64,000 nucleotides of DNA, taken from positions 30,124,908 to 30,188,907 of the forward strand of contig OV121083.1 of NCBI GenBank assembly GCA_921293015.1, written 5' to 3'. The notes under the pieces are model-generated. The model made no database searches, was not told where the DNA came from, and saw only the letters and a program-made list of their open reading frames with translations. This document shows positions 1-64,000 of the stretch, in pieces (position 1 is the stretch's first letter; each line of letters begins with the position of its first letter). The translations under genes and the position numbers were made by a program. This stretch comes from Phorcus lineatus (taxonomy: Eukaryota; Mollusca; Gastropoda; Trochida; Trochidae).

Positions 1-423
1 TAGGTGAACAGATCAAACTATCGAACACAAAAGGTTTCAGGGAAAAAGGTAGATTTCGAAACAAAACCGTTTTTTTTTCACAAACTGAATTTAATTTTTT
101 TTATATCTTTCGCTTTTTAAAGCATAAAAATACACTGCATCATAAGAGCTTATTTGCGAGATATTATGAAATAAGAAAAAACATTATCTTGAGCAAAAAC
201 AATACCAGAAATTCTGAAGAAGAATCAAATTAGAAATCTTACTGGAAAATGTAAAAACAAAAAAGGTGGCTCACCACATTGTAATTTCTTCACAATTAAT
301 TCAAATAACTGAATACATGCTCGATATTACATTAAGACAGGAACACTTGGGTAAGGCCATACGTACAGCACAATGGGAAAGTGGTCAATACATACACCGC
401 TGAAGGACCGGACAAAAACTTAC
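1..423. other. no gene seen; flank of a candidate exon
   Basis: AT-rich DNA without a coding signal. If the exon at 424-810 is real, this is the 5' part of the intron that follows it on the minus strand. It begins with a GTAAGT donor, read on the minus strand at 418-423. Confidence 0.4.
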
Positions 424-810
424 AGGTATTACCAGTGGGCCCAGACTATGAGTGCTTGGCCTTCTTGGTCTATCATACTTGTCGCGTTCCTCTCCGAAAC
501 AGAAAACTCCTAGACTATGAGTACTCGGCCGTCTGGGGCGATCACCCCCTTCACCAAACATACTGATGGGCAAGATACCAACACTATGTGTGCTTGGGCG
601 CCGCAACTTCTCAGCTCCACGATAATGATATTCCCCGAATCCACTTACGGAGAAGGGTCCCAGACTATGTGTACTTGGTCTGCGCTGTCGTTCTTGATTA
701 TTGTCATCTGTGGTGATACTTATTGCTGGATGAGCGGTGGATGGCGGTACCAAACTGTGACGTCGTTGTACATCCATTGGTTTGTCAAGGGTGCACGAAC
801 TTTTCTCATC
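424..810 (-). CDS. candidate host exon with RRPSTHSLG repeats
   Basis: The minus strand is open for 129 codons between a good acceptor (CCTTTTTGCAG, just above 810) and a GTAAGT donor just below 424. The exon is 387 nt and phase 0-0. The peptide has four copies of RRPSTHS(L/V)G spaced roughly 22-29 residues apart, three followed by a variable stretch with an FGE motif, and a related QRRHSLVPP near the front. Each RRPS(T) fits the basophilic kinase consensus RRxS used by PKA-type kinases, so a repeated phosphorylation or docking module is plausible. A repeated-peptide precursor is an alternative because of the dibasic RR pairs. No signal peptide or membrane segment is visible. I do not recognise the gene, and no neighbouring exon could be found in the window. 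The direction, the repeat conservation and both splice sites agree, which is why I prefer a host exon to a chance ORF. Confidence 0.55.
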
Positions 811-3132
811 CTGCAAAAAGGTAACTTATACGTTACAGCAAACATTTGTGTATATTTCTTACAAATCTGTTTCATAAACTGTTTTTTAATATTGAAATAT
901 TGTTAAGTTTGAATTATAGAATGAATATCGCAGATGATCATGTTTCCATACAGGATAATAATGATGAAATTTTTAATCCCAATGTCCAGTGCCACGACGG
1001 CTCACTAGCTATACTTAATTACCCCTATTGAGTTTTTATTTTGCAGCTTTCCACCACATCTTTTTTCATTCAAATGTTTATTTGTTTATTATAATTATTG
1101 TAAAATGTTGATATGATACATTGACGTGGCTGAAATGTTGACTTTTATATGATATAGTAATTAAGTTAACTTTTGACATTGAGAAATTAAGAATTTGTTG
1201 ATATATTGACTTTGATATATATTGATTTTGTTTGAATGTCGACTAAAACTAATATATTGATTTGGGTGAATGGTTGACTGTGAATGACAGTTTGCATTAG
1301 GATATCTGTTGACATTGACTTAAGAAGAATGTTGGTGAAATGTTGAATTTGTAACATTGTCGAAATTCAGTTTGAATTGTTTAGTGAAAGATTACTTTGA
1401 AACGAAATACCTTTAGTAAAATGTTGACTTAAAATGATGCGTTAAATATTGACTTTGACAATAAAACCCTGGTAAAATATACCGTCCCAATAATGCATAA
1501 AGACACACCCATGATAGATTATCGCGGTAATGATACACTATAACATGCGACAATATACTACTCAAGATTACTCATTCGCCAGCTTTCTCAATCAAGGATC
1601 AAGTTCACACAGGGTGGATATACCCTAGATCCGTTTGCCCAAATTACAGGAACCTTATTTAATCTAGAAAATGTTTCCAGTTTCTAGTTTCCAGGACTTT
1701 TTTCCATAACAATTACTAAGAATAAATCTTTTTTCCCATGGTGTAGGCATGTAGATTTTCAATATAGTTAATGAAGATAAAGAGTTTCTTAAGTATGGTG
1801 CTATCCTCAGGAAAGCTATAAGGATTGAAAATCGTTGCTCCTTGTGCAAAAATTAAATACGTTTTGTAAATGAACAGATTCTGCATATGTGGATCTTGGA
1901 AGGGGAAAATAAATACTTTAAAAAGAAGGTTTATTAAATCAGATGAAACGATTTGAGTCTTTGTGAAGTTACCAATTTTGAAACATTGTTTGATAAATTT
2001 GATCTGTAAAACGCATTGAATTCATATATCTAAGACGAAACGAGAGGAAGCGTTATTATAAACATTTATGTACATGTATTCAGAAATCATTCATTTGTGA
2101 AGAATTTGAGGCCATTGAAAGTTACACTTGATTTTAACTTTACTTCTTGAATGCATCACTTTGGGGATTTTATGTCATGAACTATCAACTTGATGATTGC
2201 ACGTAATTAATAGTTTGAACGCAAGTGTTATTTTACTATTATCAATATAAGAGTTTATTCGAATATTACTTTAATAATAAATTTTAAGCTACATCATTGG
2301 ACAATTGTCTTCATGGAGCTACGCCCATCATGCTATACATATTCACAATTAACACATGTAATTGATGTACCTCGAATGCATTCGTGTTTTGATGAAATCG
2401 TCTGTATTAGAAATATTTACTTTGTTAAGATGACAATTCTTTCCTATTTGTATTCTTTTGAGTTCAAATATTGGATTCAATTAGCGGTACATTTATAGTG
2501 CAAATATTAAGTAGTTGATACCGTCCCAACAGAATAAATCACTTGGTCAATATTAATAATGTAGCTAACCTGTGAAGTGATATGACATGCACTTTTGATA
2601 GGTATGTTAACAACAGATAAATTCATCATATGAATATATTTCTATCTAATAATTCGACTACTTTTACATTCGCTAATGTTACATGCGTGCTATCTCTTAA
2701 ATCTGGTTTATCATTTCCATAAATTCTTAATTATGATTCATATAGTTGAAATACCGACACGCTTTATATACTTTACATGGTGTGTAGACATGCAGTATTT
2801 GTATTAACAAATGAAAATGCATGTTAATCAACATATGTGAAATATGAGGTACGTTACGTGTTTAATTGTTAGTAGATAGATTGATGAATAAATTCTAACA
2901 TGAAAATTGACAAACGCTTATTAGTGATATTTGGTTATGTATACACTATACATATTATTATATGTAAGTGTGTGTCTGTGTTTATTATTTGTTGTTCTTC
3001 AAGTGTTCTTGTTTAGGTATACGTAAGAGAAATTAAGTTAGCTTACAAAACTTCATATTTCTTAACTAAGTAGGTATAAATGGGGTTTTTAGATCAACAG
3101 TGACCAAAACACACCTTTTCATTACCCCACGT
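811..3132. other. no gene seen
   Basis: About 2.3 kb of AT-rich DNA. If the exon at 424-810 is real, the first part is intron upstream of it. It holds a degenerate TTGAC-rich repeat (listed separately) and no reading frame with family resemblance. A string at 3069-3082 (AGTAGGTATAAATG) resembles the first bases of the young Polinton TIR with one substitution and one gap; no partner was found at the other end of the old Polinton. Confidence 0.5.
1041..1470. repeat. degenerate TGTTGAC-rich repeat
   Basis: Variants of TGTTGAC / ATTGACTTTGATAT recur roughly every 20-60 bases with irregular spacing. This looks like a decayed minisatellite. There is no constant repeat or spacer length, so it is not a CRISPR-like array. 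Confidence 0.35.
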
Positions 3133-3259
3133 CAAAATTACTCTGCTGTTTTGACCTGTACGTGTCAATGAGTAGACACGCCCCACTCATCACTAATCCA
3201 GCACCCCCCTTATAGCCTACTACAAACAAGTATTATTAATAGATAACAGATTCAAACCT
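3133..3259 (+). repeat. left terminal inverted repeat, old Polinton
   Basis: This matches the reverse complement of 27229-27353 over about 125 bases with few differences; it includes the shared GTGATGAGTGGGGCGTGTCT, read from the right copy. The inner edge covers the last codons of the MCP remnant, so the right TIR carries a second copy of that short coding end. Confidence 0.85.
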
Positions 3260-3671
3260 CCTGCTGTCAATATTCACTTGGGCATCCATGATAACATATA
3301 AGTAAATATGTACTGGCCCAGCTGCTTCTGCTTCTTTGGTGATTGCAATTGTCATTCCTTCACTACCATATTCAATTCTTCTTCCGGAGCCATGAAGTTG
3401 GTCATCATCAGTTGTTCTTAGATCAAGCCACAAAGCGTAATTGTCAGTTAAAAATTTACCTATGCCCATATCAGTCAGACACAAATCTTTCATCACCATA
3501 TTTGTTATTGGATAGCGTTTTATACTGGGAAGTTTCACAATTTCATCCCATAAATTCTGTTTATGCATATGTTGACTGTAAAGTTGATTTGGTACCTCCT
3601 CAATAGTCATTGGTATAGTTTTGATTTTAGGATTATAAAATTATTCAGTCATTCTGTCAAACCCAGCAGTA
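3236..3671 (-). pseudogene. MCP remnant, C-terminal part (old Polinton)
   Basis: The last 124 codons match the C-terminal part of the young element's MCP (43522-43902) at about three residues in four by eye, including shared VPNQLYSQ, NMVMKDLCLTDM and LWLDLRTTDDD. In the young copy this region closes the double-jelly-roll capsid protein. Its end lies inside the left TIR. The remnant is cut off at 3671 by a LINE insertion with a 13-bp target duplication. Confidence 0.85.
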
Positions 3672-4101
3672 TAAAATAATACATTCTCGCCTTAGACTTG
3701 AATGCAGCAACTTAAATGCACACAAGTATGAAAGATTCATATCATCAACTCCCGACTGTTCTTGTGGCCATAACCATGAAGATTCGACCCATTATTTCTT
3801 TTCATGTCCATTGTTCATGAATATAAGGGAAAATATGTTTTTCTATAACAAAGGTTTTGACCTGAGATCGGTCCTATTTGGAAACCCAAATTGTTCCTCT
3901 TATGTAAATCATGAACTATTGATATCTGTGCACGAATTTATAGATTTAACAGGCAGATTTGCATCGGATCCATAATTGATATATTTTATTGGTAAAGCTT
4001 GTTGGCGACTATATATTCATATATAGATAAATCATATATTTTTGTAAATACACCATGACATGTTCTTTATCTTGCTGGCGTTTGTATAGATAAGTATATA
4101 T

Positions 4102-7100
4102 GTATCATCCCAACTGCGGATCCGCCCCATCTTAAGATGGGACGGGGGATACTAAAACAAGTTAATAATATTCATATTTTATAATGATTTGTGTCAGTAA
4201 AACATGTTTTTAGATAGTTTAGTTATATTCTATTCACACTTACGAAGAAAATTTGATTTGATTTTCATTTACTTCACTTTTTCACTCGATTTCATCTGTT
4301 ATCGAGTACAAACGATTCAACACTACTCAAACATTTATTGAAAGTCACATTTGATTACTGATTGAATCACATTTGTTAAGCAACATAACAAAATCAGATC
4401 AATATATAGATTTATATTTAGATAATAGTTTTCAGCATTTTTCAAACGACCAATAAATGCGTAGATCGAACAGCTGACATCACAGAGACATCTTTGTATC
4501 TCAGTTTCTTTACAAAAAGGTGGTATAAACTATTAACAATCAAATATATGAAGTTATTCTAATACAGATCCAAGTTTTACACAACTAGTGATAAATTGCT
4601 TTTTCAAAAATATATATTTAAAAAACGTACCTGATACAGAGAAATGAATAATTTATACAAAAACCTCCTATAAACAGAAGTTAAGGTACTCTCCATCGTT
4701 ACAATGCAACACTGAATAGACTGAATATGTTAATGTGTCAGCTTGGCGAGACAGAGAACGGATGATTTGACACCAATTTGCCCACCGTAGGAACTGTTAG
4801 GCTATAACAACATATGGAGACACCAACACCCCATGTTGTTTTAACAAAGTATTATCTTGTTTATCTACTTGGCGACTTGGTTGATTGTATCAAATGTAAA
4901 AGAAATTAAAAGTTCCTATCATCGAAGTCTAGTTCCCCAACATTTTAGATATTTTCAAATAGTGCCAACCTTAGGGTTTGAATATTCCCTAGTAACTCAT
5001 ATCAATATACTAAAATCTGTCTTAACGGCGACAAATCTTTGTCACAGAGTGTTAACGAATTCCTAAGAATAAATATATGTATCATTTCATAAACGATAGC
5101 ATTCGATTTTTAAAGCTTTTTCCTAAAAATTGTACAAAAGATGTAGACAAAGCTTATATAAATTTGAGTTTAGTAAGAATAATTGCAAATGTATATTTCC
5201 ACCAATGTACTTGATATCTAAATCGTTTTATGTTTGTTTCAAGAAAAGAATTTATATGAGCATTTGCTGCCTGTTTGCTAATCCTTTTTTCTTTTTGTAA
5301 ATATATTCTGAATTTTGTGTAACACATGTTTTATTGAAATAAAATATCGTTTAAATCTTAGAAATATACTTACTAACCATTATATGATTACACTTAATGC
5401 ATATTTTCATACAATGAAATATCGAATATTTTACAATAAGCAATGACAATTTCAATATCAAATATATATGAGAAATAACAGTTTCTATATCAAATTTGTA
5501 TAAGCAATAACAATATGAATCATTTAGTCCTCTGAGGATATTACATTAGTACACGTATGTCAGCACAAAATTACTCAATAAGTCTTAGTATATCAATAAA
5601 TCTTCATTGATGTGTATTTACAAACCTAATGCCTTTTTTTGGGGGGACATGTTTAGTAGAATAGTTAAAGATAACAAAACGATTAGTTAAGTAAACTTTC
5701 AGCTGTAAAATAACAATATTACACTGGGAAAAAAACAATATTACACTGAAATGCAATTCTTGCCCCTCACCTACTCATCTTATTTGACATATGTACGGAT
5801 CACTTGATTAACGTATTAGTAGTAAGAACACACAACAATTCTCTCAATTCAACGCTTCTTACAAGGCTAGATAGACGCTTGTACATATAAAAATACAACC
5901 TTTTAATACTGATCAAAATCATATGTTACCTCGAGCTATGTAGAAAAATAGTAGAATAATAATAGTTGAATAATTAACGTATTGTGCTGCAACTGTACAT
6001 TGTATTTGTTTGACTTTGTGTTGTATGTTGGATGGTTTCAAAATATGATGTTTATTGAAGCGGCATTAATATAAGCTTCCAACTTGCCTCCAAATCTAAT
6101 ATCTTTTTATAAAAATGAAAATAATATGTTTAAACCATGATCTTCTTTTGCAAATCTTGGAAACTAAGTTCTCAATATTTTAAAAATCTATTGAAAAGCC
6201 TGCTATTTCCCCATAATTAATCAATGGATGATGTTAGATTTCATTTCGGTTACTTGACATGATAATCGTTCTGTTAATGAAAAAAATATTTTGAATATAT
6301 TTAGTGTGGCAAAACAACTTTCATCGAATAACAATACAATAACTATAGACATTTGTTGTTGTTTTTGGTTATAGTTTGATCACGTCTGCTTCCACCTATC
6401 AGAGATGTTGCCGATAGGGGCCAATGCCTTGATAAATATGAATGATGATCATTGACTAAAACAACAAACGCTCGGCGTGTACCTTTGTAGTGTTACATGT
6501 GTCATGTACCCATTCTGGTCACTAATTGAAAGGTGACACACCGGATGTTTACCAAATCCCTTTCGGATACCCCCCCCCCCCCCCCCAAGCACCCACCCCA
6601 CACCCATCTCTGAACTACCATGCAGGTATGTTTGCCATTTGCATCACGACACTGATCAGATCAGGTTCGATCGGAAATATGAGGAGGCATAACTGGATTT
6701 ATTTACTGGACATCTTATAAGCATTGACGGAACGCCATTTATAGGTTAGTGTTTGCGAATTATGTTTAGAAACATACACTTTTAGATTCGACTATCAAAC
6801 ACAATAAGTACATTGGAATCTTGCTTAACGGAACGGTTTATGTGTAAGAAATTGAACTGATTACAAAGCATTAGATTAGCATTCTTGGTATTCACTAAGA
6901 GTAGGTTTGGGTGTATAATTGCATATAATTTCTTATTTAGTTGCTTAACATGGTGTCATTATTAAAAATATTTAAGAATATAATGAAATAATTTATAAGA
7001 TTTTGTATAAGAATTACTTTTGAAATCGTATTGGGCTATGATGAAAGACTCGTATGCGATGAGAGACAATAAGTCATGAAAATCAACATAAAATCAAAAT

Positions 7101-7246
7101 ATCTTTTGATGTCCTTAAAGCACTTATCTAAATGATACATGTTATCATGTTATTACTAAATTCAACATTAGAATAAGGATATTATGAACATGTTAAGGTA
7201 TCTGCCGTCCCATCTCAAGATCGGACGTCCCAACTTGGGATGATAC
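4102..7246. mobile_element. non-autonomous TIR DNA transposon with palindromic ends
   Basis: Both ends start GTATCATCCCAA when read inward, and each end folds on itself. The left 51 bases run from GTATC to GATAC and include the perfect palindrome CCCATCTTAAGATGGG; the right end has a similar but diverged fold. The flanks are ATATAT on both sides, so the exact target duplication is ambiguous. The 3.1-kb interior shows no transposase. It contains a LINE family A 3' end near 6045-6138 and a 17-base C tract at 6570-6586. An isolated end of the same family lies at 59313-59428. The superfamily is not recognised. Confidence 0.7.
6045..6138 (+). mobile_element. LINE family A 3' end fragment
   Basis: The stretch from GAAGCGGCATTAATATAAGC to AATAATATGTTTAAACC matches the 3' end of the LINE at 7300-7368. 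It lies within the interior of the DNA transposon at 4102-7246. No target duplication was looked for with success. Confidence 0.6.
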
Positions 7247-7368
7247 ATATATATTCATTGTACCATCACCATGACATGTTCTATATTTTGTATTTTGGAG
7301 CGGTATTAACATAAGCTTCTAGCTTGTTTACCAATCCAATTTTTTTCTGAAATAAATATGTTTAAACC

Positions 7369-7663
7369 AAACCCAGCAGTAGGGGTTTTGAATAGCATCA
7401 AAACACCTTTCATAGACAATAGTACATTTATATTAACATTCCACACTGAGTCACTTTTCTCAGCCGGTATCATATGATGACAAAGTATACGATCATGAAA
7501 TATAGACAAGGGACTATTATATAAAGAATGTATTTCACGGGCCAAATCTGGTTCTGTAACTTTGTCAAATTCTAATGCAATATTCTTAATTTCATAAATT
7601 ATTTCATTACTACCTATGATAACTTGTTTATATTCATTAAATGTTAGTTCATATTCTAATCCA
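7369..7663 (-). pseudogene. MCP remnant, middle part (old Polinton)
   Basis: The minus-strand reading contains LEYELTFNEYKQVI, YEIKNIALEFDKV, EIHSLYNSPL and MKGVLMLFK. Each has a direct counterpart in the young MCP (43522-44803). It continues the capsid remnant beyond the LINE insertion and is bounded on the other side by a Penelope-like fragment. Confidence 0.85.
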
Positions 7664-8275
7664 GGACAACAATGAATTTTATGGATAATCAACTTCTTTA
7701 TTGTACTGGTAGTGACGTTTCGGTATAGATTCTTATACCGTTTTCAAGCAATTGGTGATATGGTAAGATACATCATTTTTATACACAAGTTACACATGGA
7801 TGGAATAACAAGGTAACAATGATAACAGGATGAGGTAACAATAACATGAAAGGATACAGGTAGGAAAACATGATAAGATGTGTGGGAGTACCTATTAATC
7901 AAGGGGAGTTAATTAGGCTGAGGCGGATTAGGGAACAAAGAGGGAGGGGTGGTGAGTGAAGTCAGAGCAAGTCAAGTGGATTAATCATGGGCGGATTAGG
8001 TGGTTGTAAGCTGATGGGATGAAATAGCCTTGATCCCTGTTTAAAGAGGGCTTAAATCTAACAATTTGAATAGCCTCAGCTAAACGACGTTGAGTGTAAT
8101 CATGTTTGTTGTTTGTAAGTGTTTTGACTGTATTCCAACTGATTTTGTGCTGATTTACTGGCGGCAACTACATTGGGGAAACATCCAGACCACTCAACAT
8201 TCGCATCAAGGAACACAAAACATCAACAATCAAAGCAGACACTAAATCAGCCGTTTCGGAACACATCACAAGATT
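7664..8275 (-). mobile_element. Penelope-like element fragment with inverted head
   Basis: The minus strand of 7985-8167 encodes the end of a Penelope-type GIY-YIG endonuclease (NQHKISWNTVKTL, RRLAEAIQI, PSLNRDQGYF, NHLIRP). This is followed by a 3' tail of about 300 bases that reaches the MCP remnant. The preceding endonuclease segment (YIGETSRPLNIRIKEHK) lies at about 8168-8275 but on the plus strand, so the head is inverted relative to the tail with a junction at 8167/8168. Such head inversions are known from twin-priming in LINEs. The fragment sits inside the MCP remnant of the old Polinton. Confidence 0.75.
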
Positions 8276-8307
8276 TTCTATTGGAATATGAAAAATAAAT
8301 ATATCAA

Positions 8308-8687
8308 ATGTCGCATTATGGTCAGAAACTCAATCCGTTGCGCTAGCTTAGTGAGAATCTTGCTATCACAGGAATCCGATCCTCTGTAAGTGTAACAAAT
8401 AACCCTAGTACTATCAGCCAAAATGAACAACTGTTGGTTCGTTTTCCAAATCTTCGAAGTCAGTAATCGTTCCAGGAACAACCCGCTTGGATTTTGATAT
8501 ATTCTTAACATCAGATGGTTCCAAAGATAAAGATAGTACCGTAGTACAAAACATTGGCCGAGCTATAATAAAGAAAACCACTGTTAAAATAAGTAGTAAT
8601 GAAGTATTGTCTATAGATGACAGTGATATATATCACACTTATATGGATCTTTGGAGACCTACACAAGAAAGAAATAATCTTCTTTAA
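8308..8687 (+). pseudogene. MCP remnant, N-terminal part (old Polinton)
   Basis: The plus strand reads MSHYGQKLNP at the start and later NEQLLVRFPNL, IVPGT, GRAIIKKTTVKISSNEVLSI and DDSDIYHTYMDLWRPTQER. These match the front of the young MCP (start at 44803). This part lies on the strand opposite to the other MCP parts of the same element, so the remnant has been internally rearranged. Confidence 0.8.
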
Positions 8688-8693
8688 TTAAAT

Positions 8694-9770
8694 GTCTGAA
8701 CTTAGAAATTTTGATGATGATGCAGGAGCTGTTGGAGGTGCTTTGATAGCCAAGGTACTAGAAGTACTTCATTCATTTCTGTAAATAATCAAGGGGTTAA
8801 ACCCGAAGTAGAACGTTTGTATAAAGTATTGGGCAACCCTGAGGGGGGAATTGATTATACCAAATTTACTATAAATAAAAATGGGCAAATTAGACTAAAA
8901 AATACCCTAATATAGACTTGGTCTACAAACGAGATGGGAAACCCCACAGTCTTGAGTCTATAAGAACTCAAAGAGGTGCAGGTGTAAATGTTAATCGCAA
9001 TGAATTAGGATTTACAGATTATACAAGTACACCAAAACCAAAACTTCTAGAAAAGATTGAGAGAACACTTCAAAGTTCAAGGGCACAATTAAATGAAGCA
9101 GAACAAACTCTCATAAAACAACCAATCCAAGGTGTAAGTGAAGCTAAGGATACAGTAGACAAAACCATACACACCATTAACGACCCACAATTAAATACTA
9201 AAGGGATAGAACTAAGTATAAGGGAATTGCGAGGACTCGACGAGGCAATGCGGACTCAAAGAGGTGAACTAATAAATAACCTATCCAAACTAACAAAATA
9301 AGATAAACATATAGCTTATGAAAACGATAAATTAGCCAAAGCCAATAACCCAGAACAAAAGGAACGGGTTATTAAGGGAATAAGGGATTTGGAAGATGAA
9401 AGGTCGGCACGTTTGAAATCTGCTTCAACAAATAAAGAAGTATTACAAACACAAATTTAGCAGACTATTGATATGATATTAAGGGAAGATACATCCCTTT
9501 GGGAGTGTCTTCGAACTTTGTTTTGGGAACAGGGAATAACCATTGCCAGTATTTTAACAGCGATAGGCCTTCTAATATCAACTCTGACTCAATCTATAAC
9601 TGGAGGCTCCCACACCAAAACAGAAACCCAATAAACTCAAAGAATGGCTACAATATATATCCAAATCATTAGCGAACTAAACAGGAAAAGCCACATTACC
9701 AGGTATAATAGGAAGTATACTATCATGGCTTTTTAACCTTTCAGCTAAAAAAGCATCTTGGTTGAGTACA
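8694..9770 (+). pseudogene. coiled-coil membrane protein remnant (old Polinton)
   Basis: This matches the young proteins at 44854-46157. Shared landmarks are NRNELGFTDY, the heptad-rich stretch with QLNEAEQTL, RELRGLDEAMRTQRGEL, the EQGITIASILTAIG membrane segment and a second hydrophobic C-terminal part. It starts a few bases from the MCP N-terminal part, as in the young copy. The function is unknown; the family recurs in Polintons of invertebrates. Confidence 0.8.
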
Positions 9771-10035
9771 AATCACAGTACAGTCACAAATCATTGGTTT
9801 ATTCTTCCAATCCTCCATCTCCTCTTCATTAGATATCTTTATATGGTAATTTTTGAAAATATCCATGAACCTAGCGACAAAATTAGTCCCTTTAGTATCT
9901 ACCCATATAGTTTGTATTGTGAAGTATTTTTCTCTTTTTTTAATAATAATATTTACGACCGGTAAATCCACTGTAAACTCCTCCAGTGTCATACTTTGCT
10001 TTGCTATTATACTAATAGGACAATGTTGCCATTTT
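9741..10035 (-). pseudogene. remnant of conserved Polinton protein (46498-47496 type)
   Basis: The minus strand contains QTIWVDTKGTNF, DIFKNYHIKISNEEEME and a following W-rich piece. This corresponds to QSIWVNAKGSNF and DIFENYEVTISNEDEIE in the young copy. Only the front third of the family is visible here, between the coiled-coil and penton remnants as in the young element. Confidence 0.75.
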
Positions 10036-10065
10036 ATTTTTTAAAAATAAATGCTTAAATGATAA

Positions 10066-10323
10066 AATGTACCTGACTATTCCTAATCTTAAGAATGGGG
10101 AAACAATCTTAGAGAAAAACCTTCCACTTTATTGAGGATAATTCCTGTGGTAAATGAGACTTACAACACTGGTAGATATGAAACGTTAACTAACCGTCAA
10201 TATAAGAAACTTAAACTTAGTCGAATACCCAACTTGAAAATTTCGATATTAACTACAGACAATCAACCAATTAATATTGGGTACACAACTTTAACACTAC
10301 ATTTAAGGGGTTGTGATAATTAA
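10066..10323 (+). pseudogene. penton-like minor capsid remnant (old Polinton)
   Basis: It starts MYLTIPNLKNGETI and ends with the C-terminal block RIIPVVNETYN, NRQYKKLKLSRIPNLKISI and a final TLHLRG. The young copy at 47533-48198 has the same first and last blocks. The closing pattern (RIIPV ... I.I.T... LTLH) is that of the single-jelly-roll minor capsid (penton) proteins of Polintons. Much of the middle is not visible here. Confidence 0.7.
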
Positions 10324-10329
10324 TTAAAA

Positions 10330-10822
10330 ATGACAGATTTCACAGGACCTCGAACCAAATCATGTGTGAATATCGGGATTGCAGATTTAGATTGCCCTGG
10401 TCTCTTATTTTCCAAATACAAAGAAGGGGATTGCAGTATCAAATGACGCTGGATTAGGTCTCACCAGAAATAAGGAAGTAAAGGCCAACATACCTGTGTT
10501 CCTGGAAATAATACACATTTTTAATAGGAAGAATTATTGGGAATATCTGTACCTGGAATTGTTTTTGGGAGCCGTACCAACGGATTTTGTGACCATACTT
10601 CCCGGATTGAATATAAAATGGAAAACTCGTAATAGGCCCATTAGTATTTACATAACACCTGATGCAATGGTAAATAGTTTGGAAGGTGACGTAGAAATCC
10701 AACGCCCCGCAGGAAGTAGGATTAAGGCTGACAAGATAGCTATGGATAATAAATTTTTCTTTAAGAAATTGTGCACTTCTGAAGAACCATTTCTGAATTA
10801 TCTTAGAGACTTTGCTTTATAA
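10330..10822 (+). pseudogene. remnant of the DFVTILPGLNIKW family (old Polinton)
   Basis: It opens MTDFTGPRTKSCVN and later carries VPTDFVTILPGLNIKW, ITPDAMVNSLEGDVEI and a final FFKKL block. It pairs best with the second of the two tandem paralogues in the young copy (49072-49977). Only one family member is visible in the old element. Confidence 0.75.
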
Positions 10823-10860
10823 AGGTATATATTTAAAGGTTAAGATATTTAATATAAAAA

Positions 10861-11384
10861 ATGCATTCTGAGTTATCAAACGATGTTGAGGCATTCCGAT
10901 TAGCCAATATTGGTGAAATAAAAGCTGAGATTAATTATGAACGGGATTCCCATAAACAAAAACAAGAAAATTATAAAAAGATAGTTAATGTCACAGACAT
11001 CTTGGACACAACATTTATCACATTAAGTGTAGCATTGGTTACAGCTGGGGTGGGAGTACTATCAATGGTAATCTTGACACCAGTAGCAATTGGATAAGAA
11101 GCAGCCGCAACTTTATCTGGTGTCCTCGGTGTTTCTTTAAAGTTTGTTTCACGCATTTAAAATTGAAGAAACATGAACAAATTAGAACTATTGCCGATTC
11201 TAAACTAAACACCATATCAGACCTTATTTCTAAAGCGTTAGATGATGGGTCAATCTCAGACACAGAATATGCTTTGATATCTCTTGAGCTTTCAAAATAT
11301 CAAGAAATGAAGGAAAATATCAAAGTGGTCAAATCTTCAAAGGAAGATATCATGCAATTGTTTCGAAAGTTTAAGAGAGATTGA
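10861..11384 (+). pseudogene. two-helix membrane protein remnant (old Polinton)
   Basis: This matches 49995-50516 of the young copy along its length: NDVEAFRLANIGEIK, a hydrophobic core with TLSVALVTAGVGVLSM, then LKKHEQIRTIADSKLNTISDLISKALDDG and a charged tail. The core could form a membrane hairpin. The function is unknown. Confidence 0.8.
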
Positions 11385-11398
11385 ATATTTCACTCAAT

Positions 11399-11665
11399 TC
11401 AAGTACAATTGGTTACTGGTTTCTGGTTGGGAAAGATCTTTGAAATATCCCTCACACATATTAACTTTAATTTTACACTCGAAGGCCCTATGCAAATTGA
11501 ATCAATTTTTATTGCGGCACTGATCAAAACATGAGGATAATTGATATCAATTTCATCAATGAATTCTATATCATTCCCCACAGTGAAAAGTTTGGATTTC
11601 ATATAACTTTGCAAACAGGACATTACATTCGGGTTTAAAACATTTACACAAATCATCCTAGACAT
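11399..11665 (-). CDS. extra ORF of the old Polinton, unknown
   Basis: An 88-codon minus-strand reading between the two-helix membrane protein and integrase remnants. No counterpart was found in the young element. It contains no motif I recognise. With its neighbour at 11691-12017 it fills the junction that corresponds to the ends of the young element. It may be part of a cargo gene or a chance ORF. Confidence 0.4.
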   Translation of the reverse strand: MSRMICVNVLNPNVMSCLQSYMKSKLFTVGNDIEFIDEIDINYPHVLISAAIKIDSICIGPSSVKLKLICVRDISKIFPNQKPVTNCT

Positions 11666-11690
11666 TATTCAATTCTAACAGAGTTTTCAA

Positions 11691-12017
11691 TTACCGTCTC
11701 CCTTTCTTAGTTAATTCATTTGTTTTATCATTTAATTCATCTATTTCCATTTTGTAGTTGCTTATCAAGTGGGTTTTACATTGTTCTATAATTTTTGATA
11801 AAGCATTACCCAACTCTTCTGATAAATGTAATGGTATGTAAAATCCTCCATATAAATCTCTTTTTATGAAGGATTTGATATTTTTCACAGGAAATATCAA
11901 ACTATTCCCATCATTTGTGGAAATATCAATTATTTTATATGTAATATCATTAAACACAACTTTTCTTGAATCACTGAATAAAATGCTATAATTTCTAGGA
12001 TTTGACAATTTATTCAT
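11691..12017 (-). CDS. extra ORF of the old Polinton, unknown
   Basis: A 108-codon minus-strand reading, MNKLSNPRNYSILFSD at the front, followed by a Val/Ile/Asp-rich segment (KVVFNDITYKIIDIS), an LYGGFYIPLHLSEELG stretch and a charged coiled tail (MEIDELNDKTNELTKK). It is one of the few open readings of this length in an otherwise badly broken element. It lies between the membrane protein and integrase, has no counterpart in the young copy and is not recognised. Confidence 0.5.
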   Translation of the reverse strand: MNKLSNPRNYSILFSDSRKVVFNDITYKIIDISTNDGNSLIFPVKNIKSFIKRDLYGGFYIPLHLSEELGNALSKIIEQCKTHLISNYKMEIDELNDKTNELTKKGRR

Positions 12018-12049
12018 TCTCTTTTATTATAATGTTAAAATCTTTTTAA

Positions 12050-12850
12050 AAAACTGACCAAATTGGATCTGATGCTCTAAACCCTCAACCTTCGAGTTCC
12101 CCCGGTTGATATAAATATCTAACACTAACTCTATCAGGTATTATTTTTTCTGACCCCAATAGAGGTGCTGCAGCCTTTGCTGTCACGGATTTCAGTTTAA
12201 TAGCATTAACCGATTAACCGGTTTCTTATCAATAATTCTAGTTTTTTCATTATTCAATGCTGAAATAACTTGTGGTAATTTAAGAATCCATTCTCTGGAC
12301 CTCTCGGACAATTTGGTATTGTTACCGGATTTCATTTTTAATTCCTCTGCACACTGATAGCCGAATAAGCGCTCGGATAATGTCTTATTGAACCTCTCCA
12401 CAATAGCTTGACTTCTGTGCGCCTCCTTATATCCCCGTCTTATTTTTATTACATTATGTTTTGTCAGGAACGATGTTACCTCAGCGAAAAATTCCCTCCC
12501 CGCATATACTTGGAAATTTCAATGGAGTTGTTTTGTATATTTTTTCTAAAGCTTTAGCAACTTCTGTTGAGTTTTTAGTTGTTAGTGGCATTGCCACATC
12601 AACAACCATCAATGCGTATCGATAAATTTTCTCCTAACTCTGTCATGGGGTAAGAATAGTAAGTCAGCTTGGTGGATTTCATTAGGTCAACTTGCATCAA
12701 ATTTCCGCCTGGGTATGTATACTTAGGTGGGGGCAAATATATTTGCCAAATGGCTTGTTTCATTAACCAATTCTTGGCTTCGGTTTTACTAACCTTAGCA
12801 ATTTATCTATAGCTGCAAGGTCTTTTTAATAGCCCCTCGGGCTGTAATAA
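12050..12850 (-). pseudogene. integrase remnant (old Polinton)
   Basis: Parts of the retroviral-type (DDE) integrase are visible in the same order as at 35557-36531. These include a VERFNKTLSERLF-like stretch (read as MERFNKTLSERLFGYQ), the KLPQVISALNNEKTRIIDKKP block, and toward 12750 the WQIYLPPPKY-like front part. The gene is broken several times. In this element integrase is internal, whereas it is the end gene in the young copy. Confidence 0.8.
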
Positions 12851-12879
12851 ACCCTCTGGAGTTTCTTTTCCATATTTCA

Positions 12880-15800
12880 AACTTTTAAGTAATCACATCT
12901 GAATACCCATATGTATACCCATAAGCATTAGTATTAACACCATTATCTGTAATCCACCTTTTAGTATCTAATGGACATAAGGATGTTTTATTTATTCTCT
13001 TGCATAAATGTTATGACCTACACTTCTCAAAGTATTCATTTCATGTTTAAAACTCTTCTTACCAAACAATGCCTCTTTGTATTGACCAAAGTTCATATAT
13101 TTCCTAACTACATATAGTTTGATTCCCTTAGCCTTCTTGATTTCGTTTTCTGCCATCTGTATGCAGTACATTTTAGGTCTTAAACCTCACATATTCAGAA
13201 ATAGGTGTACCATTATATTCATCTTTCATCTTACCTAAAACCTTTTTATTTTTCACATTGTGTAATGGGTGGTCTTTATCAAAATCCCTGGTATCATACA
13301 AGTCATTGTTTTCCTTCATATCTTCATGCACATCATCCGTTTGTATTTCTAGTAGTAAAGAATCTGTGTTGGTGTATAACACCTCACATCTATCCCTATA
13401 AGTCTTCTTAAACTCATTGTAATAAAAGTCGTACATCAAAAGTTTGGATAAGTCTAAGATGCTCATACCAACGAAAATCAGTTTATTGAAAACTATCTTG
13501 GATTTATTCATGTAAACAGCAGCTAAATCATGATCAAATATTTTGAATTCGTTAAAAGCTTGATTAGCAATAGCCTTCCTGAGAGGTTCATTTTTTCCCT
13601 CTGCCCTGAATAATTGCTCATCCACTCTCTTAAATTCTCCATAGTTTACCAAATACTGAATTATTCATGAACTTGTAAAGATTCTTTTCGAAATCACTTG
13701 TAGCTTTCTTCCTCAGTTCAGTATTCAATCTAATATAAGGCTCCATCCAAGGACTCTGGTCAAATTGAAGGACCCTAAGTACTTAAGTTAATTCCATACC
13801 CAAAGAGATACATAGCTGTAGATTTCTATAGTGAACTACATATTTTGATTTGTTCATTAAATTTAGTATCATTTTTTGCACATCTGATAGCTTCTTATCT
13901 CCTAGTAAATTATTTTGTTAATCAGACAACCATTCTTGTTTAACTATTAATATTAATTGGGGCCAGAGGATAAGTGTTGTGGGTTTATGTAATTCTTTCA
14001 GATATTCAATATGAACTTCGAATATATATCCGGGTTTAGAATCTTTTGGTATTTTCAGGATGTGCTCTGCTGCAAACTCTGTATTAACCCACTTAAATCC
14101 TCCAGTTGGCAAATATTGGCTCATCGTCAACCTGTAAAGGTTATTAGCATCTAAATATAATATATGATTAGATGGTTTACATTTTTCATATCCTTCTATG
14201 TATGTATTGTTTGCTTTAGCATGTCTCTTGGAAACCATGGATATACCACCTCTAAGTCCCTTCTCAATGAATAAATGCATATCATAATCAGTAAGAAGTT
14301 TTAATTTTATACCAGTTTTCTTAAGCAAGGCATCCCAAGAAAGTCCTGGACTAGTGAAATAATGTGCAGGATCCAATCCGTACTGAGAGAAACAAGTCTT
14401 CCTGAATGTCTCAAATACATCAGCAAGTAATAATACATCAGTTTTTAGATAATAGTCGTGATAGTAACCTAAATTCTTACACCCGAATGAGTTCCACACA
14501 TTTTAGCATGTTCGTAATCATCATCAGTTATATTACTTCAGATAAATCATTATAGAAATATTCAATAGGTGGTAATTCAGTTTCTTCAAACCTATCCCAA
14601 CTGTCCAATGAAGAATATGGATATATTCCTTTTTTCAATAATAAATGACGATTACACTCCTTGGTGTACTTGCCATTACACTCCTGAGAGTACTTGCCAT
14701 TACACTCCTGAGTGTACTTCTCAGTTATTGCAAATGTGTCATTAGCTTTTACTAAAGAATCTAGAGACATTAGAAGAAACTGACAACTGTCAATAAACCG
14801 GAGGTGCCTTAATGAAAAGGTAATATATTTCTCCATATTATTTGGAATACATTTGATATCCCCAGGAACATAAGAAATAGCCTACATGATAAGGTTTGCA
14901 TCATAATTTTTCAGATTGTGAAACACCACTGGGATTGTTATACCTTTGGGCTTTAACTTTATCTGGGTGTTTTAACCATTCGCGGAGAATTGTTCAAAAT
15001 GTCTCCGTTGCATTTGGTCCTCTGTAAATAGTTGGTTTATAACTTACCCCATCACATCGGGTGACCAGTTATCCAAATCCGCAGGCCTCATGTGATTGTG
15101 ATATAACAGTAAAACTTTGCTTTGGATCGGGATGTGCGGTATGAACTTTCTTGTTGATCTACTCAAAATAAGCATAAATAACATGAGGTGCAAGCATTTG
15201 ATTTTGATAATTTTTAAAACAGAGAGTTTCCTTCCCCTGTTTCGTCATATCAATTCTAAAAGCAGTTTCACTTACACTTCTACAGTCTGCTTTATGTTCT
15301 TTGAGTAAATCTTCTCTAGAATATCCGTGTCTTTTACAAAAGTAGTTTTTTCTTTTTATGTTTTGATTGATCGTACAAAAGCCTTTCCAAATTTTTTATC
15401 CAAGTATAATGATATTTATCATTATCCTCAATTAGAAAGAGGTTTAGTCTAGTAATCTTTTCATCAGCTTAACTATTCCTATGAATAATGATACCCTTGT
15501 TACTTTTATTATTCCCGAATACATTAATAGCTAAATTATTCAGTTTTTCTAGTCTTGAAATTTGTGAAACAGGAGTAGACATGTCTATACCAGTAAAACT
15601 AAGCCCATCATCAGTAGGATAAGAAGAGAGTCTATTAGAATTTGAAGTAGCTGGAAATAGGGCAGATTGCAATGCCCACCTGATACAGTTATCATCATTA
15701 TTCTTTACATTTATAATTTCCCTCTTTTTCTTATAATATTCTGGTAAATCTATATAAGATCCTCCCTTCATTGGGTTATATTTTGCTACGTATAACCATA

Positions 15801-16466
15801 ATTTTTCTATACGGTTTACCACTCCCCCAGAACCATTTCTTGTGTATCTTTCTAAATTTTCTTCTACCACTTGTTGAGCTTTAGTCAAAGTTGAAGGAAT
15901 ATCATCTGGATTTGTTATTACCATTTATTTGCTTCTAAAAAAAGCGTGGGTTATAGTATTTTCACCATCCTTGATAAAGCTAACTTTAATTGCCAATTGG
16001 TATTTCATGTTAGTCATGTCTTTCAATTCTTCTGTTAATTTGTTTACTAAAATCTTTTCTGTATCTATATAAAGTGTAGATAAATCCTTTCAATTATGTT
16101 CCATTTCCCAGCTTCGTAGATATCTAGTAAAAGTATTTGTTAATTGGAATTGTTCTGGTTTGATATTTAAATCTCTTTTAATATCTAAATCTTTTAAATA
16201 TTGGTCATCTTTTTTTGTTCAGTTTCAATTTTATTCTTGATTTTGAATTGTTCTGGTTTGATATTTAAATCTCTTTTGATATCCTTATCTAAATCTTTTA
16301 AATATTCTTTATCTTACTTCTTTACCTTTGATTCAGTTTTAATATTACTTTTTATCTTTTTTAATTTAGGTGTTTTCAAAAAGGTTTCTGCCACAAATTT
16401 GGCGGCCCTTTTCCTGACCTCTTGATTACCCCGCCTTTTGCTGCTTCTAATTGAAATGGCCGGCAT
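12880..16466 (-). pseudogene. DNA polymerase B remnant (old Polinton)
   Basis: Most of the protein-primed family B polymerase can be traced. Visible blocks are TDSLLLEIQTDDVHEDM near 13300-13380, LGYYHDYYLKTDVLLLADVFETFRKTC and DYDMHLFIEKGLRGGISMVSKRHAKANN near 14200-14460, LYLDANNLY near 14140, and the N-terminal NDDNCIRWALQSALFPA block near 15650-15720. The front near 16460 starts MPAISIRSSK. It is broken many times. Gene order and strand relative to integrase are the same as in the young copy. Confidence 0.85.
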
Positions 16467-16556
16467 TTTATTATAATCCAGAAAAAATATTTATTAGTTT
16501 TTCTAATTTTTTCTTTAATATTTATTCTATTAAATAAATTTATCACAACATATTCC

Positions 16557-17075
16557 TTAAGAAACAGCTTTTGTATAAGAGTTGTCTAAAAAGCAACCTT
16601 TATTTATATACTTCTTACTAATCCAAAACGTTTTCTCAATTTCATTATAACTTTTGTCAATATTTATTTCTTTATAAACTTTATACAAACAAAACATTAT
16701 CAACCCCAATCTATTGTTTCCTCTTAGAATTATGTTTAATTTTTCCACTATTGCAATATATAAATATTTGCAAGAAGTTTTATAAATGGTATAGGAATAT
16801 GTATCTACTTTCTTCTAAAGACCTCATAGATAAGGGCAGTTTTTTTTTGTATCGTTAGATTAGTATTTATCGGATAATCTTCAAAGAAATTAAGAGTTTT
16901 AAATTCTTCCCCACAGTTTATCTGTGTCCTTCATAACTATTGATAATATTCTCATGATTACATTCTTTAATAGTCAAGTCTTCACAATTATCACATCGGA
17001 TAACAAAGTGACATCAATTTTCACAGAATAATTCATTTCTGTATATAATAGTTTCTCCATGGAGGCAATCCATTT
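16557..17075 (-). pseudogene. TFIIB-like zinc-ribbon protein remnant (old Polinton)
   Basis: The minus strand begins MDCLHGETIIYRNELFCEN with Cys/His pairs and later shows the KLNIILRGNNRLGLIMFCLYKVYKEINIDKSY block that matches the young protein at 40465-40995 (KLNLIKRGKNRLGLIGVCLVHAYKELNVDKSY). It lies upstream of the polymerase as in the young copy. Confidence 0.75.
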
Positions 17076-17105
17076 TTATATTATTCAAGAGAATATTTTT
17101 AATTT

Positions 17106-17423
17106 TTATTTTATGTTATAAACAATAAACCCCACTACAATCATTCCAATAACAACAAATACTATCTCACCCTGTTTTTGATATTGTGAAGGAGTATAAA
17201 AGTCGGTTAGAGTGGGCTTAGGTTCTAATGGGGCTCCAAATCTCACATGATATTCATGCATTGCGTCATCTACATCCATAAAAGTTGTAATAGCATGATT
17301 TTGTCTTTTAAGTTCTTCATTTACAAAATCAAGTCTTGTGGATCTTTCTTTCTCCCACTTATTCTTGGCAGTTGCCAGTTCCTCCAAAGCTTTGTCATGT
17401 CTTGCTCTTTCTCCATTGCCCAT
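17106..17423 (-). pseudogene. coiled-coil, single-helix membrane protein (old Polinton)
   Basis: A 105-residue reading with a Lys/Glu/Arg-rich helix (ERARHDKALEELATAKNKWE, RLDFVNEELKRQNHAI), a Pro-rich linker with FYTPSQYQ and one C-terminal membrane helix (EIVFVVIGMIVVGFIVYNI). It matches 41016-41425 of the young element, including the order helix-linker-membrane anchor. The role is unknown; the layout suggests a membrane-anchored virion or assembly factor, which is inference. Confidence 0.7.
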
Positions 17424-17539
17424 TTAAAAAAAAAGTAGTTGCTCCCAGAGAATGCCGATGCATTCACAACTGCACCCCCACCATCATAGCAATTGTTGCC
17501 ATTTTTATAAATAAAGTTATATATTTTTAAGGATACTAA

Positions 17540-17775
17540 GTCACTATATCAGTGGGGATAAGTTTATGTTTTTCAAGATAGTCTTTTATAAACATTGCTC
17601 CCCAAATATGTAATGTGACCACCCCAACATCATTTACATTAAAGTCCAGTTTAGGTGTACCAGTTTTAAATACCATTTTACTAACCCTTGAAGTTCCAAT
17701 GGCTAATCCAGTTATTACTGTAGCATGGTAAAGTGTGTTTACAAGGTTTTTTCCGACATCTTCTCTCTATTTCAT
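17540..17775 (-). pseudogene. small membrane protein remnant (old Polinton)
   Basis: This minus-strand segment parallels the 78-residue protein at 41497-41733: a VNTLYHATVITGLAIGTSRVSKM-like first half, then a PKLDFNVNDVGVVTLHIWG-like second half and a short polar tail. It probably has two short membrane segments. The function is unknown. Confidence 0.65.
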
Positions 17776-17789
17776 ATGAAATCCTTTAG

Positions 17790-18100
17790 TCTTTAAAGAA
17801 CCTCATATGCAGAATTACTCCCTGGACATGTATGTCTGGATCTTGAAATACCAACTCCTATTCCTATTCCAATAACACATATCAAAATGGGAAATAATAT
17901 ATTTCCATGATTTACAACCACAGTCCGCTGTTCCCTCAATTGCTTCTGTTCATTTTGTGGTGCATAATGGAGTGCACTCAGCTGTGCATTCTGTAGTGTA
18001 TTACGTTGTTCACGTTTTTATTTCTTAACCATAGCCCCCTTCTTACCAGCAGCAACTTTTTTAGGATTTTTTGTAACTGTAAGTTTTGGAGGAGTTCCTT
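17790..18100 (-). pseudogene. basic protein remnant (old Polinton)
   Basis: The minus strand shows the KLTVTKNPKKVAAGKKGAMVKK-type basic block and a following hydrophobic segment (NHGNILFPILICVIGIGIG). Both match the Lys-rich protein at 41743-42156 of the young copy. A DNA-condensing or core role is plausible by composition only. Confidence 0.6.
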
Positions 18101-18404
18101 CAGTGGGTTCCAGTGTCTGTAATTGAGGGATTTTCTCCAATTCGGATATCTTTATTATCTAAACTTTTACCTTTAAAATGGCAATACTTCGCAGTTGTTA
18201 TAAAAGTTGTAAGCCATGCTAGGAACATCCCGTACCTATAATAAAGCTCACAACAAGTTTTGTTTATAGCATTATCAATAAAAGGGTCAACCATTAGTTT
18301 GTCTTTATTTTAGGGGGGGGGGGGGAGGGGGGATATCTAAGAAGTAGCTAGCAGCAGTAGAATATAAAGGTAGCAAAGACTTTCCTAATGTCTTAACCAT
18401 AACA
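18101..18404 (-). pseudogene. membrane protein remnant, C-terminal part (old Polinton)
   Basis: The reading with FIDNAINKTCCELYYRYGMFLAWLTTFITTAKYCHFKGKSL matches FIDIATNKICCDLYSKCGMYLAPITMMITTAKHVDFKNISF in the young gene at 42080-42756. The remnant stops at the 12-bp target duplication (TTAACCATAACA, 18393-18404) of a LINE and resumes at 25147. Confidence 0.75.
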
Positions 18405-18626
18405 TTATGGTATTGATATTGTTACATGTTAGGTATTGAATATTATGTATCTGCTATTAATCATATAGCTATCCGAAGAACTATTTGTTTATTAAGATTA
18501 CATGCACTTCCCCTGAGATGTAATATCCAGGGTGTTGATGTGAATAGAATCTGTAAAATGTGTGACTGTGCCCTGATTGAAAATAAAATTCACTTTTTGT
18601 TTGAATGTGACGCATCACTACAGAAA

Positions 18627-19060
18627 TGACTTGGTTTCTTGAATCCTGGAAACCACAAGGAGAGTGGGTAATTGAGGTATTCAGTTGGTATCCATTCACT
18701 GAAACTAAGTAACTTGGTTTCCAGCTACAATCCATTTTGGATTCTTTGATTTGTTATATATCCATATATGGAAACCAACATGAAACCGTGGTCAGTTGGT
18801 TTCCATTTATGGAAAGTGCAAATGATGATTTCATTGAATGGAAACTAACATCAAACCATAACGTTAAGTTTCATGTTGGTTTCTAATTTTTTTTTAACTA
18901 AATGAATTGATTGAAAAATTATTTAGTTTTATCTAGAACATATATGTTTGAGTAGTCTGGCATCCACTTGGTATCCATCCACTGAAACTGAGTTACTTGG
19001 TTTCCTACTGGAATCCATTTGGCATTCAGGTTTAATTTATTTCCGGAATGGAAACCAAGA
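18627..19060. repeat. left subterminal TTGGTTTCCA repeat cluster
   Basis: About nine copies of TTGGTTTCC(A/T), its variant TTGGTATCCA and the inverse GGAAACCAA lie in the first 440 bases of the CACTA-like element. Such subterminal motifs are transposase binding sites in studied CACTA elements; that role here is inference. Confidence 0.75.
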
Positions 19061-21847
19061 AGATACAATGGTTGAGCGTTTCTACACTATTACTGTTCAT
19101 TTCAGGATCTTGGCTTTAACATTAACCCTTACGAAACATCTACGAAGTTGCAATACTTCTGCTACATCACGGCAATGTTCAAACTTCGAGTAAAATCCTA
19201 TTCAAGGAGTGAAACTGTTTTCCATCATCTTATGATGGTTAACAAATCGTTGACATCAACGTTAAGGATTTCATAGACAAGATAAAAACATTGCACCAAA
19301 ATAAAGAACACTCATTTTATCGATATGTTGAATTTATTAGAATAGATGTTTTTCTTCACTGCGATATCAATCAATGTTATCGTCGTAATAAGAAATTTAC
19401 ATTACATCTACAGTTACAAAAGGATTTAAGTGAATGTTGTTGACATGAACAGTAATTGGTTATATTAATGGAGATTGGTGGAGCCTCAAATTTATTAATG
19501 GACCAATGGAATGTGAAGAGAAAGAGCATCAACTGTCCACCACGGTAAATCGTGATTGTTGATTGTTACCTTGATAATTAAATCCCTTTATCGGTCAATA
19601 AGTTGTAAACAGATTTGGTCGTTTGTTTAGTAAAGGACAACAGTTACTAAAATGAATGTTATTTCAAACTGAAAATTCAGATGAGAAATCAGATAATCAA
19701 ATTTTCATGGGTCAATAACTTGCAGATGAGTTTAGTTGCTTATAGTTTAGTAAATGACTGAAATGCAATATAGCACGCTTTTTCTCACTCAAATTGGCTA
19801 TTTCAAGGCATATAAGGGTGTAGTCACTCACTTCAGCTTTCTATCGATGCAATTATGTACGTATTATTCTTTTCACGGTCAAACTCGGCACAGAAAAATA
19901 AAAACTCTGTGAATAGCTTGCAAACAAATGATTAAATATTGACTGTTGAAAACGCTTGAACTAGTAATATGTACAGCTTTTGAGTTAACGGTAATCTCTT
20001 AAATGATTAGCAAGAAGGAAATAATATTTCTTAAAATTTCTTAAGCACAGTTGCATTGAATATTCCTGGTCTTTCAGAATTGGCTTTGAAACCAGAATGC
20101 GTACATATTTGTCGAATAATATTTTGGATTGATTACCTTAGTGTGGGTCGTTATAGATATAGTAAGATAGGCATTATTGGTAAGCACTATAGCTTATAAG
20201 TTTCCCTAATAGATCTTTTATTCTAAAGTGTAAACTCGGATTGTGTCCGATTCGTCTATCGCAAGATTCAGAGCTGATGTCCTCTTTACTTCTTTTGAAT
20301 CATCAGATCAATTGCTCATACAGAAAACCTGATAGTAAAGGTTTTATTATTATAGAATCAATATCATTTCGATCGCTAATTCACTCATCTTTGTATTTAA
20401 TTTGTAAACATATCAAATATTAACTAAACATAACAAAAAATTAATGTGAACAAGTAACTTAAGGAAACAAACAATTTAAAAATTAATTGCTGTACATTGG
20501 GTTAATATTTTGCAGCAGCATCCATTTAAATAGCAAAATATATTCTGAAAATCTTGGTCTTGATACATATTTCCATATTTCATTTCAAAAAGATTTTCAT
20601 GAAATACTATATCACATTCTAAAAAAAACTAAGAAGAATACGTTTTTTTATCACAACCCTTTGGGATAACCTTTTCACATACTCTTCTGTTGGTATATAA
20701 TCACCTTTTTCGTATCTCTACAACAGTAAATACATTTCACTTCACTCCAAATGAGGCTAGACATAATCTACCATAATCTGCAATTCAACTGGCTGATTGC
20801 ATAACACTTCCTGCTTGACACCTGGCCCGACCGGACACAGTTACTAATAAAGGAGACAAACATGGCCGCCATCAACATAAACGACTGTAGATAATTTCAC
20901 AGCTGAGTAACAGGTTCAAAGGCAGTTCTACAGTAAAGGATACCAAAGTAAGTACCCCTTAACTGCACCAAACTCACTTAAATTGCTCTTATAAACTTGT
21001 TTAATCTTCCGTGAAAGAGCTGAATAAAGTCATTTCTGAAAAGTTGGCTTCACTCAGTCGAACTGATGACTGTTTTTAACTGACAAGCTACATGGATTGG
21101 TGTGTTTTATAAGAAGTTAAATTTGTATGTATTATGTTGACCTGTTTATAGATGGGTCATTAAGTTCCCTTTATTTAACAATTTTCAGCCGAAGATATGA
21201 CATTGTTTACACAAGGGTGCACTGAACCATGACAGCCGGGAGCTTAGAAGGAAGTGGATTATGCAACAGGTAACATCACAGTCAGCATGCTGACCTAATT
21301 CTTGAATAATAAAGCAGTATACTACTGAACTGTTTAGAATGGAAAATTCAAAAGGTAAAGCAGCCAAGGCAATTGGTGGTTTAAATTGATTTATATATTT
21401 AATATAATGTAACTGTGTTATAATATGGGAGTACTTGACATCAGTTGCTTTGACTTAGAATCTAGTTTGGGATTTCATATTTCTGTAAATGTTTACTATA
21501 TCTATTTGTTTTCATTGATAGTATTTAGATTTTCTGTCAATAAGTAGACTTTCAACAAGATGAGAAAACGTAATCATTTGTTATACTATTGATTTATCTA
21601 AAATTTCGATTTCAACTAAATGTTTGTGTTTGTGTAAAATGAGATATTTTTAAAGTATAACTCACGCAAAACGATATCATTTTGCTAGATTAAAATGAAA
21701 CAATTATTTTTAAAAAATCTGCTTTACTTATGTCAACATTGAGAAGATTGTTAATGCTAATTTTAGTGTGAACCATCAACATACACACAGTGTCTCACAG
21801 TAATGCTTATTCCATGTAAATTGCTCACTATTTACCAATAAGTAATA

Positions 21848-23347
21848 AACTCTTCAAAAAAAGAAACTTGACATTCATGCAAAATTGATTTTTTTCGAAA
21901 CGGTTAAATTTTTTTCATGATACATACCTGTAATTTAAAGAAAGGCTTGCTCAAAAGTGTAAATTTACCAAAAACAATGGCCCAAAAAGTTTACGTTGTG
22001 TACAGGGACGAAAACGAGCGATTCGTCCAAATGCATTTTCTGCTAAAGCACGTGCAGCATGGGATCATGAAGGTTTACATGCAGACACGTCTGCTATAGG
22101 GGTAGAAAAAGCCATATCAGCCACTGTTCATTCAGACTACACAACAGCGGTACAGCGACCTGAAGAATTCCAAGACTGAACAGAACGCAACGCAACAACG
22201 CTATTGGCAGACTGCAAGCAGGAGCGACGCAGCGAGATGTTGCAACACACTTTGGCGTGTCCAGACAGACCATCTCTTCATTGTGGACCAGTTTCAACAC
22301 CCGAAACAGCGTTGATGATAGGCCAAGGTCAGGCAGACCAAGGGTGACTACTCAGGCCCAAGATCGGTACATCCGACTGGTCAACCTTCGGGGACGCACC
22401 AGGACAGCAACGTCAACAACAACGCAGATACCAGGCCTGCGTCGAATTTCCGACCAAACGGTACACAACAGGCTGATGGAGACTGGACTTTTTCCAGAAT
22501 GACGGGTTCGACATCCCGTTATAATGCAACGTCATCTGGCGGACCGTCTCCAGTGGTGTCAACAGAGGATGAGATGGGCACGTGCAAGGTGGAGAACCGT
22601 TCTCTTCACTGATGAGTCCCGTTTTCTGCTTTTACGAAGTGATGGACGAGCACGTGTATAGCGACGTCGTGGAGAACGTTATGCTGCCAACTGTGTTCAG
22701 GAGGTTGTCCCATTTGGAGGTGGGAGTGTCATGGTGTGGGTCGGGATTCGTCACGGTGTTAGGACGCCCCTTGTGCATGTTGTGGGTAACCTCACAGGAG
22801 TCGGTATAGGGACTTGATCCTACAACCTTACGTTATTCCTCACGTCAACGTCCATGTTGGTCTCTTTCAGTAGGACAATGCTCGACCACATGTTGCACAT
22901 GTTTGTCAAGACTTTTTACAGCGTAACAATGTCCAGACATTGCCATGGCCAGCCAGGTCACCAGATTTGAGCATCTCTGGGACGAACTGGATCGACGAGT
23001 GCGCAATAGGAATCCACCATCCCAAACACTTCCAGGACTTCTTGCAGCACGAATGGCAGAACATTACACAGGCTGTGATTGACAACTTGATTGCATCCAT
23101 TGGTCGTCGGTGCCAAGCAATAATCAATGCCAATGGTGGCCATACCAGATACTGACATTTGTGCACCCCTGTGATGTTGAAACACTTGTGCACCTGTGCA
23201 TTTCAAGATCATGCTTATTCTGAATAAAATTTACTGAACAGAGATCTTCGAACAGCGTTTTAGTTTTCATTTCAATGTTTAACTTGCATCTGTGGTCTTT
23301 ATATTGAACTTTGAAAGTCAGTGTCAAGTTTCTTTTTTTGAAGAGTT
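21848..23347 (+). mobile_element. Tc1/mariner-like element, broken
   Basis: A 1500-bp element bounded by TA (21846-21847 and 23348-23349) with matching ends AACTCTTCAAAAAAAGAAAC read inward from both sides. The plus strand carries a degenerate Tc1-type transposase. It is nested in the CACTA-like element, so it inserted after that one. Confidence 0.9.
21977..23155 (+). pseudogene. Tc1-like transposase, degenerate
   Basis: Landmarks in order: a paired-type helix-turn-helix front (ATQRDVATHFGVSRQTISSL), the GRPR linker (DRPRSGRPRVTT), the second DNA-binding half (RRISDQTVHNRLMETGLFPE), TVLFTDESRFLL with the first catalytic Asp, GGGSVMVWVGI, and the late PWPARSPDLS stretch that normally precedes the last catalytic acid. 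These lie in different frames; a stop follows LFPE at about 22501, and frame shifts occur between the middle and end blocks, so no active enzyme is encoded. Family length is about 340 residues, which fits the span. Confidence 0.85.
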
Positions 23348-24549
23348 TACTATTTTAAGCTTAACTGATATTTCTCTATGCACTGGGTTGCAAGTTGGGC
23401 AACTGAAGACATTGCCTGCTGTGATAAATAATTATTGTGGTTTAAACATAGTTTATTCAATTAAACACTGTACAGTAGGTTCTTTAATTGGTAAAATACA
23501 ACATTTGGTCCTTCTTTTCCAACACCCAAAACAATGCATAATGAATGAACCTAAAATAATAATTAAACTTACGTATATACCAATTCAAATGTCATCAAAT
23601 ATTTTGTTATCTACAATTTATAATTCAATGATGTCTTTGTAACAGATTATTACTTCATTTGTATCATTTTATATGGCTTATTAGTTTTTGTTCTTATAGT
23701 GATATACCCAACATATTTTAGTATAACTTGAAAATTAAATTGCTGGTTTTTTTTATCGAAATTCAAAATTAGAGATACATCAATTTCATTTTCAATTCAA
23801 TTTGTTTATCTGAGGTGTTCAAGGAGGGTTTCGAGGGAGTAAGTACATTCAATTGTTAAATAAGCATACAGATTGATTGTTGACTCCCAACCACTTAACA
23901 GAGTCAATTCATATAGCAATAGTGTGTTGGTAACTGCTTTCCCTAACTCATATGTATGCTTGCGAAAAGAAGTAACTGTGGAAGATTGATTGTGTCTAAA
24001 TTTCATGTACTCTTTTGAATATTTTAAGTATCTATACAATTGTTTTATTTAGAATAAAGACCAATTCAAAACGTCTGAAAAGTGAACAGGGGGAATTTTG
24101 TATATTTTGCACTTTTGAAGATTGTTAATATTTAAATGAATAACTAAATGCATTTCTAAACCTTCATATGTATATATTTATATTCATAGCTGTAATGAAG
24201 TCATTATTTCAATAAAGATAGGAGATTTCATAAAAAGTGATTAAATTGTAAATTTATGTTTTATTACTTTTCGTTTAAAGATGAATACATTCTTAAATAT
24301 TGTGTGATTGAATTAATGTTAATAAGTGAATAGATTAGTAATATTTTCTATGAAATGTTTTATAGGAGGAATGCTTTTTAAAAGATTGGTATACACTATG
24401 AACCACCATATATTCACACTCACATTTTACCTTGTAGGTATTGTAACCTTCCATGTATGTTTTTTGTCTTTATTGCAATAAATATTTTATGGTAATTGAT
24501 GTGTTTGTTCATTGTACTACAACATAAATTTACACACAATAAACACTAC

Positions 24550-24860
24550 ATTGAAACCAAGTTGAAACCTAAAGACCGTGAAACCTTCACCATACAAAGA
24601 TATGGAAACCAGTTTGAAACCTACAATATACTTACAAAACACGGAAACCAAGTTGAAACCTACAATAAACCTGAACATGGAAACCAGATTGAAACATACA
24701 ATAAACTGACCAAGTGGATCCTACTTGGAGGAGTGTGTAAAGAACGGTGACGGATACCATCCGGATCTGGGGCAAAAGTAGATTTCAGTTTTCATGGAAA
24801 CCAACATGAAACTATAAAAACCAATCTGGATACCAAGTGGAAATACTGGTTTCCATGTCG
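24550..24860. repeat. right subterminal GGAAACCAA repeat cluster
   Basis: GGAAACCA(A/G) followed by (T)TTGAAACCTAC recurs four times at 24550-24700 with about 38-base spacing, and further copies reach the right end, mostly in the orientation opposite to the left cluster. It is the partner of the cluster at 18627-19060. Confidence 0.75.
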
Positions 24861-25146
24861 TTTCATGATGGTGCATATTCTTCAATTAGAGAAAATTATT
24901 TTACATCTTGTACACAGGGTAACACAATAGAAGATTATCTTAAATTAATTAGCAGCAAATGTAGTAATTCATTGTTTAAATGTGCAAAATATATTAAGGA
25001 AGCTCTTGCTCATAGAAAGCGTGCTATGTCTTCTGTAATAACTTAACTACTGTTTTATACTTTTATGTGTTACTCTTATTTTGTGAATTGTATTCCGATT
25101 GTACATGGGCCAATGGCCTACAAAACCGAAATAAAGATGAATTGAA

Positions 25147-25490
25147 TTAACCATAACAGAACCTAACCTACGTTCATATTTCTCGTATTCTATCATTACT
25201 TCTTCATCTGTCATCTTATTAATTCTCTCTATAGTAATTTTCTTATCAACATATTTCCCTCCACCTAAAACAGCTCCTATAAGCTTTTCTCTCTTACTTT
25301 CAACTAGGTCGGGCTCAAAATGAGCAGGGGATATGTCAATTTCACCTAAAACTTTGTCGATATCCATTTTTAAGAATAAAACTCTAATGTTTAAAACAAG
25401 AAATAGCAAGAAGATAAATACACTGAGAAGTACAAAGCGGATACCTAAAACCATTAAGATTATAATCGCCAATAAAAAATCCAACAATTT
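25147..25490 (-). pseudogene. membrane protein remnant, N-terminal part (old Polinton)
   Basis: The reading begins with a strongly hydrophobic leader (LLAIIILMVLGIRFVLL), then FLKMDIDKVLGEIDIS, ESKREKLIGAVLGGGKY and MTDEEVMIEYEKYERRLGSVM. The young gene at 42080-42756 has the same order of blocks. The 3' side is cut by the LINE target duplication at 25147-25158; the rest of the gene is at 18101-18404. Confidence 0.8.
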
Positions 25491-25523
25491 TATATAAAAA
25501 GATTTAATGTTAAATAATAAAGG

Positions 25524-26160
25524 ATGATATTACCTAAAGATCTGCATTGTGCTATAATTTGTGTGCAGACTGGATGTCATAAGACTAAATTTGTACTAGA
25601 TTTATTCGAGAGCTATTACGATGAAAATTTTGAACACATAGTAATATTATGGCCCACCATAAATGATGATGGAACATATAAATCTAGATTTTGGATAAAA
25701 ACAGATCCAAAAGTATATAAACTTCTTCCTAGGGATCGTCTGAATGAGGGATTGAAGCATTTCCATGAAAAAATTGAAAATGAAAGCACCTTATTCATTA
25801 TTGATGATTGTAGCGCAGAGAAAGACGTCACTTAAAAGAAAGATGAGCTGCCGAGACTAGCTTTCTCGGGGCGGCATACAGGGCATAGTGTATGCATTCT
25901 TTCACAGAAATATAACTCTATACTCAAAGACTTGCAGAGAGCAGACAATGTGGATTTGTTTATCTAAGTGTAAGGATAAAGATACGTTTGATGATTGTAT
26001 ACCTGAGAATTATGTAATTGAAACTAAAGCAGAGAGAGAGAAGATAAGATAGGAGCTTGTTGGCCAATCCATTCATGATTTGTACATTTTCATGAATAAA
26101 TATGTTTAAATCAGAGAAGATAAGAAAAAAGTTGAATCAAAATAAGTACTCAAAATAGGT
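25524..26160 (+). pseudogene. packaging ATPase remnant (old Polinton)
   Basis: This matches the young ATPase at 42793-43398: LPKDLHCAIICVQTGCHKTKF (P-loop region), NFEHIVILWPTIND, LPRDRLNEGLKHFHEK and the Walker B block TLFIIDDCSAEKD, then the later AFSGRHTGHSV-like part. It is the last recognisable gene before the right end. A 63-bp LINE tail with a 13-bp target duplication interrupts it at 26050-26112. Confidence 0.8.
26050..26112 (+). mobile_element. 63-bp LINE family A tail
   Basis: AGAGAAGATAAGA occurs at 26037-26049 and again at 26113-26125. Between them lie 63 bases that end AATAAATATGTTTAAATC and contain GCTTGTTGGCCAATCC, the 3' end of LINE family A. It is an extremely short target-primed insertion. 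Confidence 0.75.
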
Positions 26161-26169
26161 ACTTAGTAC

Positions 26170-27228
26170 AGATCACCCAACAGCTTATGAAATTTACCAC
26201 CAAAATTAACACAGCCCTGTGTAAATCTCCCGATTTTATCCATAAAAATCAAATTTTTTGTCACTCTGAGAGAATCTGTCAAGTTGTCACGTTCACAAAA
26301 TTCTGTACAATTTATATCCTGTAAATCTTTGTGATGAAATAAATTCTGAACTAAAATAAATCCACATCCTAAAATACATTCTGCTATGCAGAAACTGGGG
26401 AACCGAAACTATTTCCCTGAAAAAAAATTGCACAATGAATCATGGTATCAGAATATTATGAACTGCAATGTCGTTTTATACAATAGTTTCTTAACGTATC
26501 AGCTAACTACGTTCTGAATATTCCTAAATAGCTTATGATATTTTGATCAATTGCCTCATTATGTTGAATTATATGCTGAGATCGTTATTATACTTTGTGG
26601 CAGTACACTAAGGCTATTATCCATAAAGAATCCTGTTTTGCTGCTCTGAGAGAGTCTGTCGCCTTGTAACGATCGCAATATTCTCCCCCATTTATAAACT
26701 GTAGTTCTTTTATATTAATATATACTATTGCAATGCATATTTTTGCATCAACTTCCACAATTATTGTGAATGGATTGAATAAATATCATGCTGGCGAATT
26801 GAATTGTGAACTGTGAGCATAATCAATTGCCCCGTTATGTTCACTGTCATAATTAAATACTGTGACAATAATTGCGCTCGGCGTACAGCTGTTGCTAATA
26901 GTCGGACATTATGCAGGGAATTCCTCAATGTATTATTGATTGGTGAGTGTAATAAGTGATAGCGATATATTTCACCGTTAGCTAGCTATGCCCGGCTCTC
27001 GAGTCCACGTAAGGTAGGTCTCAGTGAATGAGATTCTGGATAAGTGGTTAGTAATGGATAATGTCTCTGCGTTGGAAATATTTTGGGAGTTTCCAAGATA
27101 CTGAAATAGGATATCAGCAACAGAAAAATTCCCAGTTTGTGAATCTGTTTTAGCTGTAAGTATTTCAACACACAAAATTACAGCTTAGGAATGGGACAGA
27201 ATTTTGTGATCGTGACAATGTGACAAAG
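26170..27228. repeat. degenerate tandem and inverted repeats, no gene
   Basis: A block with ATCCATAAA, CTCTGAGAGA(A/G)TCTGTC and TTGT(C/A)ACG occurs at about 26238-26350 and again at 26618-26715. A third, inverted copy of its centre (ACAGAATTTTGTGATCGTGAC) lies at about 27185-27228, just inside the right TIR. The intervening sequence also repeats weakly (ATCAATTGCC), so two diverged units of about 380 bp are likely. No coding sequence is recognised between the ATPase remnant and the TIR. Confidence 0.55.
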
Positions 27229-27353
27229 GTTTGAATCTATTATCTATTAATAATACTTGTTTGTATTAGGCTATAATGGGGGTATTGGATTAGTGATGAG
27301 TGGGGCGTGTCTACTCATTAACCCTTACAGGTCAAAACAGCGGAGTAATTTTG
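27229..27353 (-). repeat. right terminal inverted repeat, old Polinton
   Basis: Inverse partner of 3133-3259. It carries the short duplicate of the MCP 3' end (the bases encoding RFES.IY and a stop) at its inner edge. Confidence 0.85.
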
Positions 27354-27459
27354 TTTGAAATGAGTAATTAGTCATGGTGTCGTTTGCAGATTGTCATTGG
27401 TAATAATGCTATTTTAAACTAAACAAGTCTCTTATATAAACTCTGGTTTGGTAATATCA

Positions 27460-28200
27460 AAGGTTGAATGTATTATTTACTTTAAAATATGTACTTAATT
27501 GTAAAATCATGTTTCTCTCTGGAAAAGGGTTATACTTTTTTTTAATTGTGCATTCGGCGTGCGTCAAGACTGTCAGTGGTCTCCCTTCTTATTTAATTTT
27601 TTATTAAAGATTCGGTTGAATATATGGCTGTTGATTTATTAGTCTAGACTTTATAGAGTTATCTTTTTTGCGTTTTGCAGATGATATTGTTTTGTTTTAT
27701 AGTACCCCAATCGGTCTTAAAAGGAAAATAGACAAATCAAATTCATATTATCAAAAATTAAAAATTAACATTGATAAAAGTTAAATTATTGTATTTAGGA
27801 AAACTGGTAGACTAAGGAAATATGAACATTTTTGTGTGAATGGTGAAAACTTGGAAATTGTCAAATCTTATGAATATTTAGGTGTCCATTTCAGGAGCTA
27901 AATGTTTTAGCGGAACAGGCATGGAAAGTTTTGTCTCTCACTAGATCCGTAATTAAGAATTTTTACAGTCTTCCAATGAAAGTCTTGCTGTATATTTTTG
28001 ATATTTAAATTCTACCAATTTTGCTATATGTCGCAGATATATGGGGTTTTCATAGAGCGCTAAATATTCTTCATGTTCATGATAAATTTTATAAGCAAAT
28101 ACTAAGGTTTTCTGTTACTGCACGTGTAGCGCGTGGTGAACTTTGTAGAGACAGACAGATTTTATTCAGTAATGTGGGCCATATGACCTATATTACAATG
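27460..28200 (+). pseudogene. LINE reverse transcriptase remnant
   Basis: The readings include GVRQDCQWSPFLFNF, FAFCR.YCFVL where an F(A)DD box is expected, NENLEIVKSYEYLGVHF-type and PILLYVADIWGFHRALN, which are the palm and thumb of a LINE ORF2. Several stops and frame changes. The part after 28160 merges with the oppositely oriented copy. Confidence 0.75.
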
Positions 28201-29335
28201 AAGTTGAAAAAATAAACTGAGTAACGTGTTTCTAAGTCTAAATAACCTAAATAAATATATAGATATTAATTTAATCTGGTAATAGCCACAAATAAAGAAG
28301 ACATGATATTCATTTTCAATGAATGCCAGTGTTACAATGTTTACATACACTCCTTTGGTCATCTAAAGGGTTTTTACGTAAAAACTGTACGTTGAAATTG
28401 TGCAAACTAATTCTAAATTTACAAAGAGCTTTCCTGAGAGATGTATCCTGTAAAACGACAACATATTTTTTCCACATTTAGCAATGATTTAACATTAGAA
28501 TAATGAGATAAATAGTTTGAAGCAGACAATTTTGCAAACAAATTTTGTGAACCAATATCTTTTAGCCTTTCCTGAAATTGATACATAAATATATTCACAT
28601 CACCAACATTTTGGTAGATCCAAACATAAGAAAACCCATTCATATACAAACATTTTTTAACATCAGACACCCAACTAAGTTTACCTTGTTCATCAAATCT
28701 TTTAAGAAAATAGTAAAATTGTTTTGGATATCTCTTTTCTTCCATACACAATAATTTCAACCAAAATTTTATAGCTCTTATTTGGCTCTGGACAAACATA
28801 CAATGCCGAACAGTTTCTCCTGTCTTTGAGGCATATTTACTTACATCTAGAAAATATTTAAAATATGAAGTTTCCACTTTTTCAAAACAAGAAAAATATT
28901 TAAGCCCCCAAATTTCTGCACCATACAAAAGTATTGGACGTATTTTACAATAAAAATTTTTACAAGCTGACGAAAATGTTATGAATTAATTTTTTAAAAA
29001 AAATCTATAAACAGGAATACGTGCCTTAACTGCCTGTGCGGCAAGGTTTTCACATGATTTTGTCCTAATTAGTCTTGAAGAAAATATAACACCCAAATAT
29101 TTATAATATGAAACTGTTTTTACTGGTATTCCTTTATAAATCAATTTTTCGAAGCGAATCAAAATACCACCATTTTTAAAGACTATAATTTCTGATTTTT
29201 TAAATTTAATCTGAAAACACCATTTTAAACAAAACTTTTCTAAAATGTCTAATTGCCTTCTAATTAACTTGGTAGATATTCTTTGAATGTTAATAAATAA
29301 GTCAATATAGTGAAGTTGTACAAGTCAAAGGGACA
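28200..29335 (-). pseudogene. LINE ORF2 remnant, opposite strand
   Basis: The minus strand carries RRQLDILEKFCLKWCFQIKF, SYYKYLGVIFSSRL, PILLYGAEIWGLKYFSCFEK, a long thumb region and near 28300-28400 a Cys/His end (RSVCKHCNTGIH, YHVFFICGYYQ). It is related to the plus-strand copies on both sides, so a second LINE either inserted in the opposite direction or a segment was inverted. It retains a 169-codon open stretch at 28419-28928. Confidence 0.75.
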
Positions 29336-29339
29336 ACCA

Positions 29340-30080
29340 AATTTTGTACAATATTTATAAGTATCGATTTAATCTAGCTGAAAAAAATATAGATTGCTGG
29401 GCACTCAAAGTAAGAAATTTATTATTTACATACGGCTTTTGAAAGGTGTGGATTGATCAGCGTGTTGACAATGTTAAAAGTTGTTTTTTTTAAATTTAAA
29501 CAGAGATGTATTGACATTGACGTTCAAAATTGGTTTTCAGATCTTGATAAATATTTTAAATTAAAGATGTACAAGCAAATTAAGGTATTATTTTGTGAAG
29601 AAAGGTATTTTAGAGTGATTACCGTTAAAACATATTGCACTGCGTTATGCGAATTCCGATGTTCAAACCATAACCTTATGACAGTGTATGGTAAATGCCT
29701 AAAACTTGACCATAAAGATCGTCTTTGTCCATTTTGTGTTATACCTACTGTTGAATCTGAATTGCATTATTGCCTTGAGAACAGATCTCATACAAGAGTA
29801 CTATTGTAATCCAATCTGATAACAAGATCATCTCACTTCTTACATCAACAAATAGTATTGTACTCAATAATCTTGCAAAATATATTTTTCTAGCTCAAAA
29901 GAAACGTAACAAACAATTTGCAACATGCTGATGCCCAACAGTGTACATAATAGAATTGCATTATGCTTTGTCTGTACATGATATTTCATGGTGCTTCGGC
30001 AGTTTATTGTGTATATTGTATAATTTCATGTATAATTGGCTGGAGGCTCCTTTACAGAAATAAACTCTCTCTTACTAAAG
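29340..30080 (+). pseudogene. LINE ORF2 C-terminal remnant and 3' tail
   Basis: It starts in the thumb (FNLAEKNIDCWALKVRNLL), continues with IDVQNWFSDLDKYFKLKMYK and ends with the zinc-knuckle-like block LCPFCVIPTVESELHYCLEN and KYIFLAQKKRNKQF. A 3' untranslated tail follows to about 30080 (AATAAACTCTCTC). It probably belongs with the plus-strand remnant at 27460-28200. Confidence 0.75.
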
Positions 30081-30880
30081 AATGTTTGCTAATATATAAC
30101 AAGCATCGCATGAATTCATTTATAACACAGCCCCGTATAGTCGTAAACTGGCTGCTGCAGTAATACAAAAAGTGTATAAATCTAATAACTAAAATTGTTA
30201 ATTGTCTATTCGCAACGGATGTAGTTACATTCTCTGTATTGAGGCATAAACCCTTTACAACAGCGCAGCTGTTCTACACTCAAAGATGCATTAACCATGA
30301 CTTAACACCATTAAATGCATCAGTCAGCTAGGAGAGGGTTATGAAAGCATAAGGATCACAAGGGGTGTTTTTAAAGAATAGATTGTTATTTATAATAGGT
30401 ACATGTGAAGAATAAACAAACAAACAAACAATTAGAGCATTATATTTCAAATCTACAAAATAAAAACGACTCATTGGTTTTACTTAAACAGATTTTTTTC
30501 AAAATATCATATTAATGTTCACAACTTCAAAGAATGAAAATCAATGAAATATATTTGAAAGATTTTCGCGCGTTTCAAACCGAAACATTATCTATCAAGT
30601 ACATACTATCTTGTGCAGTAAAGTTTCATATTGAATGATGCTTTTCCCGTGCAGCTGACACTTGCATTTACTTAAGATTTATATCATCAAGGACACACAG
30701 CATCTTAAAGTTTTATCAACATCTGAATAAAAATTCACACCCTAAAAGCAATTACAGATTCGTTAAAATCGTGAAATAATTCAGGTACATGTATAAGAGA
30801 GATCTTAGGAGGGACGACACTAATGAAGGTGTTTTTTATATCTACGATGAAATAAAATTATTTTGTTGATGCCTTTTTGA
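30081..30880. other. no gene seen
   Basis: AT-rich DNA with a short (AAAC)n run near 30413-30430 that could be the tail of another retroelement. Nothing else was recognised. Confidence 0.45.
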
Positions 30881-31210
30881 TAGAGTGAGAGTGAGTGAGA
30901 GTTCGATAATTTTTTGAGTGAGTGAGTAAGTTAGTGAGTTGGGGTTTAACGGGTTCTGAACAATAGTTCTGTAATTAAGCACTTTGACGACAAGCAACAA
31001 AAAGAGATGGACATGTGAGAGAGAAAAGGTGGGGGAAACGATGGAAAGAAACTCTTAGTAAGAAATTAACAGCAGGTTTTCGCCTGATTTAAATCTAGTT
31101 TGGCTACTACCTCTCTGCCTCTACAATGAGCATGTACTCTCCGGCTTGCATATCTCTCGGGGTCTATGATGCACCCAGAGCAACACACTATGATAAGGCA
31201 TTGAGTCAAG
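30881..31210 (+). repeat. SINE-like or mollusc-type dispersed repeat
   Basis: It begins with GAGTGAGTGAGTAAGTTAGT and TTGGGGTTTAACGGG, followed by a stretch with TTTGACGACAAG and CACCCAGAGCAACACACT. From memory, similar 'gtgagtgagt ... ggtttaacg' repeats are frequent in mollusc genomes. No target duplication was found. Confidence 0.4.
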
Positions 31211-31394
31211 TGGTGGTTAACTATATAAGTTCAAAAGGACACACTCAACTTTAAAGTTTTTTCTTCATCTTAATTTAAGATTAACATTTATTAAGACTTT
31301 TAAATCAACTACTGATTTGTCAAAATTGTGAATTGATTAGGATATGTGGTTGAAAGTTTGATTTAATTCAGGTAGCTGTTAAAATATATAATAT

Positions 31395-31790
31395 AGAGGG
31401 GTGACCGCAGCGAGAGATCTCATTGGTTGCAAGACGGAGAATTAGAGTTATCTGTTCCTTAATTTGCGTCAAACCAATGAAATCTCTCGCTGCGGCCACA
31501 CCCGCGTAGGGTCAAAGATGACGGCGGCCATTTGTCCCCACAGCATTAAGTTGGGCGTGGAAATCGTCTTTTGGCCGTCCTAATTAAATAACCCCAAAGA
31601 TTTAGTAGAGTAGAAAGGCAAATCATTTGAGAACATGTCTGCATCAATTTTATATTGATTGCGTGCGTATTTATTGTAGCATTCGGTCAAGAAAGTGGGT
31701 GGGGGCGAATCGAGAGTCGGACGTTTTCATATCCTAGTAACAGTGGTACAATTCGATTCAGGGGGTGTTCTCAAAACAAAAAACAATTTT
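31395..31790. repeat. hairpin core and one arm of a snap-back repeat
   Basis: GACCGCAGCGAGAGATCTCA (left arm, 31399-31429) pairs with TGAAATCTCTCGCTGCGG (right arm, 31470-31503) around a 40-base loop. The right flank to about 31790 matches both arms of the large palindrome at 63522-64000. The left flank here is unrelated, so this copy has one long arm only. Confidence 0.75.
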
Positions 31791-31899
31791 ATAATTTTTT
31801 TTTGGATTTAAAAAACCAAATTTTTGTAAGATGCGAGGGCCTGTGTCACAACCCTGCGCATTAAATCTTTGGTGATTGAGGCTGATTACTTATCCAGAA

Positions 31900-34800
31900 T
31901 GTTGCCCAACACATAACTATCGCCATACTCAAGAGAATGTTGATTCGCTGTCGCCACCGTGTCTGTTGTTGCCACATGTTTCTATCAATAGTGAACAGTT
32001 CTTTGACTGAGAAGTAATAAAATATTCCAAGGGAACATCTATTAAAGAAAGTGTAAGGTTTTGATTTAGCAAATGCGAATCTTGGTATTTAAATGAAAGT
32101 ACACTGCGCCCAGAAAAAAAGTACCCCCTTTCTAGAAATTTCTAGAACGTATCTAGTTCTATTGTATCTAGTATATTGGCATATGCAATGCATTTGCTAA
32201 TTTCTATGGTTGTAATTGTTTGTTATTTGTTTATTGTTTATCTTATATCTTGATATTAAAGTTGGTGTATCTGAGATATTTAACCCCTGGGTTTAATTAG
32301 GTTTATAAGGCGTCATATTCAAAAATCTGTATCACCTCAAAAGAAAATGTACATATTATCTATCTATGTCTTCTATGTTTTTACATGTATGTCAAAAGCT
32401 TATTGATCTTTCATAATTTTGTCGACTGAATAAAAGCATTTTATCATACTTCGTGTCATCAGTAAACTGAAAACGAAATTTGAGAGGAAGTTGTAATTAT
32501 GCATTCTTGTTATGTGAGCTCAAAACTTGGTAGCATATATTATTTTTTCTGAGAAGAAGTTTAAAAGGCAGTTTAGTAAAGCACAGAATAACCAAAAACA
32601 TTTTGAAGCAAATACGTGACTGAGACAAAAACAAAGAAAGAAATTCTTGTTGGCTTTATATAGGACACATCGTAAGTAAATATGCAAATTAAAAACACCC
32701 TCGTTTCTTCAAAGACTTAGAAATTATAATTAATTTGGTTGTGAGGGGATTGACTTATGCAAATTATCTCTTCTTGCTCTTTAGAAAATGGAAAGATTAT
32801 AGAGTTATTTCTCTGTCTCTACATGAAAATATGATGGCAACCATTACATGTACATAATGACATTTTGGAATGTTGAGAAAAAAGGGTTTTCTAGGTGTAA
32901 GAAAGCAAGCCCTTTTTTCCTTTTTTTATCATGAAAGTATTCGCTGTTTTTGCTAGGCAATTGTCGGCCGTTCTGGTTTGTCCTTAAAATATTGTACGAT
33001 TTTCTTTTTCCTCGCAGAATTTTTTTTTATAGTATGCGTGCTTACTACATTTCCGACTACAATGCTTTGGGCATGAAAATAGTAAACTCGATCTATATTC
33101 AGACTGTTGAAACACCTTTACTAATTAGTTCAATTTATCGGCAAAATTGGGGTTGACCAAATTACAAACAAATGTCTTTCTATGGGATAGTTCTTAGGAA
33201 GTATTTTTTAATTTGTCTAAGATGAAGGTACGCTCATATTTTTCGCGTCGTATTATTTGACAACATAATTCAAAGAGCCATGCCGCTATCCACTCACTCA
33301 GGGAGTAGAGTGTCACAATAATCCCCCAGGGTGTATGTTTATATACCGAGTAGTAAATCACTGTGACAACATATTCTAGATTCGATCAAAATAATGTTGA
33401 ATAGTTTCATCCTCCATGGTATGGTTTAAAGGTTTAAACATATTTCTATTCCAGAAAAGTATCATTCAAGGATAATCTAAATTTGCTTATGTTTATGTTT
33501 ATGTTAATTATTAGAATTACTTATCAAAGCGTTTAGCATTAATGATGTATTTGTGAAGGGACTTGACTACATGTTCATATTAACATAATATTTCTTGATG
33601 TGTTCCGTATAACACAGTTTTCATACTTTCCGTTCGTTCCTCATCCCCACAGCATGAGTGGTGTTAATTGCCCAGCAGCTTCTGGTACGCGAGCGTGTGA
33701 CCAGGCCTTGATCCGTGAAGAGTGTCCAGTATTAAATGAGTTTTGAAAATTAGTTAAGTAAGTTAACCGTGACGCCTGTAATCAGTCTGAAATATAATCT
33801 TAATAACATAGTGCTCTAATATCTGTTTAACCTTTGTTGCTCACGGGGGGCATTGTTATTTTCAAATTAAGTTGAATAACATTTTTTAAAGAAAGCTTAA
33901 TAATTTACCATACATTAATAACATGCACCAGTTTCATAACCGTTTCCTAATTTGATTGAAATACTGAGAAGGTATTTTCAAAGTTTCACTTAAAATGTAA
34001 AATCCAGAGTTGCTTCTTTAAATCTCATACACTTTTACAAAATTGCAATTGAATATGTTATAAATCAATAGTTTTTTCAGGTATAACATTCCTTTTCCCC
34101 TTACGATTTCTTCTTTACTGGTAACGTCCGTGTTGTTAATCTGCATTAGAGTATAGCATGTTATGTAAGTTTTCAAATAGGCATTTTAAAGTAACAGAGT
34201 ATGTTTTATGATTTTTCATATTGCTTAAATAATAGCCTAAAGACCATGGGTCCTTAGTGAAGTTCTAATTGCCTCCCTGCATTTTTATCTCTAAAAAGCC
34301 AAAATCACGATATTTTTTCCTGTGTTAAAACAAATGTAATGTCGTCGCTGGAGGATAGATGTTATAAGACTAAAATTCTCAACTTATCAAGTAATCTCTT
34401 GTTCAGGTTCAGCATGCGACGTTACATTCGATTATTGGTCCAGAAAAAAAATGTAGTCACAAATATTTCAAATACATATTTTGATAACAGTAAATATTCA
34501 AACTTTATTATAGGAATGATGACGAGTAACTGCAATAATTTAGTAACGTGCATTTTACTCAGTGAACCGTATGTCCCGAACAGGCAAGTGTACGGTGAAG
34601 CGTAACTTGGAAAGAATATGTCAGAATGTCAAAGGTATCAGTTTGAATTAACAGTGTATCCTAGAATACACAACCCGGCTATCGAGACATAGACGGGAAT
34701 CCTCATCTTTTTCTGAAGACGACTGCGCCTAATCGTGTTACGTAATTCAGTCTACGACAGGGAGACATGTTTATCTCTATCGGTGGTAAAGGCTGCAGTT

Positions 34801-35337
34801 TTAAACACATTAATGATATTCAAAGTAATGTAACTCGTTATATATAAATATAAATCTTAAACTTGTCTCGAAATAAACATTTGCAATAAAACATTACTAT
34901 TGTCATTATTTTTATTCAATAAGAACTCAAAATAAATGAAACACGGTGTATTTAATTTTCTACAAATTTAAACCATACAAAGTTACATGGAATGATGAAT
35001 GAACAGTTGTTAAACTTTGATAGCAGTCATGTCTATATTCGACAACTGTAAAACGGTAAATAATATAGAAACATAAATATACGTCAAAAGATAATTTTGG
35101 GAATCTCTTATAATCGTGTTGTTGTACGACGTACATGACTGCATTCAGTTTATGTTTTAAACATATTTCATTAATTTCAAAGAAAAGAAAATAGATTGGC
35201 AAACAAGCTGGATATGTATCAGTATATCTTGATCCAGCGTCAAATGGTGTTGCATATATGGGTGAGGGAGATATATAGGGTGTCAACGTCGCTGGGTAGT
35301 TAATAAATTGTGCCTTATCAAAGTCATGAAAGACTAC
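31900..35337. other. no gene seen
   Basis: About 3.4 kb with no recognised reading frame or transposon. It contains the heat-shock-element-like palindrome at 32130-32147. The minus-strand reading at 34960-35286 is 108 codons long but resembles nothing I know. Confidence 0.5.
32130..32147. promoter_or_regulatory. heat-shock-element-like palindrome
   Basis: TTCTAGAAATTTCTAGAA is four alternating TTC/GAA units with exact two-base spacing, the consensus binding array of HSF1. No gene start is visible nearby, so function is uncertain. Confidence 0.4.
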
Positions 35338-35571
35338 AGTAGATATGAAATGACAGTTCTGGACCCACGTATAGTTAATGTATGAAATACATTAAAAATC
35401 CTCCTTTTAGACACACGTATTTTTTAATGTACGAAGTACATTAAAAAATGATGGGGTTCTGGACCACGGGAAATTTTTAATGTATAGCTAATGTATGAAT
35501 TACATTAAAAACCTCCTTTTTAGACACACGTATTTTTAATGTATGAAATATATCTCTCACCGGGGATTGTG
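35338..35571 (+). repeat. left TIR, young Polinton, with internal 100-bp duplication
   Basis: The outer part matches the reverse complement of 50677-50790. A unit starting TTCTGGACC at 35357 recurs, diverged, at 35457, exactly 100 bases on, so the left TIR is about 120 bases longer than the right. AATGTATGAAATACATT-type short palindromes recur within it. The inner edge overlaps the last codons of integrase. Confidence 0.85.
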
Positions 35572-36531
35572 GACAGTATCCGATGGTACGATTAATAATT
35601 CTTCTTTAACAAAGCCTCGCCCTGGTCCATCTTGTAAGTAATAAAGTGTTGGTTCACCCTTTTTAGAAACATATCGACTAATTTTATATATTTTAAGAGA
35701 CCATATGGGATCCGTTGCTCTAAATCTTTGATCACCTTCGAGTTCACCCGTTTGAAATAAATATCTTACGTTAACTCTATCGGGTATTATTTTTTCATCT
35801 CTTAATAAAGGTGCAGAAGATTCAGCCACAACTGATTTCAATTTAATAGCTTTTATAGGTTTCTTATTTATAAGTCGAGTCTCTTCATTATCTATTGCCG
35901 ATATAACCTCGGGCAATCTAGTTACCCATTCGGTAGACCTTGTCTTTGGGTTCTTTAATTCCTGAGCATACTGATATCTGAATAAGCGTTCGGATAGTGT
36001 CTTATTAAATCTCTCTACCAGGGCTTGACTTCTGTGCGCTTCTTTTACACCTCTTCTAATTCTAACGTTATGTTTTGATAAAAGTTTTGTTACATCTCCC
36101 ATAAACTCACGCCCAGGATCTACTTGAAATGTACTCGGCCAATTCAAAGGATTTCTTCTATATATTTTCTCTAAAGCTTTAGCTACTTCTGTGGAGTTCT
36201 TAGTAGTTAATGCCTCTGCTTCCTTATATCGACTGGCAACGTCTACCACAGTTAACGCATACTTATAAGTCCTTCTTTTTACTCGGTCGTGAGGTAGAAA
36301 TAGTAGGTCTGCTTGATGAACTTCATTTGGTACGGATATATCAAATTTTTGCCTTGGTACGTATTTGGGCGGAGGTAAATATATTTGCCAAATGGCTTGT
36401 TTCATTAACCAATTCTTCGCTTCTGCCTTAGTGACCTTTGCAGCCTTGGCGAGTTTATCTACAGCTGCTAGGCCTTTCCAATACCCCTGGGGGCTATAAT
36501 AAATCTTTTCTATCTTCTTCGAAGAAGACAT
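35557..36531 (-). CDS. INT: integrase (young Polinton)
   Basis: A 324-residue retroviral-type integrase that would insert the linear element DNA into host chromosomes. The catalytic core shows D75 (HQADLLFLP), D138 (FQVDPGREF) and E173 (ALVERFNKTL), a D,D35E spacing. A C-terminal chromo-like barrel (from NVRYLFQTGEL to FVKEELLIVP, about residues 254-315) follows, as in many Polinton integrases. The gene is open throughout, and its stop lies at the inner edge of the left TIR. It is 17 bases from the polymerase region and on the same strand. Confidence 0.9.
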   Translation of the reverse strand: MSSSKKIEKIYYSPQGYWKGLAAVDKLAKAAKVTKAEAKNWLMKQAIWQIYLPPPKYVPRQKFDISVPNEVHQADLLFLPHDRVKRRTYKYALTVVDVASRYKEAEALTTKNSTEVAKALEKIYRRNPLNWPSTFQVDPGREFMGDVTKLLSKHNVRIRRGVKEAHRSQALVERFNKTLSERLFRYQYAQELKNPKTRSTEWVTRLPEVISAIDNEETRLINKKPIKAIKLKSVVAESSAPLLRDEKIIPDRVNVRYLFQTGELEGDQRFRATDPIWSLKIYKISRYVSKKGEPTLYYLQDGPGRGFVKEELLIVPSDTVHNPR

Positions 36532-36548
36532 CTCTTATATAAGAAGTA

Positions 36549-39500
36549 TTATGCTTTTAAATACCCATGTGCGTATGTATTTACACCATCATTGGCAATC
36601 CATCTTTTAGTATCTAATGGAGATAATGATGTCTTTTTAAGCCGCATTGCGTACATGTTATGTCCTTCACTTCTCAAAGTATTTATTTCATGTTTAAAAG
36701 TCTTCTTATCGAATAATGCCTCTTTATACTGCTCAAGGTTGGTATTATTCTTAACTACATAATTTTTAATTCCCTTAGCTTTCTTAATTTCTGCTTTAGA
36801 TTTTTTAATACAATACTTCTTCGGTCTTAATCCGACGTATTTAGAAATAGGAACACCCGAACATTCATCCTTAAATTTACCTAAAACCTTCTTATTTTTT
36901 ATGCTGTGCAATGGGTGATTTTTATCAAAATCGCTAGTATCGTACAAGTCAATTTTTTCTTTCATGTCTTCGTAAACATCATCGGTTTGTATCTCTAATA
37001 ACAAAGAATCTGTATCGGTATATAAAACTTCGCATTTATTTCCATATTGTTTCTTCATCTCATTATAATAAAAGTCATACATTAAGTGTTTCGATAAGTC
37101 TAATATGCTCATACCAACGTATATTGGTTTGTTCAATTTTACTTTTGTTTTATTCATATGAACAGCGGCTAAATCGTGGTCAAAGATTCTAAATTCATTA
37201 AAAGCAGGATTAGCAATAGCCTTTCTTAATGGTTCTTCTTCTTCATCATTTGTCCTGAATAATCTTACGTTTATTCTATTCCTCACATTTTCCATAGTTT
37301 TACCGTATACAGCATTATTCATTAATTTGTAAAGGTTTTTCTCAAAATCACTTGTAGCTTTCGTCCTCAAATCTGTATTCATTCTAATATACGGCTCCAT
37401 CCAAGGGCTCTGATCAAATTCAAGAATTCTGTGTATTTTAGTTAACTTCATACCCAATGAAAGATATAATTGGAGATTTCTGTAATGAATTACGTATTTG
37501 CTTTTATTCATTAAGTTGGGCACTAATTTCTCTACATCGGGCATTTTTTCTCCGTTTAATAAATTATTTTGATAATCGGAGGACCATTCTTGTTTCACCT
37601 TAAGTCTTTCAGGGGCCAATGGATAGGTATTATGATTAATATGGGTCTCTTTCGAGTATTCTAAATCTACTTCGAGAATTAAACCCTTCTCTGAATCTTT
37701 AGGTATATTCATAATATCGAGATTCTCGTATTGTACCCACTTAAACCCACCCGTAGGTAAATATTGACTCATCGCCCAGCCGTAAAGGTTATTCGCGTCT
37801 AAGTAAAGTATGTGACTCAATGGCTTACTCGGATCATATCCCTCTACATATTTATTGTTAGCCTTGGCATGTCTCTTGGACACCATGGATATTCCACCTC
37901 TGAGCCCTTTCTCGATAAACAAGTGCATGTCATAGTCGGTTAGTAGCTCTAGTTTTACTCCGGTTTTAAAAAGTAAAGCGTCCCAGGATAGCCCTGGACC
38001 CGTGAAATAATGTGCGGGATCTAACCCATATTGTTTCGAGCAAGTCTTTCTGAAAGTTTCGAATATATCAACCAGTAATAATACATCAGTTTTTAGATAC
38101 AAATCGTGATAATCGCCTAAATTTTTACACCCGAATGAATTCCACACATTTTTAGCGTGATTATAATCATCATCGCTTATATGACTTTCGGATAAATTGT
38201 TATAGAAACATTCAATAGGTGGTAGTTCGGTTTCTTCAAACCTAACCCAATTATCCATATACGAGTATGGATATACTCCTTTTTTCAATAATAAATGCCG
38301 CGTGAGTTCTCGGGTATATTGTTCAGTTATAGGGAAGTTACTATTAGCCTTTACCAAAGAATCTAACGACATTAGAAGAAACTGACAACTATCTATAAAC
38401 CGGAGGCCACCTAAAGAAAATGATATATATCTTTCCATATTATTAGGTATACATTTTATATTGCCATCAACCTTAGAAATAGCCTGCATAATAAGGTTTG
38501 CATCATAAAATTTCAGGTTGTGAATTACTATGGGAATTACGATCTGGTCAGGTTTTATTTTAAGTCCTAAGTTGCATTTGTTATGAGCCGCACCACGATA
38601 CTTGCCCGTAATATGACAGTGATCGCGTACTTTTTTCCAATCTTTTTTATTAGAAACCCCCCCATTACAAATCCAACAATTTTTAGCTTTATCAAATTTA
38701 CTCTTTTCATCCTCAGTCATATCCATAGGTTTTATATCTTTTAATTGTTCCCTAATATTGTCTTCAACTTCCTGAAGGCGTATTAAGAATGTCTCCGATG
38801 CATTTGGCCCCCTATCAATTGTCGGTTCCATCGTTTTTCCATCGCACCTAACTGGAATAAATCCAAAGCCGCACGCGTCGTGTTCCTCTATTTTATGAGT
38901 AAAACTTTGATTATTATTACTGGGCTGTACATTATGAACTTATTTATTGATACTCTCAAAATCTGCGTAAATAACCCAAGGAGCGGGCATCTGGTTTTGA
39001 TAATTTTTAAAACGGAGTATTTTATCTTTCCCCTCAGGCATATCAATTTTAACAGCAGTCTTACTGACACTCCTGCAGTCAGCTTTATGTTGTTGCAGTA
39101 GGTCCTCTCTAGAATACCCATGAAGACATCTTTCACAAAAATATTTTTTCCCCATATGTTTAGATTGATCGGATAGAAGTTTATTCAAATTCTTTATCCA
39201 CATATAATGATATTTTATATTAATGTCTTCCTTATCAAGTTTGTATTTCTTCTTATCCTCTTTTTCCTTATTAATTTTATATTTTCTCCTGTTCAGCTGT
39301 TTTCTAACCTTATCAATTGCGTCTTCTTCTTCTTCTTCTTCTTCTAATAGAAACACATTAATTTTAGGAATATTTTCATCGGCAAAACTAATCCTATGAA
39401 CAACGAAACCATCATTTTCTTTATTATTCCCAAATATATTAATAGCCAAATTATTCATTTTTTCTACCCTTGTAATTTGTGAAATTGGAGTTAGAGTGTC

Positions 39501-40340
39501 TATACCATCAAAATTAAGCCCATCATTAATAGGATATGATGATGCCCCATCGGAGTGTGAATCTGCTGGAAATAAGGCAGATCTCAAAGCCCATCTTAAA
39601 CAGTTATCATCCTTATTCTTTACATTAATGATGGCCTTCTTATTCTTATAATATTTGGGTAAATCTATATAGGACCCACCTTTCAATGGATTATATTTCG
39701 CTACGTCTAACCACATTGTTTCGATGCGATCTACAACCCACCCAGACCCTTGATGCGTAAATTTTTCCAATCTTTCTTGTATCACTTCTTGGCATTCGGA
39801 TAAAGATGTAGGAATATCACTCGAGTCGGTTAATACCATCTGTTCAGTTCTAAAATAAGCATGCATAACAGTTTTCCCATTGCTTTTCCTATCATGCTTA
39901 CTGAGCTGAACTTTAACCACTAACTGATATTTAATATTAGTCAAATTTTCTAATTCCTCGGTTAATTTTTCTACCACAGGCTTTTCCGTATTTTTGAATA
40001 CTATTAATAGATCCTTGTAATCAAGATCTATTGCCCAACTACGTAAATATTTCCCAAAAGTTTTTGTTGAATAAAACACTTCAGATTTGATATTAGATTT
40101 GATATCAAGTTCAGTATCAAATTCAGTTATAGGTTCAATTTGAGGTTCAGTTATAGGTTCAGTTTGAGTTTCAGTTTTAGGTTCAGTTATAGGTTCAGTT
40201 TGAGTTACAATATAATTTTTCAATTTAGTCGTAATATTTTTCATACGATTAATGGTGGAAACGGATGCTCTATTTATAAAAGACTTTGCCAACACCAAAA
40301 AACGTGACATATATCCAATAATTCTACGACTCGATGCCAT
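36549..40340 (-). pseudogene. POLB: protein-primed DNA polymerase B (young Polinton), about one break
   Basis: This is the family B polymerase that replicates Polinton DNA from a protein primer. From the N-terminus: a low-complexity stretch of TEP(I/K)TE repeats, the DNCLRWALRSALFP block, an acidic E-run next to a Lys-rich segment, a C2H2-like finger (FCERCLHGYS, HKADC), an endonuclease VII-like zinc/His block (CWICNGG, RDHCHITGKYRGAAHNKC), then polymerase motifs A (LYLDANNLYGWAMSQYLP), B (KLMNNAVYGKTMENV) and C (YTDTDSLLLE). The region corresponds to about 1,260 residues, usual for the family. It has about one break. The HHH-type exonuclease end was not confirmed. Confidence 0.9.
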
Positions 40341-40464
40341 TTATTATAGTTCTCAATTCTTTAAGGGACTTTTAACGTGCTATATTTGACAGTAAATCTA
40401 ATGAGATTTCCCATTAGATAGGTGTCAAGTGTAGTAACAATGTTGAAGCACACGTAAAATATTG

Positions 40465-40995
40465 CTATTTTCCCTCACTTTGCTCATATAACTCATAATA
40501 GGATAAACCTTTACTGATATGACGAATTCTTATACCCAACATTTTAGCAATTTTCTCGTAACTTTTGTCAACATTAAGTTCTTTATAAGCATGAACTAAG
40601 CAAACACCTATCAATCCTAGTCTATTCTTGCCTCTTTTAATTAAATTTAACTTCTCACATATGCTAGTATATTTTTTTGCGGTTAATAATTGTAAGCATT
40701 CCCCCAAATTATATCGTTGCAATACCTTTTGGACAGACCTTTGTTTATGATTAGGGATATTAATCCTATTATTATTAATCAAGTATGGATTGTAAAAATT
40801 AAGTATTTTGTATTCAAACCCACAATCTACACATCTGTAGCCATCGATTATATTCCTGTGAATACAAGTTTCGGGATCAATATCGGTAAACTGGCAACAA
40901 TTCTCACAAAACTCTTTCCCTTTATACATTATTACTTCCTTATGGGGGCATACTTCTTCTTTCGAGGGGAGCATTTCTGGGCTCCAAGAGGACAT
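40465..40995 (-). CDS. TFIIB-like zinc-ribbon/cyclin-fold protein (young Polinton)
   Basis: 176 residues. The front has Cys/His pairs suggesting two zinc ribbons (VCPHKEV ... FCENCCQF, residues about 16-36; CIHRNIIDGYRCVDCGFEY, about 45-64). The back is helical with KRGKNRLGLIGVCLVHAYKE and a helix-turn-helix-like IAKMLGIRIRHISKGL, like one cyclin repeat of TFIIB. TFIIB-type factors are known from large DNA viruses, where they recruit RNA polymerase to viral promoters; the same role here is inference from layout, not from a database match. The gene follows the polymerase on the same strand, and the old Polinton has a remnant in the same place, so it belongs to the element. A general zinc-ribbon DNA-binding protein is the main alternative. 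Confidence 0.6.
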   Translation of the reverse strand: MSSWSPEMLPSKEEVCPHKEVIMYKGKEFCENCCQFTDIDPETCIHRNIIDGYRCVDCGFEYKILNFYNPYLINNNRINIPNHKQRSVQKVLQRYNLGECLQLLTAKKYTSICEKLNLIKRGKNRLGLIGVCLVHAYKELNVDKSYEKIAKMLGIRIRHISKGLSYYELYEQSEGK

Positions 40996-41015
40996 TTATT
41001 ATATATTTCAAATTC

Positions 41016-41425
41016 CTTAAAGGCTTTTATAAACAAATATGATAAGTCCAGTCATACCTAAAATAATGAATGCTATTTCTCCCTCCATTTGACTACTCGA
41101 AGGAGTATAAAAATCTGTCCGAGTTGGTTGAGGTTCTAATGGTTGTAAGGGCTTACCAAAAACTAATATGATATTCACGCATCGCCTCATTCACATCTTT
41201 AAAAGTTTGAATAGAATGATATTGTTTTTTTAGTTGCTCATTTAAGAAATCGAGTCTCTCAGTTCTACGTTTCTCCCATTGAACTTTAGCAGTTGATAAT
41301 TTCTCTAAAGCTTTATCATGTTTTTCTCTCTCGCCCTTAGCCATTTGTGAAAATGCATAGTTACTTCCGGAGAAGGCCAAAGCGTTAACTATTGCACCAC
41401 CCGCCATTACTAGAATACTTGCCAT
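41016..41425 (-). pseudogene. small coiled-coil membrane protein (young Polinton)
   Basis: It starts with a hydrophobic MASILVMAGGAIVNALAFSG, then a charged helix (KGEREKHDKALEKLSTAKVQW, RLDFLNEQLKKQ) and a Pro-rich linker leading to a C-terminal membrane helix (GEIAFIILGMTGLIIFVY). The related remnant at 17106-17423 has the same helix, linker and anchor. About one break. Possibly a membrane-embedded virion component; no function is known to me. Confidence 0.6.
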
Positions 41426-41448
41426 TTTATAAATAATGTGTTATATCC

Positions 41449-41518
41449 TTAAAGAGGTATTAACTCAGTGAGTGAGTGATAGCCTCTAAAGAGGTATTAA
41501 CTCAGTGAGTGAGTGATA
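41449..41518. repeat. tandem duplication with gtgagtgagtga core
   Basis: CTCTAAAGAGGTATTAACTC plus AGTGAGTGAGTGATA, a unit of about 35 bases, occurs twice in a row. The second copy forms the 3' end of the gene at 41497-41733, so its last residues (DITHSLS) are encoded by the repeat. The GTGAGTGAGTGA core is the same motif seen in dispersed mollusc repeats. Confidence 0.7.
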
Positions 41519-41733
41519 TCATTGGGAATATATTTATTTTTAACTAGATAATCTTTAAGCATCATTGCTCCCCCGATATAAATCATCATCATTCCAATAT
41601 CTTGGGGAAGGAAATCTAATTTTGGTGTACTCGTTTTAAATGCCATTTTGCTTAATTTTACCGAACCTGCAGCTAGTCCAGTTACTATTGCGGCATGGTA
41701 AAGAGTATTTACGATATTCTTTTCTTCGCTCAT
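41497..41733 (-). CDS. 78-residue membrane protein (young Polinton)
   Basis: Two moderately hydrophobic segments (LYHAAIVTGLAAGSVKLSKM, about residues 11-30; IGMMMIYIGGAMMLKDYL, about 46-63) joined by a PKLDFLPQD loop. The old element has a related remnant at 17540-17775. Two membrane passes are likely. The role is unknown; small membrane proteins of this kind cluster with the core genes in this Polinton lineage. The reading frame is open from its ATG to a stop in a short tandem repeat. Confidence 0.65.
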   Translation of the reverse strand: MSEEKNIVNTLYHAAIVTGLAAGSVKLSKMAFKTSTPKLDFLPQDIGMMMIYIGGAMMLKDYLVKNKYIPNDITHSLS

Positions 41734-41742
41734 ACTTTATAT

Positions 41743-42156
41743 TTATATACTATAAATCTTTTTCTTAAAGGGGTTTTTATCATTTTTATCAGTACTGCTA
41801 TCAGTAGATGGCTTATTTAATTTAATGTAGACAACCATTGCATCTATGCCTAGAATTCCTATTAGGATGGGAAGTGCTAGATTACCGTGATTTATAACTC
41901 GAGTCTCTTTTGCCTCACGCTTTAATTTTTTAACCATGGCACCCTTCTTACCGGCTTCTACCTTTTTAGGATTTTTCGTGACTGTGAGTTTTTGTTGAAC
42001 ATTAGCTTTTGTGCCACGTTTTGATTTTTTAACCACCTTCTTATCTACCTTTTTAGTGTCATCACTAAGTTGAATATCCTCATTGATCTCCGATATCTCT
42101 GGATTCAAAGATGGTATCTCCGGCATTTCTGGATTCGATATTTCTGGGTTCGACAT
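41743..42156 (-). CDS. Lys-rich basic protein with a membrane segment (young Polinton)
   Basis: 137 residues. The front third is acidic and repetitive (NPEISNPEMPEIPSLNPEI). The middle is strongly basic (KKVDKKVVKKSKRGTK, NPKKVEAGKKGAMVKKLKR). A hydrophobic segment follows near the end (NLALPILIGILGIDAMVVYI). The basic block resembles DNA-condensing virion core proteins in composition, but the membrane helix suggests a link between genome and an internal membrane or capsid; both ideas are inference. A remnant with the same basic and hydrophobic blocks is at 17790-18100. It overlaps the gene upstream by a short stretch. Confidence 0.6.
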   Translation of the reverse strand: MSNPEISNPEMPEIPSLNPEISEINEDIQLSDDTKKVDKKVVKKSKRGTKANVQQKLTVTKNPKKVEAGKKGAMVKKLKREAKETRVINHGNLALPILIGILGIDAMVVYIKLNKPSTDSSTDKNDKNPFKKKIYSI

Positions 42157-42756
42157 CTTTATTATTAAAACTTATATTCTTAAAATCAACATGCTTAGCA
42201 GTTGTAATCATCATTGTAATGGGAGCCAGGTACATTCCGCACTTAGAATAAAGGTCACAACAAATTTTATTCGTAGCAATATCGATGAATGGTTCTTCAT
42301 TAAGCTCTTCGAATAACTGTGTTTTACTACCAGGAGTGATATTGAAGAAGTGACTCATAGCGTTGGAATATAAATGTAGGAAAGATTTCCCTAACGTTCT
42401 TACCATAGTCGCGCCCAGCCTACGTTCATATTTCTCATATTCTGCTATTATTTCTTCATCGGTCATATTGCTTATTATCTCAGTAGAAATTTTTTTATCT
42501 ACAAATTTCCCAACCCCAAGACAGCATTTGTTAGTTTGTTTCTCTTATCCTCAATCATTTCTTGGGGATATATAGAGGATATCTCCCCCATGATTTCTCT
42601 TAATTCCATTTTTAATATTATGCGGCAAATTCTTAAAGCAATAATGCCTGCAAAACCTAAACATATTAGTACGCTTGCAAAACATATCAACAATAACATT
42701 ATGCCTGCAAATAGTGCAAAACCTAAACATATCAGTAATAATACAACTGCCAACAT
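42080..42756 (-). pseudogene. membrane protein (young Polinton), about one break
   Basis: It has a hydrophobic leader (LLLICLGFALFAGIMLLLI), then MELREIMGEISSIYPQEMI, NKLTNAVLGLG, MTDEEIIAEYEKYERRLGATM, and near the end KICCDLYSKCGMYLAPITMMI. The old element has the same sequence of blocks split by a LINE (25147-25490 and 18101-18404). The leader region is itself built from a short DNA repeat (CCTGCAAAACCTAAACATAT twice). The family is not recognised beyond Polintons. It is divergent from the ATPase, with which it shares a 36-bp promoter gap. Confidence 0.6.
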
Positions 42757-42792
42757 TTATCTTTAAGAATTAATGTTTTAATTATAAAAGAC

Positions 42793-43398
42793 ATGCCAGA
42801 GATACTACCTAAAGATCCGCATTGCGCTATCATTTGCGGAAAGACTGGATGCGGAAAAACTAAATTCATGTTAGACCTTATAGAAACGGATTATGACAAA
42901 AATTTTGAACACATTATTATTATTTGTCCAACCATTAATGATAACGAAACTTGTATGTCTAAATTGTGGGTAAATAATGACCCAAATGTACATAAAATTC
43001 TTCCAGGGGAACGACTTAACGATTGTTTGAAATATTTTCACGAGAAATTCAAGAATGAACCTACCTTGTTCATAATCGATGACTGCAGTGCTGAAAGGGA
43101 CTTAACTCGAAAGAAAGCCGAATTATCTAAGCTAGCATTCTCAGGCAGGCATACTAAACATAGCGTATGGATTCTTTCCCAGAAATATAATTCTATACTC
43201 ACAGATTTCAGAGAGCAAATTCGCTGGATTTGCTCATTTAAGTGTAAGGATAAAGATAATTTTGATGATTGTTTACGAGAGAACTATGTTATTGAAAGTA
43301 AATCCGAAATAGAAAAGGTTAGAAAACAGCTGAACAGGAAATACTCCAAACATATATTATGCACCGACACACCACCATGGTATAAAGTGCTAGATTAG
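42793..43398 (+). CDS. ATP: genome-packaging ATPase, A32/FtsK type (young Polinton)
   Basis: 201 residues and open throughout. Walker A is GKTGCGKT at residues 16-23; Walker B is TLFIIDDCSAE at 91-101 with the catalytic acidic pair; SGRHTKHSVWILSQKYNSI (117-135) carries the sensor-like Gln/Asn and FREQIR a candidate Arg finger. These are the marks of the A32-like packaging ATPases of Polintons, virophages and large DNA viruses, which pump DNA into the capsid. It is transcribed toward the MCP gene, and the two stop codons abut an inverted repeat at 43395-43521. Confidence 0.9.
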   Translation: MPEILPKDPHCAIICGKTGCGKTKFMLDLIETDYDKNFEHIIIICPTINDNETCMSKLWVNNDPNVHKILPGERLNDCLKYFHEKFKNEPTLFIIDDCSAERDLTRKKAELSKLAFSGRHTKHSVWILSQKYNSILTDFREQIRWICSFKCKDKDNFDDCLRENYVIESKSEIEKVRKQLNRKYSKHILCTDTPPWYKVLD

Positions 43399-43521
43399 CT
43401 CGATTTTGCTCGGATTTTGTTAGTGTTTGCTCGGATTTTCCTAAAGTTTGCTTGGATTTTTGCTAAAAATTTTCAAACACAATTGCGTTTGAAATTATTT
43501 TAACTAGCAAAATCGAGCTAA
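43395..43521. terminator. inverted repeat between ATPase and MCP stops
   Basis: TTAGCTCGATTTTGCT (43395-43410) is perfectly inverse to 43506-43521. The left arm includes the ATPase stop codon, and the right arm ends at the base before the MCP stop. Inside are three GCT(C/T)GGATTTT repeats and a second hairpin (TTTCAAACAC / GCGTTTGAAA, about 43470-43495). A bidirectional 3' end signal is the simplest reading. The position equals the place where the old Polinton has its termini. Confidence 0.6.
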
Positions 43522-44803
43522 CTAATAAATAGCTGATTCAAATCTACCATTATTGATAATCAATTTAGCATCCATAATGACGTACACGTAAGCCTTTATT
43601 AGTACAGCTGTTTCTGCTTTTTTAGTTATTGCTATCGTCATTCCTTCACTACCATTCTCAATTCGTCTACCAGAACCGTTTAATTCATCGTCATCAGTTG
43701 TCCTAAGATCGAGCCATAGAGCATGCTTGTCGGTTAAGTACTTACCAATAGTCATATCCGTAAGACAAAGATCTTTCATCACCATATTCGTTAATGGGTT
43801 ACGTTTTATGCTGGGAAGCTTCTTAATTTCATCCCATAAGTTATATTTACGCATATCTTGACTGTACAACTGGTTTGGTACTCCTTCAATGGTCATTTGC
43901 ACGTTATTAATTTTAGGATTGTAAAATGATTCAGTTATTCTACTCTGGGGTGGGCTCTTTAAATAACATCAAAACTCCTTTCATAGACTTGGCCGGTACA
44001 TTGATATTAATATTCCACACCGTATCACTTTTATTCAAAGGTATCATACGATGTCGAAGTATGCGATCATAGTGTATTGGTATGGAACTATTATACATCG
44101 AATGGATTTCGCTGGCTAATTCTGACTCCTTGACTTTATCAAATTCCAACGCAATATTCTTAATTTCATACTTCGTGTTGGCCTCTCCTGTAATTACATT
44201 CTTATAATCATTAAATGTCAATTCATATTCTAATCTATCTCCCAATGCAGCTTGATAGAAAGGCATGTGAGTCTCTAACAATTCAAAATCTAGAGGAATA
44301 TAAAAGCGATTTCCTAGGTTATCGGCTATGGCTTTGTCTTCTACAATGTAAGCATCACCAAGACCAGATCCCATTCTTAACCTGGTGACATTTCGATTTG
44401 CAGTTGTGTCAATACCTTGATAATGTAAACTGCCTCTTTCTTGTGTAGTTCTCCAAAGATCTACGTAAGTGTAATATATATCGCTATCATCTATAGACAA
44501 TACTTCATTACTACTTATCTTAACGGTTGTTTTCTTCACAATGGAGCGACCAATATTCTGTACAATACTACTGTTCTCATCTTTATCCCCATCCGATGTT
44601 AGGACTAAATCAAAAGCCAATCTGACCGTACCCGGGACTATGACATCGTGACTTCCAAGATTAGGAAAGCGAACTAATAGTTGTTCGTTCTGATCAATAG
44701 TACTCGGTTTGTTACTTACCCTAACACTGGACCTTTCTCCTTTTATACCAAAAGGCTCTCTAAAATTACGTGATGGATTGAGTTTCTGACCGTAATTCGA
44801 CAT
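43522..44803 (-). pseudogene. MCP: major capsid protein, double jelly-roll (young Polinton), about one break
   Basis: I place the start at MSNYGQKLNPSRNF because the old element begins in the same way; an upstream ATG at 44842 is not conserved. Diagnostic stretches are NEQLLVRFPNLG, DVIVPGTVRLAFDL, GRSIVKKTTVKISSNEVLSI, NRFYIPLDFELLETHMPFYQ, RLEYELTFNDYKNVI, YEIKNIALEFDKV and LWLDLRTTDDD. The family forms the capsid lattice of Polintons and relatives. About 430 residues in all. The assignment rests on recalled family pattern and on its size and place beside the ATPase. Confidence 0.8.
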
Positions 44804-44853
44804 TTTATTAATACATATTTTAATGTTTAAAGGGAAAAACATATATTTATAAA

Positions 44854-45117
44854 ATGGACGACTTCAGTCATTTTGATGACAGAGATGTCGGAGATGACAG
44901 AGATGAATCTTATGTAATGGACAACTTAGTCGATCTCGATGAAATGGACAATTTCGATGAAAGCATTTCTTCCGAAAGTTCAATCCCGAGACAGGGATTA
45001 TCACCTAATGTGACTAGTTTACGAGATGAACTAAGAGATCCAAGAACAAGATTGCTTAAATCATCCGTGGATGATTTTTATAATGAGGTTGATGAGATTA
45101 TTCTAAGTTTATGGTAG
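44854..45117 (+). CDS. acidic 87-residue ORF (young Polinton)
   Basis: A short, very acidic protein (DDFSHFDDRDVGDDRDES, DNLVDLDEMDNFDESI). It starts about 50 bases from the MCP start on the opposite strand, so the two share a promoter region. Its end overlaps the next gene by seven bases. In the old element, a Glu/Asp-rich start (MSELRNFDDDAG) occupies the same place. No domain is recognised. Confidence 0.5.
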   Translation: MDDFSHFDDRDVGDDRDESYVMDNLVDLDEMDNFDESISSESSIPRQGLSPNVTSLRDELRDPRTRLLKSSVDDFYNEVDEIILSLW

Positions 45118-46157
45118 ATCAGAATGGAAAGCTTAAACTTAAAAGTCACCCCGAAGTGGACTTATATTACCAAAGAGGTGAGAATAAAGATAAGGTAAAG
45201 CCTCTAGAAACTTTACGCCAAAAACTAGGGGTAAGGGGTATTCGCGATGAATTAGGGTTTTCGGATTATAAGATTAGGCAAAAACTTCCCGAAAGGACTC
45301 AAATAAAACTTAATAGCCAATTGGCACAGTTGGATGAAGCAGAAACTTCTTTCAGCGAACACCCAATACAAGCCACTAATGAAGCTATTAATGCAATAGA
45401 CAATGTCCTGCAAACTATAAATGACCCACCTTTAAATACTGAGGGATTAGAATATGATATTAGAGAGTTGAGGGGGCTCGATCGAGCTATGAAAACCCAA
45501 AGAGGGGAACTAACTCATAACTTAGCTAGACTAACACACCTGGATAAAGAAATAGAACGCGAAAAAACTAAATTAACTCAAGCGGAAGGCCAAGAACAAA
45601 CCGAACGCATTAAAGGAAGAATAAGGGATTTGGAACTTGAAAGGTCAGCTAGGTTAGAAGCTGCATCGACAAATGAAAGCGCCCTAAGTTCACAAATTCA
45701 ACGTATAAAGCAGACTGTTAACCAACTCTTAGACAAAGATAAATCGTTAGGCGAGCGTCTTAAGATATTATTCCGAGAACAGGGCATAACATTAGCTTCT
45801 ATTTTAACAGCGATAGGATTTATAATTTCAACCATAGTTCTCTCCGTATCAGGAGGAGAAGGAGGTGGGCCAGTGCCCCCTAATAATAATAATAAATCTC
45901 CTAATAAGATTAAGGAGTGGTTACAATATATAGGTAAAGCCTTTTTTAAATTAGCGGGGAAGGCTGCAGCGGCTTTACCGGGAATAATAGGAAGTATTTT
46001 ATCTTGCCTTTTAACCTTTTTGTCTAAAACAGCGACTTGGTTAAGTCAAAATATATGGGCATTAATGGTAGCTATCGGAGGTATAATAATTGTGTATATA
46101 AAGCCAAGGTTATTAAACGGAGGTTATAAAAAACTAAGATCTCCAAATAATAACTAA
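45111..46157 (+). CDS. coiled-coil protein with C-terminal membrane helices (young Polinton)
   Basis: 348 residues. Residues about 60-215 are heptad-rich and charged (QLAQLDEAETSF, RELRGLDRAMKTQRGEL, IKGRIRDLELERSARLEA). The back has a hydrophobic EQGITLASILTAIGFIIST (about 223-241), a Gly/Asn-rich linker (GGEGGGPVPPNNNNKSPNK), then FKLAGKAAAALPGIIGSILS and NIWALMVAIGGIIIVYI. A long coiled coil anchored by membrane helices suggests a spike, tape-measure or membrane-penetration role; none is proven. The family is shared with the old element and, from memory, with other invertebrate Polintons. Confidence 0.75.
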   Translation: MVDQNGKLKLKSHPEVDLYYQRGENKDKVKPLETLRQKLGVRGIRDELGFSDYKIRQKLPERTQIKLNSQLAQLDEAETSFSEHPIQATNEAINAIDNVLQTINDPPLNTEGLEYDIRELRGLDRAMKTQRGELTHNLARLTHLDKEIEREKTKLTQAEGQEQTERIKGRIRDLELERSARLEAASTNESALSSQIQRIKQTVNQLLDKDKSLGERLKILFREQGITLASILTAIGFIISTIVLSVSGGEGGGPVPPNNNNKSPNKIKEWLQYIGKAFFKLAGKAAAALPGIIGSILSCLLTFLSKTATWLSQNIWALMVAIGGIIIVYIKPRLLNGGYKKLRSPNNN

Positions 46158-46200
46158 CCCTAATATTACTCCACTTAATATAATTATACGCTTATTATAA

Positions 46201-46497
46201 TTATGGTTTTTGAGTACCTCTGGTTTTGGTTCTTCGCTTTTCTTCACTCATTGGTATCCGCGGGATGTTGTGCTTTAATTTACTCTCAGGTATTGGTTCT
46301 ACATTCTTACCTAAAGTTCTATTGGTTGTCGCAATTATAATTTTATTATTATACCCTTCCGATTTACCTACTCTTAGTTTCATATCGCTAGGAATCATGT
46401 ATAAGCCATAGCCTATAACATAATCTAATCTAGAACTGGCGTATTGTAATACGTCTTCATATCTTTTTATAGAACTGGGGATATCTACTGGTCACTT
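46201..46497 (-). pseudogene. short remnant beside the 46498-47496 gene (young Polinton)
   Basis: A basic minus-strand reading (SRLDYVIGYGLY, MIPSDMKLRVGKSEGYNN, MSEEKRRTKTRGTQ) without its own good start. It immediately follows the gene at 46498-47496 on the same strand. No family is recognised. Confidence 0.4.
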
Positions 46498-47496
46498 CTA
46501 CATTGTCAATGAATTGTTTCTGGGCATCGACGCGGTTTCATCAGCTATAATATTAGTTCTAGTTTGCCCTTGGGCACCTAATAAAGCCCAGGTATACGTT
46601 CTAATAAAATCATTCAATCTTTGAACACCCGGTTTAGTGAACCCATTCGATTTATCCAAAACAAAGGTTTGCCAATGCTTGTAAATTTGTTGAAATTTTA
46701 TGACTTGTTGTTTATCGGGATACACGTATTCACGTTTAATATGCTTACTTAATCCTCCGTACTTCATGGCATACGCATCCCTTATATTAAATTTTAATTT
46801 AGGTTTTGGTTGTGGTGAAAAGGACCATTTAGAAGGTGAGTAATCATCCTTTACATATGAGGTATGACTAGGATCATTATCAAAACCTTCGCTGTGTATA
46901 AATATGTACCCCATTCCATTATTCTTTCCACGTGCACGCCAATCAGTATTTGTTGGGACGTTAAATTCATTACAGATCCTTTCATATTTTGCGACATTGT
47001 ACGGATTATTATTGGCTTCCCATGATTCCTCTTGAGGTAAGGATACCTCCATCACGCTTAAAATACGTCTAATTTGATAATATACGTGAAATAAAAATAT
47101 TGCCTTCGTTAACCCGCTCTTCGAAGAGAGATGATCTTTATAAGATATACCACACCCTGTAGTAGCGCACCACACAGCAAAATGCGGTTGATTTTGCCAA
47201 AATTGTATGGGGGCATTATTCCATTTTTCTATTTCATCTTCATTAGAAATAGTTACCTCATAATTTTCGAATATATCGGGAAATTTCACTGTGAAATTAG
47301 AACCCTTAGCATTTACCCATATCGATTGAGTTATAGGGTTTATTTCTTTTTTAGTTTTGGTAAATTCGGGTTTATAATGAGGATGGTGAGAAAGAAACTT
47401 ATAACTACGTTGAATTACTTCATTCCCCTCACTATAGGCAGCGTATACGCCATCAGCTTTATAACTTGCCTTATCGTTATACTTGTAGTCTGCCAT
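46498..47496 (-). CDS. conserved Polinton protein of unknown function (young Polinton)
   Basis: 332 residues, open. Landmarks: YAAYSEGNEVIQRSYKFLSHH near the front, QSIWVNAKGSNFTVKFPDIFENYEV, HFAVWCATTGCGISYKDHLSS (Cys-containing, about residues 104-123), FHVYYQIRRIL, WRARGKNNGMGYIF, and a final TYTWALLGAQGQTRTNI. No signal peptide or clear membrane helix. The old element retains the front part at 9741-10035. It sits between the coiled-coil membrane protein and the penton-like protein, so a structural role is likely by context. The Cys/His content made me consider an adenovirus-type protease, but the His...Asp/Glu...Gln...Cys pattern is not convincing. Confidence 0.65.
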   Translation of the reverse strand: MADYKYNDKASYKADGVYAAYSEGNEVIQRSYKFLSHHPHYKPEFTKTKKEINPITQSIWVNAKGSNFTVKFPDIFENYEVTISNEDEIEKWNNAPIQFWQNQPHFAVWCATTGCGISYKDHLSSKSGLTKAIFLFHVYYQIRRILSVMEVSLPQEESWEANNNPYNVAKYERICNEFNVPTNTDWRARGKNNGMGYIFIHSEGFDNDPSHTSYVKDDYSPSKWSFSPQPKPKLKFNIRDAYAMKYGGLSKHIKREYVYPDKQQVIKFQQIYKHWQTFVLDKSNGFTKPGVQRLNDFIRTYTWALLGAQGQTRTNIIADETASMPRNNSLTM

Positions 47497-47532
47497 TTTT
47501 ATTATTTAAGGATTAAACTTTTAAATATTAAA

Positions 47533-48198
47533 ATGTTGAAGCAAGAAATATACTTAACTATCTCCAACTTTGAGAATGGACAAACGTTTGAACTTGCAAG
47601 AGCTCTAGACAATGCCGATGGAGAGATGCGAGTTGGATTATGCGAAATTTTATACTACCCTAATTGGTATAACATAAGTGAGGGGAATAATGAGTTTACA
47701 AAGGGAGAAACAACTATAACTATTCCGGATGGTTATTATAATGTTTGTATGCTAAATGATTACTTTAAAGAGCATGTTTGTAAAGTGTCGATTAATACGG
47801 CTAATGGAAAACTAACAATAGAAAAGATTGGAGATGGGGGAGTTACCTTATTAACTCCATTAGCTAAATCTTTGGGGTTTGATTCTCCCACAGTTATTAC
47901 TGGCATTCATCATTCAAACTCTTTACCTAAATTGGAATTGTACAAAGAACTTTGCGTTCATTTAGATTGTATTAGCACTAGCGATAATATTTTCAGAGAA
48001 AAACCATCGTCCATATTGAGAATTATTCCGGTGGGAAATGAAATTTTAAACAGCTGAAAATACGTTTCATTTACTAATCTTCAGTATAAAAGACTTAAGC
48101 TCGGGCAAATACCTAACTTAACAATCTCAATATTAGACACAGAAAACCAACTAATAAATATGGGTTACATGACTCTAACATTGCATTTCTTGGGTTAA
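47533..48198 (+). pseudogene. penton-like minor capsid protein (young Polinton), about one break
   Basis: It starts MLKQEIYLTISNFENGQTFE; the middle has TTITIPDGYYNVCMLNDYF and GKLTIEKIGDG followed by LAKSLGFDSP; the end has ELCVHLDCISTS, SSILRIIPVGNE, YKRLKLGQIPNLTISILD and a final LTLHF. Strand-rich, with the C-terminal (L)RIIPV ... I.I.D ... LTLHF pattern of Polinton minor capsid (penton) proteins with a single jelly-roll. The assignment is from recalled pattern; MCP, penton and ATPase together make the virion core set. The remnant at 10066-10323 is the old counterpart. Confidence 0.7.
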
Positions 48199-48222
48199 AA
48201 GAATAAATAATAAATAATAAAG

Positions 48223-49026
48223 ATGATGGATTCTGGCGGACCTAGACATGAAAGTTGTAAAAAACTGGTTGAAAATAGAGAAGAAAAACTTAGTGAATTA
48301 GAGGATGTTAGAATTATAGATAAAATCAGTTTTTATAGTCGGTTGGTAATGGCAGGTGATGGGGTATATACAATTTATAGATACCCAGACGAACAGATAT
48401 ACAGGATAAGCCACTTACCTAGGTTGGTTTTAAATATTAAGGTTACTCCAAGGAATACAATACTGGTTACGAGACAACGTTTTCTAAAGAAGATTACAAA
48501 TGAAGGCCTAGCGATGGTATCGTATAAACCCCCAACTTTGAGAAGTGTTGTAGTTAATAATTTTAGATATATGGGATCGCCGGAGTTGTCTTTCAAAAAA
48601 AAAGTGGAGAGATATGAGAAACTTAATTTTCTTGGTGATGTTTTTCTATCTATTTCAGATGACTTTACAAATATAAAACATAAAGTATTTCAATACGGTA
48701 CCAATTTTTTACTAGAATTAGTATTAGGAGAGGAGCCTGATGATTTTGTTACAGTTTTACCCGGACTGAACATTAAATGGAAAGGCTCAGGATATTGTTG
48801 GATACATATTATGTATCGGGGAGGTTGGCCCTGGGGGGTTAACTTCGGGGGTAGCGACTATATACCAGATAGTCGCTACCGTCCCACTGACTTTGAACAC
48901 GAACTAGTTGGAGATTCGATTGAGTTTGATAAAATTTACTTACATAATAATGTTTCATTTATAGGGTTAACGTCTGCTTTTGATGATTTTGATCCACGAT
49001 TAGCTATTAACGCCAATAGCTATTAA
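48223..49026 (+). CDS. tandem paralogue 1 of the DFVT(V/I)LPGLNIKW family (young Polinton)
   Basis: 267 residues, open, starting MMDSGGPRHESCKK 25 bases after the penton region. It shares with the next gene the opening (M.DS.GP), the block VTPRNTILVTRQRFLKKITNEGLAMVSY and DDFVTVLPGLNIKW. Its C-terminus differs from its neighbour and contains a Gly/Trp-rich turn (YRGGWPWGVNFGGSDY) encoded partly by a perfect DNA hairpin at 48850-48880. No known domain. Strand-rich and placed after the penton; fibre or receptor-contact roles are possible but unproven. Confidence 0.65.
   Translation: MMDSGGPRHESCKKLVENREEKLSELEDVRIIDKISFYSRLVMAGDGVYTIYRYPDEQIYRISHLPRLVLNIKVTPRNTILVTRQRFLKKITNEGLAMVSYKPPTLRSVVVNNFRYMGSPELSFKKKVERYEKLNFLGDVFLSISDDFTNIKHKVFQYGTNFLLELVLGEEPDDFVTVLPGLNIKWKGSGYCWIHIMYRGGWPWGVNFGGSDYIPDSRYRPTDFEHELVGDSIEFDKIYLHNNVSFIGLTSAFDDFDPRLAINANSY
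48850..48880. repeat. perfect 12-bp hairpin inside a coding region
   Basis: GGTAGCGACTAT at 48850-48861 is exactly inverse to 48869-48880 with a 7-base loop (ATACCAG). It lies in the part of paralogue 1 that does not align with paralogue 2. Confidence 0.7.
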
Positions 49027-49071
49027 TGTGCGGTATAATTGAATTAAAAGAATAAATAATAATTAATAAAG

Positions 49072-49977
49072 ATGACAGATTCAAGTGGGCCACATCAAAC
49101 AAATGACAAATGTTTGAATACGGGTATAGCAAATCTAGGCGATACAGAAGCATTTGATTTACCAGGAGAAGTAGGTAAAATATATGCCCTTCAATTAACT
49201 AATTTTGGAGTTTATAAACGAAAAGAAGTTGATCCGGGAGGAGGTTCTTTAGATATTTTTAATGGTGATGGTGTCGAGGATAAAACTTATGGCTTTTTAT
49301 TCAAAAATGGTAATTATAATAAGAAGGAATTAAACGATGAACCTCAGACTTTGGGTGAATTAAACGATGTTGATATTGCAGCTCTCGAGACATTGACTGA
49401 ACCGAAGAAGGTAATACAATATTACACCAATAACCCAAGAAAACTTACGTATATCGTAGAACCGAAATGGGAATTAGATATTTATCTAAATCCCGTGAAT
49501 ACAATAATTGGAAGGCGGCACTTCCTCAATAAAATCATAAACAGTGGAAGTGCATTAGTATCTTATTCACCGAACAGAAAGAATGGCGTCAAAGTTGTTA
49601 ATGATGATGGGGAGTATGGTTTAACTAGAAATGATGTTATTAAACCTAATATTCCGGTTTCTCTATCAGGTTTTGAAGAATTTACTGAAAAGAATTACGG
49701 TGAATATATTTATCTAGCTATGCTTTTAGGGAATGTACCCGTTGATTTTGTAACAATATTACCCGGACTGAACATTAAATGGACTGTGCCAAATAATCCC
49801 CTGTATATGCTTATAACACCTGATGAGATAACTCATAATTTAGAAGGTGAGATTACTATAGAGCGGGGTAGGATCAGAGTTACTACAATACCTATGCATA
49901 ATAATATAGTTTTTAAAAGATTAATGTCTACTTCTCAACCAATTTCAAAAGACTATCTACGGACGTTTAAAAATTAG
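49072..49977 (+). CDS. tandem paralogue 2 of the DFVT(V/I)LPGLNIKW family (young Polinton)
   Basis: 301 residues, open, starting MTDSSGPHQTNDKC. Compared with paralogue 1 it has an extra insert of about 60 residues near the front (DIFNGDGVEDKTYGFLFKNG) and a different end: NPLYMLITPDEITHNLEGEI, then IPMHNNIVFKRLMSTS. The single family member in the old element (10330-10822) has this second type of end, so paralogue 1 looks derived. The function is unknown. Confidence 0.65.
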   Translation: MTDSSGPHQTNDKCLNTGIANLGDTEAFDLPGEVGKIYALQLTNFGVYKRKEVDPGGGSLDIFNGDGVEDKTYGFLFKNGNYNKKELNDEPQTLGELNDVDIAALETLTEPKKVIQYYTNNPRKLTYIVEPKWELDIYLNPVNTIIGRRHFLNKIINSGSALVSYSPNRKNGVKVVNDDGEYGLTRNDVIKPNIPVSLSGFEEFTEKNYGEYIYLAMLLGNVPVDFVTILPGLNIKWTVPNNPLYMLITPDEITHNLEGEITIERGRIRVTTIPMHNNIVFKRLMSTSQPISKDYLRTFKN

Positions 49978-49994
49978 TTCCATATATAATAAAA

Positions 49995-50516
49995 ATGCGG
50001 GCTGTATTAACAAACGACGTCGATGAATTTCGCTTGAATAGAATAAGCGAGATAAAAGATGAGATTATTAAAGAGTACGACTTTCACATGGCTAAAAGTA
50101 AATCCATTAAAAAAGCTTTAAATGTAATGGAAACACTGGATACAACATTAATTACTTGTAGTATCGCATTAGGAGCTAGTGGTGTGGGTGTCTTAGCAAC
50201 CATGATTATGGCACCCGTAAGCATCGGAATCATGGTTTCTGCGACTATCACTAGTCTCCTTGGAACATCGATGAAGGTTGCGTCCAAGAGGTTACGTTCT
50301 AAACTTAAAAAACATGAAGATATATGTATTATCGCAAATTCTAAATTAAATACCATTTCTAGCCTTATTTCTAAAGCTTTAGATGATGACTGTATCTCTA
50401 ATGAGGAATTTAATCTTATTACTGCTGAACATTCAAACTTTTATGAAATGATAAGGCAAATTAAATCTCAAAAGATTGACAGAGAAAATATTACAGAAAT
50501 GTTCAAGAAAGTCTAA
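49995..50516 (+). CDS. two-helix membrane protein (young Polinton)
   Basis: 173 residues, open. The front is charged (NDVDEFRLNRISEIKDEI); residues about 50-92 hold two hydrophobic stretches (TLITCSIALGASGVGVLATM, MAPVSIGIMVSATITSLLG) that could form a membrane hairpin. A conserved tail follows: LKKHEDICIIANSKLNTISSLISKALDD and CISNEEFNLITAEH. The family is conserved in the old element and, from memory, in many invertebrate Polintons. A membrane-active role in entry or exit would fit, but this is inference. It is the last gene before the right TIR. Confidence 0.7.
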   Translation: MRAVLTNDVDEFRLNRISEIKDEIIKEYDFHMAKSKSIKKALNVMETLDTTLITCSIALGASGVGVLATMIMAPVSIGIMVSATITSLLGTSMKVASKRLRSKLKKHEDICIIANSKLNTISSLISKALDDDCISNEEFNLITAEHSNFYEMIRQIKSQKIDRENITEMFKKV

Positions 50517-50533
50517 CCTGTATATACGATAAT

Positions 50534-50664
50534 CATATCCAAAGTTGGATATGAGCCGTTGCATAAAAGACTTGATATTGATCGGCCCAAGCTGCTACAT
50601 CCCAGGAGAGGAGTAACCTATTCACTATATGCATACCTAACTAGGTCGGGCCGACCAATATCAA
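50534..50664. terminator. two hairpins after the last Polinton gene
   Basis: CATATCCAA / TTGGATATG forms a perfect 9-bp stem with a 2-base loop (50534-50553). A second inverted repeat, TTGATATTGATCGGCCC (50572-50588) against GGGCCGACCAATATCAA (50648-50664), encloses 59 bases. A 3'-end signal or a structured RNA is possible. No hammerhead core (CUGAUGA...GAAA) was seen in it. Confidence 0.5.
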
Positions 50665-50676
50665 TAAAATATTTTG

Positions 50677-50790
50677 GTCCCCGATGAGATGTATTTCATA
50701 CATTAAAAATACGTGTGTCTAAAAGGAGGATTTTAATGTATTTCATACATTAGCTATACGTGGGTCCAGAACTGTCATTTCATATCTACT
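50677..50790 (-). repeat. right TIR, young Polinton
   Basis: About 114 bases that match the left TIR in inverse orientation but lack its 100-bp internal duplication. It ends CATATCTACT at 50790, followed by the ACTAC target duplication. Confidence 0.85.
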
Positions 50791-50941
50791 ACTACAGCTA
50801 AGACGTATGTATCCAAAAGCCGTTACCGATAGAGAAGATCGTTAGTTTTCGACTGGGTGACCACAGGAACAGGCTGGGCTTTCAATGATATGTCTGTTTA
50901 ACTTATCAGCGGAGTCACAACAGCGGAGCCTAAGAGGAGAG

Positions 50942-51345
50942 TGGATAATCTAGCAAATTCTTGGACCATGGTTTAAATCGAAAATAACAGTTTTATTGCC
51001 AGGGCTTTGAACCAAATTTTTGAAACCGGATAATTTATCAATACTATGCACGTCAGGAGTTAAAAAATTCCATAGTTTTATTGTATCAGGTAAAAATGAT
51101 CTTGCATATAATGCTGTCCTACATTTTACTGTTCGGACGGATGAATTTTTTCTGAGGTAATTATTGTTGGGTGTAGTAGGTAGAACGTTACATAGATATT
51201 GAGGGGCGAGATTAATCTTCTTTTTGTAGAACGTTGTCAATTTAGATATATGTCTACGCTCCGTCAGTATTTTAATAAGTTTATTCATAAATACTATTAT
51301 GGCTTGTCCAGCGAACTGCTCCAGTTGCTTGCTTCGCTGAAATAA
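50942..51345 (-). pseudogene. LINE ORF2 C-terminal remnant
   Basis: The minus strand reads RHISKLTTFYKKKINLAPQY, LCNVLPTTPNNNYLRKNSS, VRTVKCRTALYARSFLPDTI and KLWNFLTPDVHSID, the typical end of CR1/Jockey-like LINE ORF2 proteins. Upstream codons as far as about 51345 (QLEQFAGQAIIV) may belong to it. No 3' tail or target duplication was assigned. Confidence 0.7.
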
Positions 51346-53224
51346 TCAATTCATTATGATGTTCGTAGGAACTTTTAACTAAACGTTCTTATCCGTGGAC
51401 ATACTTTTATCAACAAAATGATCATGTTAAGTTTTGCTTTATCCTGGCCAGCCTGGTTTAATACATTAGATATCATTTGAGGCAATACATAAATAGGTAA
51501 TCTGTCTCTCCGTAAGTCCATCGCAAATAAATGAAGACACGTGCACCGTTGTGTCGCAGAGGTTATGGATTAATCCATCGAATTTTTGTTAAACTTTAGC
51601 CGATCCATCCACTGGGAAAAGCGTAGTTCAATAACGAACGGTATGCGGGTTGTGAGAAGATGTTATTTTCTTAACTGGGCACCTAAAAGTTCTCCTCTTT
51701 TTTGTAGAACCTAATGATAAAACTTTAAGTCAGGATATGAATAATACAACCCAATTGATGGCGGATCGGGCAACGATAGGACAGTCACTTTAATGCAAGA
51801 CTACGTCAGTGATAGGAATGAGAGTCATCATTTTCGTCCCGTTACCGGTCAGGAGCGCGTGTGTATAAATTTTCCGGCTCTCAGCAGTGTAGATACAAGA
51901 AGATGCGAATCTTAGAAATCCTCTGCGTAGTACAGCTGCTGAACAAATATTTGTTACACTGATAATAATTTCCTATATAAAATCATCATTTTTGGAATTT
52001 TTTAGATTATAACCAAATCTTAATATAACAGTTTACAGACCATACTTTTGGATCAATATGTTCAGAGACAAGCCTGGCATTACCATAAAGAGGAATGGGG
52101 TAAAAAGTAAAATTAATCAGATTTTCATATTTTTTCAGTAAAATATTAATCAAACACTTTTCCGGCAAATGATTGACAAAATAGTTACTAAGGATTTACT
52201 TTATGAAATATATAACGTTATTTACAAAAAACAACAACCCATTAATAAAAAAATTATGAGAAATTCATGAAAATTTAGGTTTTGCATTTTCGACCCCGGT
52301 GATGTACAGATCCATGCCAAATTTGCTCAAGTGGGAATATGAATTTGATATTTAAGTATGTGGTTGGAAGATGATGGTTCTTCATCTCCTCAAAAAATCA
52401 TAGCTATAGGTAGAAAGATCATTGAATGAGTCGAACATAAGTGAACACCTATTTACATGATATTTGCACTAAGTTTGCAAGTAATGTAACAAAATTTTGT
52501 TCAGCAGCTGTAGATGCAGCAAACCTTATCGACTATTGGGTTGTTTTTAAATACTTCAAGGTGTCAGATGCGGACTAATTAATCATAAATGATTTGATCA
52601 GCTCTCCTGAAAATCGAGCTGTTTTATTGCTACATACTGCGAGCCAATAAATGTGTCAAAATCTACAATACTGAAAACGGTTGCAAATTGCTTGAGAAAT
52701 TGGAGAGAAAAGCGTTGTCAGACTCTCATAAAAAGCAAAGTGTTCTGGAATCAAACAGGTAAAACTATATCAAATCTGGATATCATTTTTTACAAATTAT
52801 ATCAGCCAAACTAATGCTAAGCAATCCTTCTTTTTGGTCTTTTCCCCTGAAAGCCCTTTCTCAAAGTGACACAGAGTATGTGTCATGATTTTAAATTTGG
52901 GATGAGTAAGAGTCAAAATACCTTATGACCTGAGTTAAGGTAAAATCGACTCCCTAAACTTTATCTCTCACATGCCAAAATTATTATAATTTATTGTTTT
53001 CATTTATAATCGGGAACGTCCCTATAAATGTTAACAATTCGAAATGATGTATCCAATTAACATGTTTATTAGTTAAATAACTTACTTAACATCAATGTTT
53101 GTCTTTGTGTCAGCTGTAAATAACTTTCGAAACTACATTTGAATAATCAACGTGCGCCACTGTCCTGTTTTCGATCACAAACCACGACATTTACCCGTTT
53201 TCTGTCACTATACTGGTCTGAAAA
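51346..53224. other. no gene seen
   Basis: About 1.9 kb of AT-rich DNA with no recognised coding sequence, transposon end or RNA gene. Confidence 0.5.
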
Positions 53225-53232
53225 GGATTGGG

Positions 53233-54476
53233 GGCCTAAGAGTAATTGAGGGGTCCGGATGGCGGGGTCTCTTAAACAACTGTAAAATGCAACCTAGTCC
53301 TTCAAAAAAGCCCAAATGGGATTTTCTTATAGCTGAGATAATTTTCTTTACAATGGTATATAACATGAAACCTTTTGAGAATGGTTGCAGACCGATTTAT
53401 CACCTTGAAAACGTCTAATTTTCAAGTTTGGTTGCAGTCCCCTATAGGCAACTGCAACCAAATTCTTGAAACCATCAAAATACATGTTTTCATAGAACAG
53501 AAGAGTCTTGACTAAACATAATTTGGTTGCAGAGAGAAACTAAACGATGATATCGCAAATGTTGGAACTTTACCTGGTTGTTTATTTACATTTCAATGAA
53601 ACATCGACAACTTGCTCAAAGCTACCGAGTCCGGTTTTCGATCATGTCGTGTCCCGCTTCGCTGTCGTTTCTGACAAAGTGGATGAAAAATTTCTGCTAA
53701 CCTTGTTAAATCTAACATTCTCTATAGTTTATCATGTCTTGGTAAGTATTTATGACATTCCTTGACCAAATTATTCCTAAATTGCCATTTGTTTATACAA
53801 CGTGTCCCCGAGACGAATTCGAATTGTTGTCAAATCTCAACACTATTCTCATTGGCTGTAACAGATGCCTCTGATAGCAAACTTATTTTGATAGAATATA
53901 AACATCATCAAGTAAGTTTAATGACTAGTTTCTATCTAAAAACCGATCAAAATAAATCATGAATAAGTAAAAACGAACGTCAAGATTCTATTGAAAATGT
54001 TTGATACGCAATAAGCCAATTGAAAGACGTGTTACTTAGCGCATGGTATTACGTCACACGTTGTGTCAGAGGGAACATGTCAAACTGAAACTGTTGATTT
54101 GGTCGTTTTCTCGTCAATTTAGGTAACTTTGAAGTCTCCTCCAACCAAATTGATCTGATAACCTTTTCAAAAAATAATTTTATAACCTGCAACCAAGTTA
54201 TTATCAGCCAAGACATAAAAAATGCTGAATATTTGACAAAAAATAATGTGGTTGCAGTTGCCTATAAGGGAATGTAACCAAACTCGAAAATTACTCGATT
54301 TCATGATGATTTTTCATTTTGCAACCAAATTCCAGGATTGCTAATAATACAGTATGTTACAGTCAATTATTTCAGCTTTCAGAATATCTTCATCTGAACT
54401 ATTTTCAAGGACTGGGTAGCATTTTATAGAGGTTTTTAATACCCCGTCATTCGGACCCCTCAATTACTCTTAGGCC
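53233..54476. mobile_element. non-autonomous TIR transposon with 8-bp target duplication
   Basis: GGATTGGG flanks both ends (53225-53232 and 54477-54484). The ends read GGCCTAAGAGTAATTGAGGG inward from both sides, and the match continues for about 35 bases with few differences. An 8-bp duplication points to hAT or P; the terminal bases are not the usual hAT CAGNG. The 1.24-kb interior has no transposase and contains several TTGGTTGCAG / GCAACCAA repeats in both orientations. Confidence 0.8.
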
Positions 54477-54484
54477 GGATTGGG

Positions 54485-56200
54485 ATTCTCATTTTTTAAA
54501 ACAACCACTACTTCTCGATGAAATAACACCATTTATGAAGTTTGACTATTTGACTCCAACAACATACTCAGTGTCCCTTTAAGGAGCCCAGAGCATGTTG
54601 TTGGGGTCAATTTTTAAAAAAAAACTTTTAAAATGGTGTTATTAAATCCATAACACTGATTGTATTTGAAAATTACTATTTTAATGCTTATCAGTATTAT
54701 TATAGTGAGGAAAAAAGAAGTTTATAGCTTTGAAAACCGAACAGTTACGCGCGTCAATGACTCAAAGGTGTATTCGGAAACTTAACTACAGCAAACACAA
54801 CGACAATTATAGTATGGTAGTGCTAAACACATCACATAAGTAGTATACAAGCAAAAAGGGCGTAGGGTTTCAAACTCATTAAATTTAAATTGTCTTTAGT
54901 CAATAATTATTGAAAATAAGTAAATATCATAATTTTAGCATTTAAGTGATGAAAATGCAATTATTTCGACATGATTCGAGTTTTTACGCAGGACACATGG
55001 TATATTTGTTACTAATTAAGCGACATACATAATTTTGAAACATACTTTCTCACTTTAAAATTGTTTCATTTAGTTATGAATTAATATCTTAATCATTTTA
55101 TTTCAGTACGCCCACATTCAATAATTTACAAATAAAACAGAATTAGAGAGGAAGTGAATTGACAATGTTTATTCCAGCTTGTCAACTGAAGATATGGGAG
55201 AAGAGCGAGATAACAGTGACTGTTTTGACCAGACTTTCAAAGTACTATATAACTTCCTTGAAGTGTTGTAAACAATGTATGTGGGCGTTCTCTTACATGA
55301 TATCTTTATTATCATTTCCGTTCCGACACAGCTGTGTTTAATGTTGTATGCCTCGCTGGCTGGTGGATTAATTAGATTAAAGCATTGTTGATTTAAGCTT
55401 AACCGGTTCGTTCATGCATGATATACTGTCTGATAAACTAGGTTGAATATGATATCATTTCTATAACAAAATAGTAATCATGCTCTTTTGATTATGTTCA
55501 AGATGAATCCAATTATATATTTTATTTTCTCTATCTTTTAAATGTCAAAAGCATGTGTCCATTTACTCTGAATTAACCAACTAAAAAAAAGACAACAAAC
55601 TAACGATTAGTCAATCCAGCATTAGAACAAGATATTTTTTATTGTACGTTTACTGAAGTCAATCTATCATAAATTATGGCTCAGAATGTTGGTGCCCATT
55701 TCTCTGTAAGAGTGGTAAATACGTTAACCGTCACTGCCAGTTTTGTAAACATCATTTCTCTAGTCATTCTGATTCTCGTCCATTGATGATCAGAAACCCA
55801 TATGGGAATGCATGGCGCACGAGGTGAATTCCCTGTCGATGGTTATGAAATAATGAAAATATTAAATCAATCTTCGATTGTGTCATCATGCGATTGCACT
55901 CTGAAATTTCACAACTGAATGGTCAACTCAAATGCGACTTTATACAGTGTTGTAAGAAACTGTTAACCTGAACCTCACGGATCTTTCATAACAGTTGTCT
56001 TTAAAACACATTAAAGATAACTTTGTATATATGTATGCCTTAATGTTGTTAACGACGTTTTTAGGCACACTTGCATCAATGCTTTTTTTACAACACCTTG
56101 CATTTATAAGTTGGTTAGCGTAGGAATTTTCCTAAACATCATTAATTTAAATCAGTTTTATCTAAGCTTTAGAACTTTTTAAGGACTGCATAGAATTAAT
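54485..56200. other. no gene seen
   Basis: AT-rich DNA with no recognised gene or element end. Confidence 0.5.
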
Positions 56201-56207
56201 CACAACT

Positions 56208-56770
56208 ATGATTCTCTATGATAATATAGTTCATATACCTATTCGACTTGGGAGTAGTGATCGTAATGGCGATTGGTTAACTAGATTTATATCTAATAGC
56301 CCTGTATGTGACTGTGGCTATCACGCGTTACATTTCTCCCTCACTTGGCCAAATTTTAATGACATAAGACTAAAGGCGTACTTCTTTGAAAAAGGGTTTA
56401 ATCTGTCTTCAATTCTATCAGCAATTGGTTACCCGGGCTCATCACAAGAGGCTAACCTAGAACTATTAAAACCTGTTCATAATTTTATCACTTTAGCAAA
56501 GAGATTTTCGGAATTCAACTAACGTCCTATGTGCCTTTCCATTCAAACAACTGTAGTTATCAGTGGTATGAAATAAGTTTGTAAACATTTATCGTTTCAT
56601 TGAAAAGTGTCCAACATAATCATGCATCTATAGTGTTCTGTTTACTGTATGTGTATTCAATTGTCCATATGTACGTATCTTTTTATGTGACTGTATTTTG
56701 GTAAAGGAGCGGCATTTAAATAACGAAAAAAAATTTTTAAACCATAATATAATTCATGTAGTGACGGATT
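56208..56770 (+). mobile_element. LINE family A 3' fragment
   Basis: The reading ends with CDCGYHALHFSLTWPNFNDI, KGFNLSSILSAIGYPG and HNFITLAKRFSEFN followed by a stop at about 56522, the same C-terminus as in the LINE at 3672-7368. The tail carries GGAGCGGCATTTAA and ends TTTTTAAACC. The first Cys of the zinc-knuckle is kept and the later Cys is replaced, so it is decayed. Confidence 0.75.
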
Positions 56771-58090
56771 CAAACATATCCTCAATGCCTCTTTCTTCAT
56801 AAGCTCGCATACATTATTTATTAAAAAGCAATATCAATGTGTAAGTTATGTCAACTATAATTACTTCTTTTATTAATGCTTTATTGCAAAGTTATATATT
56901 ACATATAAGTTTTATATTGTAACAACAAAAACAAACTACATGCGTAGGATCATCTGGAAGACGAGAGATCTAATTAGTGCCGATCATTGAGGTGCTAACA
57001 AACGAGCACGCCCCTTGTGCAGCGGAAATAGCCACGTTAAAACGAGAAAGACCTAAAGTTCAATACTAATAATCTCTCTTTTTCTATTTTGCAAATTTTT
57101 TTCAAAATTGCACTCTAGGGAAAGTAAACACGAAAATTTTAAATCAGGTTATAATTATTTGAATATTTTGAAAAGAGTAAAATCTCTTCTAGATACGTTC
57201 TAGAACGTTTCTTGCGCGTATCTAGTGCGTATCTAGTGCGTTTCTAGTGTGTTTCTAGATACGGGAATAATGTTTATTTATTGCTGTACTGTATATATGT
57301 TTTTGTTGTTGTCTTCCTGCACTGTCTCTAAGATAGTTATGGTGTCCAAATGAGTGAGCTTTTAAAAAATTGTCTTCCCTAAAAAGTATTTCATGAATAT
57401 AGATAATGCAGGAGTACCATCGATATAATGTTCATAGTCAGTGAGACCTTCAATACAGTGTCATAATTCTTTGTGTTTTTTTGTGTTTTCTTTTGTGTTA
57501 CATGTATTCCTTAAACTGATCAGGTTAAATTATTGAAACGCTGTATTTTGTTATTGGATTAATCATATTGTAAGATTTCCTTCTGCATAATAGCAGATCC
57601 AGGGGAAACATATCTTAGATAAGAATAATTGCAATCTTCAATTATAGCGTTCAAATATTTGGTGGAATACCTTAATATTATTTGAAACAATGACGCCTCT
57701 ATTTAGTATCGAAAAGTTTTTTAGCCATACCGTTTTTTACTTAATGGTGTTCTGTATGGTTACTTTCTTAAACCGTTAGTGAGATTGAGAAGAATATCAT
57801 CCCCAGTCTGCACAAACGTCTCTCCAATTAAAAACATTGCTAACCCGTCTTCATGCCTGAATGTTTTATTACCCGTTGGCTGATGGCTTTGGTAATGGGC
57901 TACAAAGGGTGAGATTATACCACAAAAATTGAAAATTTACCCGATTTCATCTGAATATAAAGCAAAAAGAAATGATCGAATCCTGTTTATCCATTCAATT
58001 GTCGTCATAAGTGGGAATAAACAACTGTACGCCTCTCTTGTAAACTCGAAATTTGTTCACCTGCAATGCTAATCAAAATGGGAAAAAATC
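56771..58090. other. no gene seen
   Basis: AT-rich DNA with no recognised gene. It contains the CTAGT-rich short repeat at 57186-57265. Confidence 0.45.
57186..57265. repeat. (G)TATCTAGTGCG short tandem repeat with TTCTAGAA
   Basis: GCGTATCTAGT occurs twice, followed by GCGTTTCTAGT and GTGTTTCTAG, after a TTCTAGAACGTTTC palindrome. The sequence around 32130-32170 has similar words (TTCTAGAACGTATCTAGT), so the two may be copies of one repeat. Confidence 0.55.
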
Positions 58091-58094
58091 CTTA

Positions 58095-58340
58095 AAAGTG
58101 ACCTTGAAGAAAATGATTGGAATTTTATTAAATAATATTGCCAATTAATGTACGAGAAGCACTTGAAATGGTTGCAATACAGAATTGTTCACAATATTCT
58201 CCCAGAAGAATAATTTCTTTATAAAATTGGATATACATCATCACCATTATGTTCATTTTGTGAAAAAGAAGTAGAAACAATCAATCATTTTTTGGGAATG
58301 TGAACCTATCTTTAGACAATGGAATGAAATCAAATCATGG
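58095..58340 (+). pseudogene. LINE ORF2 zinc-knuckle remnant
   Basis: Frames include YEKHLKWLQYRIVHNILPEE, YKIGYTSSPLCSFCEKEVET and INHFF, which follow the pattern of the C-terminal end of L2/CR1-like reverse transcriptases (W/LQYRI.HNILP ... L.C.FC..E.ET..HFF). There is a frame change within it. Nothing else of the element is recognised. Confidence 0.65.
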
Positions 58341-59002
58341 TTAAACTCTTTTTTAATTTGTAAATTCCAATTTTAACTGTATAATCATTTTGGGAATGAA
58401 AGGAAAGAACAATAATCCTGTAAATGCAATCATTTTATTTGTCAAATAGCATATTTTAAGATGTAGCATAAAAGGTTTTAGACCAAAGTTCGAGTAACTA
58501 AAAAGTGAAATTGTACAATATTACGATTTGTCAAGATAATTTTTTTTATCAACAGAAACTGTTTTTCAAGTACTGGTAAACTTTACATTTACTACTTGGA
58601 AAATAATCAAGTCATTAAATAAATCAAATTGTACTAGTATAGATAGGTTTATGTAACGAACGTTTCTCTGTCTAGAAGTATGGAAGTCTGATTGGATGCA
58701 ATCAAAGTTAATTGTTAAATACGCGACGCCGGTTCAAAAGTTATCTTCAAAACCCCTCAGTAATGCTTCATATGCTTTCGCAAAGTTAATATCCATTTTG
58801 CGTCTTCTTTATAGAACACGTTTGCCTTATTTAGCGAGGATGGGTCAAGGTTCACCATTCCGGTGTACAGGTGATCCCCATCGGGGAACATTCTGGTTAT
58901 CGGTGTCTGGGTTGCCAACTCTTCTTACTGTAAAGGTAGAGCTATTATCGCTTATTAGCCTCCTCGCAGCCCACCGCCTACAGAGGAGAGTATATTAGAT
59001 AA
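58341..59002. other. no gene seen
   Basis: A plus-strand reading of 100 codons at 58696-58998 is less AT-rich than its surroundings but shows no family resemblance. Confidence 0.4.
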
Positions 59003-59294
59003 TAGTATGTCTTTGTTTAAACATGATTATTTATGCTCACTGTCGATAGTTAACAATCGTAAGCTCCCACCCGGCCTCCCCTCTGTATGATCAGCACTGT
59101 CTCTGCCCGTCAGAAGAAGCATGATGATATGAGGGTGGCCACCTGGTGGCGAGTATTCAGTGCAAGTTACATAAGCGATAACTCTGTCTTTACTCTGTGT
59201 AAGGATTGTCGGAATTAGGCAGATTAGAATAATCGGGCATATTGTTAACTATCGACGGTGAGTACAAATAGTGATGTTTAAACAAAAATATACT
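59003..59294. mobile_element. MITE with about 54-bp terminal inverted repeats
   Basis: TTTGTTTAAACATGATTATT (59012 on) and the following CTCACTGTCGATAGTTAACA pair with the inverse strand of 59240-59294. About 290 bp in all, with no coding sequence. A target duplication could not be fixed. The superfamily is unknown. Confidence 0.75.
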
Positions 59295-59312
59295 GTTAAT
59301 ACCTTAACACCC

Positions 59313-59428
59313 AGCGTCCCATTTTAACATTGGACAATAAGATGGGACGTCCCAACTTAGGATGCCAAGTTGGGACTCGTCCCCCGAGTTATCTTAAGAT
59401 GGGACGGAATTCCAAGTTGGGATGATAC
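59313..59428. repeat. isolated end of the GTATCATCCC transposon family
   Basis: GATGGGACGTCCCAACTT, CCAAGTTGGGACTCGTCCC, TCTTAAGATGGGACGG and TTGGGATGATAC are the palindromic words that make up the ends of the element at 4102-7246. Only one end is found here. Confidence 0.65.
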
Positions 59429-61675
59429 ATTTACATTCCAGAGTTACCTGAACTAAATCACACTCTCAACCAAATACATGTCTTGATATATGTGTATATT
59501 CTTAATTCAATTAAGGATAAATCTTTTTAAAAATTGAGGGAGTCTGTGTGCACAGAAATACATGTTGTTATACTTCTATTAACATTTCAGTTGATAATAA
59601 TCTATACCTTTCATTCACTGAAACTAAAAACGATTCTTATAAGTGTATTAAAACAACAATTACCTGGGAAAGTGTTGAATTATGTGTTGGTTAAAAAAAA
59701 GTATCCACTATTGATTGGCATTCTTTACAAAGAGACAAAGGGTGGCGAGAGCAAATCAAAATATTCTTATGTATTTGTACTTTATGAATGTGACAGTCTG
59801 TGTTTTTGGGAGACAACGAGTTACATTTGTAAGTGATCAGCCCTGATTAAATTAGGATTTAATGAGATGGGCTGTGTAGACAGACAGAGAAATCCTGAAT
59901 CACCCCTCAAAATATCTCTTATGTCTAAGTACTTCAATTAATTAGTTTAGCGATTATTTTATTGCTATTACGGTGTTTAGTTTTAACTCAGATAATATTC
60001 TAAAGCGAAAAGCGCCCGTTATGAAATATTCCTGCAGAAGACATTTAGATACTTGATAGTTAATAGTCCGGTGGGAACGGGCAAGAATTCTTCTAAAAGA
60101 TTCCAATGGTTTTCATCCTTTGCAAAAGTGAAAATTGATTTGATTATTTGAGAAAAAAATGTTTGAATAAAGCCAAAGAATCTGTTTAATTTTGTAGATG
60201 TGAATCATAATGCTATAAGTTTAACGTTGTTTTTGTCCCCGCGTGTACCTATTTTATATAGTGTTTCAAAAATGTTTAGTTTGTAATGCCATCGCACGGC
60301 ATTCCTTTTTATTTAAATAGGGGAATTGGATGAATCATTTTTGTCAAATATTCAACTAAATACACCATATGTTATCAAAATATATCTTAATCATCTAAAT
60401 CAAAAGCGTCAAAATTTGGGTGGTCAGCTTAGGACTCCCTGTACCACTTCACACTCGTAGCGTCGATAAATGCCTTCAGTTCTCATTGTTTTTGTTTTAT
60501 ACCAAGTGTGCGTTTTTCTTAATCAAATTGTCAAATATGAATCAACAAAAACGTTACACTCAGTAACATGTTTTAACTTGGTTATGTTATAAGCATGCAC
60601 TAATGACATATAATGTATAAACTGGAATGTCCCCATGGATTTTGTTTTCACCAAAAAAATACCCCGATAGCACTTTCGTAGTAGTAACTGCACAAAATGT
60701 TGGATATTGGAATATATTACTAATGTTTAATCATTGTCAATGAATGATTTTACATTATCTATAAGTAAAATGTACATTCAACCCTAACTCCATTTTTGCC
60801 AGCACATTTTCTTCATGTACTCACCTTTTTTAAATATTCGATGCTAAAATAAACCAACTTTTGACTTATGCCGCGGTAATGTGGGGATTAACTACATTTG
60901 TATGCATGCAAGAAATATCTGGTTCTCAAATTGAATACAGTACAGAGGGAGTAGTGGTATAGGGTGAATGTGACAGATATCCGATGTGTTATAATAGAAA
61001 AATGTTTAAAAATGGATAGAATACGTAAAAAATGAAGACGAAAATGAATACTATTTCTTTCTACCTTGTTCATCTTATCATTTGCCACGTCTTTATTGAT
61101 TAAAAGATATTACTAAATCCATCCATGTATTAGAAAATTTTCGACTATCGTTAGCAGAAAAAATCAAATGATATTACAAAATATTGCCACATTCATCTAT
61201 TATGAACGTGTTTTATTATAATTTATTTATGTACAGTAGGTATGTGGCCATTTCAGTACGAAATAAAGATTGACATGACATTTCGCTAAAGAGTGACAGC
61301 AATTGTTACATGTAATGGTTGGACGAAAAAACAGACAGAAAGACGTAAACAAACAAATGTCTTATCTCATAGCTAAAACTTGTAAAATACTTAATAGACT
61401 TGAAACACATTTGACTCAAACATTGTAGTAATTTTCTTGCATAATTAATAAAGAAACAATTCATTAGTGATTATTTACTTAATTTGCTTTAATTCAAACT
61501 GGAAACACATTGCTTGTTTGCACTTTTTAGCATTTGATAGAATTCGATGAATTCCAAATATGAAGCAGAATGTCAGTCGACGGATCTCGCGTTTGAGTTT
61601 TATTTTGTTTTGTTTGAAATTTCTTCTACATAACTTGATTAAAGAGGATGTTGATTTAATATGAACTCAACTTAC
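59429..61675. other. no gene seen
   Basis: 2.2 kb of AT-rich DNA. No coding exon, RNA gene or element end was recognised. Confidence 0.5.
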
Positions 61676-61767
61676 TAAGCTCATTCCCAGGGACTGAAGA
61701 CTGTGATTCCTCTTCGGGTTTGTTGCAACATCCTTCACTAAAGTTCTTGATTCTGCTGCATCCGAAA
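61676..61767 (-). CDS. candidate small host exon
   Basis: On the minus strand, a T-rich acceptor (TTTTTTATATTTAG just above 61767) and a GTAAGT donor (just below 61676) bound 92 bases that are open as FGCSRIKNFSEGCCNKPEEE and on to SVPGNELS. Base composition is richer in G and C than the flanks. It is short, has no identified neighbour exon and no known domain, though the CC pair could belong to a Cys-rich extracellular module. Confidence 0.35.
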
Positions 61768-62297
61768 CTAAATATAAAAAATTCAAAATTATATATACGA
61801 TTTTTAAATGAAAATAAAAATAAAGGCGAACCATTATTCCATGGCTGTCGCATCGTACTATAAGGTAGCAGAAATCTCTTTCTTTAACCTACTGCACGAA
61901 CAAACCACCTTTCAGCAATATATTTCATACTTGACAGTAAAATCATCGCTACCTAGTCTAAGCAGTTATTGACAGTTGCAGGCGTGACAAAACTCATATC
62001 CAGCACTTCAAATCCTGCTTTCAACTGTGCATTCAATTTACATTCAGCAGTTGTTCTCTTCAAAACCCAAAGCTATTCAACTCTCTATATATGTATCCAA
62101 CAACATGTTGAAGACATCGACCTAAAACTATAATAGAACATAGTTTGATGGCCAGTCCACTATGGCAGCTGGTCAAGCCTCTTGACCTCAACTTAACCAC
62201 TCATGCGAAATCAGATACCAATTAGCTATTATTTTAGCAAGGGCTTGGCAGAAAGTTCTTCAGAAAGTGTATTGCATGGCATCGCTTTGCCTGAATT
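61768..62297. other. no gene seen
   Basis: Nothing recognised apart from the possible intron upstream of the candidate exon. Confidence 0.4.
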
Positions 62298-62306
62298 AGT
62301 CTCATA

Positions 62307-62737
62307 CAGTCTGATTAAAATCGACCGTGTTCAGAGGAATAAAGGTTTTTAAATATTGACTATAACGGAATTCGAACGTTTACCAAGTGCTTTCCTCTCT
62401 ACAACGGTCAAAAACCACCCTCCTTGTTCGCACGTTCTAAAACCAGTTTAGCGCAGACTAAACCTAGTCATAAGTGGACCAATCACATCATCCCATTTAA
62501 AATACAGAGAGAACTGATAAAGGTAAACGAATGGTAAACGGGAGTCACTTGCCCCTAGATACTCATACCGAAAGCTTTTGCCAGTGTTATTGTGATTGCC
62601 TCAGAACGTGCGAGCAAGGAAGGTGCTTTCAGACCGTTGTGGAGAGGAGCGCACCTGATATAGTACGTTCAAATCCCGCTAGAGTTAATATCAAAAAAGT
62701 TTTATTCCTCGTAACACGATCGATTTTAATCAGACTG
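62307..62737. mobile_element. Mutator-type MITE with 9-bp target duplication
   Basis: AGTCTCATA flanks both ends (62298-62306 and 62738-62746). The arms start CAGTCTGATTAAAATCGA and remain alignable inward for about 150 bases with substitutions and small gaps. Long TIRs and a 9-bp duplication are typical of Mutator-like elements (MULEs). The 431-bp element has no coding sequence. Confidence 0.85.
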
Positions 62738-62799
62738 AGTCTCATACAAAGAAACCTTTGTAGAGAGAGTCACTGGAAGCCAGGCCTGTTTTCCGTATG

Positions 62800-63190
62800 G
62801 CAGACATAAATAACCTTTACATATCTAGGCTTCAGAAACTTGCTGAAAAAGATGTTCAAGTTCATATTATAAGCCTTAAGAACCGGTTTTTAGTGGTCAT
62901 ACCAGACCAAACATCTCATGTTGAAGGCAGAGGGGTTCTACTTGCTTATGATTAGGATATTGGAGAAGCACTACAGCAAGAATGAACTGCATATTTTGAT
63001 TCTGAGACACTTACTAAGGCATCTAACACCATACAACGTGATGTCTTTATGTTGAAGTAGGCTTTAAATTGACGATCCTCAACGCTTACTGCATTAGCGA
63101 ACATGATACTTGGTGGGCCAAATATTAAAGAGAATTCTGCTCATGACAAGCCGATGTCTCACAACTTATTGTATTTAACAGTTTGAAATA
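62800..63190 (+). pseudogene. degenerate ORF of a dispersed repeat family
   Basis: MADINNLYISRLQKLAEKD, VQVHIISLKNRFLVVIPDQ, GRGVLLAYD.DIGEALQQ, a Thr/Ala-rich helix (TLTKASNTIQRDVFM) and LANMILGGPNIKENS lie in order with three or four stops. From memory, proteins with (R)LK.R.L..FPD..A..QGRDV.L.F..D.G.AL followed by LVNM.L.GP.I are abundant repeat-derived ORFs of cnidarians and molluscs. The class of element is not known to me. Confidence 0.45.
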
Positions 63191-63521
63191 TTCCAAACAA
63201 CAGGCTTTACCAAGCACAACTCACTGACAGCACACAGAGAGAGAAACACCTGTACCCATCCATCTCGCCCTGAAGATTCATAGGCAAACAAGAAAGAGAG
63301 GGATTGTTGATACTCTCCATAACATGGGTTTATGAATCTCGTATGCCTGTGTCCTTCGAATTTCGTCAGACATAGGAACTGGAGCATTAAAAAAATATAT
63401 TAAAGATTTAAAAATTTTTTTTTGAGAACACCCCCTGATTAGAATTGTTCCTCTGTTAATAGTATATGGAAAGGCCAGACACTCCATTCGCCCCCACCCG
63501 CTTTCTTGACCGAATGCTACA

Positions 63522-64000
63522 ATAAATACGCACGCAATCAATATAAAATCTATGCAGACATGATGTCAAATGATTTGCCTTTCTACTCCAACTCACTTAA
63601 ACAAATTAATCTTTGGGGTTATTTAATGAGGACGGCCGAAAGACGATTTCCACGCCCAACTTAATGCTGATGGGACAAATGGCCGCCCGTCACCTTGACC
63701 TTACGGGGTGTGTGGCCGCAGCGACAGATCTTATTGGTTGCAAGAACGGAGAATTAGAGTTATCTGTTCCTAACTTTGCATCAAACCAATGAGATCTGTC
63801 GCTGCGGCCACACACCCCGTAAGGTCAAGGTGACGGGCGGCCATTTGTCCCATCAGCATTAAGTTGGGCGTGGAAATCGTCTTTCGGCCGTCCTCATTAA
63901 ATAACCCCAAAGATTAATTTGTTTAAGTGAGTTGGAGTAGAAAGGCAAATCATTTGACATCATGTCTGCATAGATTTTATATTGATTGCGTGTGTATTTA
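63522..64000. repeat. long palindrome with arms of about 218 bp, cut by the window end
   Basis: The left arm (63522-63740) and the right arm (63783-64000) are almost exactly inverse around a 42-base loop that starts CAAGAACGGAGAATTAGAG. The arms include GGCCGCAGCGACAGATCT next to the loop and the ATTGATTGCGTG words at the outside. The left flank continues (63170-63521) as an open minus-strand reading (VPMSDEIRRTQAYEIHKPML) of unknown nature. The same sequence, with one arm only, is at 31395-31790. Confidence 0.85.

Follow-up and report, generated by a model that had tools for sequence, protein, structure and literature searches.

Two Polintons at the locus

The window analyzed here is a stretch of 64,000 nt inside the 958-Mb genome of Phorcus lineatus. 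It holds two Polintons, called the young and the old copy, each bounded by inverted repeats (TIRs). The 15 open frames of the young copy were compared with the window by tblastn, and every one of them (15/15) had at least a partial match in the old copy. Matches in the old copy are given in plus-strand coordinates.

Young copy (35338-50790)
35333-35337: left target duplication ACTAC
35338-35556: left TIR, starting AGTAGATATGAAATG
35557-36531, minus: integrase (INT), Pfam rve
36549-40340, minus: DNA polymerase B (POL), two open frames of 760 and 466 aa
42793-43398, plus: ATPase, Pfam Pox_A32
43399-43521: ATPase-MCP spacer with a palindrome, the site that corresponds to the ends of the old family
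43522-44842, minus: capsid protein MCP, two open frames; the model of a close homologue is a double jelly-roll capsid
49995-50516, plus: o49995, adjoining the right TIR
50686-50790: right TIR, with the target duplication ACTAC(A) next to it at 50791

Old copy (3069-27353)
3069-3259: left TIR, with the end motif AGTAGGTATAAATGGGG at 3069; its inner arm (3133-3259) enters the last MCP codons
3236-3616, minus: C-terminal part of MCP (tblastn match 3239-3616, 75.4% aa identity to young)
3617-7377: mostly insertion; a part of it is present within POL of copy C5b too
7378-7659, minus: middle part of MCP (tblastn)
8299-8681, plus: N-terminal part of MCP, inverted here, normal in copy C5b
8897-9773, plus: o45111 homologue (tblastn)
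9792-10170: fragments matching young frames (tblastn)
10391-10813, plus: o48223/o49072 homologue (tblastn)
10861-11382, plus: o49995 homologue (tblastn match 10861-11369), the two-helix membrane protein of the sequence-only reading
11402-11665, minus: o90, small gene of the o49995-INT joint, no young match (best E 0.06)
11691-12017, minus: o108, small gene of the same joint
12052-12867, minus: integrase (tblastn)
12915-16191, minus: DNA polymerase B, pieces 12915-14998 and 15150-16191
16596-17067, minus: o40465 homologue (tblastn)
17880-18400, minus: homologues of o41743 (17880-18086) and o42080 (18142-18400) (tblastn)
18401-25109: insertion(s), of which 1.5 kb is found again within the POL gene of copy C7
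25110-25214, minus: remainder of o42080, beyond the insertion
25527-26058, plus: packaging ATPase (tblastn)
27227-27353: right TIR without its outer ~64 bp, which repeats the last MCP codons in inverse orientation

The hallmark proteins of Polintons were identified as follows. POL matched 7,987 of the 7,988 database candidates scored, and many among the 120 matches listed carry Pfam PF03175, as befits a family B DNA polymerase with predicted protein priming; the C-part of the young POL itself matched Endonuclease_7 in Pfam, not PF03175. The rve integrase (PF00665, E 1.1e-9) and the A32-type packaging ATPase (PF04665, E 1.5e-15) were recognized directly, and both have homologues in the old copy. 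By sequence, MCP had no match in Pfam or PHROGs. The MCP fold was judged from a model of the homologue P0121 (75% to the N-part of the young MCP; pLDDT 73), which replaced a poorer model of pLDDT 57. Among the PDB matches listed for it, 50 of 50 were capsid entries of PBCV-1, iridovirus, EhV, mavirus, Sputnik or faustovirus (E 2.9e-15 to 1.7e-10, TM 0.47-0.56), which identifies the double jelly-roll fold. Sequence searches of the PDB were uninformative, as was PHROGs, where seven proteins gave weak matches only. At E 0.1, none of the 15 young frames matched a cysteine protease or a minor capsid protein in Pfam. TIRs with AG/AGT-type ends were found in both families, and so were target duplications: 6 bp (6/6) in the old-type copy C5b, ACTAC+A in the young copy of the window and CATTC+A in the young copy C37.

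Gene order and kinship of the two families

The young order is INT(-) POL(-) o40465 o41743 o42080(-) ATPase(+) MCP(-) o45111(+) ... o49995(+). It consists of block A, INT-POL-...-ATPase, and block B, MCP-...-o49995. In the old copy these two blocks are exactly exchanged relative to the ends, with strands kept. The sequence-only reading had described the shared genes as otherwise equal in order and strand, and tblastn bore this out except for the inverted N-part of MCP, the sole strand exception in this copy. Small inversions of this kind occur in these copies.

The permuted order is a family-level trait and not a peculiarity of one decayed copy. A search of the genome for old-type TIRs gave 40 matches (40 of the 91 candidates scored), and 20 loci around the old inverted repeat were examined with ~1.5 kb shown on each side of the match. 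Beside the repeat lay MCP in 16 loci, ATPase in two and neither in two. The earlier worry that the repeats might belong to another element is thus answered, since MCP codons extend into the repeat and MCP is its neighbour in most loci. Copy C5b (C5:31,297,425-31,311,983) has both ends, TIRs, the 6-bp target duplication AGGATG and the permuted order as in the window, while C7 and C12, a 0.9-kb TIR-bounded derivative, have duplications matching at 5/6 each. Among the 13 old-type copies scored for joints, eight have the o49995-INT joint. The membrane protein and the integrase do meet in mid-element, as had been proposed; the two small minus-strand genes between them had been missed. One of these, o108, was matched in five other old-type loci (L020, L022, L025, L026 and L063), in part interrupted by stops, and also in L077. 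Rearranged copies were also seen (C19 L023, C37 L056/L077); in C37, ~300 bp of sequence from the ATPase-side end is placed between TIR and MCP.

Of 13 young copies scored, 11 have the TIR adjoining the integrase. Five stretches were available for the right end: one has a TIR beyond o49995 (L070, ~0.7 kb away), two have o49995 without a TIR in the stretch and two have nothing, so that, besides the window, one copy shows o49995 and TIR as neighbours. TIRs and target duplications in members of both families indicate that both moved as units.

In the POL tree (90 rows) the old and young types form sister clades (99/90), and the MCP tree (68 rows) groups them with an SH-aLRT of 93. Amino acid identity between old and young is 74-75% in the best POL stretch and in the C-part of MCP, where three-quarters had been estimated by eye. 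Searches for relatives yielded one distant contig (IMG/VR scanned with the POL alignment), none (IMG/VR with a single POL sequence or with the MCP alignment) and nine distant or fragmentary loci (search of genome contigs). No close outgroup of known order was among them, and they therefore give no polarity. In the distant contigs L008 and L010 the orientation of POL and INT is unlike that of either family.

From these data we conclude, with a probability of about 0.95, that a block exchange relative to the ends distinguishes two sister Polinton families of one genome. Being decayed and carrying insertions, the old copy of the window might pass for a composite in which two Polinton halves follow one another head to tail. 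C5b, with the same order, TIRs and a 6-bp target duplication, refutes this, as does the recurrence of the joint. Near 11.4-12.0 kb, where a pair of separate Polintons should have TIRs of their own, no convincing TIR was found. We consider the composite scarcely credible. That the orders differ merely by deep divergence of unrelated lineages is very improbable as well: orders do vary widely, for example among the EMALE types described in PMC8547959, and L008 and L010 fit neither family, but sister clades at the identities given above contradict it, in agreement with the earlier view of two closely related, circularly permuted elements.

Relation of the element ends

The inverted repeats 3133-3259 and 27227-27353 of the old copy are real and 93% identical. 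As outer ends, 3133 and 27353 did not hold. An AGTAGG-like end motif, matching at 11-17 of 17 positions, lies 55-79 bp further out in 18 of the 19 TIR loci inspected in the genome, which sets the left end in the window at 3069. The right arm is truncated at 27353, inside the TIR palindrome, and this copy consequently shows no target duplication.

Most ends examined in both families start with AGTAG. Comparing seven young with 13 old ends, mean ungapped identity over 32 bp was 0.60, and 0 of 1,000 column shuffles were as good. As the ends had been located by motif, the fair test is restricted to columns 18-32; here identity was 0.49 versus 0.25, with 7 of 5,000 shuffles as good, a weaker homology than the anchored 32-bp test had suggested. 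The young end of the window alone was not significantly similar to the old ends without gaps (1133/5000). Local alignments of single pairs were mostly weak, with only 2 of 18 old ends (L052, L062) beating all 500 shuffles. Judged by these comparisons, the outer ~32 bp of the TIRs look homologous between the families, and the ends were probably moved rather than captured at a hairpin.

Capture of new termini at an intergenic hairpin, which the sequence-only reading had offered as one explanation, is unsupported. The young ATPase-MCP spacer has no significant similarity to the old TIR and no convincing TIR relic. The TIR palindrome of the old family and the spacer palindrome of the young copy both have TCAAA/TTTGA arms; the two sequences are not significantly alike, and nothing is drawn from this. 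When old TIRs were compared with the o49995-INT joints, 2 of 32 comparisons scored above all of their 50 shuffles. Both involve the TIR of L046 and one shared ~24-bp stretch within o90, in two joints that are related to each other; the other three TIRs gave none.

Possible routes of the block exchange

The most economical mechanism would be a circular or concatemeric intermediate. A single exchange event would have occurred on the branch leading to one of the two clades, from old to young or from young to old. In element DNA present as a circle or a head-to-tail joint, block A would adjoin block B on both sides; such a form would be cut open at the alternative boundary between the blocks, where the TIR already present would be rebuilt. 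We give this route slightly less than an even chance. In the old family, the end beside MCP would have gained the TIR first, and this end, including the last MCP codons, would then have been copied to the far end. The MCP stop and last codons (23-58 bp) were found in 6 of 6 far-side ends tested; for a seventh end, in C39, the side is ambiguous. Protein-primed linear DNA with TIRs, replicating like adenovirus, is expected to leave traces of end-to-end copying, and such traces are visible in present copies. Several observations count against this route: the old middle joint contains two extra genes and so differs from a plain fusion of young ends, neither that joint nor the young ATPase-MCP spacer has a convincing TIR relic, most single-pair alignments of the ends were weak, and in the copies examined no circular or tandem form and no TIR-TIR joint came to light.

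The same final order would result from two stepwise inversions, with blocks A and B each inverted in place between TIR and inter-block boundary. Since the TIRs are symmetrical, (-A)(-B) reads B A from the other end, which is the old order. Small inversions are known in present copies (MCP N-part, 8299-8681), and vertebrate Mavericks are reported in three states of module orientation (PMC8097293), but this needs two separate events that break at one shared boundary, and no copy with one block inverted was seen in the 20 TIR loci or the 13 young copies within the ~1.5 kb shown on each side of the match. We regard this as less likely, but as a live rival. More doubtful still is an exchange of blocks between elements sharing the genome, by recombination or template switching; a C12-like derivative could, for example, have landed in the ATPase-MCP spacer and supplied new ends. 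A short TIR-bounded derivative exists in C12, as do the rearranged copies C19 L023 and C37 L056/L077. Against this, old and young stand together in the POL tree as well as in the MCP tree, so that neither block came from a distant parent, and the o49995-INT joint holds no convincing leftover TIR.

Returning to the circular or concatemeric form, we tentatively propose, at odds clearly below even, that Polinton ends are portable: such a form would have been reopened at a new inter-block boundary, its own TIR transplanted beside MCP and then copied to the far side, founding a new family that spread by integration. If true, circular permutation would belong to the ordinary ways in which Polintons evolve, and it would testify to a replication stage that is circular or concatemeric. 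Two multi-copy sister families of one genome that share their genes, have ends of related appearance and differ by permutation make the replication route of Polintons, including any such stage, testable by comparison; the order in an outgroup would give polarity and the joints in other copies the route. Our data suggest that Polinton gene order can change abruptly while the ends persist, which cautions against inferring deep relationships from gene order or neighbouring genes.

Comparison with known systems

In virophages, according to PMC6905037, whether a genome is circular or has ITRs does not track the clades, and the core block has been shuffled around, which we count in favour of a circular intermediate; these are a related group, but known there from metagenomic genomes and not animal Polintons. 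EMALEs are likewise TIR-flanked and capsid-encoding, with gene order poorly kept between types; they are protist virophages, and no exact circular permutation is known to us from PMC8547959. The vertebrate Mavericks of 12.7-24.6 kb presented by Barreat and Katzourakis (2021, PMC8097293) are alike in TIRs, 6-bp target duplication, POL, INT, ATPase and MCP. Their end motif is built on AGT repeats, compared with AGTAG in Phorcus lineatus. Also alike is the existence of lineages with modules running towards, along or away from each other: the modules converge generally, lie on one strand in Xenopus tropicalis and point away from each other in the cane toad. Block content differs, as INT and POL lie here in tandem on one strand, and the exceptional orders described for Mavericks belong to two frog/toad hosts, whereas here the two orders belong to sister families of one genome.

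Permuted gene order in the two elements

All 15 of the 15 open frames of the young Polinton (35338-50790; frames named by their start) showed at least a partial match at 3.2-26.1 kb when compared with the window by tblastn, and the matches in the old element were permuted in order with strands retained, as a sequence-only reading had claimed (INT, integrase; POL, DNA polymerase B; MCP, major capsid protein; TIR, terminal inverted repeat):

Young: TIR, INT(-), POL(-), o40465(-), o41743(-), o42080(-), ATPase(+), MCP(-), o45111(+), o48223/o49072(+), o49995(+), TIR
Old: TIR, MCP(-), o45111(+), o48223/o49072(+), o49995(+), INT(-), POL(-), o40465(-), o41743(-), o42080(-), ATPase(+), TIR

Shared genes had been described as keeping their strand, which holds throughout except for the N-terminal part of MCP (8299-8681), inverted in the old window copy and normal in C5b, a second old-type copy. 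The capsid C-termini, judged by eye to be about three-quarters identical, measured 75.4% amino-acid identity; the best POL stretch reached 74% and most of ATPase 69%. Only short matches in the old copy were obtained for the young frames at 46.5-48.1 kb, which overlap one another on opposing strands. Both window copies are broken; in the young one POL and MCP each occupy two frames, and an uninterrupted POL frame is present in some other young copies. The old stretch between ATPase and the right TIR (26059-27226) varies among copies in sequence and in length, about 1 to 2.7 kb.

In Pfam, INT was identified as rve and ATPase as Pox_A32. Among 120 listed POL homologues many carry PF03175, and the named ones come from a sea slug, a sea anemone and snakes, which makes an animal host very probable. 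For P0121, a 75% database homologue of the young MCP N-part, 50 of 50 listed PDB matches of the predicted model (pLDDT 73) were double jelly-roll capsid entries. Neither protease nor minor capsid protein was recognised among the young frames with Pfam and PHROGs. The frame o40465 (40465-40995) starts with zinc-ribbon-like CxxC-type pairs and is by eye reminiscent of TFIIB-like factors; Pfam and PHROGs gave no family match for it.

Distribution of both orders in the genome

Both orders, with their TIR positions, recur in other copies of the 958-Mb assembly (74 contigs; window, C5:30,124,908-30,188,907). A POL search gave at least 69 matches (59 of 570 candidates scored), the full-length ones besides the window itself being 88-95% identical. 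Old POL DNA gave at least 61 (40 of 270 scored), in sets of 79-93% (old type) and 72-75% (young type) and one short piece of 71%; both totals are minima.

The old order forms a family that extends beyond the window copy. Its inner TIR (3133-3259) had at least 40 genome matches (40 of 91 candidates scored). Among the best 20 loci, which include paired ends (L042/L043, one copy; L039/L041, the window copy), MCP adjoins the repeat in 16, ATPase in two (the window right end and C9) and neither in two; at L056, one of the 16, about 300 bp of ATPase-side sequence lies between repeat and MCP. C5b has both ends and an insertion within POL:

C5b (C5:31,297,425-31,311,983): TIR-MCP-o45111-...-o49995-joint-INT-POL-o40465-o41743-o42080-ATPase-1 kb-TIR

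The joint, between o49995 and INT, includes two small genes with counterparts in other copies. Its DNA, adjoining INT, o49995 or both, was found at 6 of 10 old-type POL loci including the window, and also in C5b and C37; it was not found in C7, which retains both ends and has an internal deletion (total, 8 of 13). In the joint-less copies (L021, L023, L024, L027, C7) INT is absent or a fragment in the stretch examined; L023 has a TIR near its INT fragment, yet oriented as for a neighbouring element.

L042/L043 (C12:22,447,541-22,448,328), a 0.9-kb TIR-MCP fragment-TIR derivative with a near-matching target duplication, is a candidate non-autonomous Polinton derivative. The old-type ends L044 and L047 (C1:10.32 and 10.26 Mb) lie 59 kb apart and, with 1400 bp of flank counted in, show 99.7% identity; the element was therefore carried by a host segmental duplication. 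Mirror-image old-type POL fragments at C13:20,093,899 and 20,109,352, with equal match ranges and about 13 kb apart, form an inverted duplication.

The young order is also a family. Its TIR adjoins INT in 11 of 13 distinct copies, the exceptions being L016 (INT truncated) and L034. A spacer of about 100-130 bp containing a conserved palindrome is present in each of five copies examined; in four of them it separates ATPase from MCP, the two genes being arranged tail to tail, and the fifth lacks MCP. The o49995 side is less well documented than the INT side: of five right-end stretches one has a TIR about 0.7 kb beyond o49995, two contain o49995 without a TIR in the stretch and two missed the element. 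At L031 (C15:14.87 Mb) an old-type POL fragment directly borders the TIR of a young Polinton, apparently a young element inserted into an old one. At the right edge of the window, outside the Polintons, an inverted repeat (63523-64000) has 217-bp arms of 99% identity around a 44-bp loop and shares sequence with 31434-31781.

Phylogenetic relationship

The close relationship proposed for the two elements is borne out by both trees. In the POL-piece tree, built from 8 old and 11 young rows with 67 database proteins and 4 contig loci (90 rows in all; the pieces from L025, L026 and L031 were too short and the partial L035 was left out), supports were 99/96 for old, 100/99 for young and 99/90 for the two as sisters; bootstrap had not settled, some old rows are long, and the database proteins were recruited with young POL, so that relatives nearer to old could be missing. 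The poorly resolved MCP C-part tree (68 rows over 129 columns, with 55 of the 103 usable database rows) grouped 10 old and 3 young copies with P0121 (SH-aLRT 93), P0121 falling within the unresolved old side.

Element ends

The old left arm had been placed at 3133-3259. This inner TIR does recur, but homology of outward flanks mostly extends about 65 bp further before it stops, and the true end lies at 3069, where the end motif AGTAGGTATAAATGGGG starts. The motif was found at 18 of 19 old-type loci (11-17 of 17 matches), L056 being the one without. The window right arm, the C2 right arm and the C37 end all stop within a TIR palindrome. Such a break within one and the same TIR palindrome marks the old-type ends at window 27353 (that right arm), L059 and L056 (in C37), as if the hairpin were prone to breakage or subject to processing. 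Target duplications were AGGATG in C5b, ACTAC plus terminal A in the young window copy and CATTC plus A in a second young copy (C37:40.44-40.46 Mb); flanks were TATACA/TACACA in C7 and TATGTT/TATATT in C12.

Over the outer 32 bp, 7 young and 13 old ends had an ungapped identity of 0.60 versus 0.28 in column shuffles preserving relatedness (0 of 1000 as good). This likeness may reflect integrase constraint on the first few bases. Because the first 11-17 bases had served to locate the ends, columns 18-32 are the fair test, with 0.49 versus 0.25 (7 of 5000 as good). The window young end alone showed no significant likeness to old ends in the columns outside the motif, and single-end pairwise alignments were mostly weak. 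Since outer-end identity exceeds the shuffles, the ends of both families probably descend from one TIR, the adjoining genes having changed.

At six far ends, on the ATPase side or opposite MCP (window, C9, C12, C5b, C2, C7; C2 taken without a check of its neighbouring gene), 23-58 bp of inverted MCP stop and last codons were found, so sequence was copied from the MCP side to the far end; for a seventh end, C39, the side is unclear. C37 is the opposite case, with ATPase-side end sequence placed before MCP. Comparison of TIRs with the old joint and with the young spacer revealed no convincing TIR relic.

How the order could have changed

To turn A-B into B-A in one step while retaining the ends (A, INT to ATPase; B, MCP to o49995), a molecule with joined ends, a circle or head-to-tail unit, would be needed, along with a way of rebuilding the TIR at the new opening. 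The likeness of the TIR ends, the MCP codons at far ends and the reverse copy in C37 fit this circular or concatemeric route, to which we assign a probability of 0.47, slightly below the 0.5 assigned before the test of columns 18-32; both alternatives had then stood marginally lower than now. Recombinational block exchange is the least probable of the three, and neither block looks, from the trees, imported from a distant Polinton. None of the titles listed by a literature search dealt with Polintons in circularly permuted form, which is not proof of absence; most subscription journals lay outside the scope of the search. Two separate block inversions would yield the same final order because the TIRs are symmetrical; we rate them below the circular or concatemeric route and above exchange. 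Several module orientations are reported for vertebrate Mavericks (PMC8097293), and in our own reading these resemble zero, one and two block inversions.
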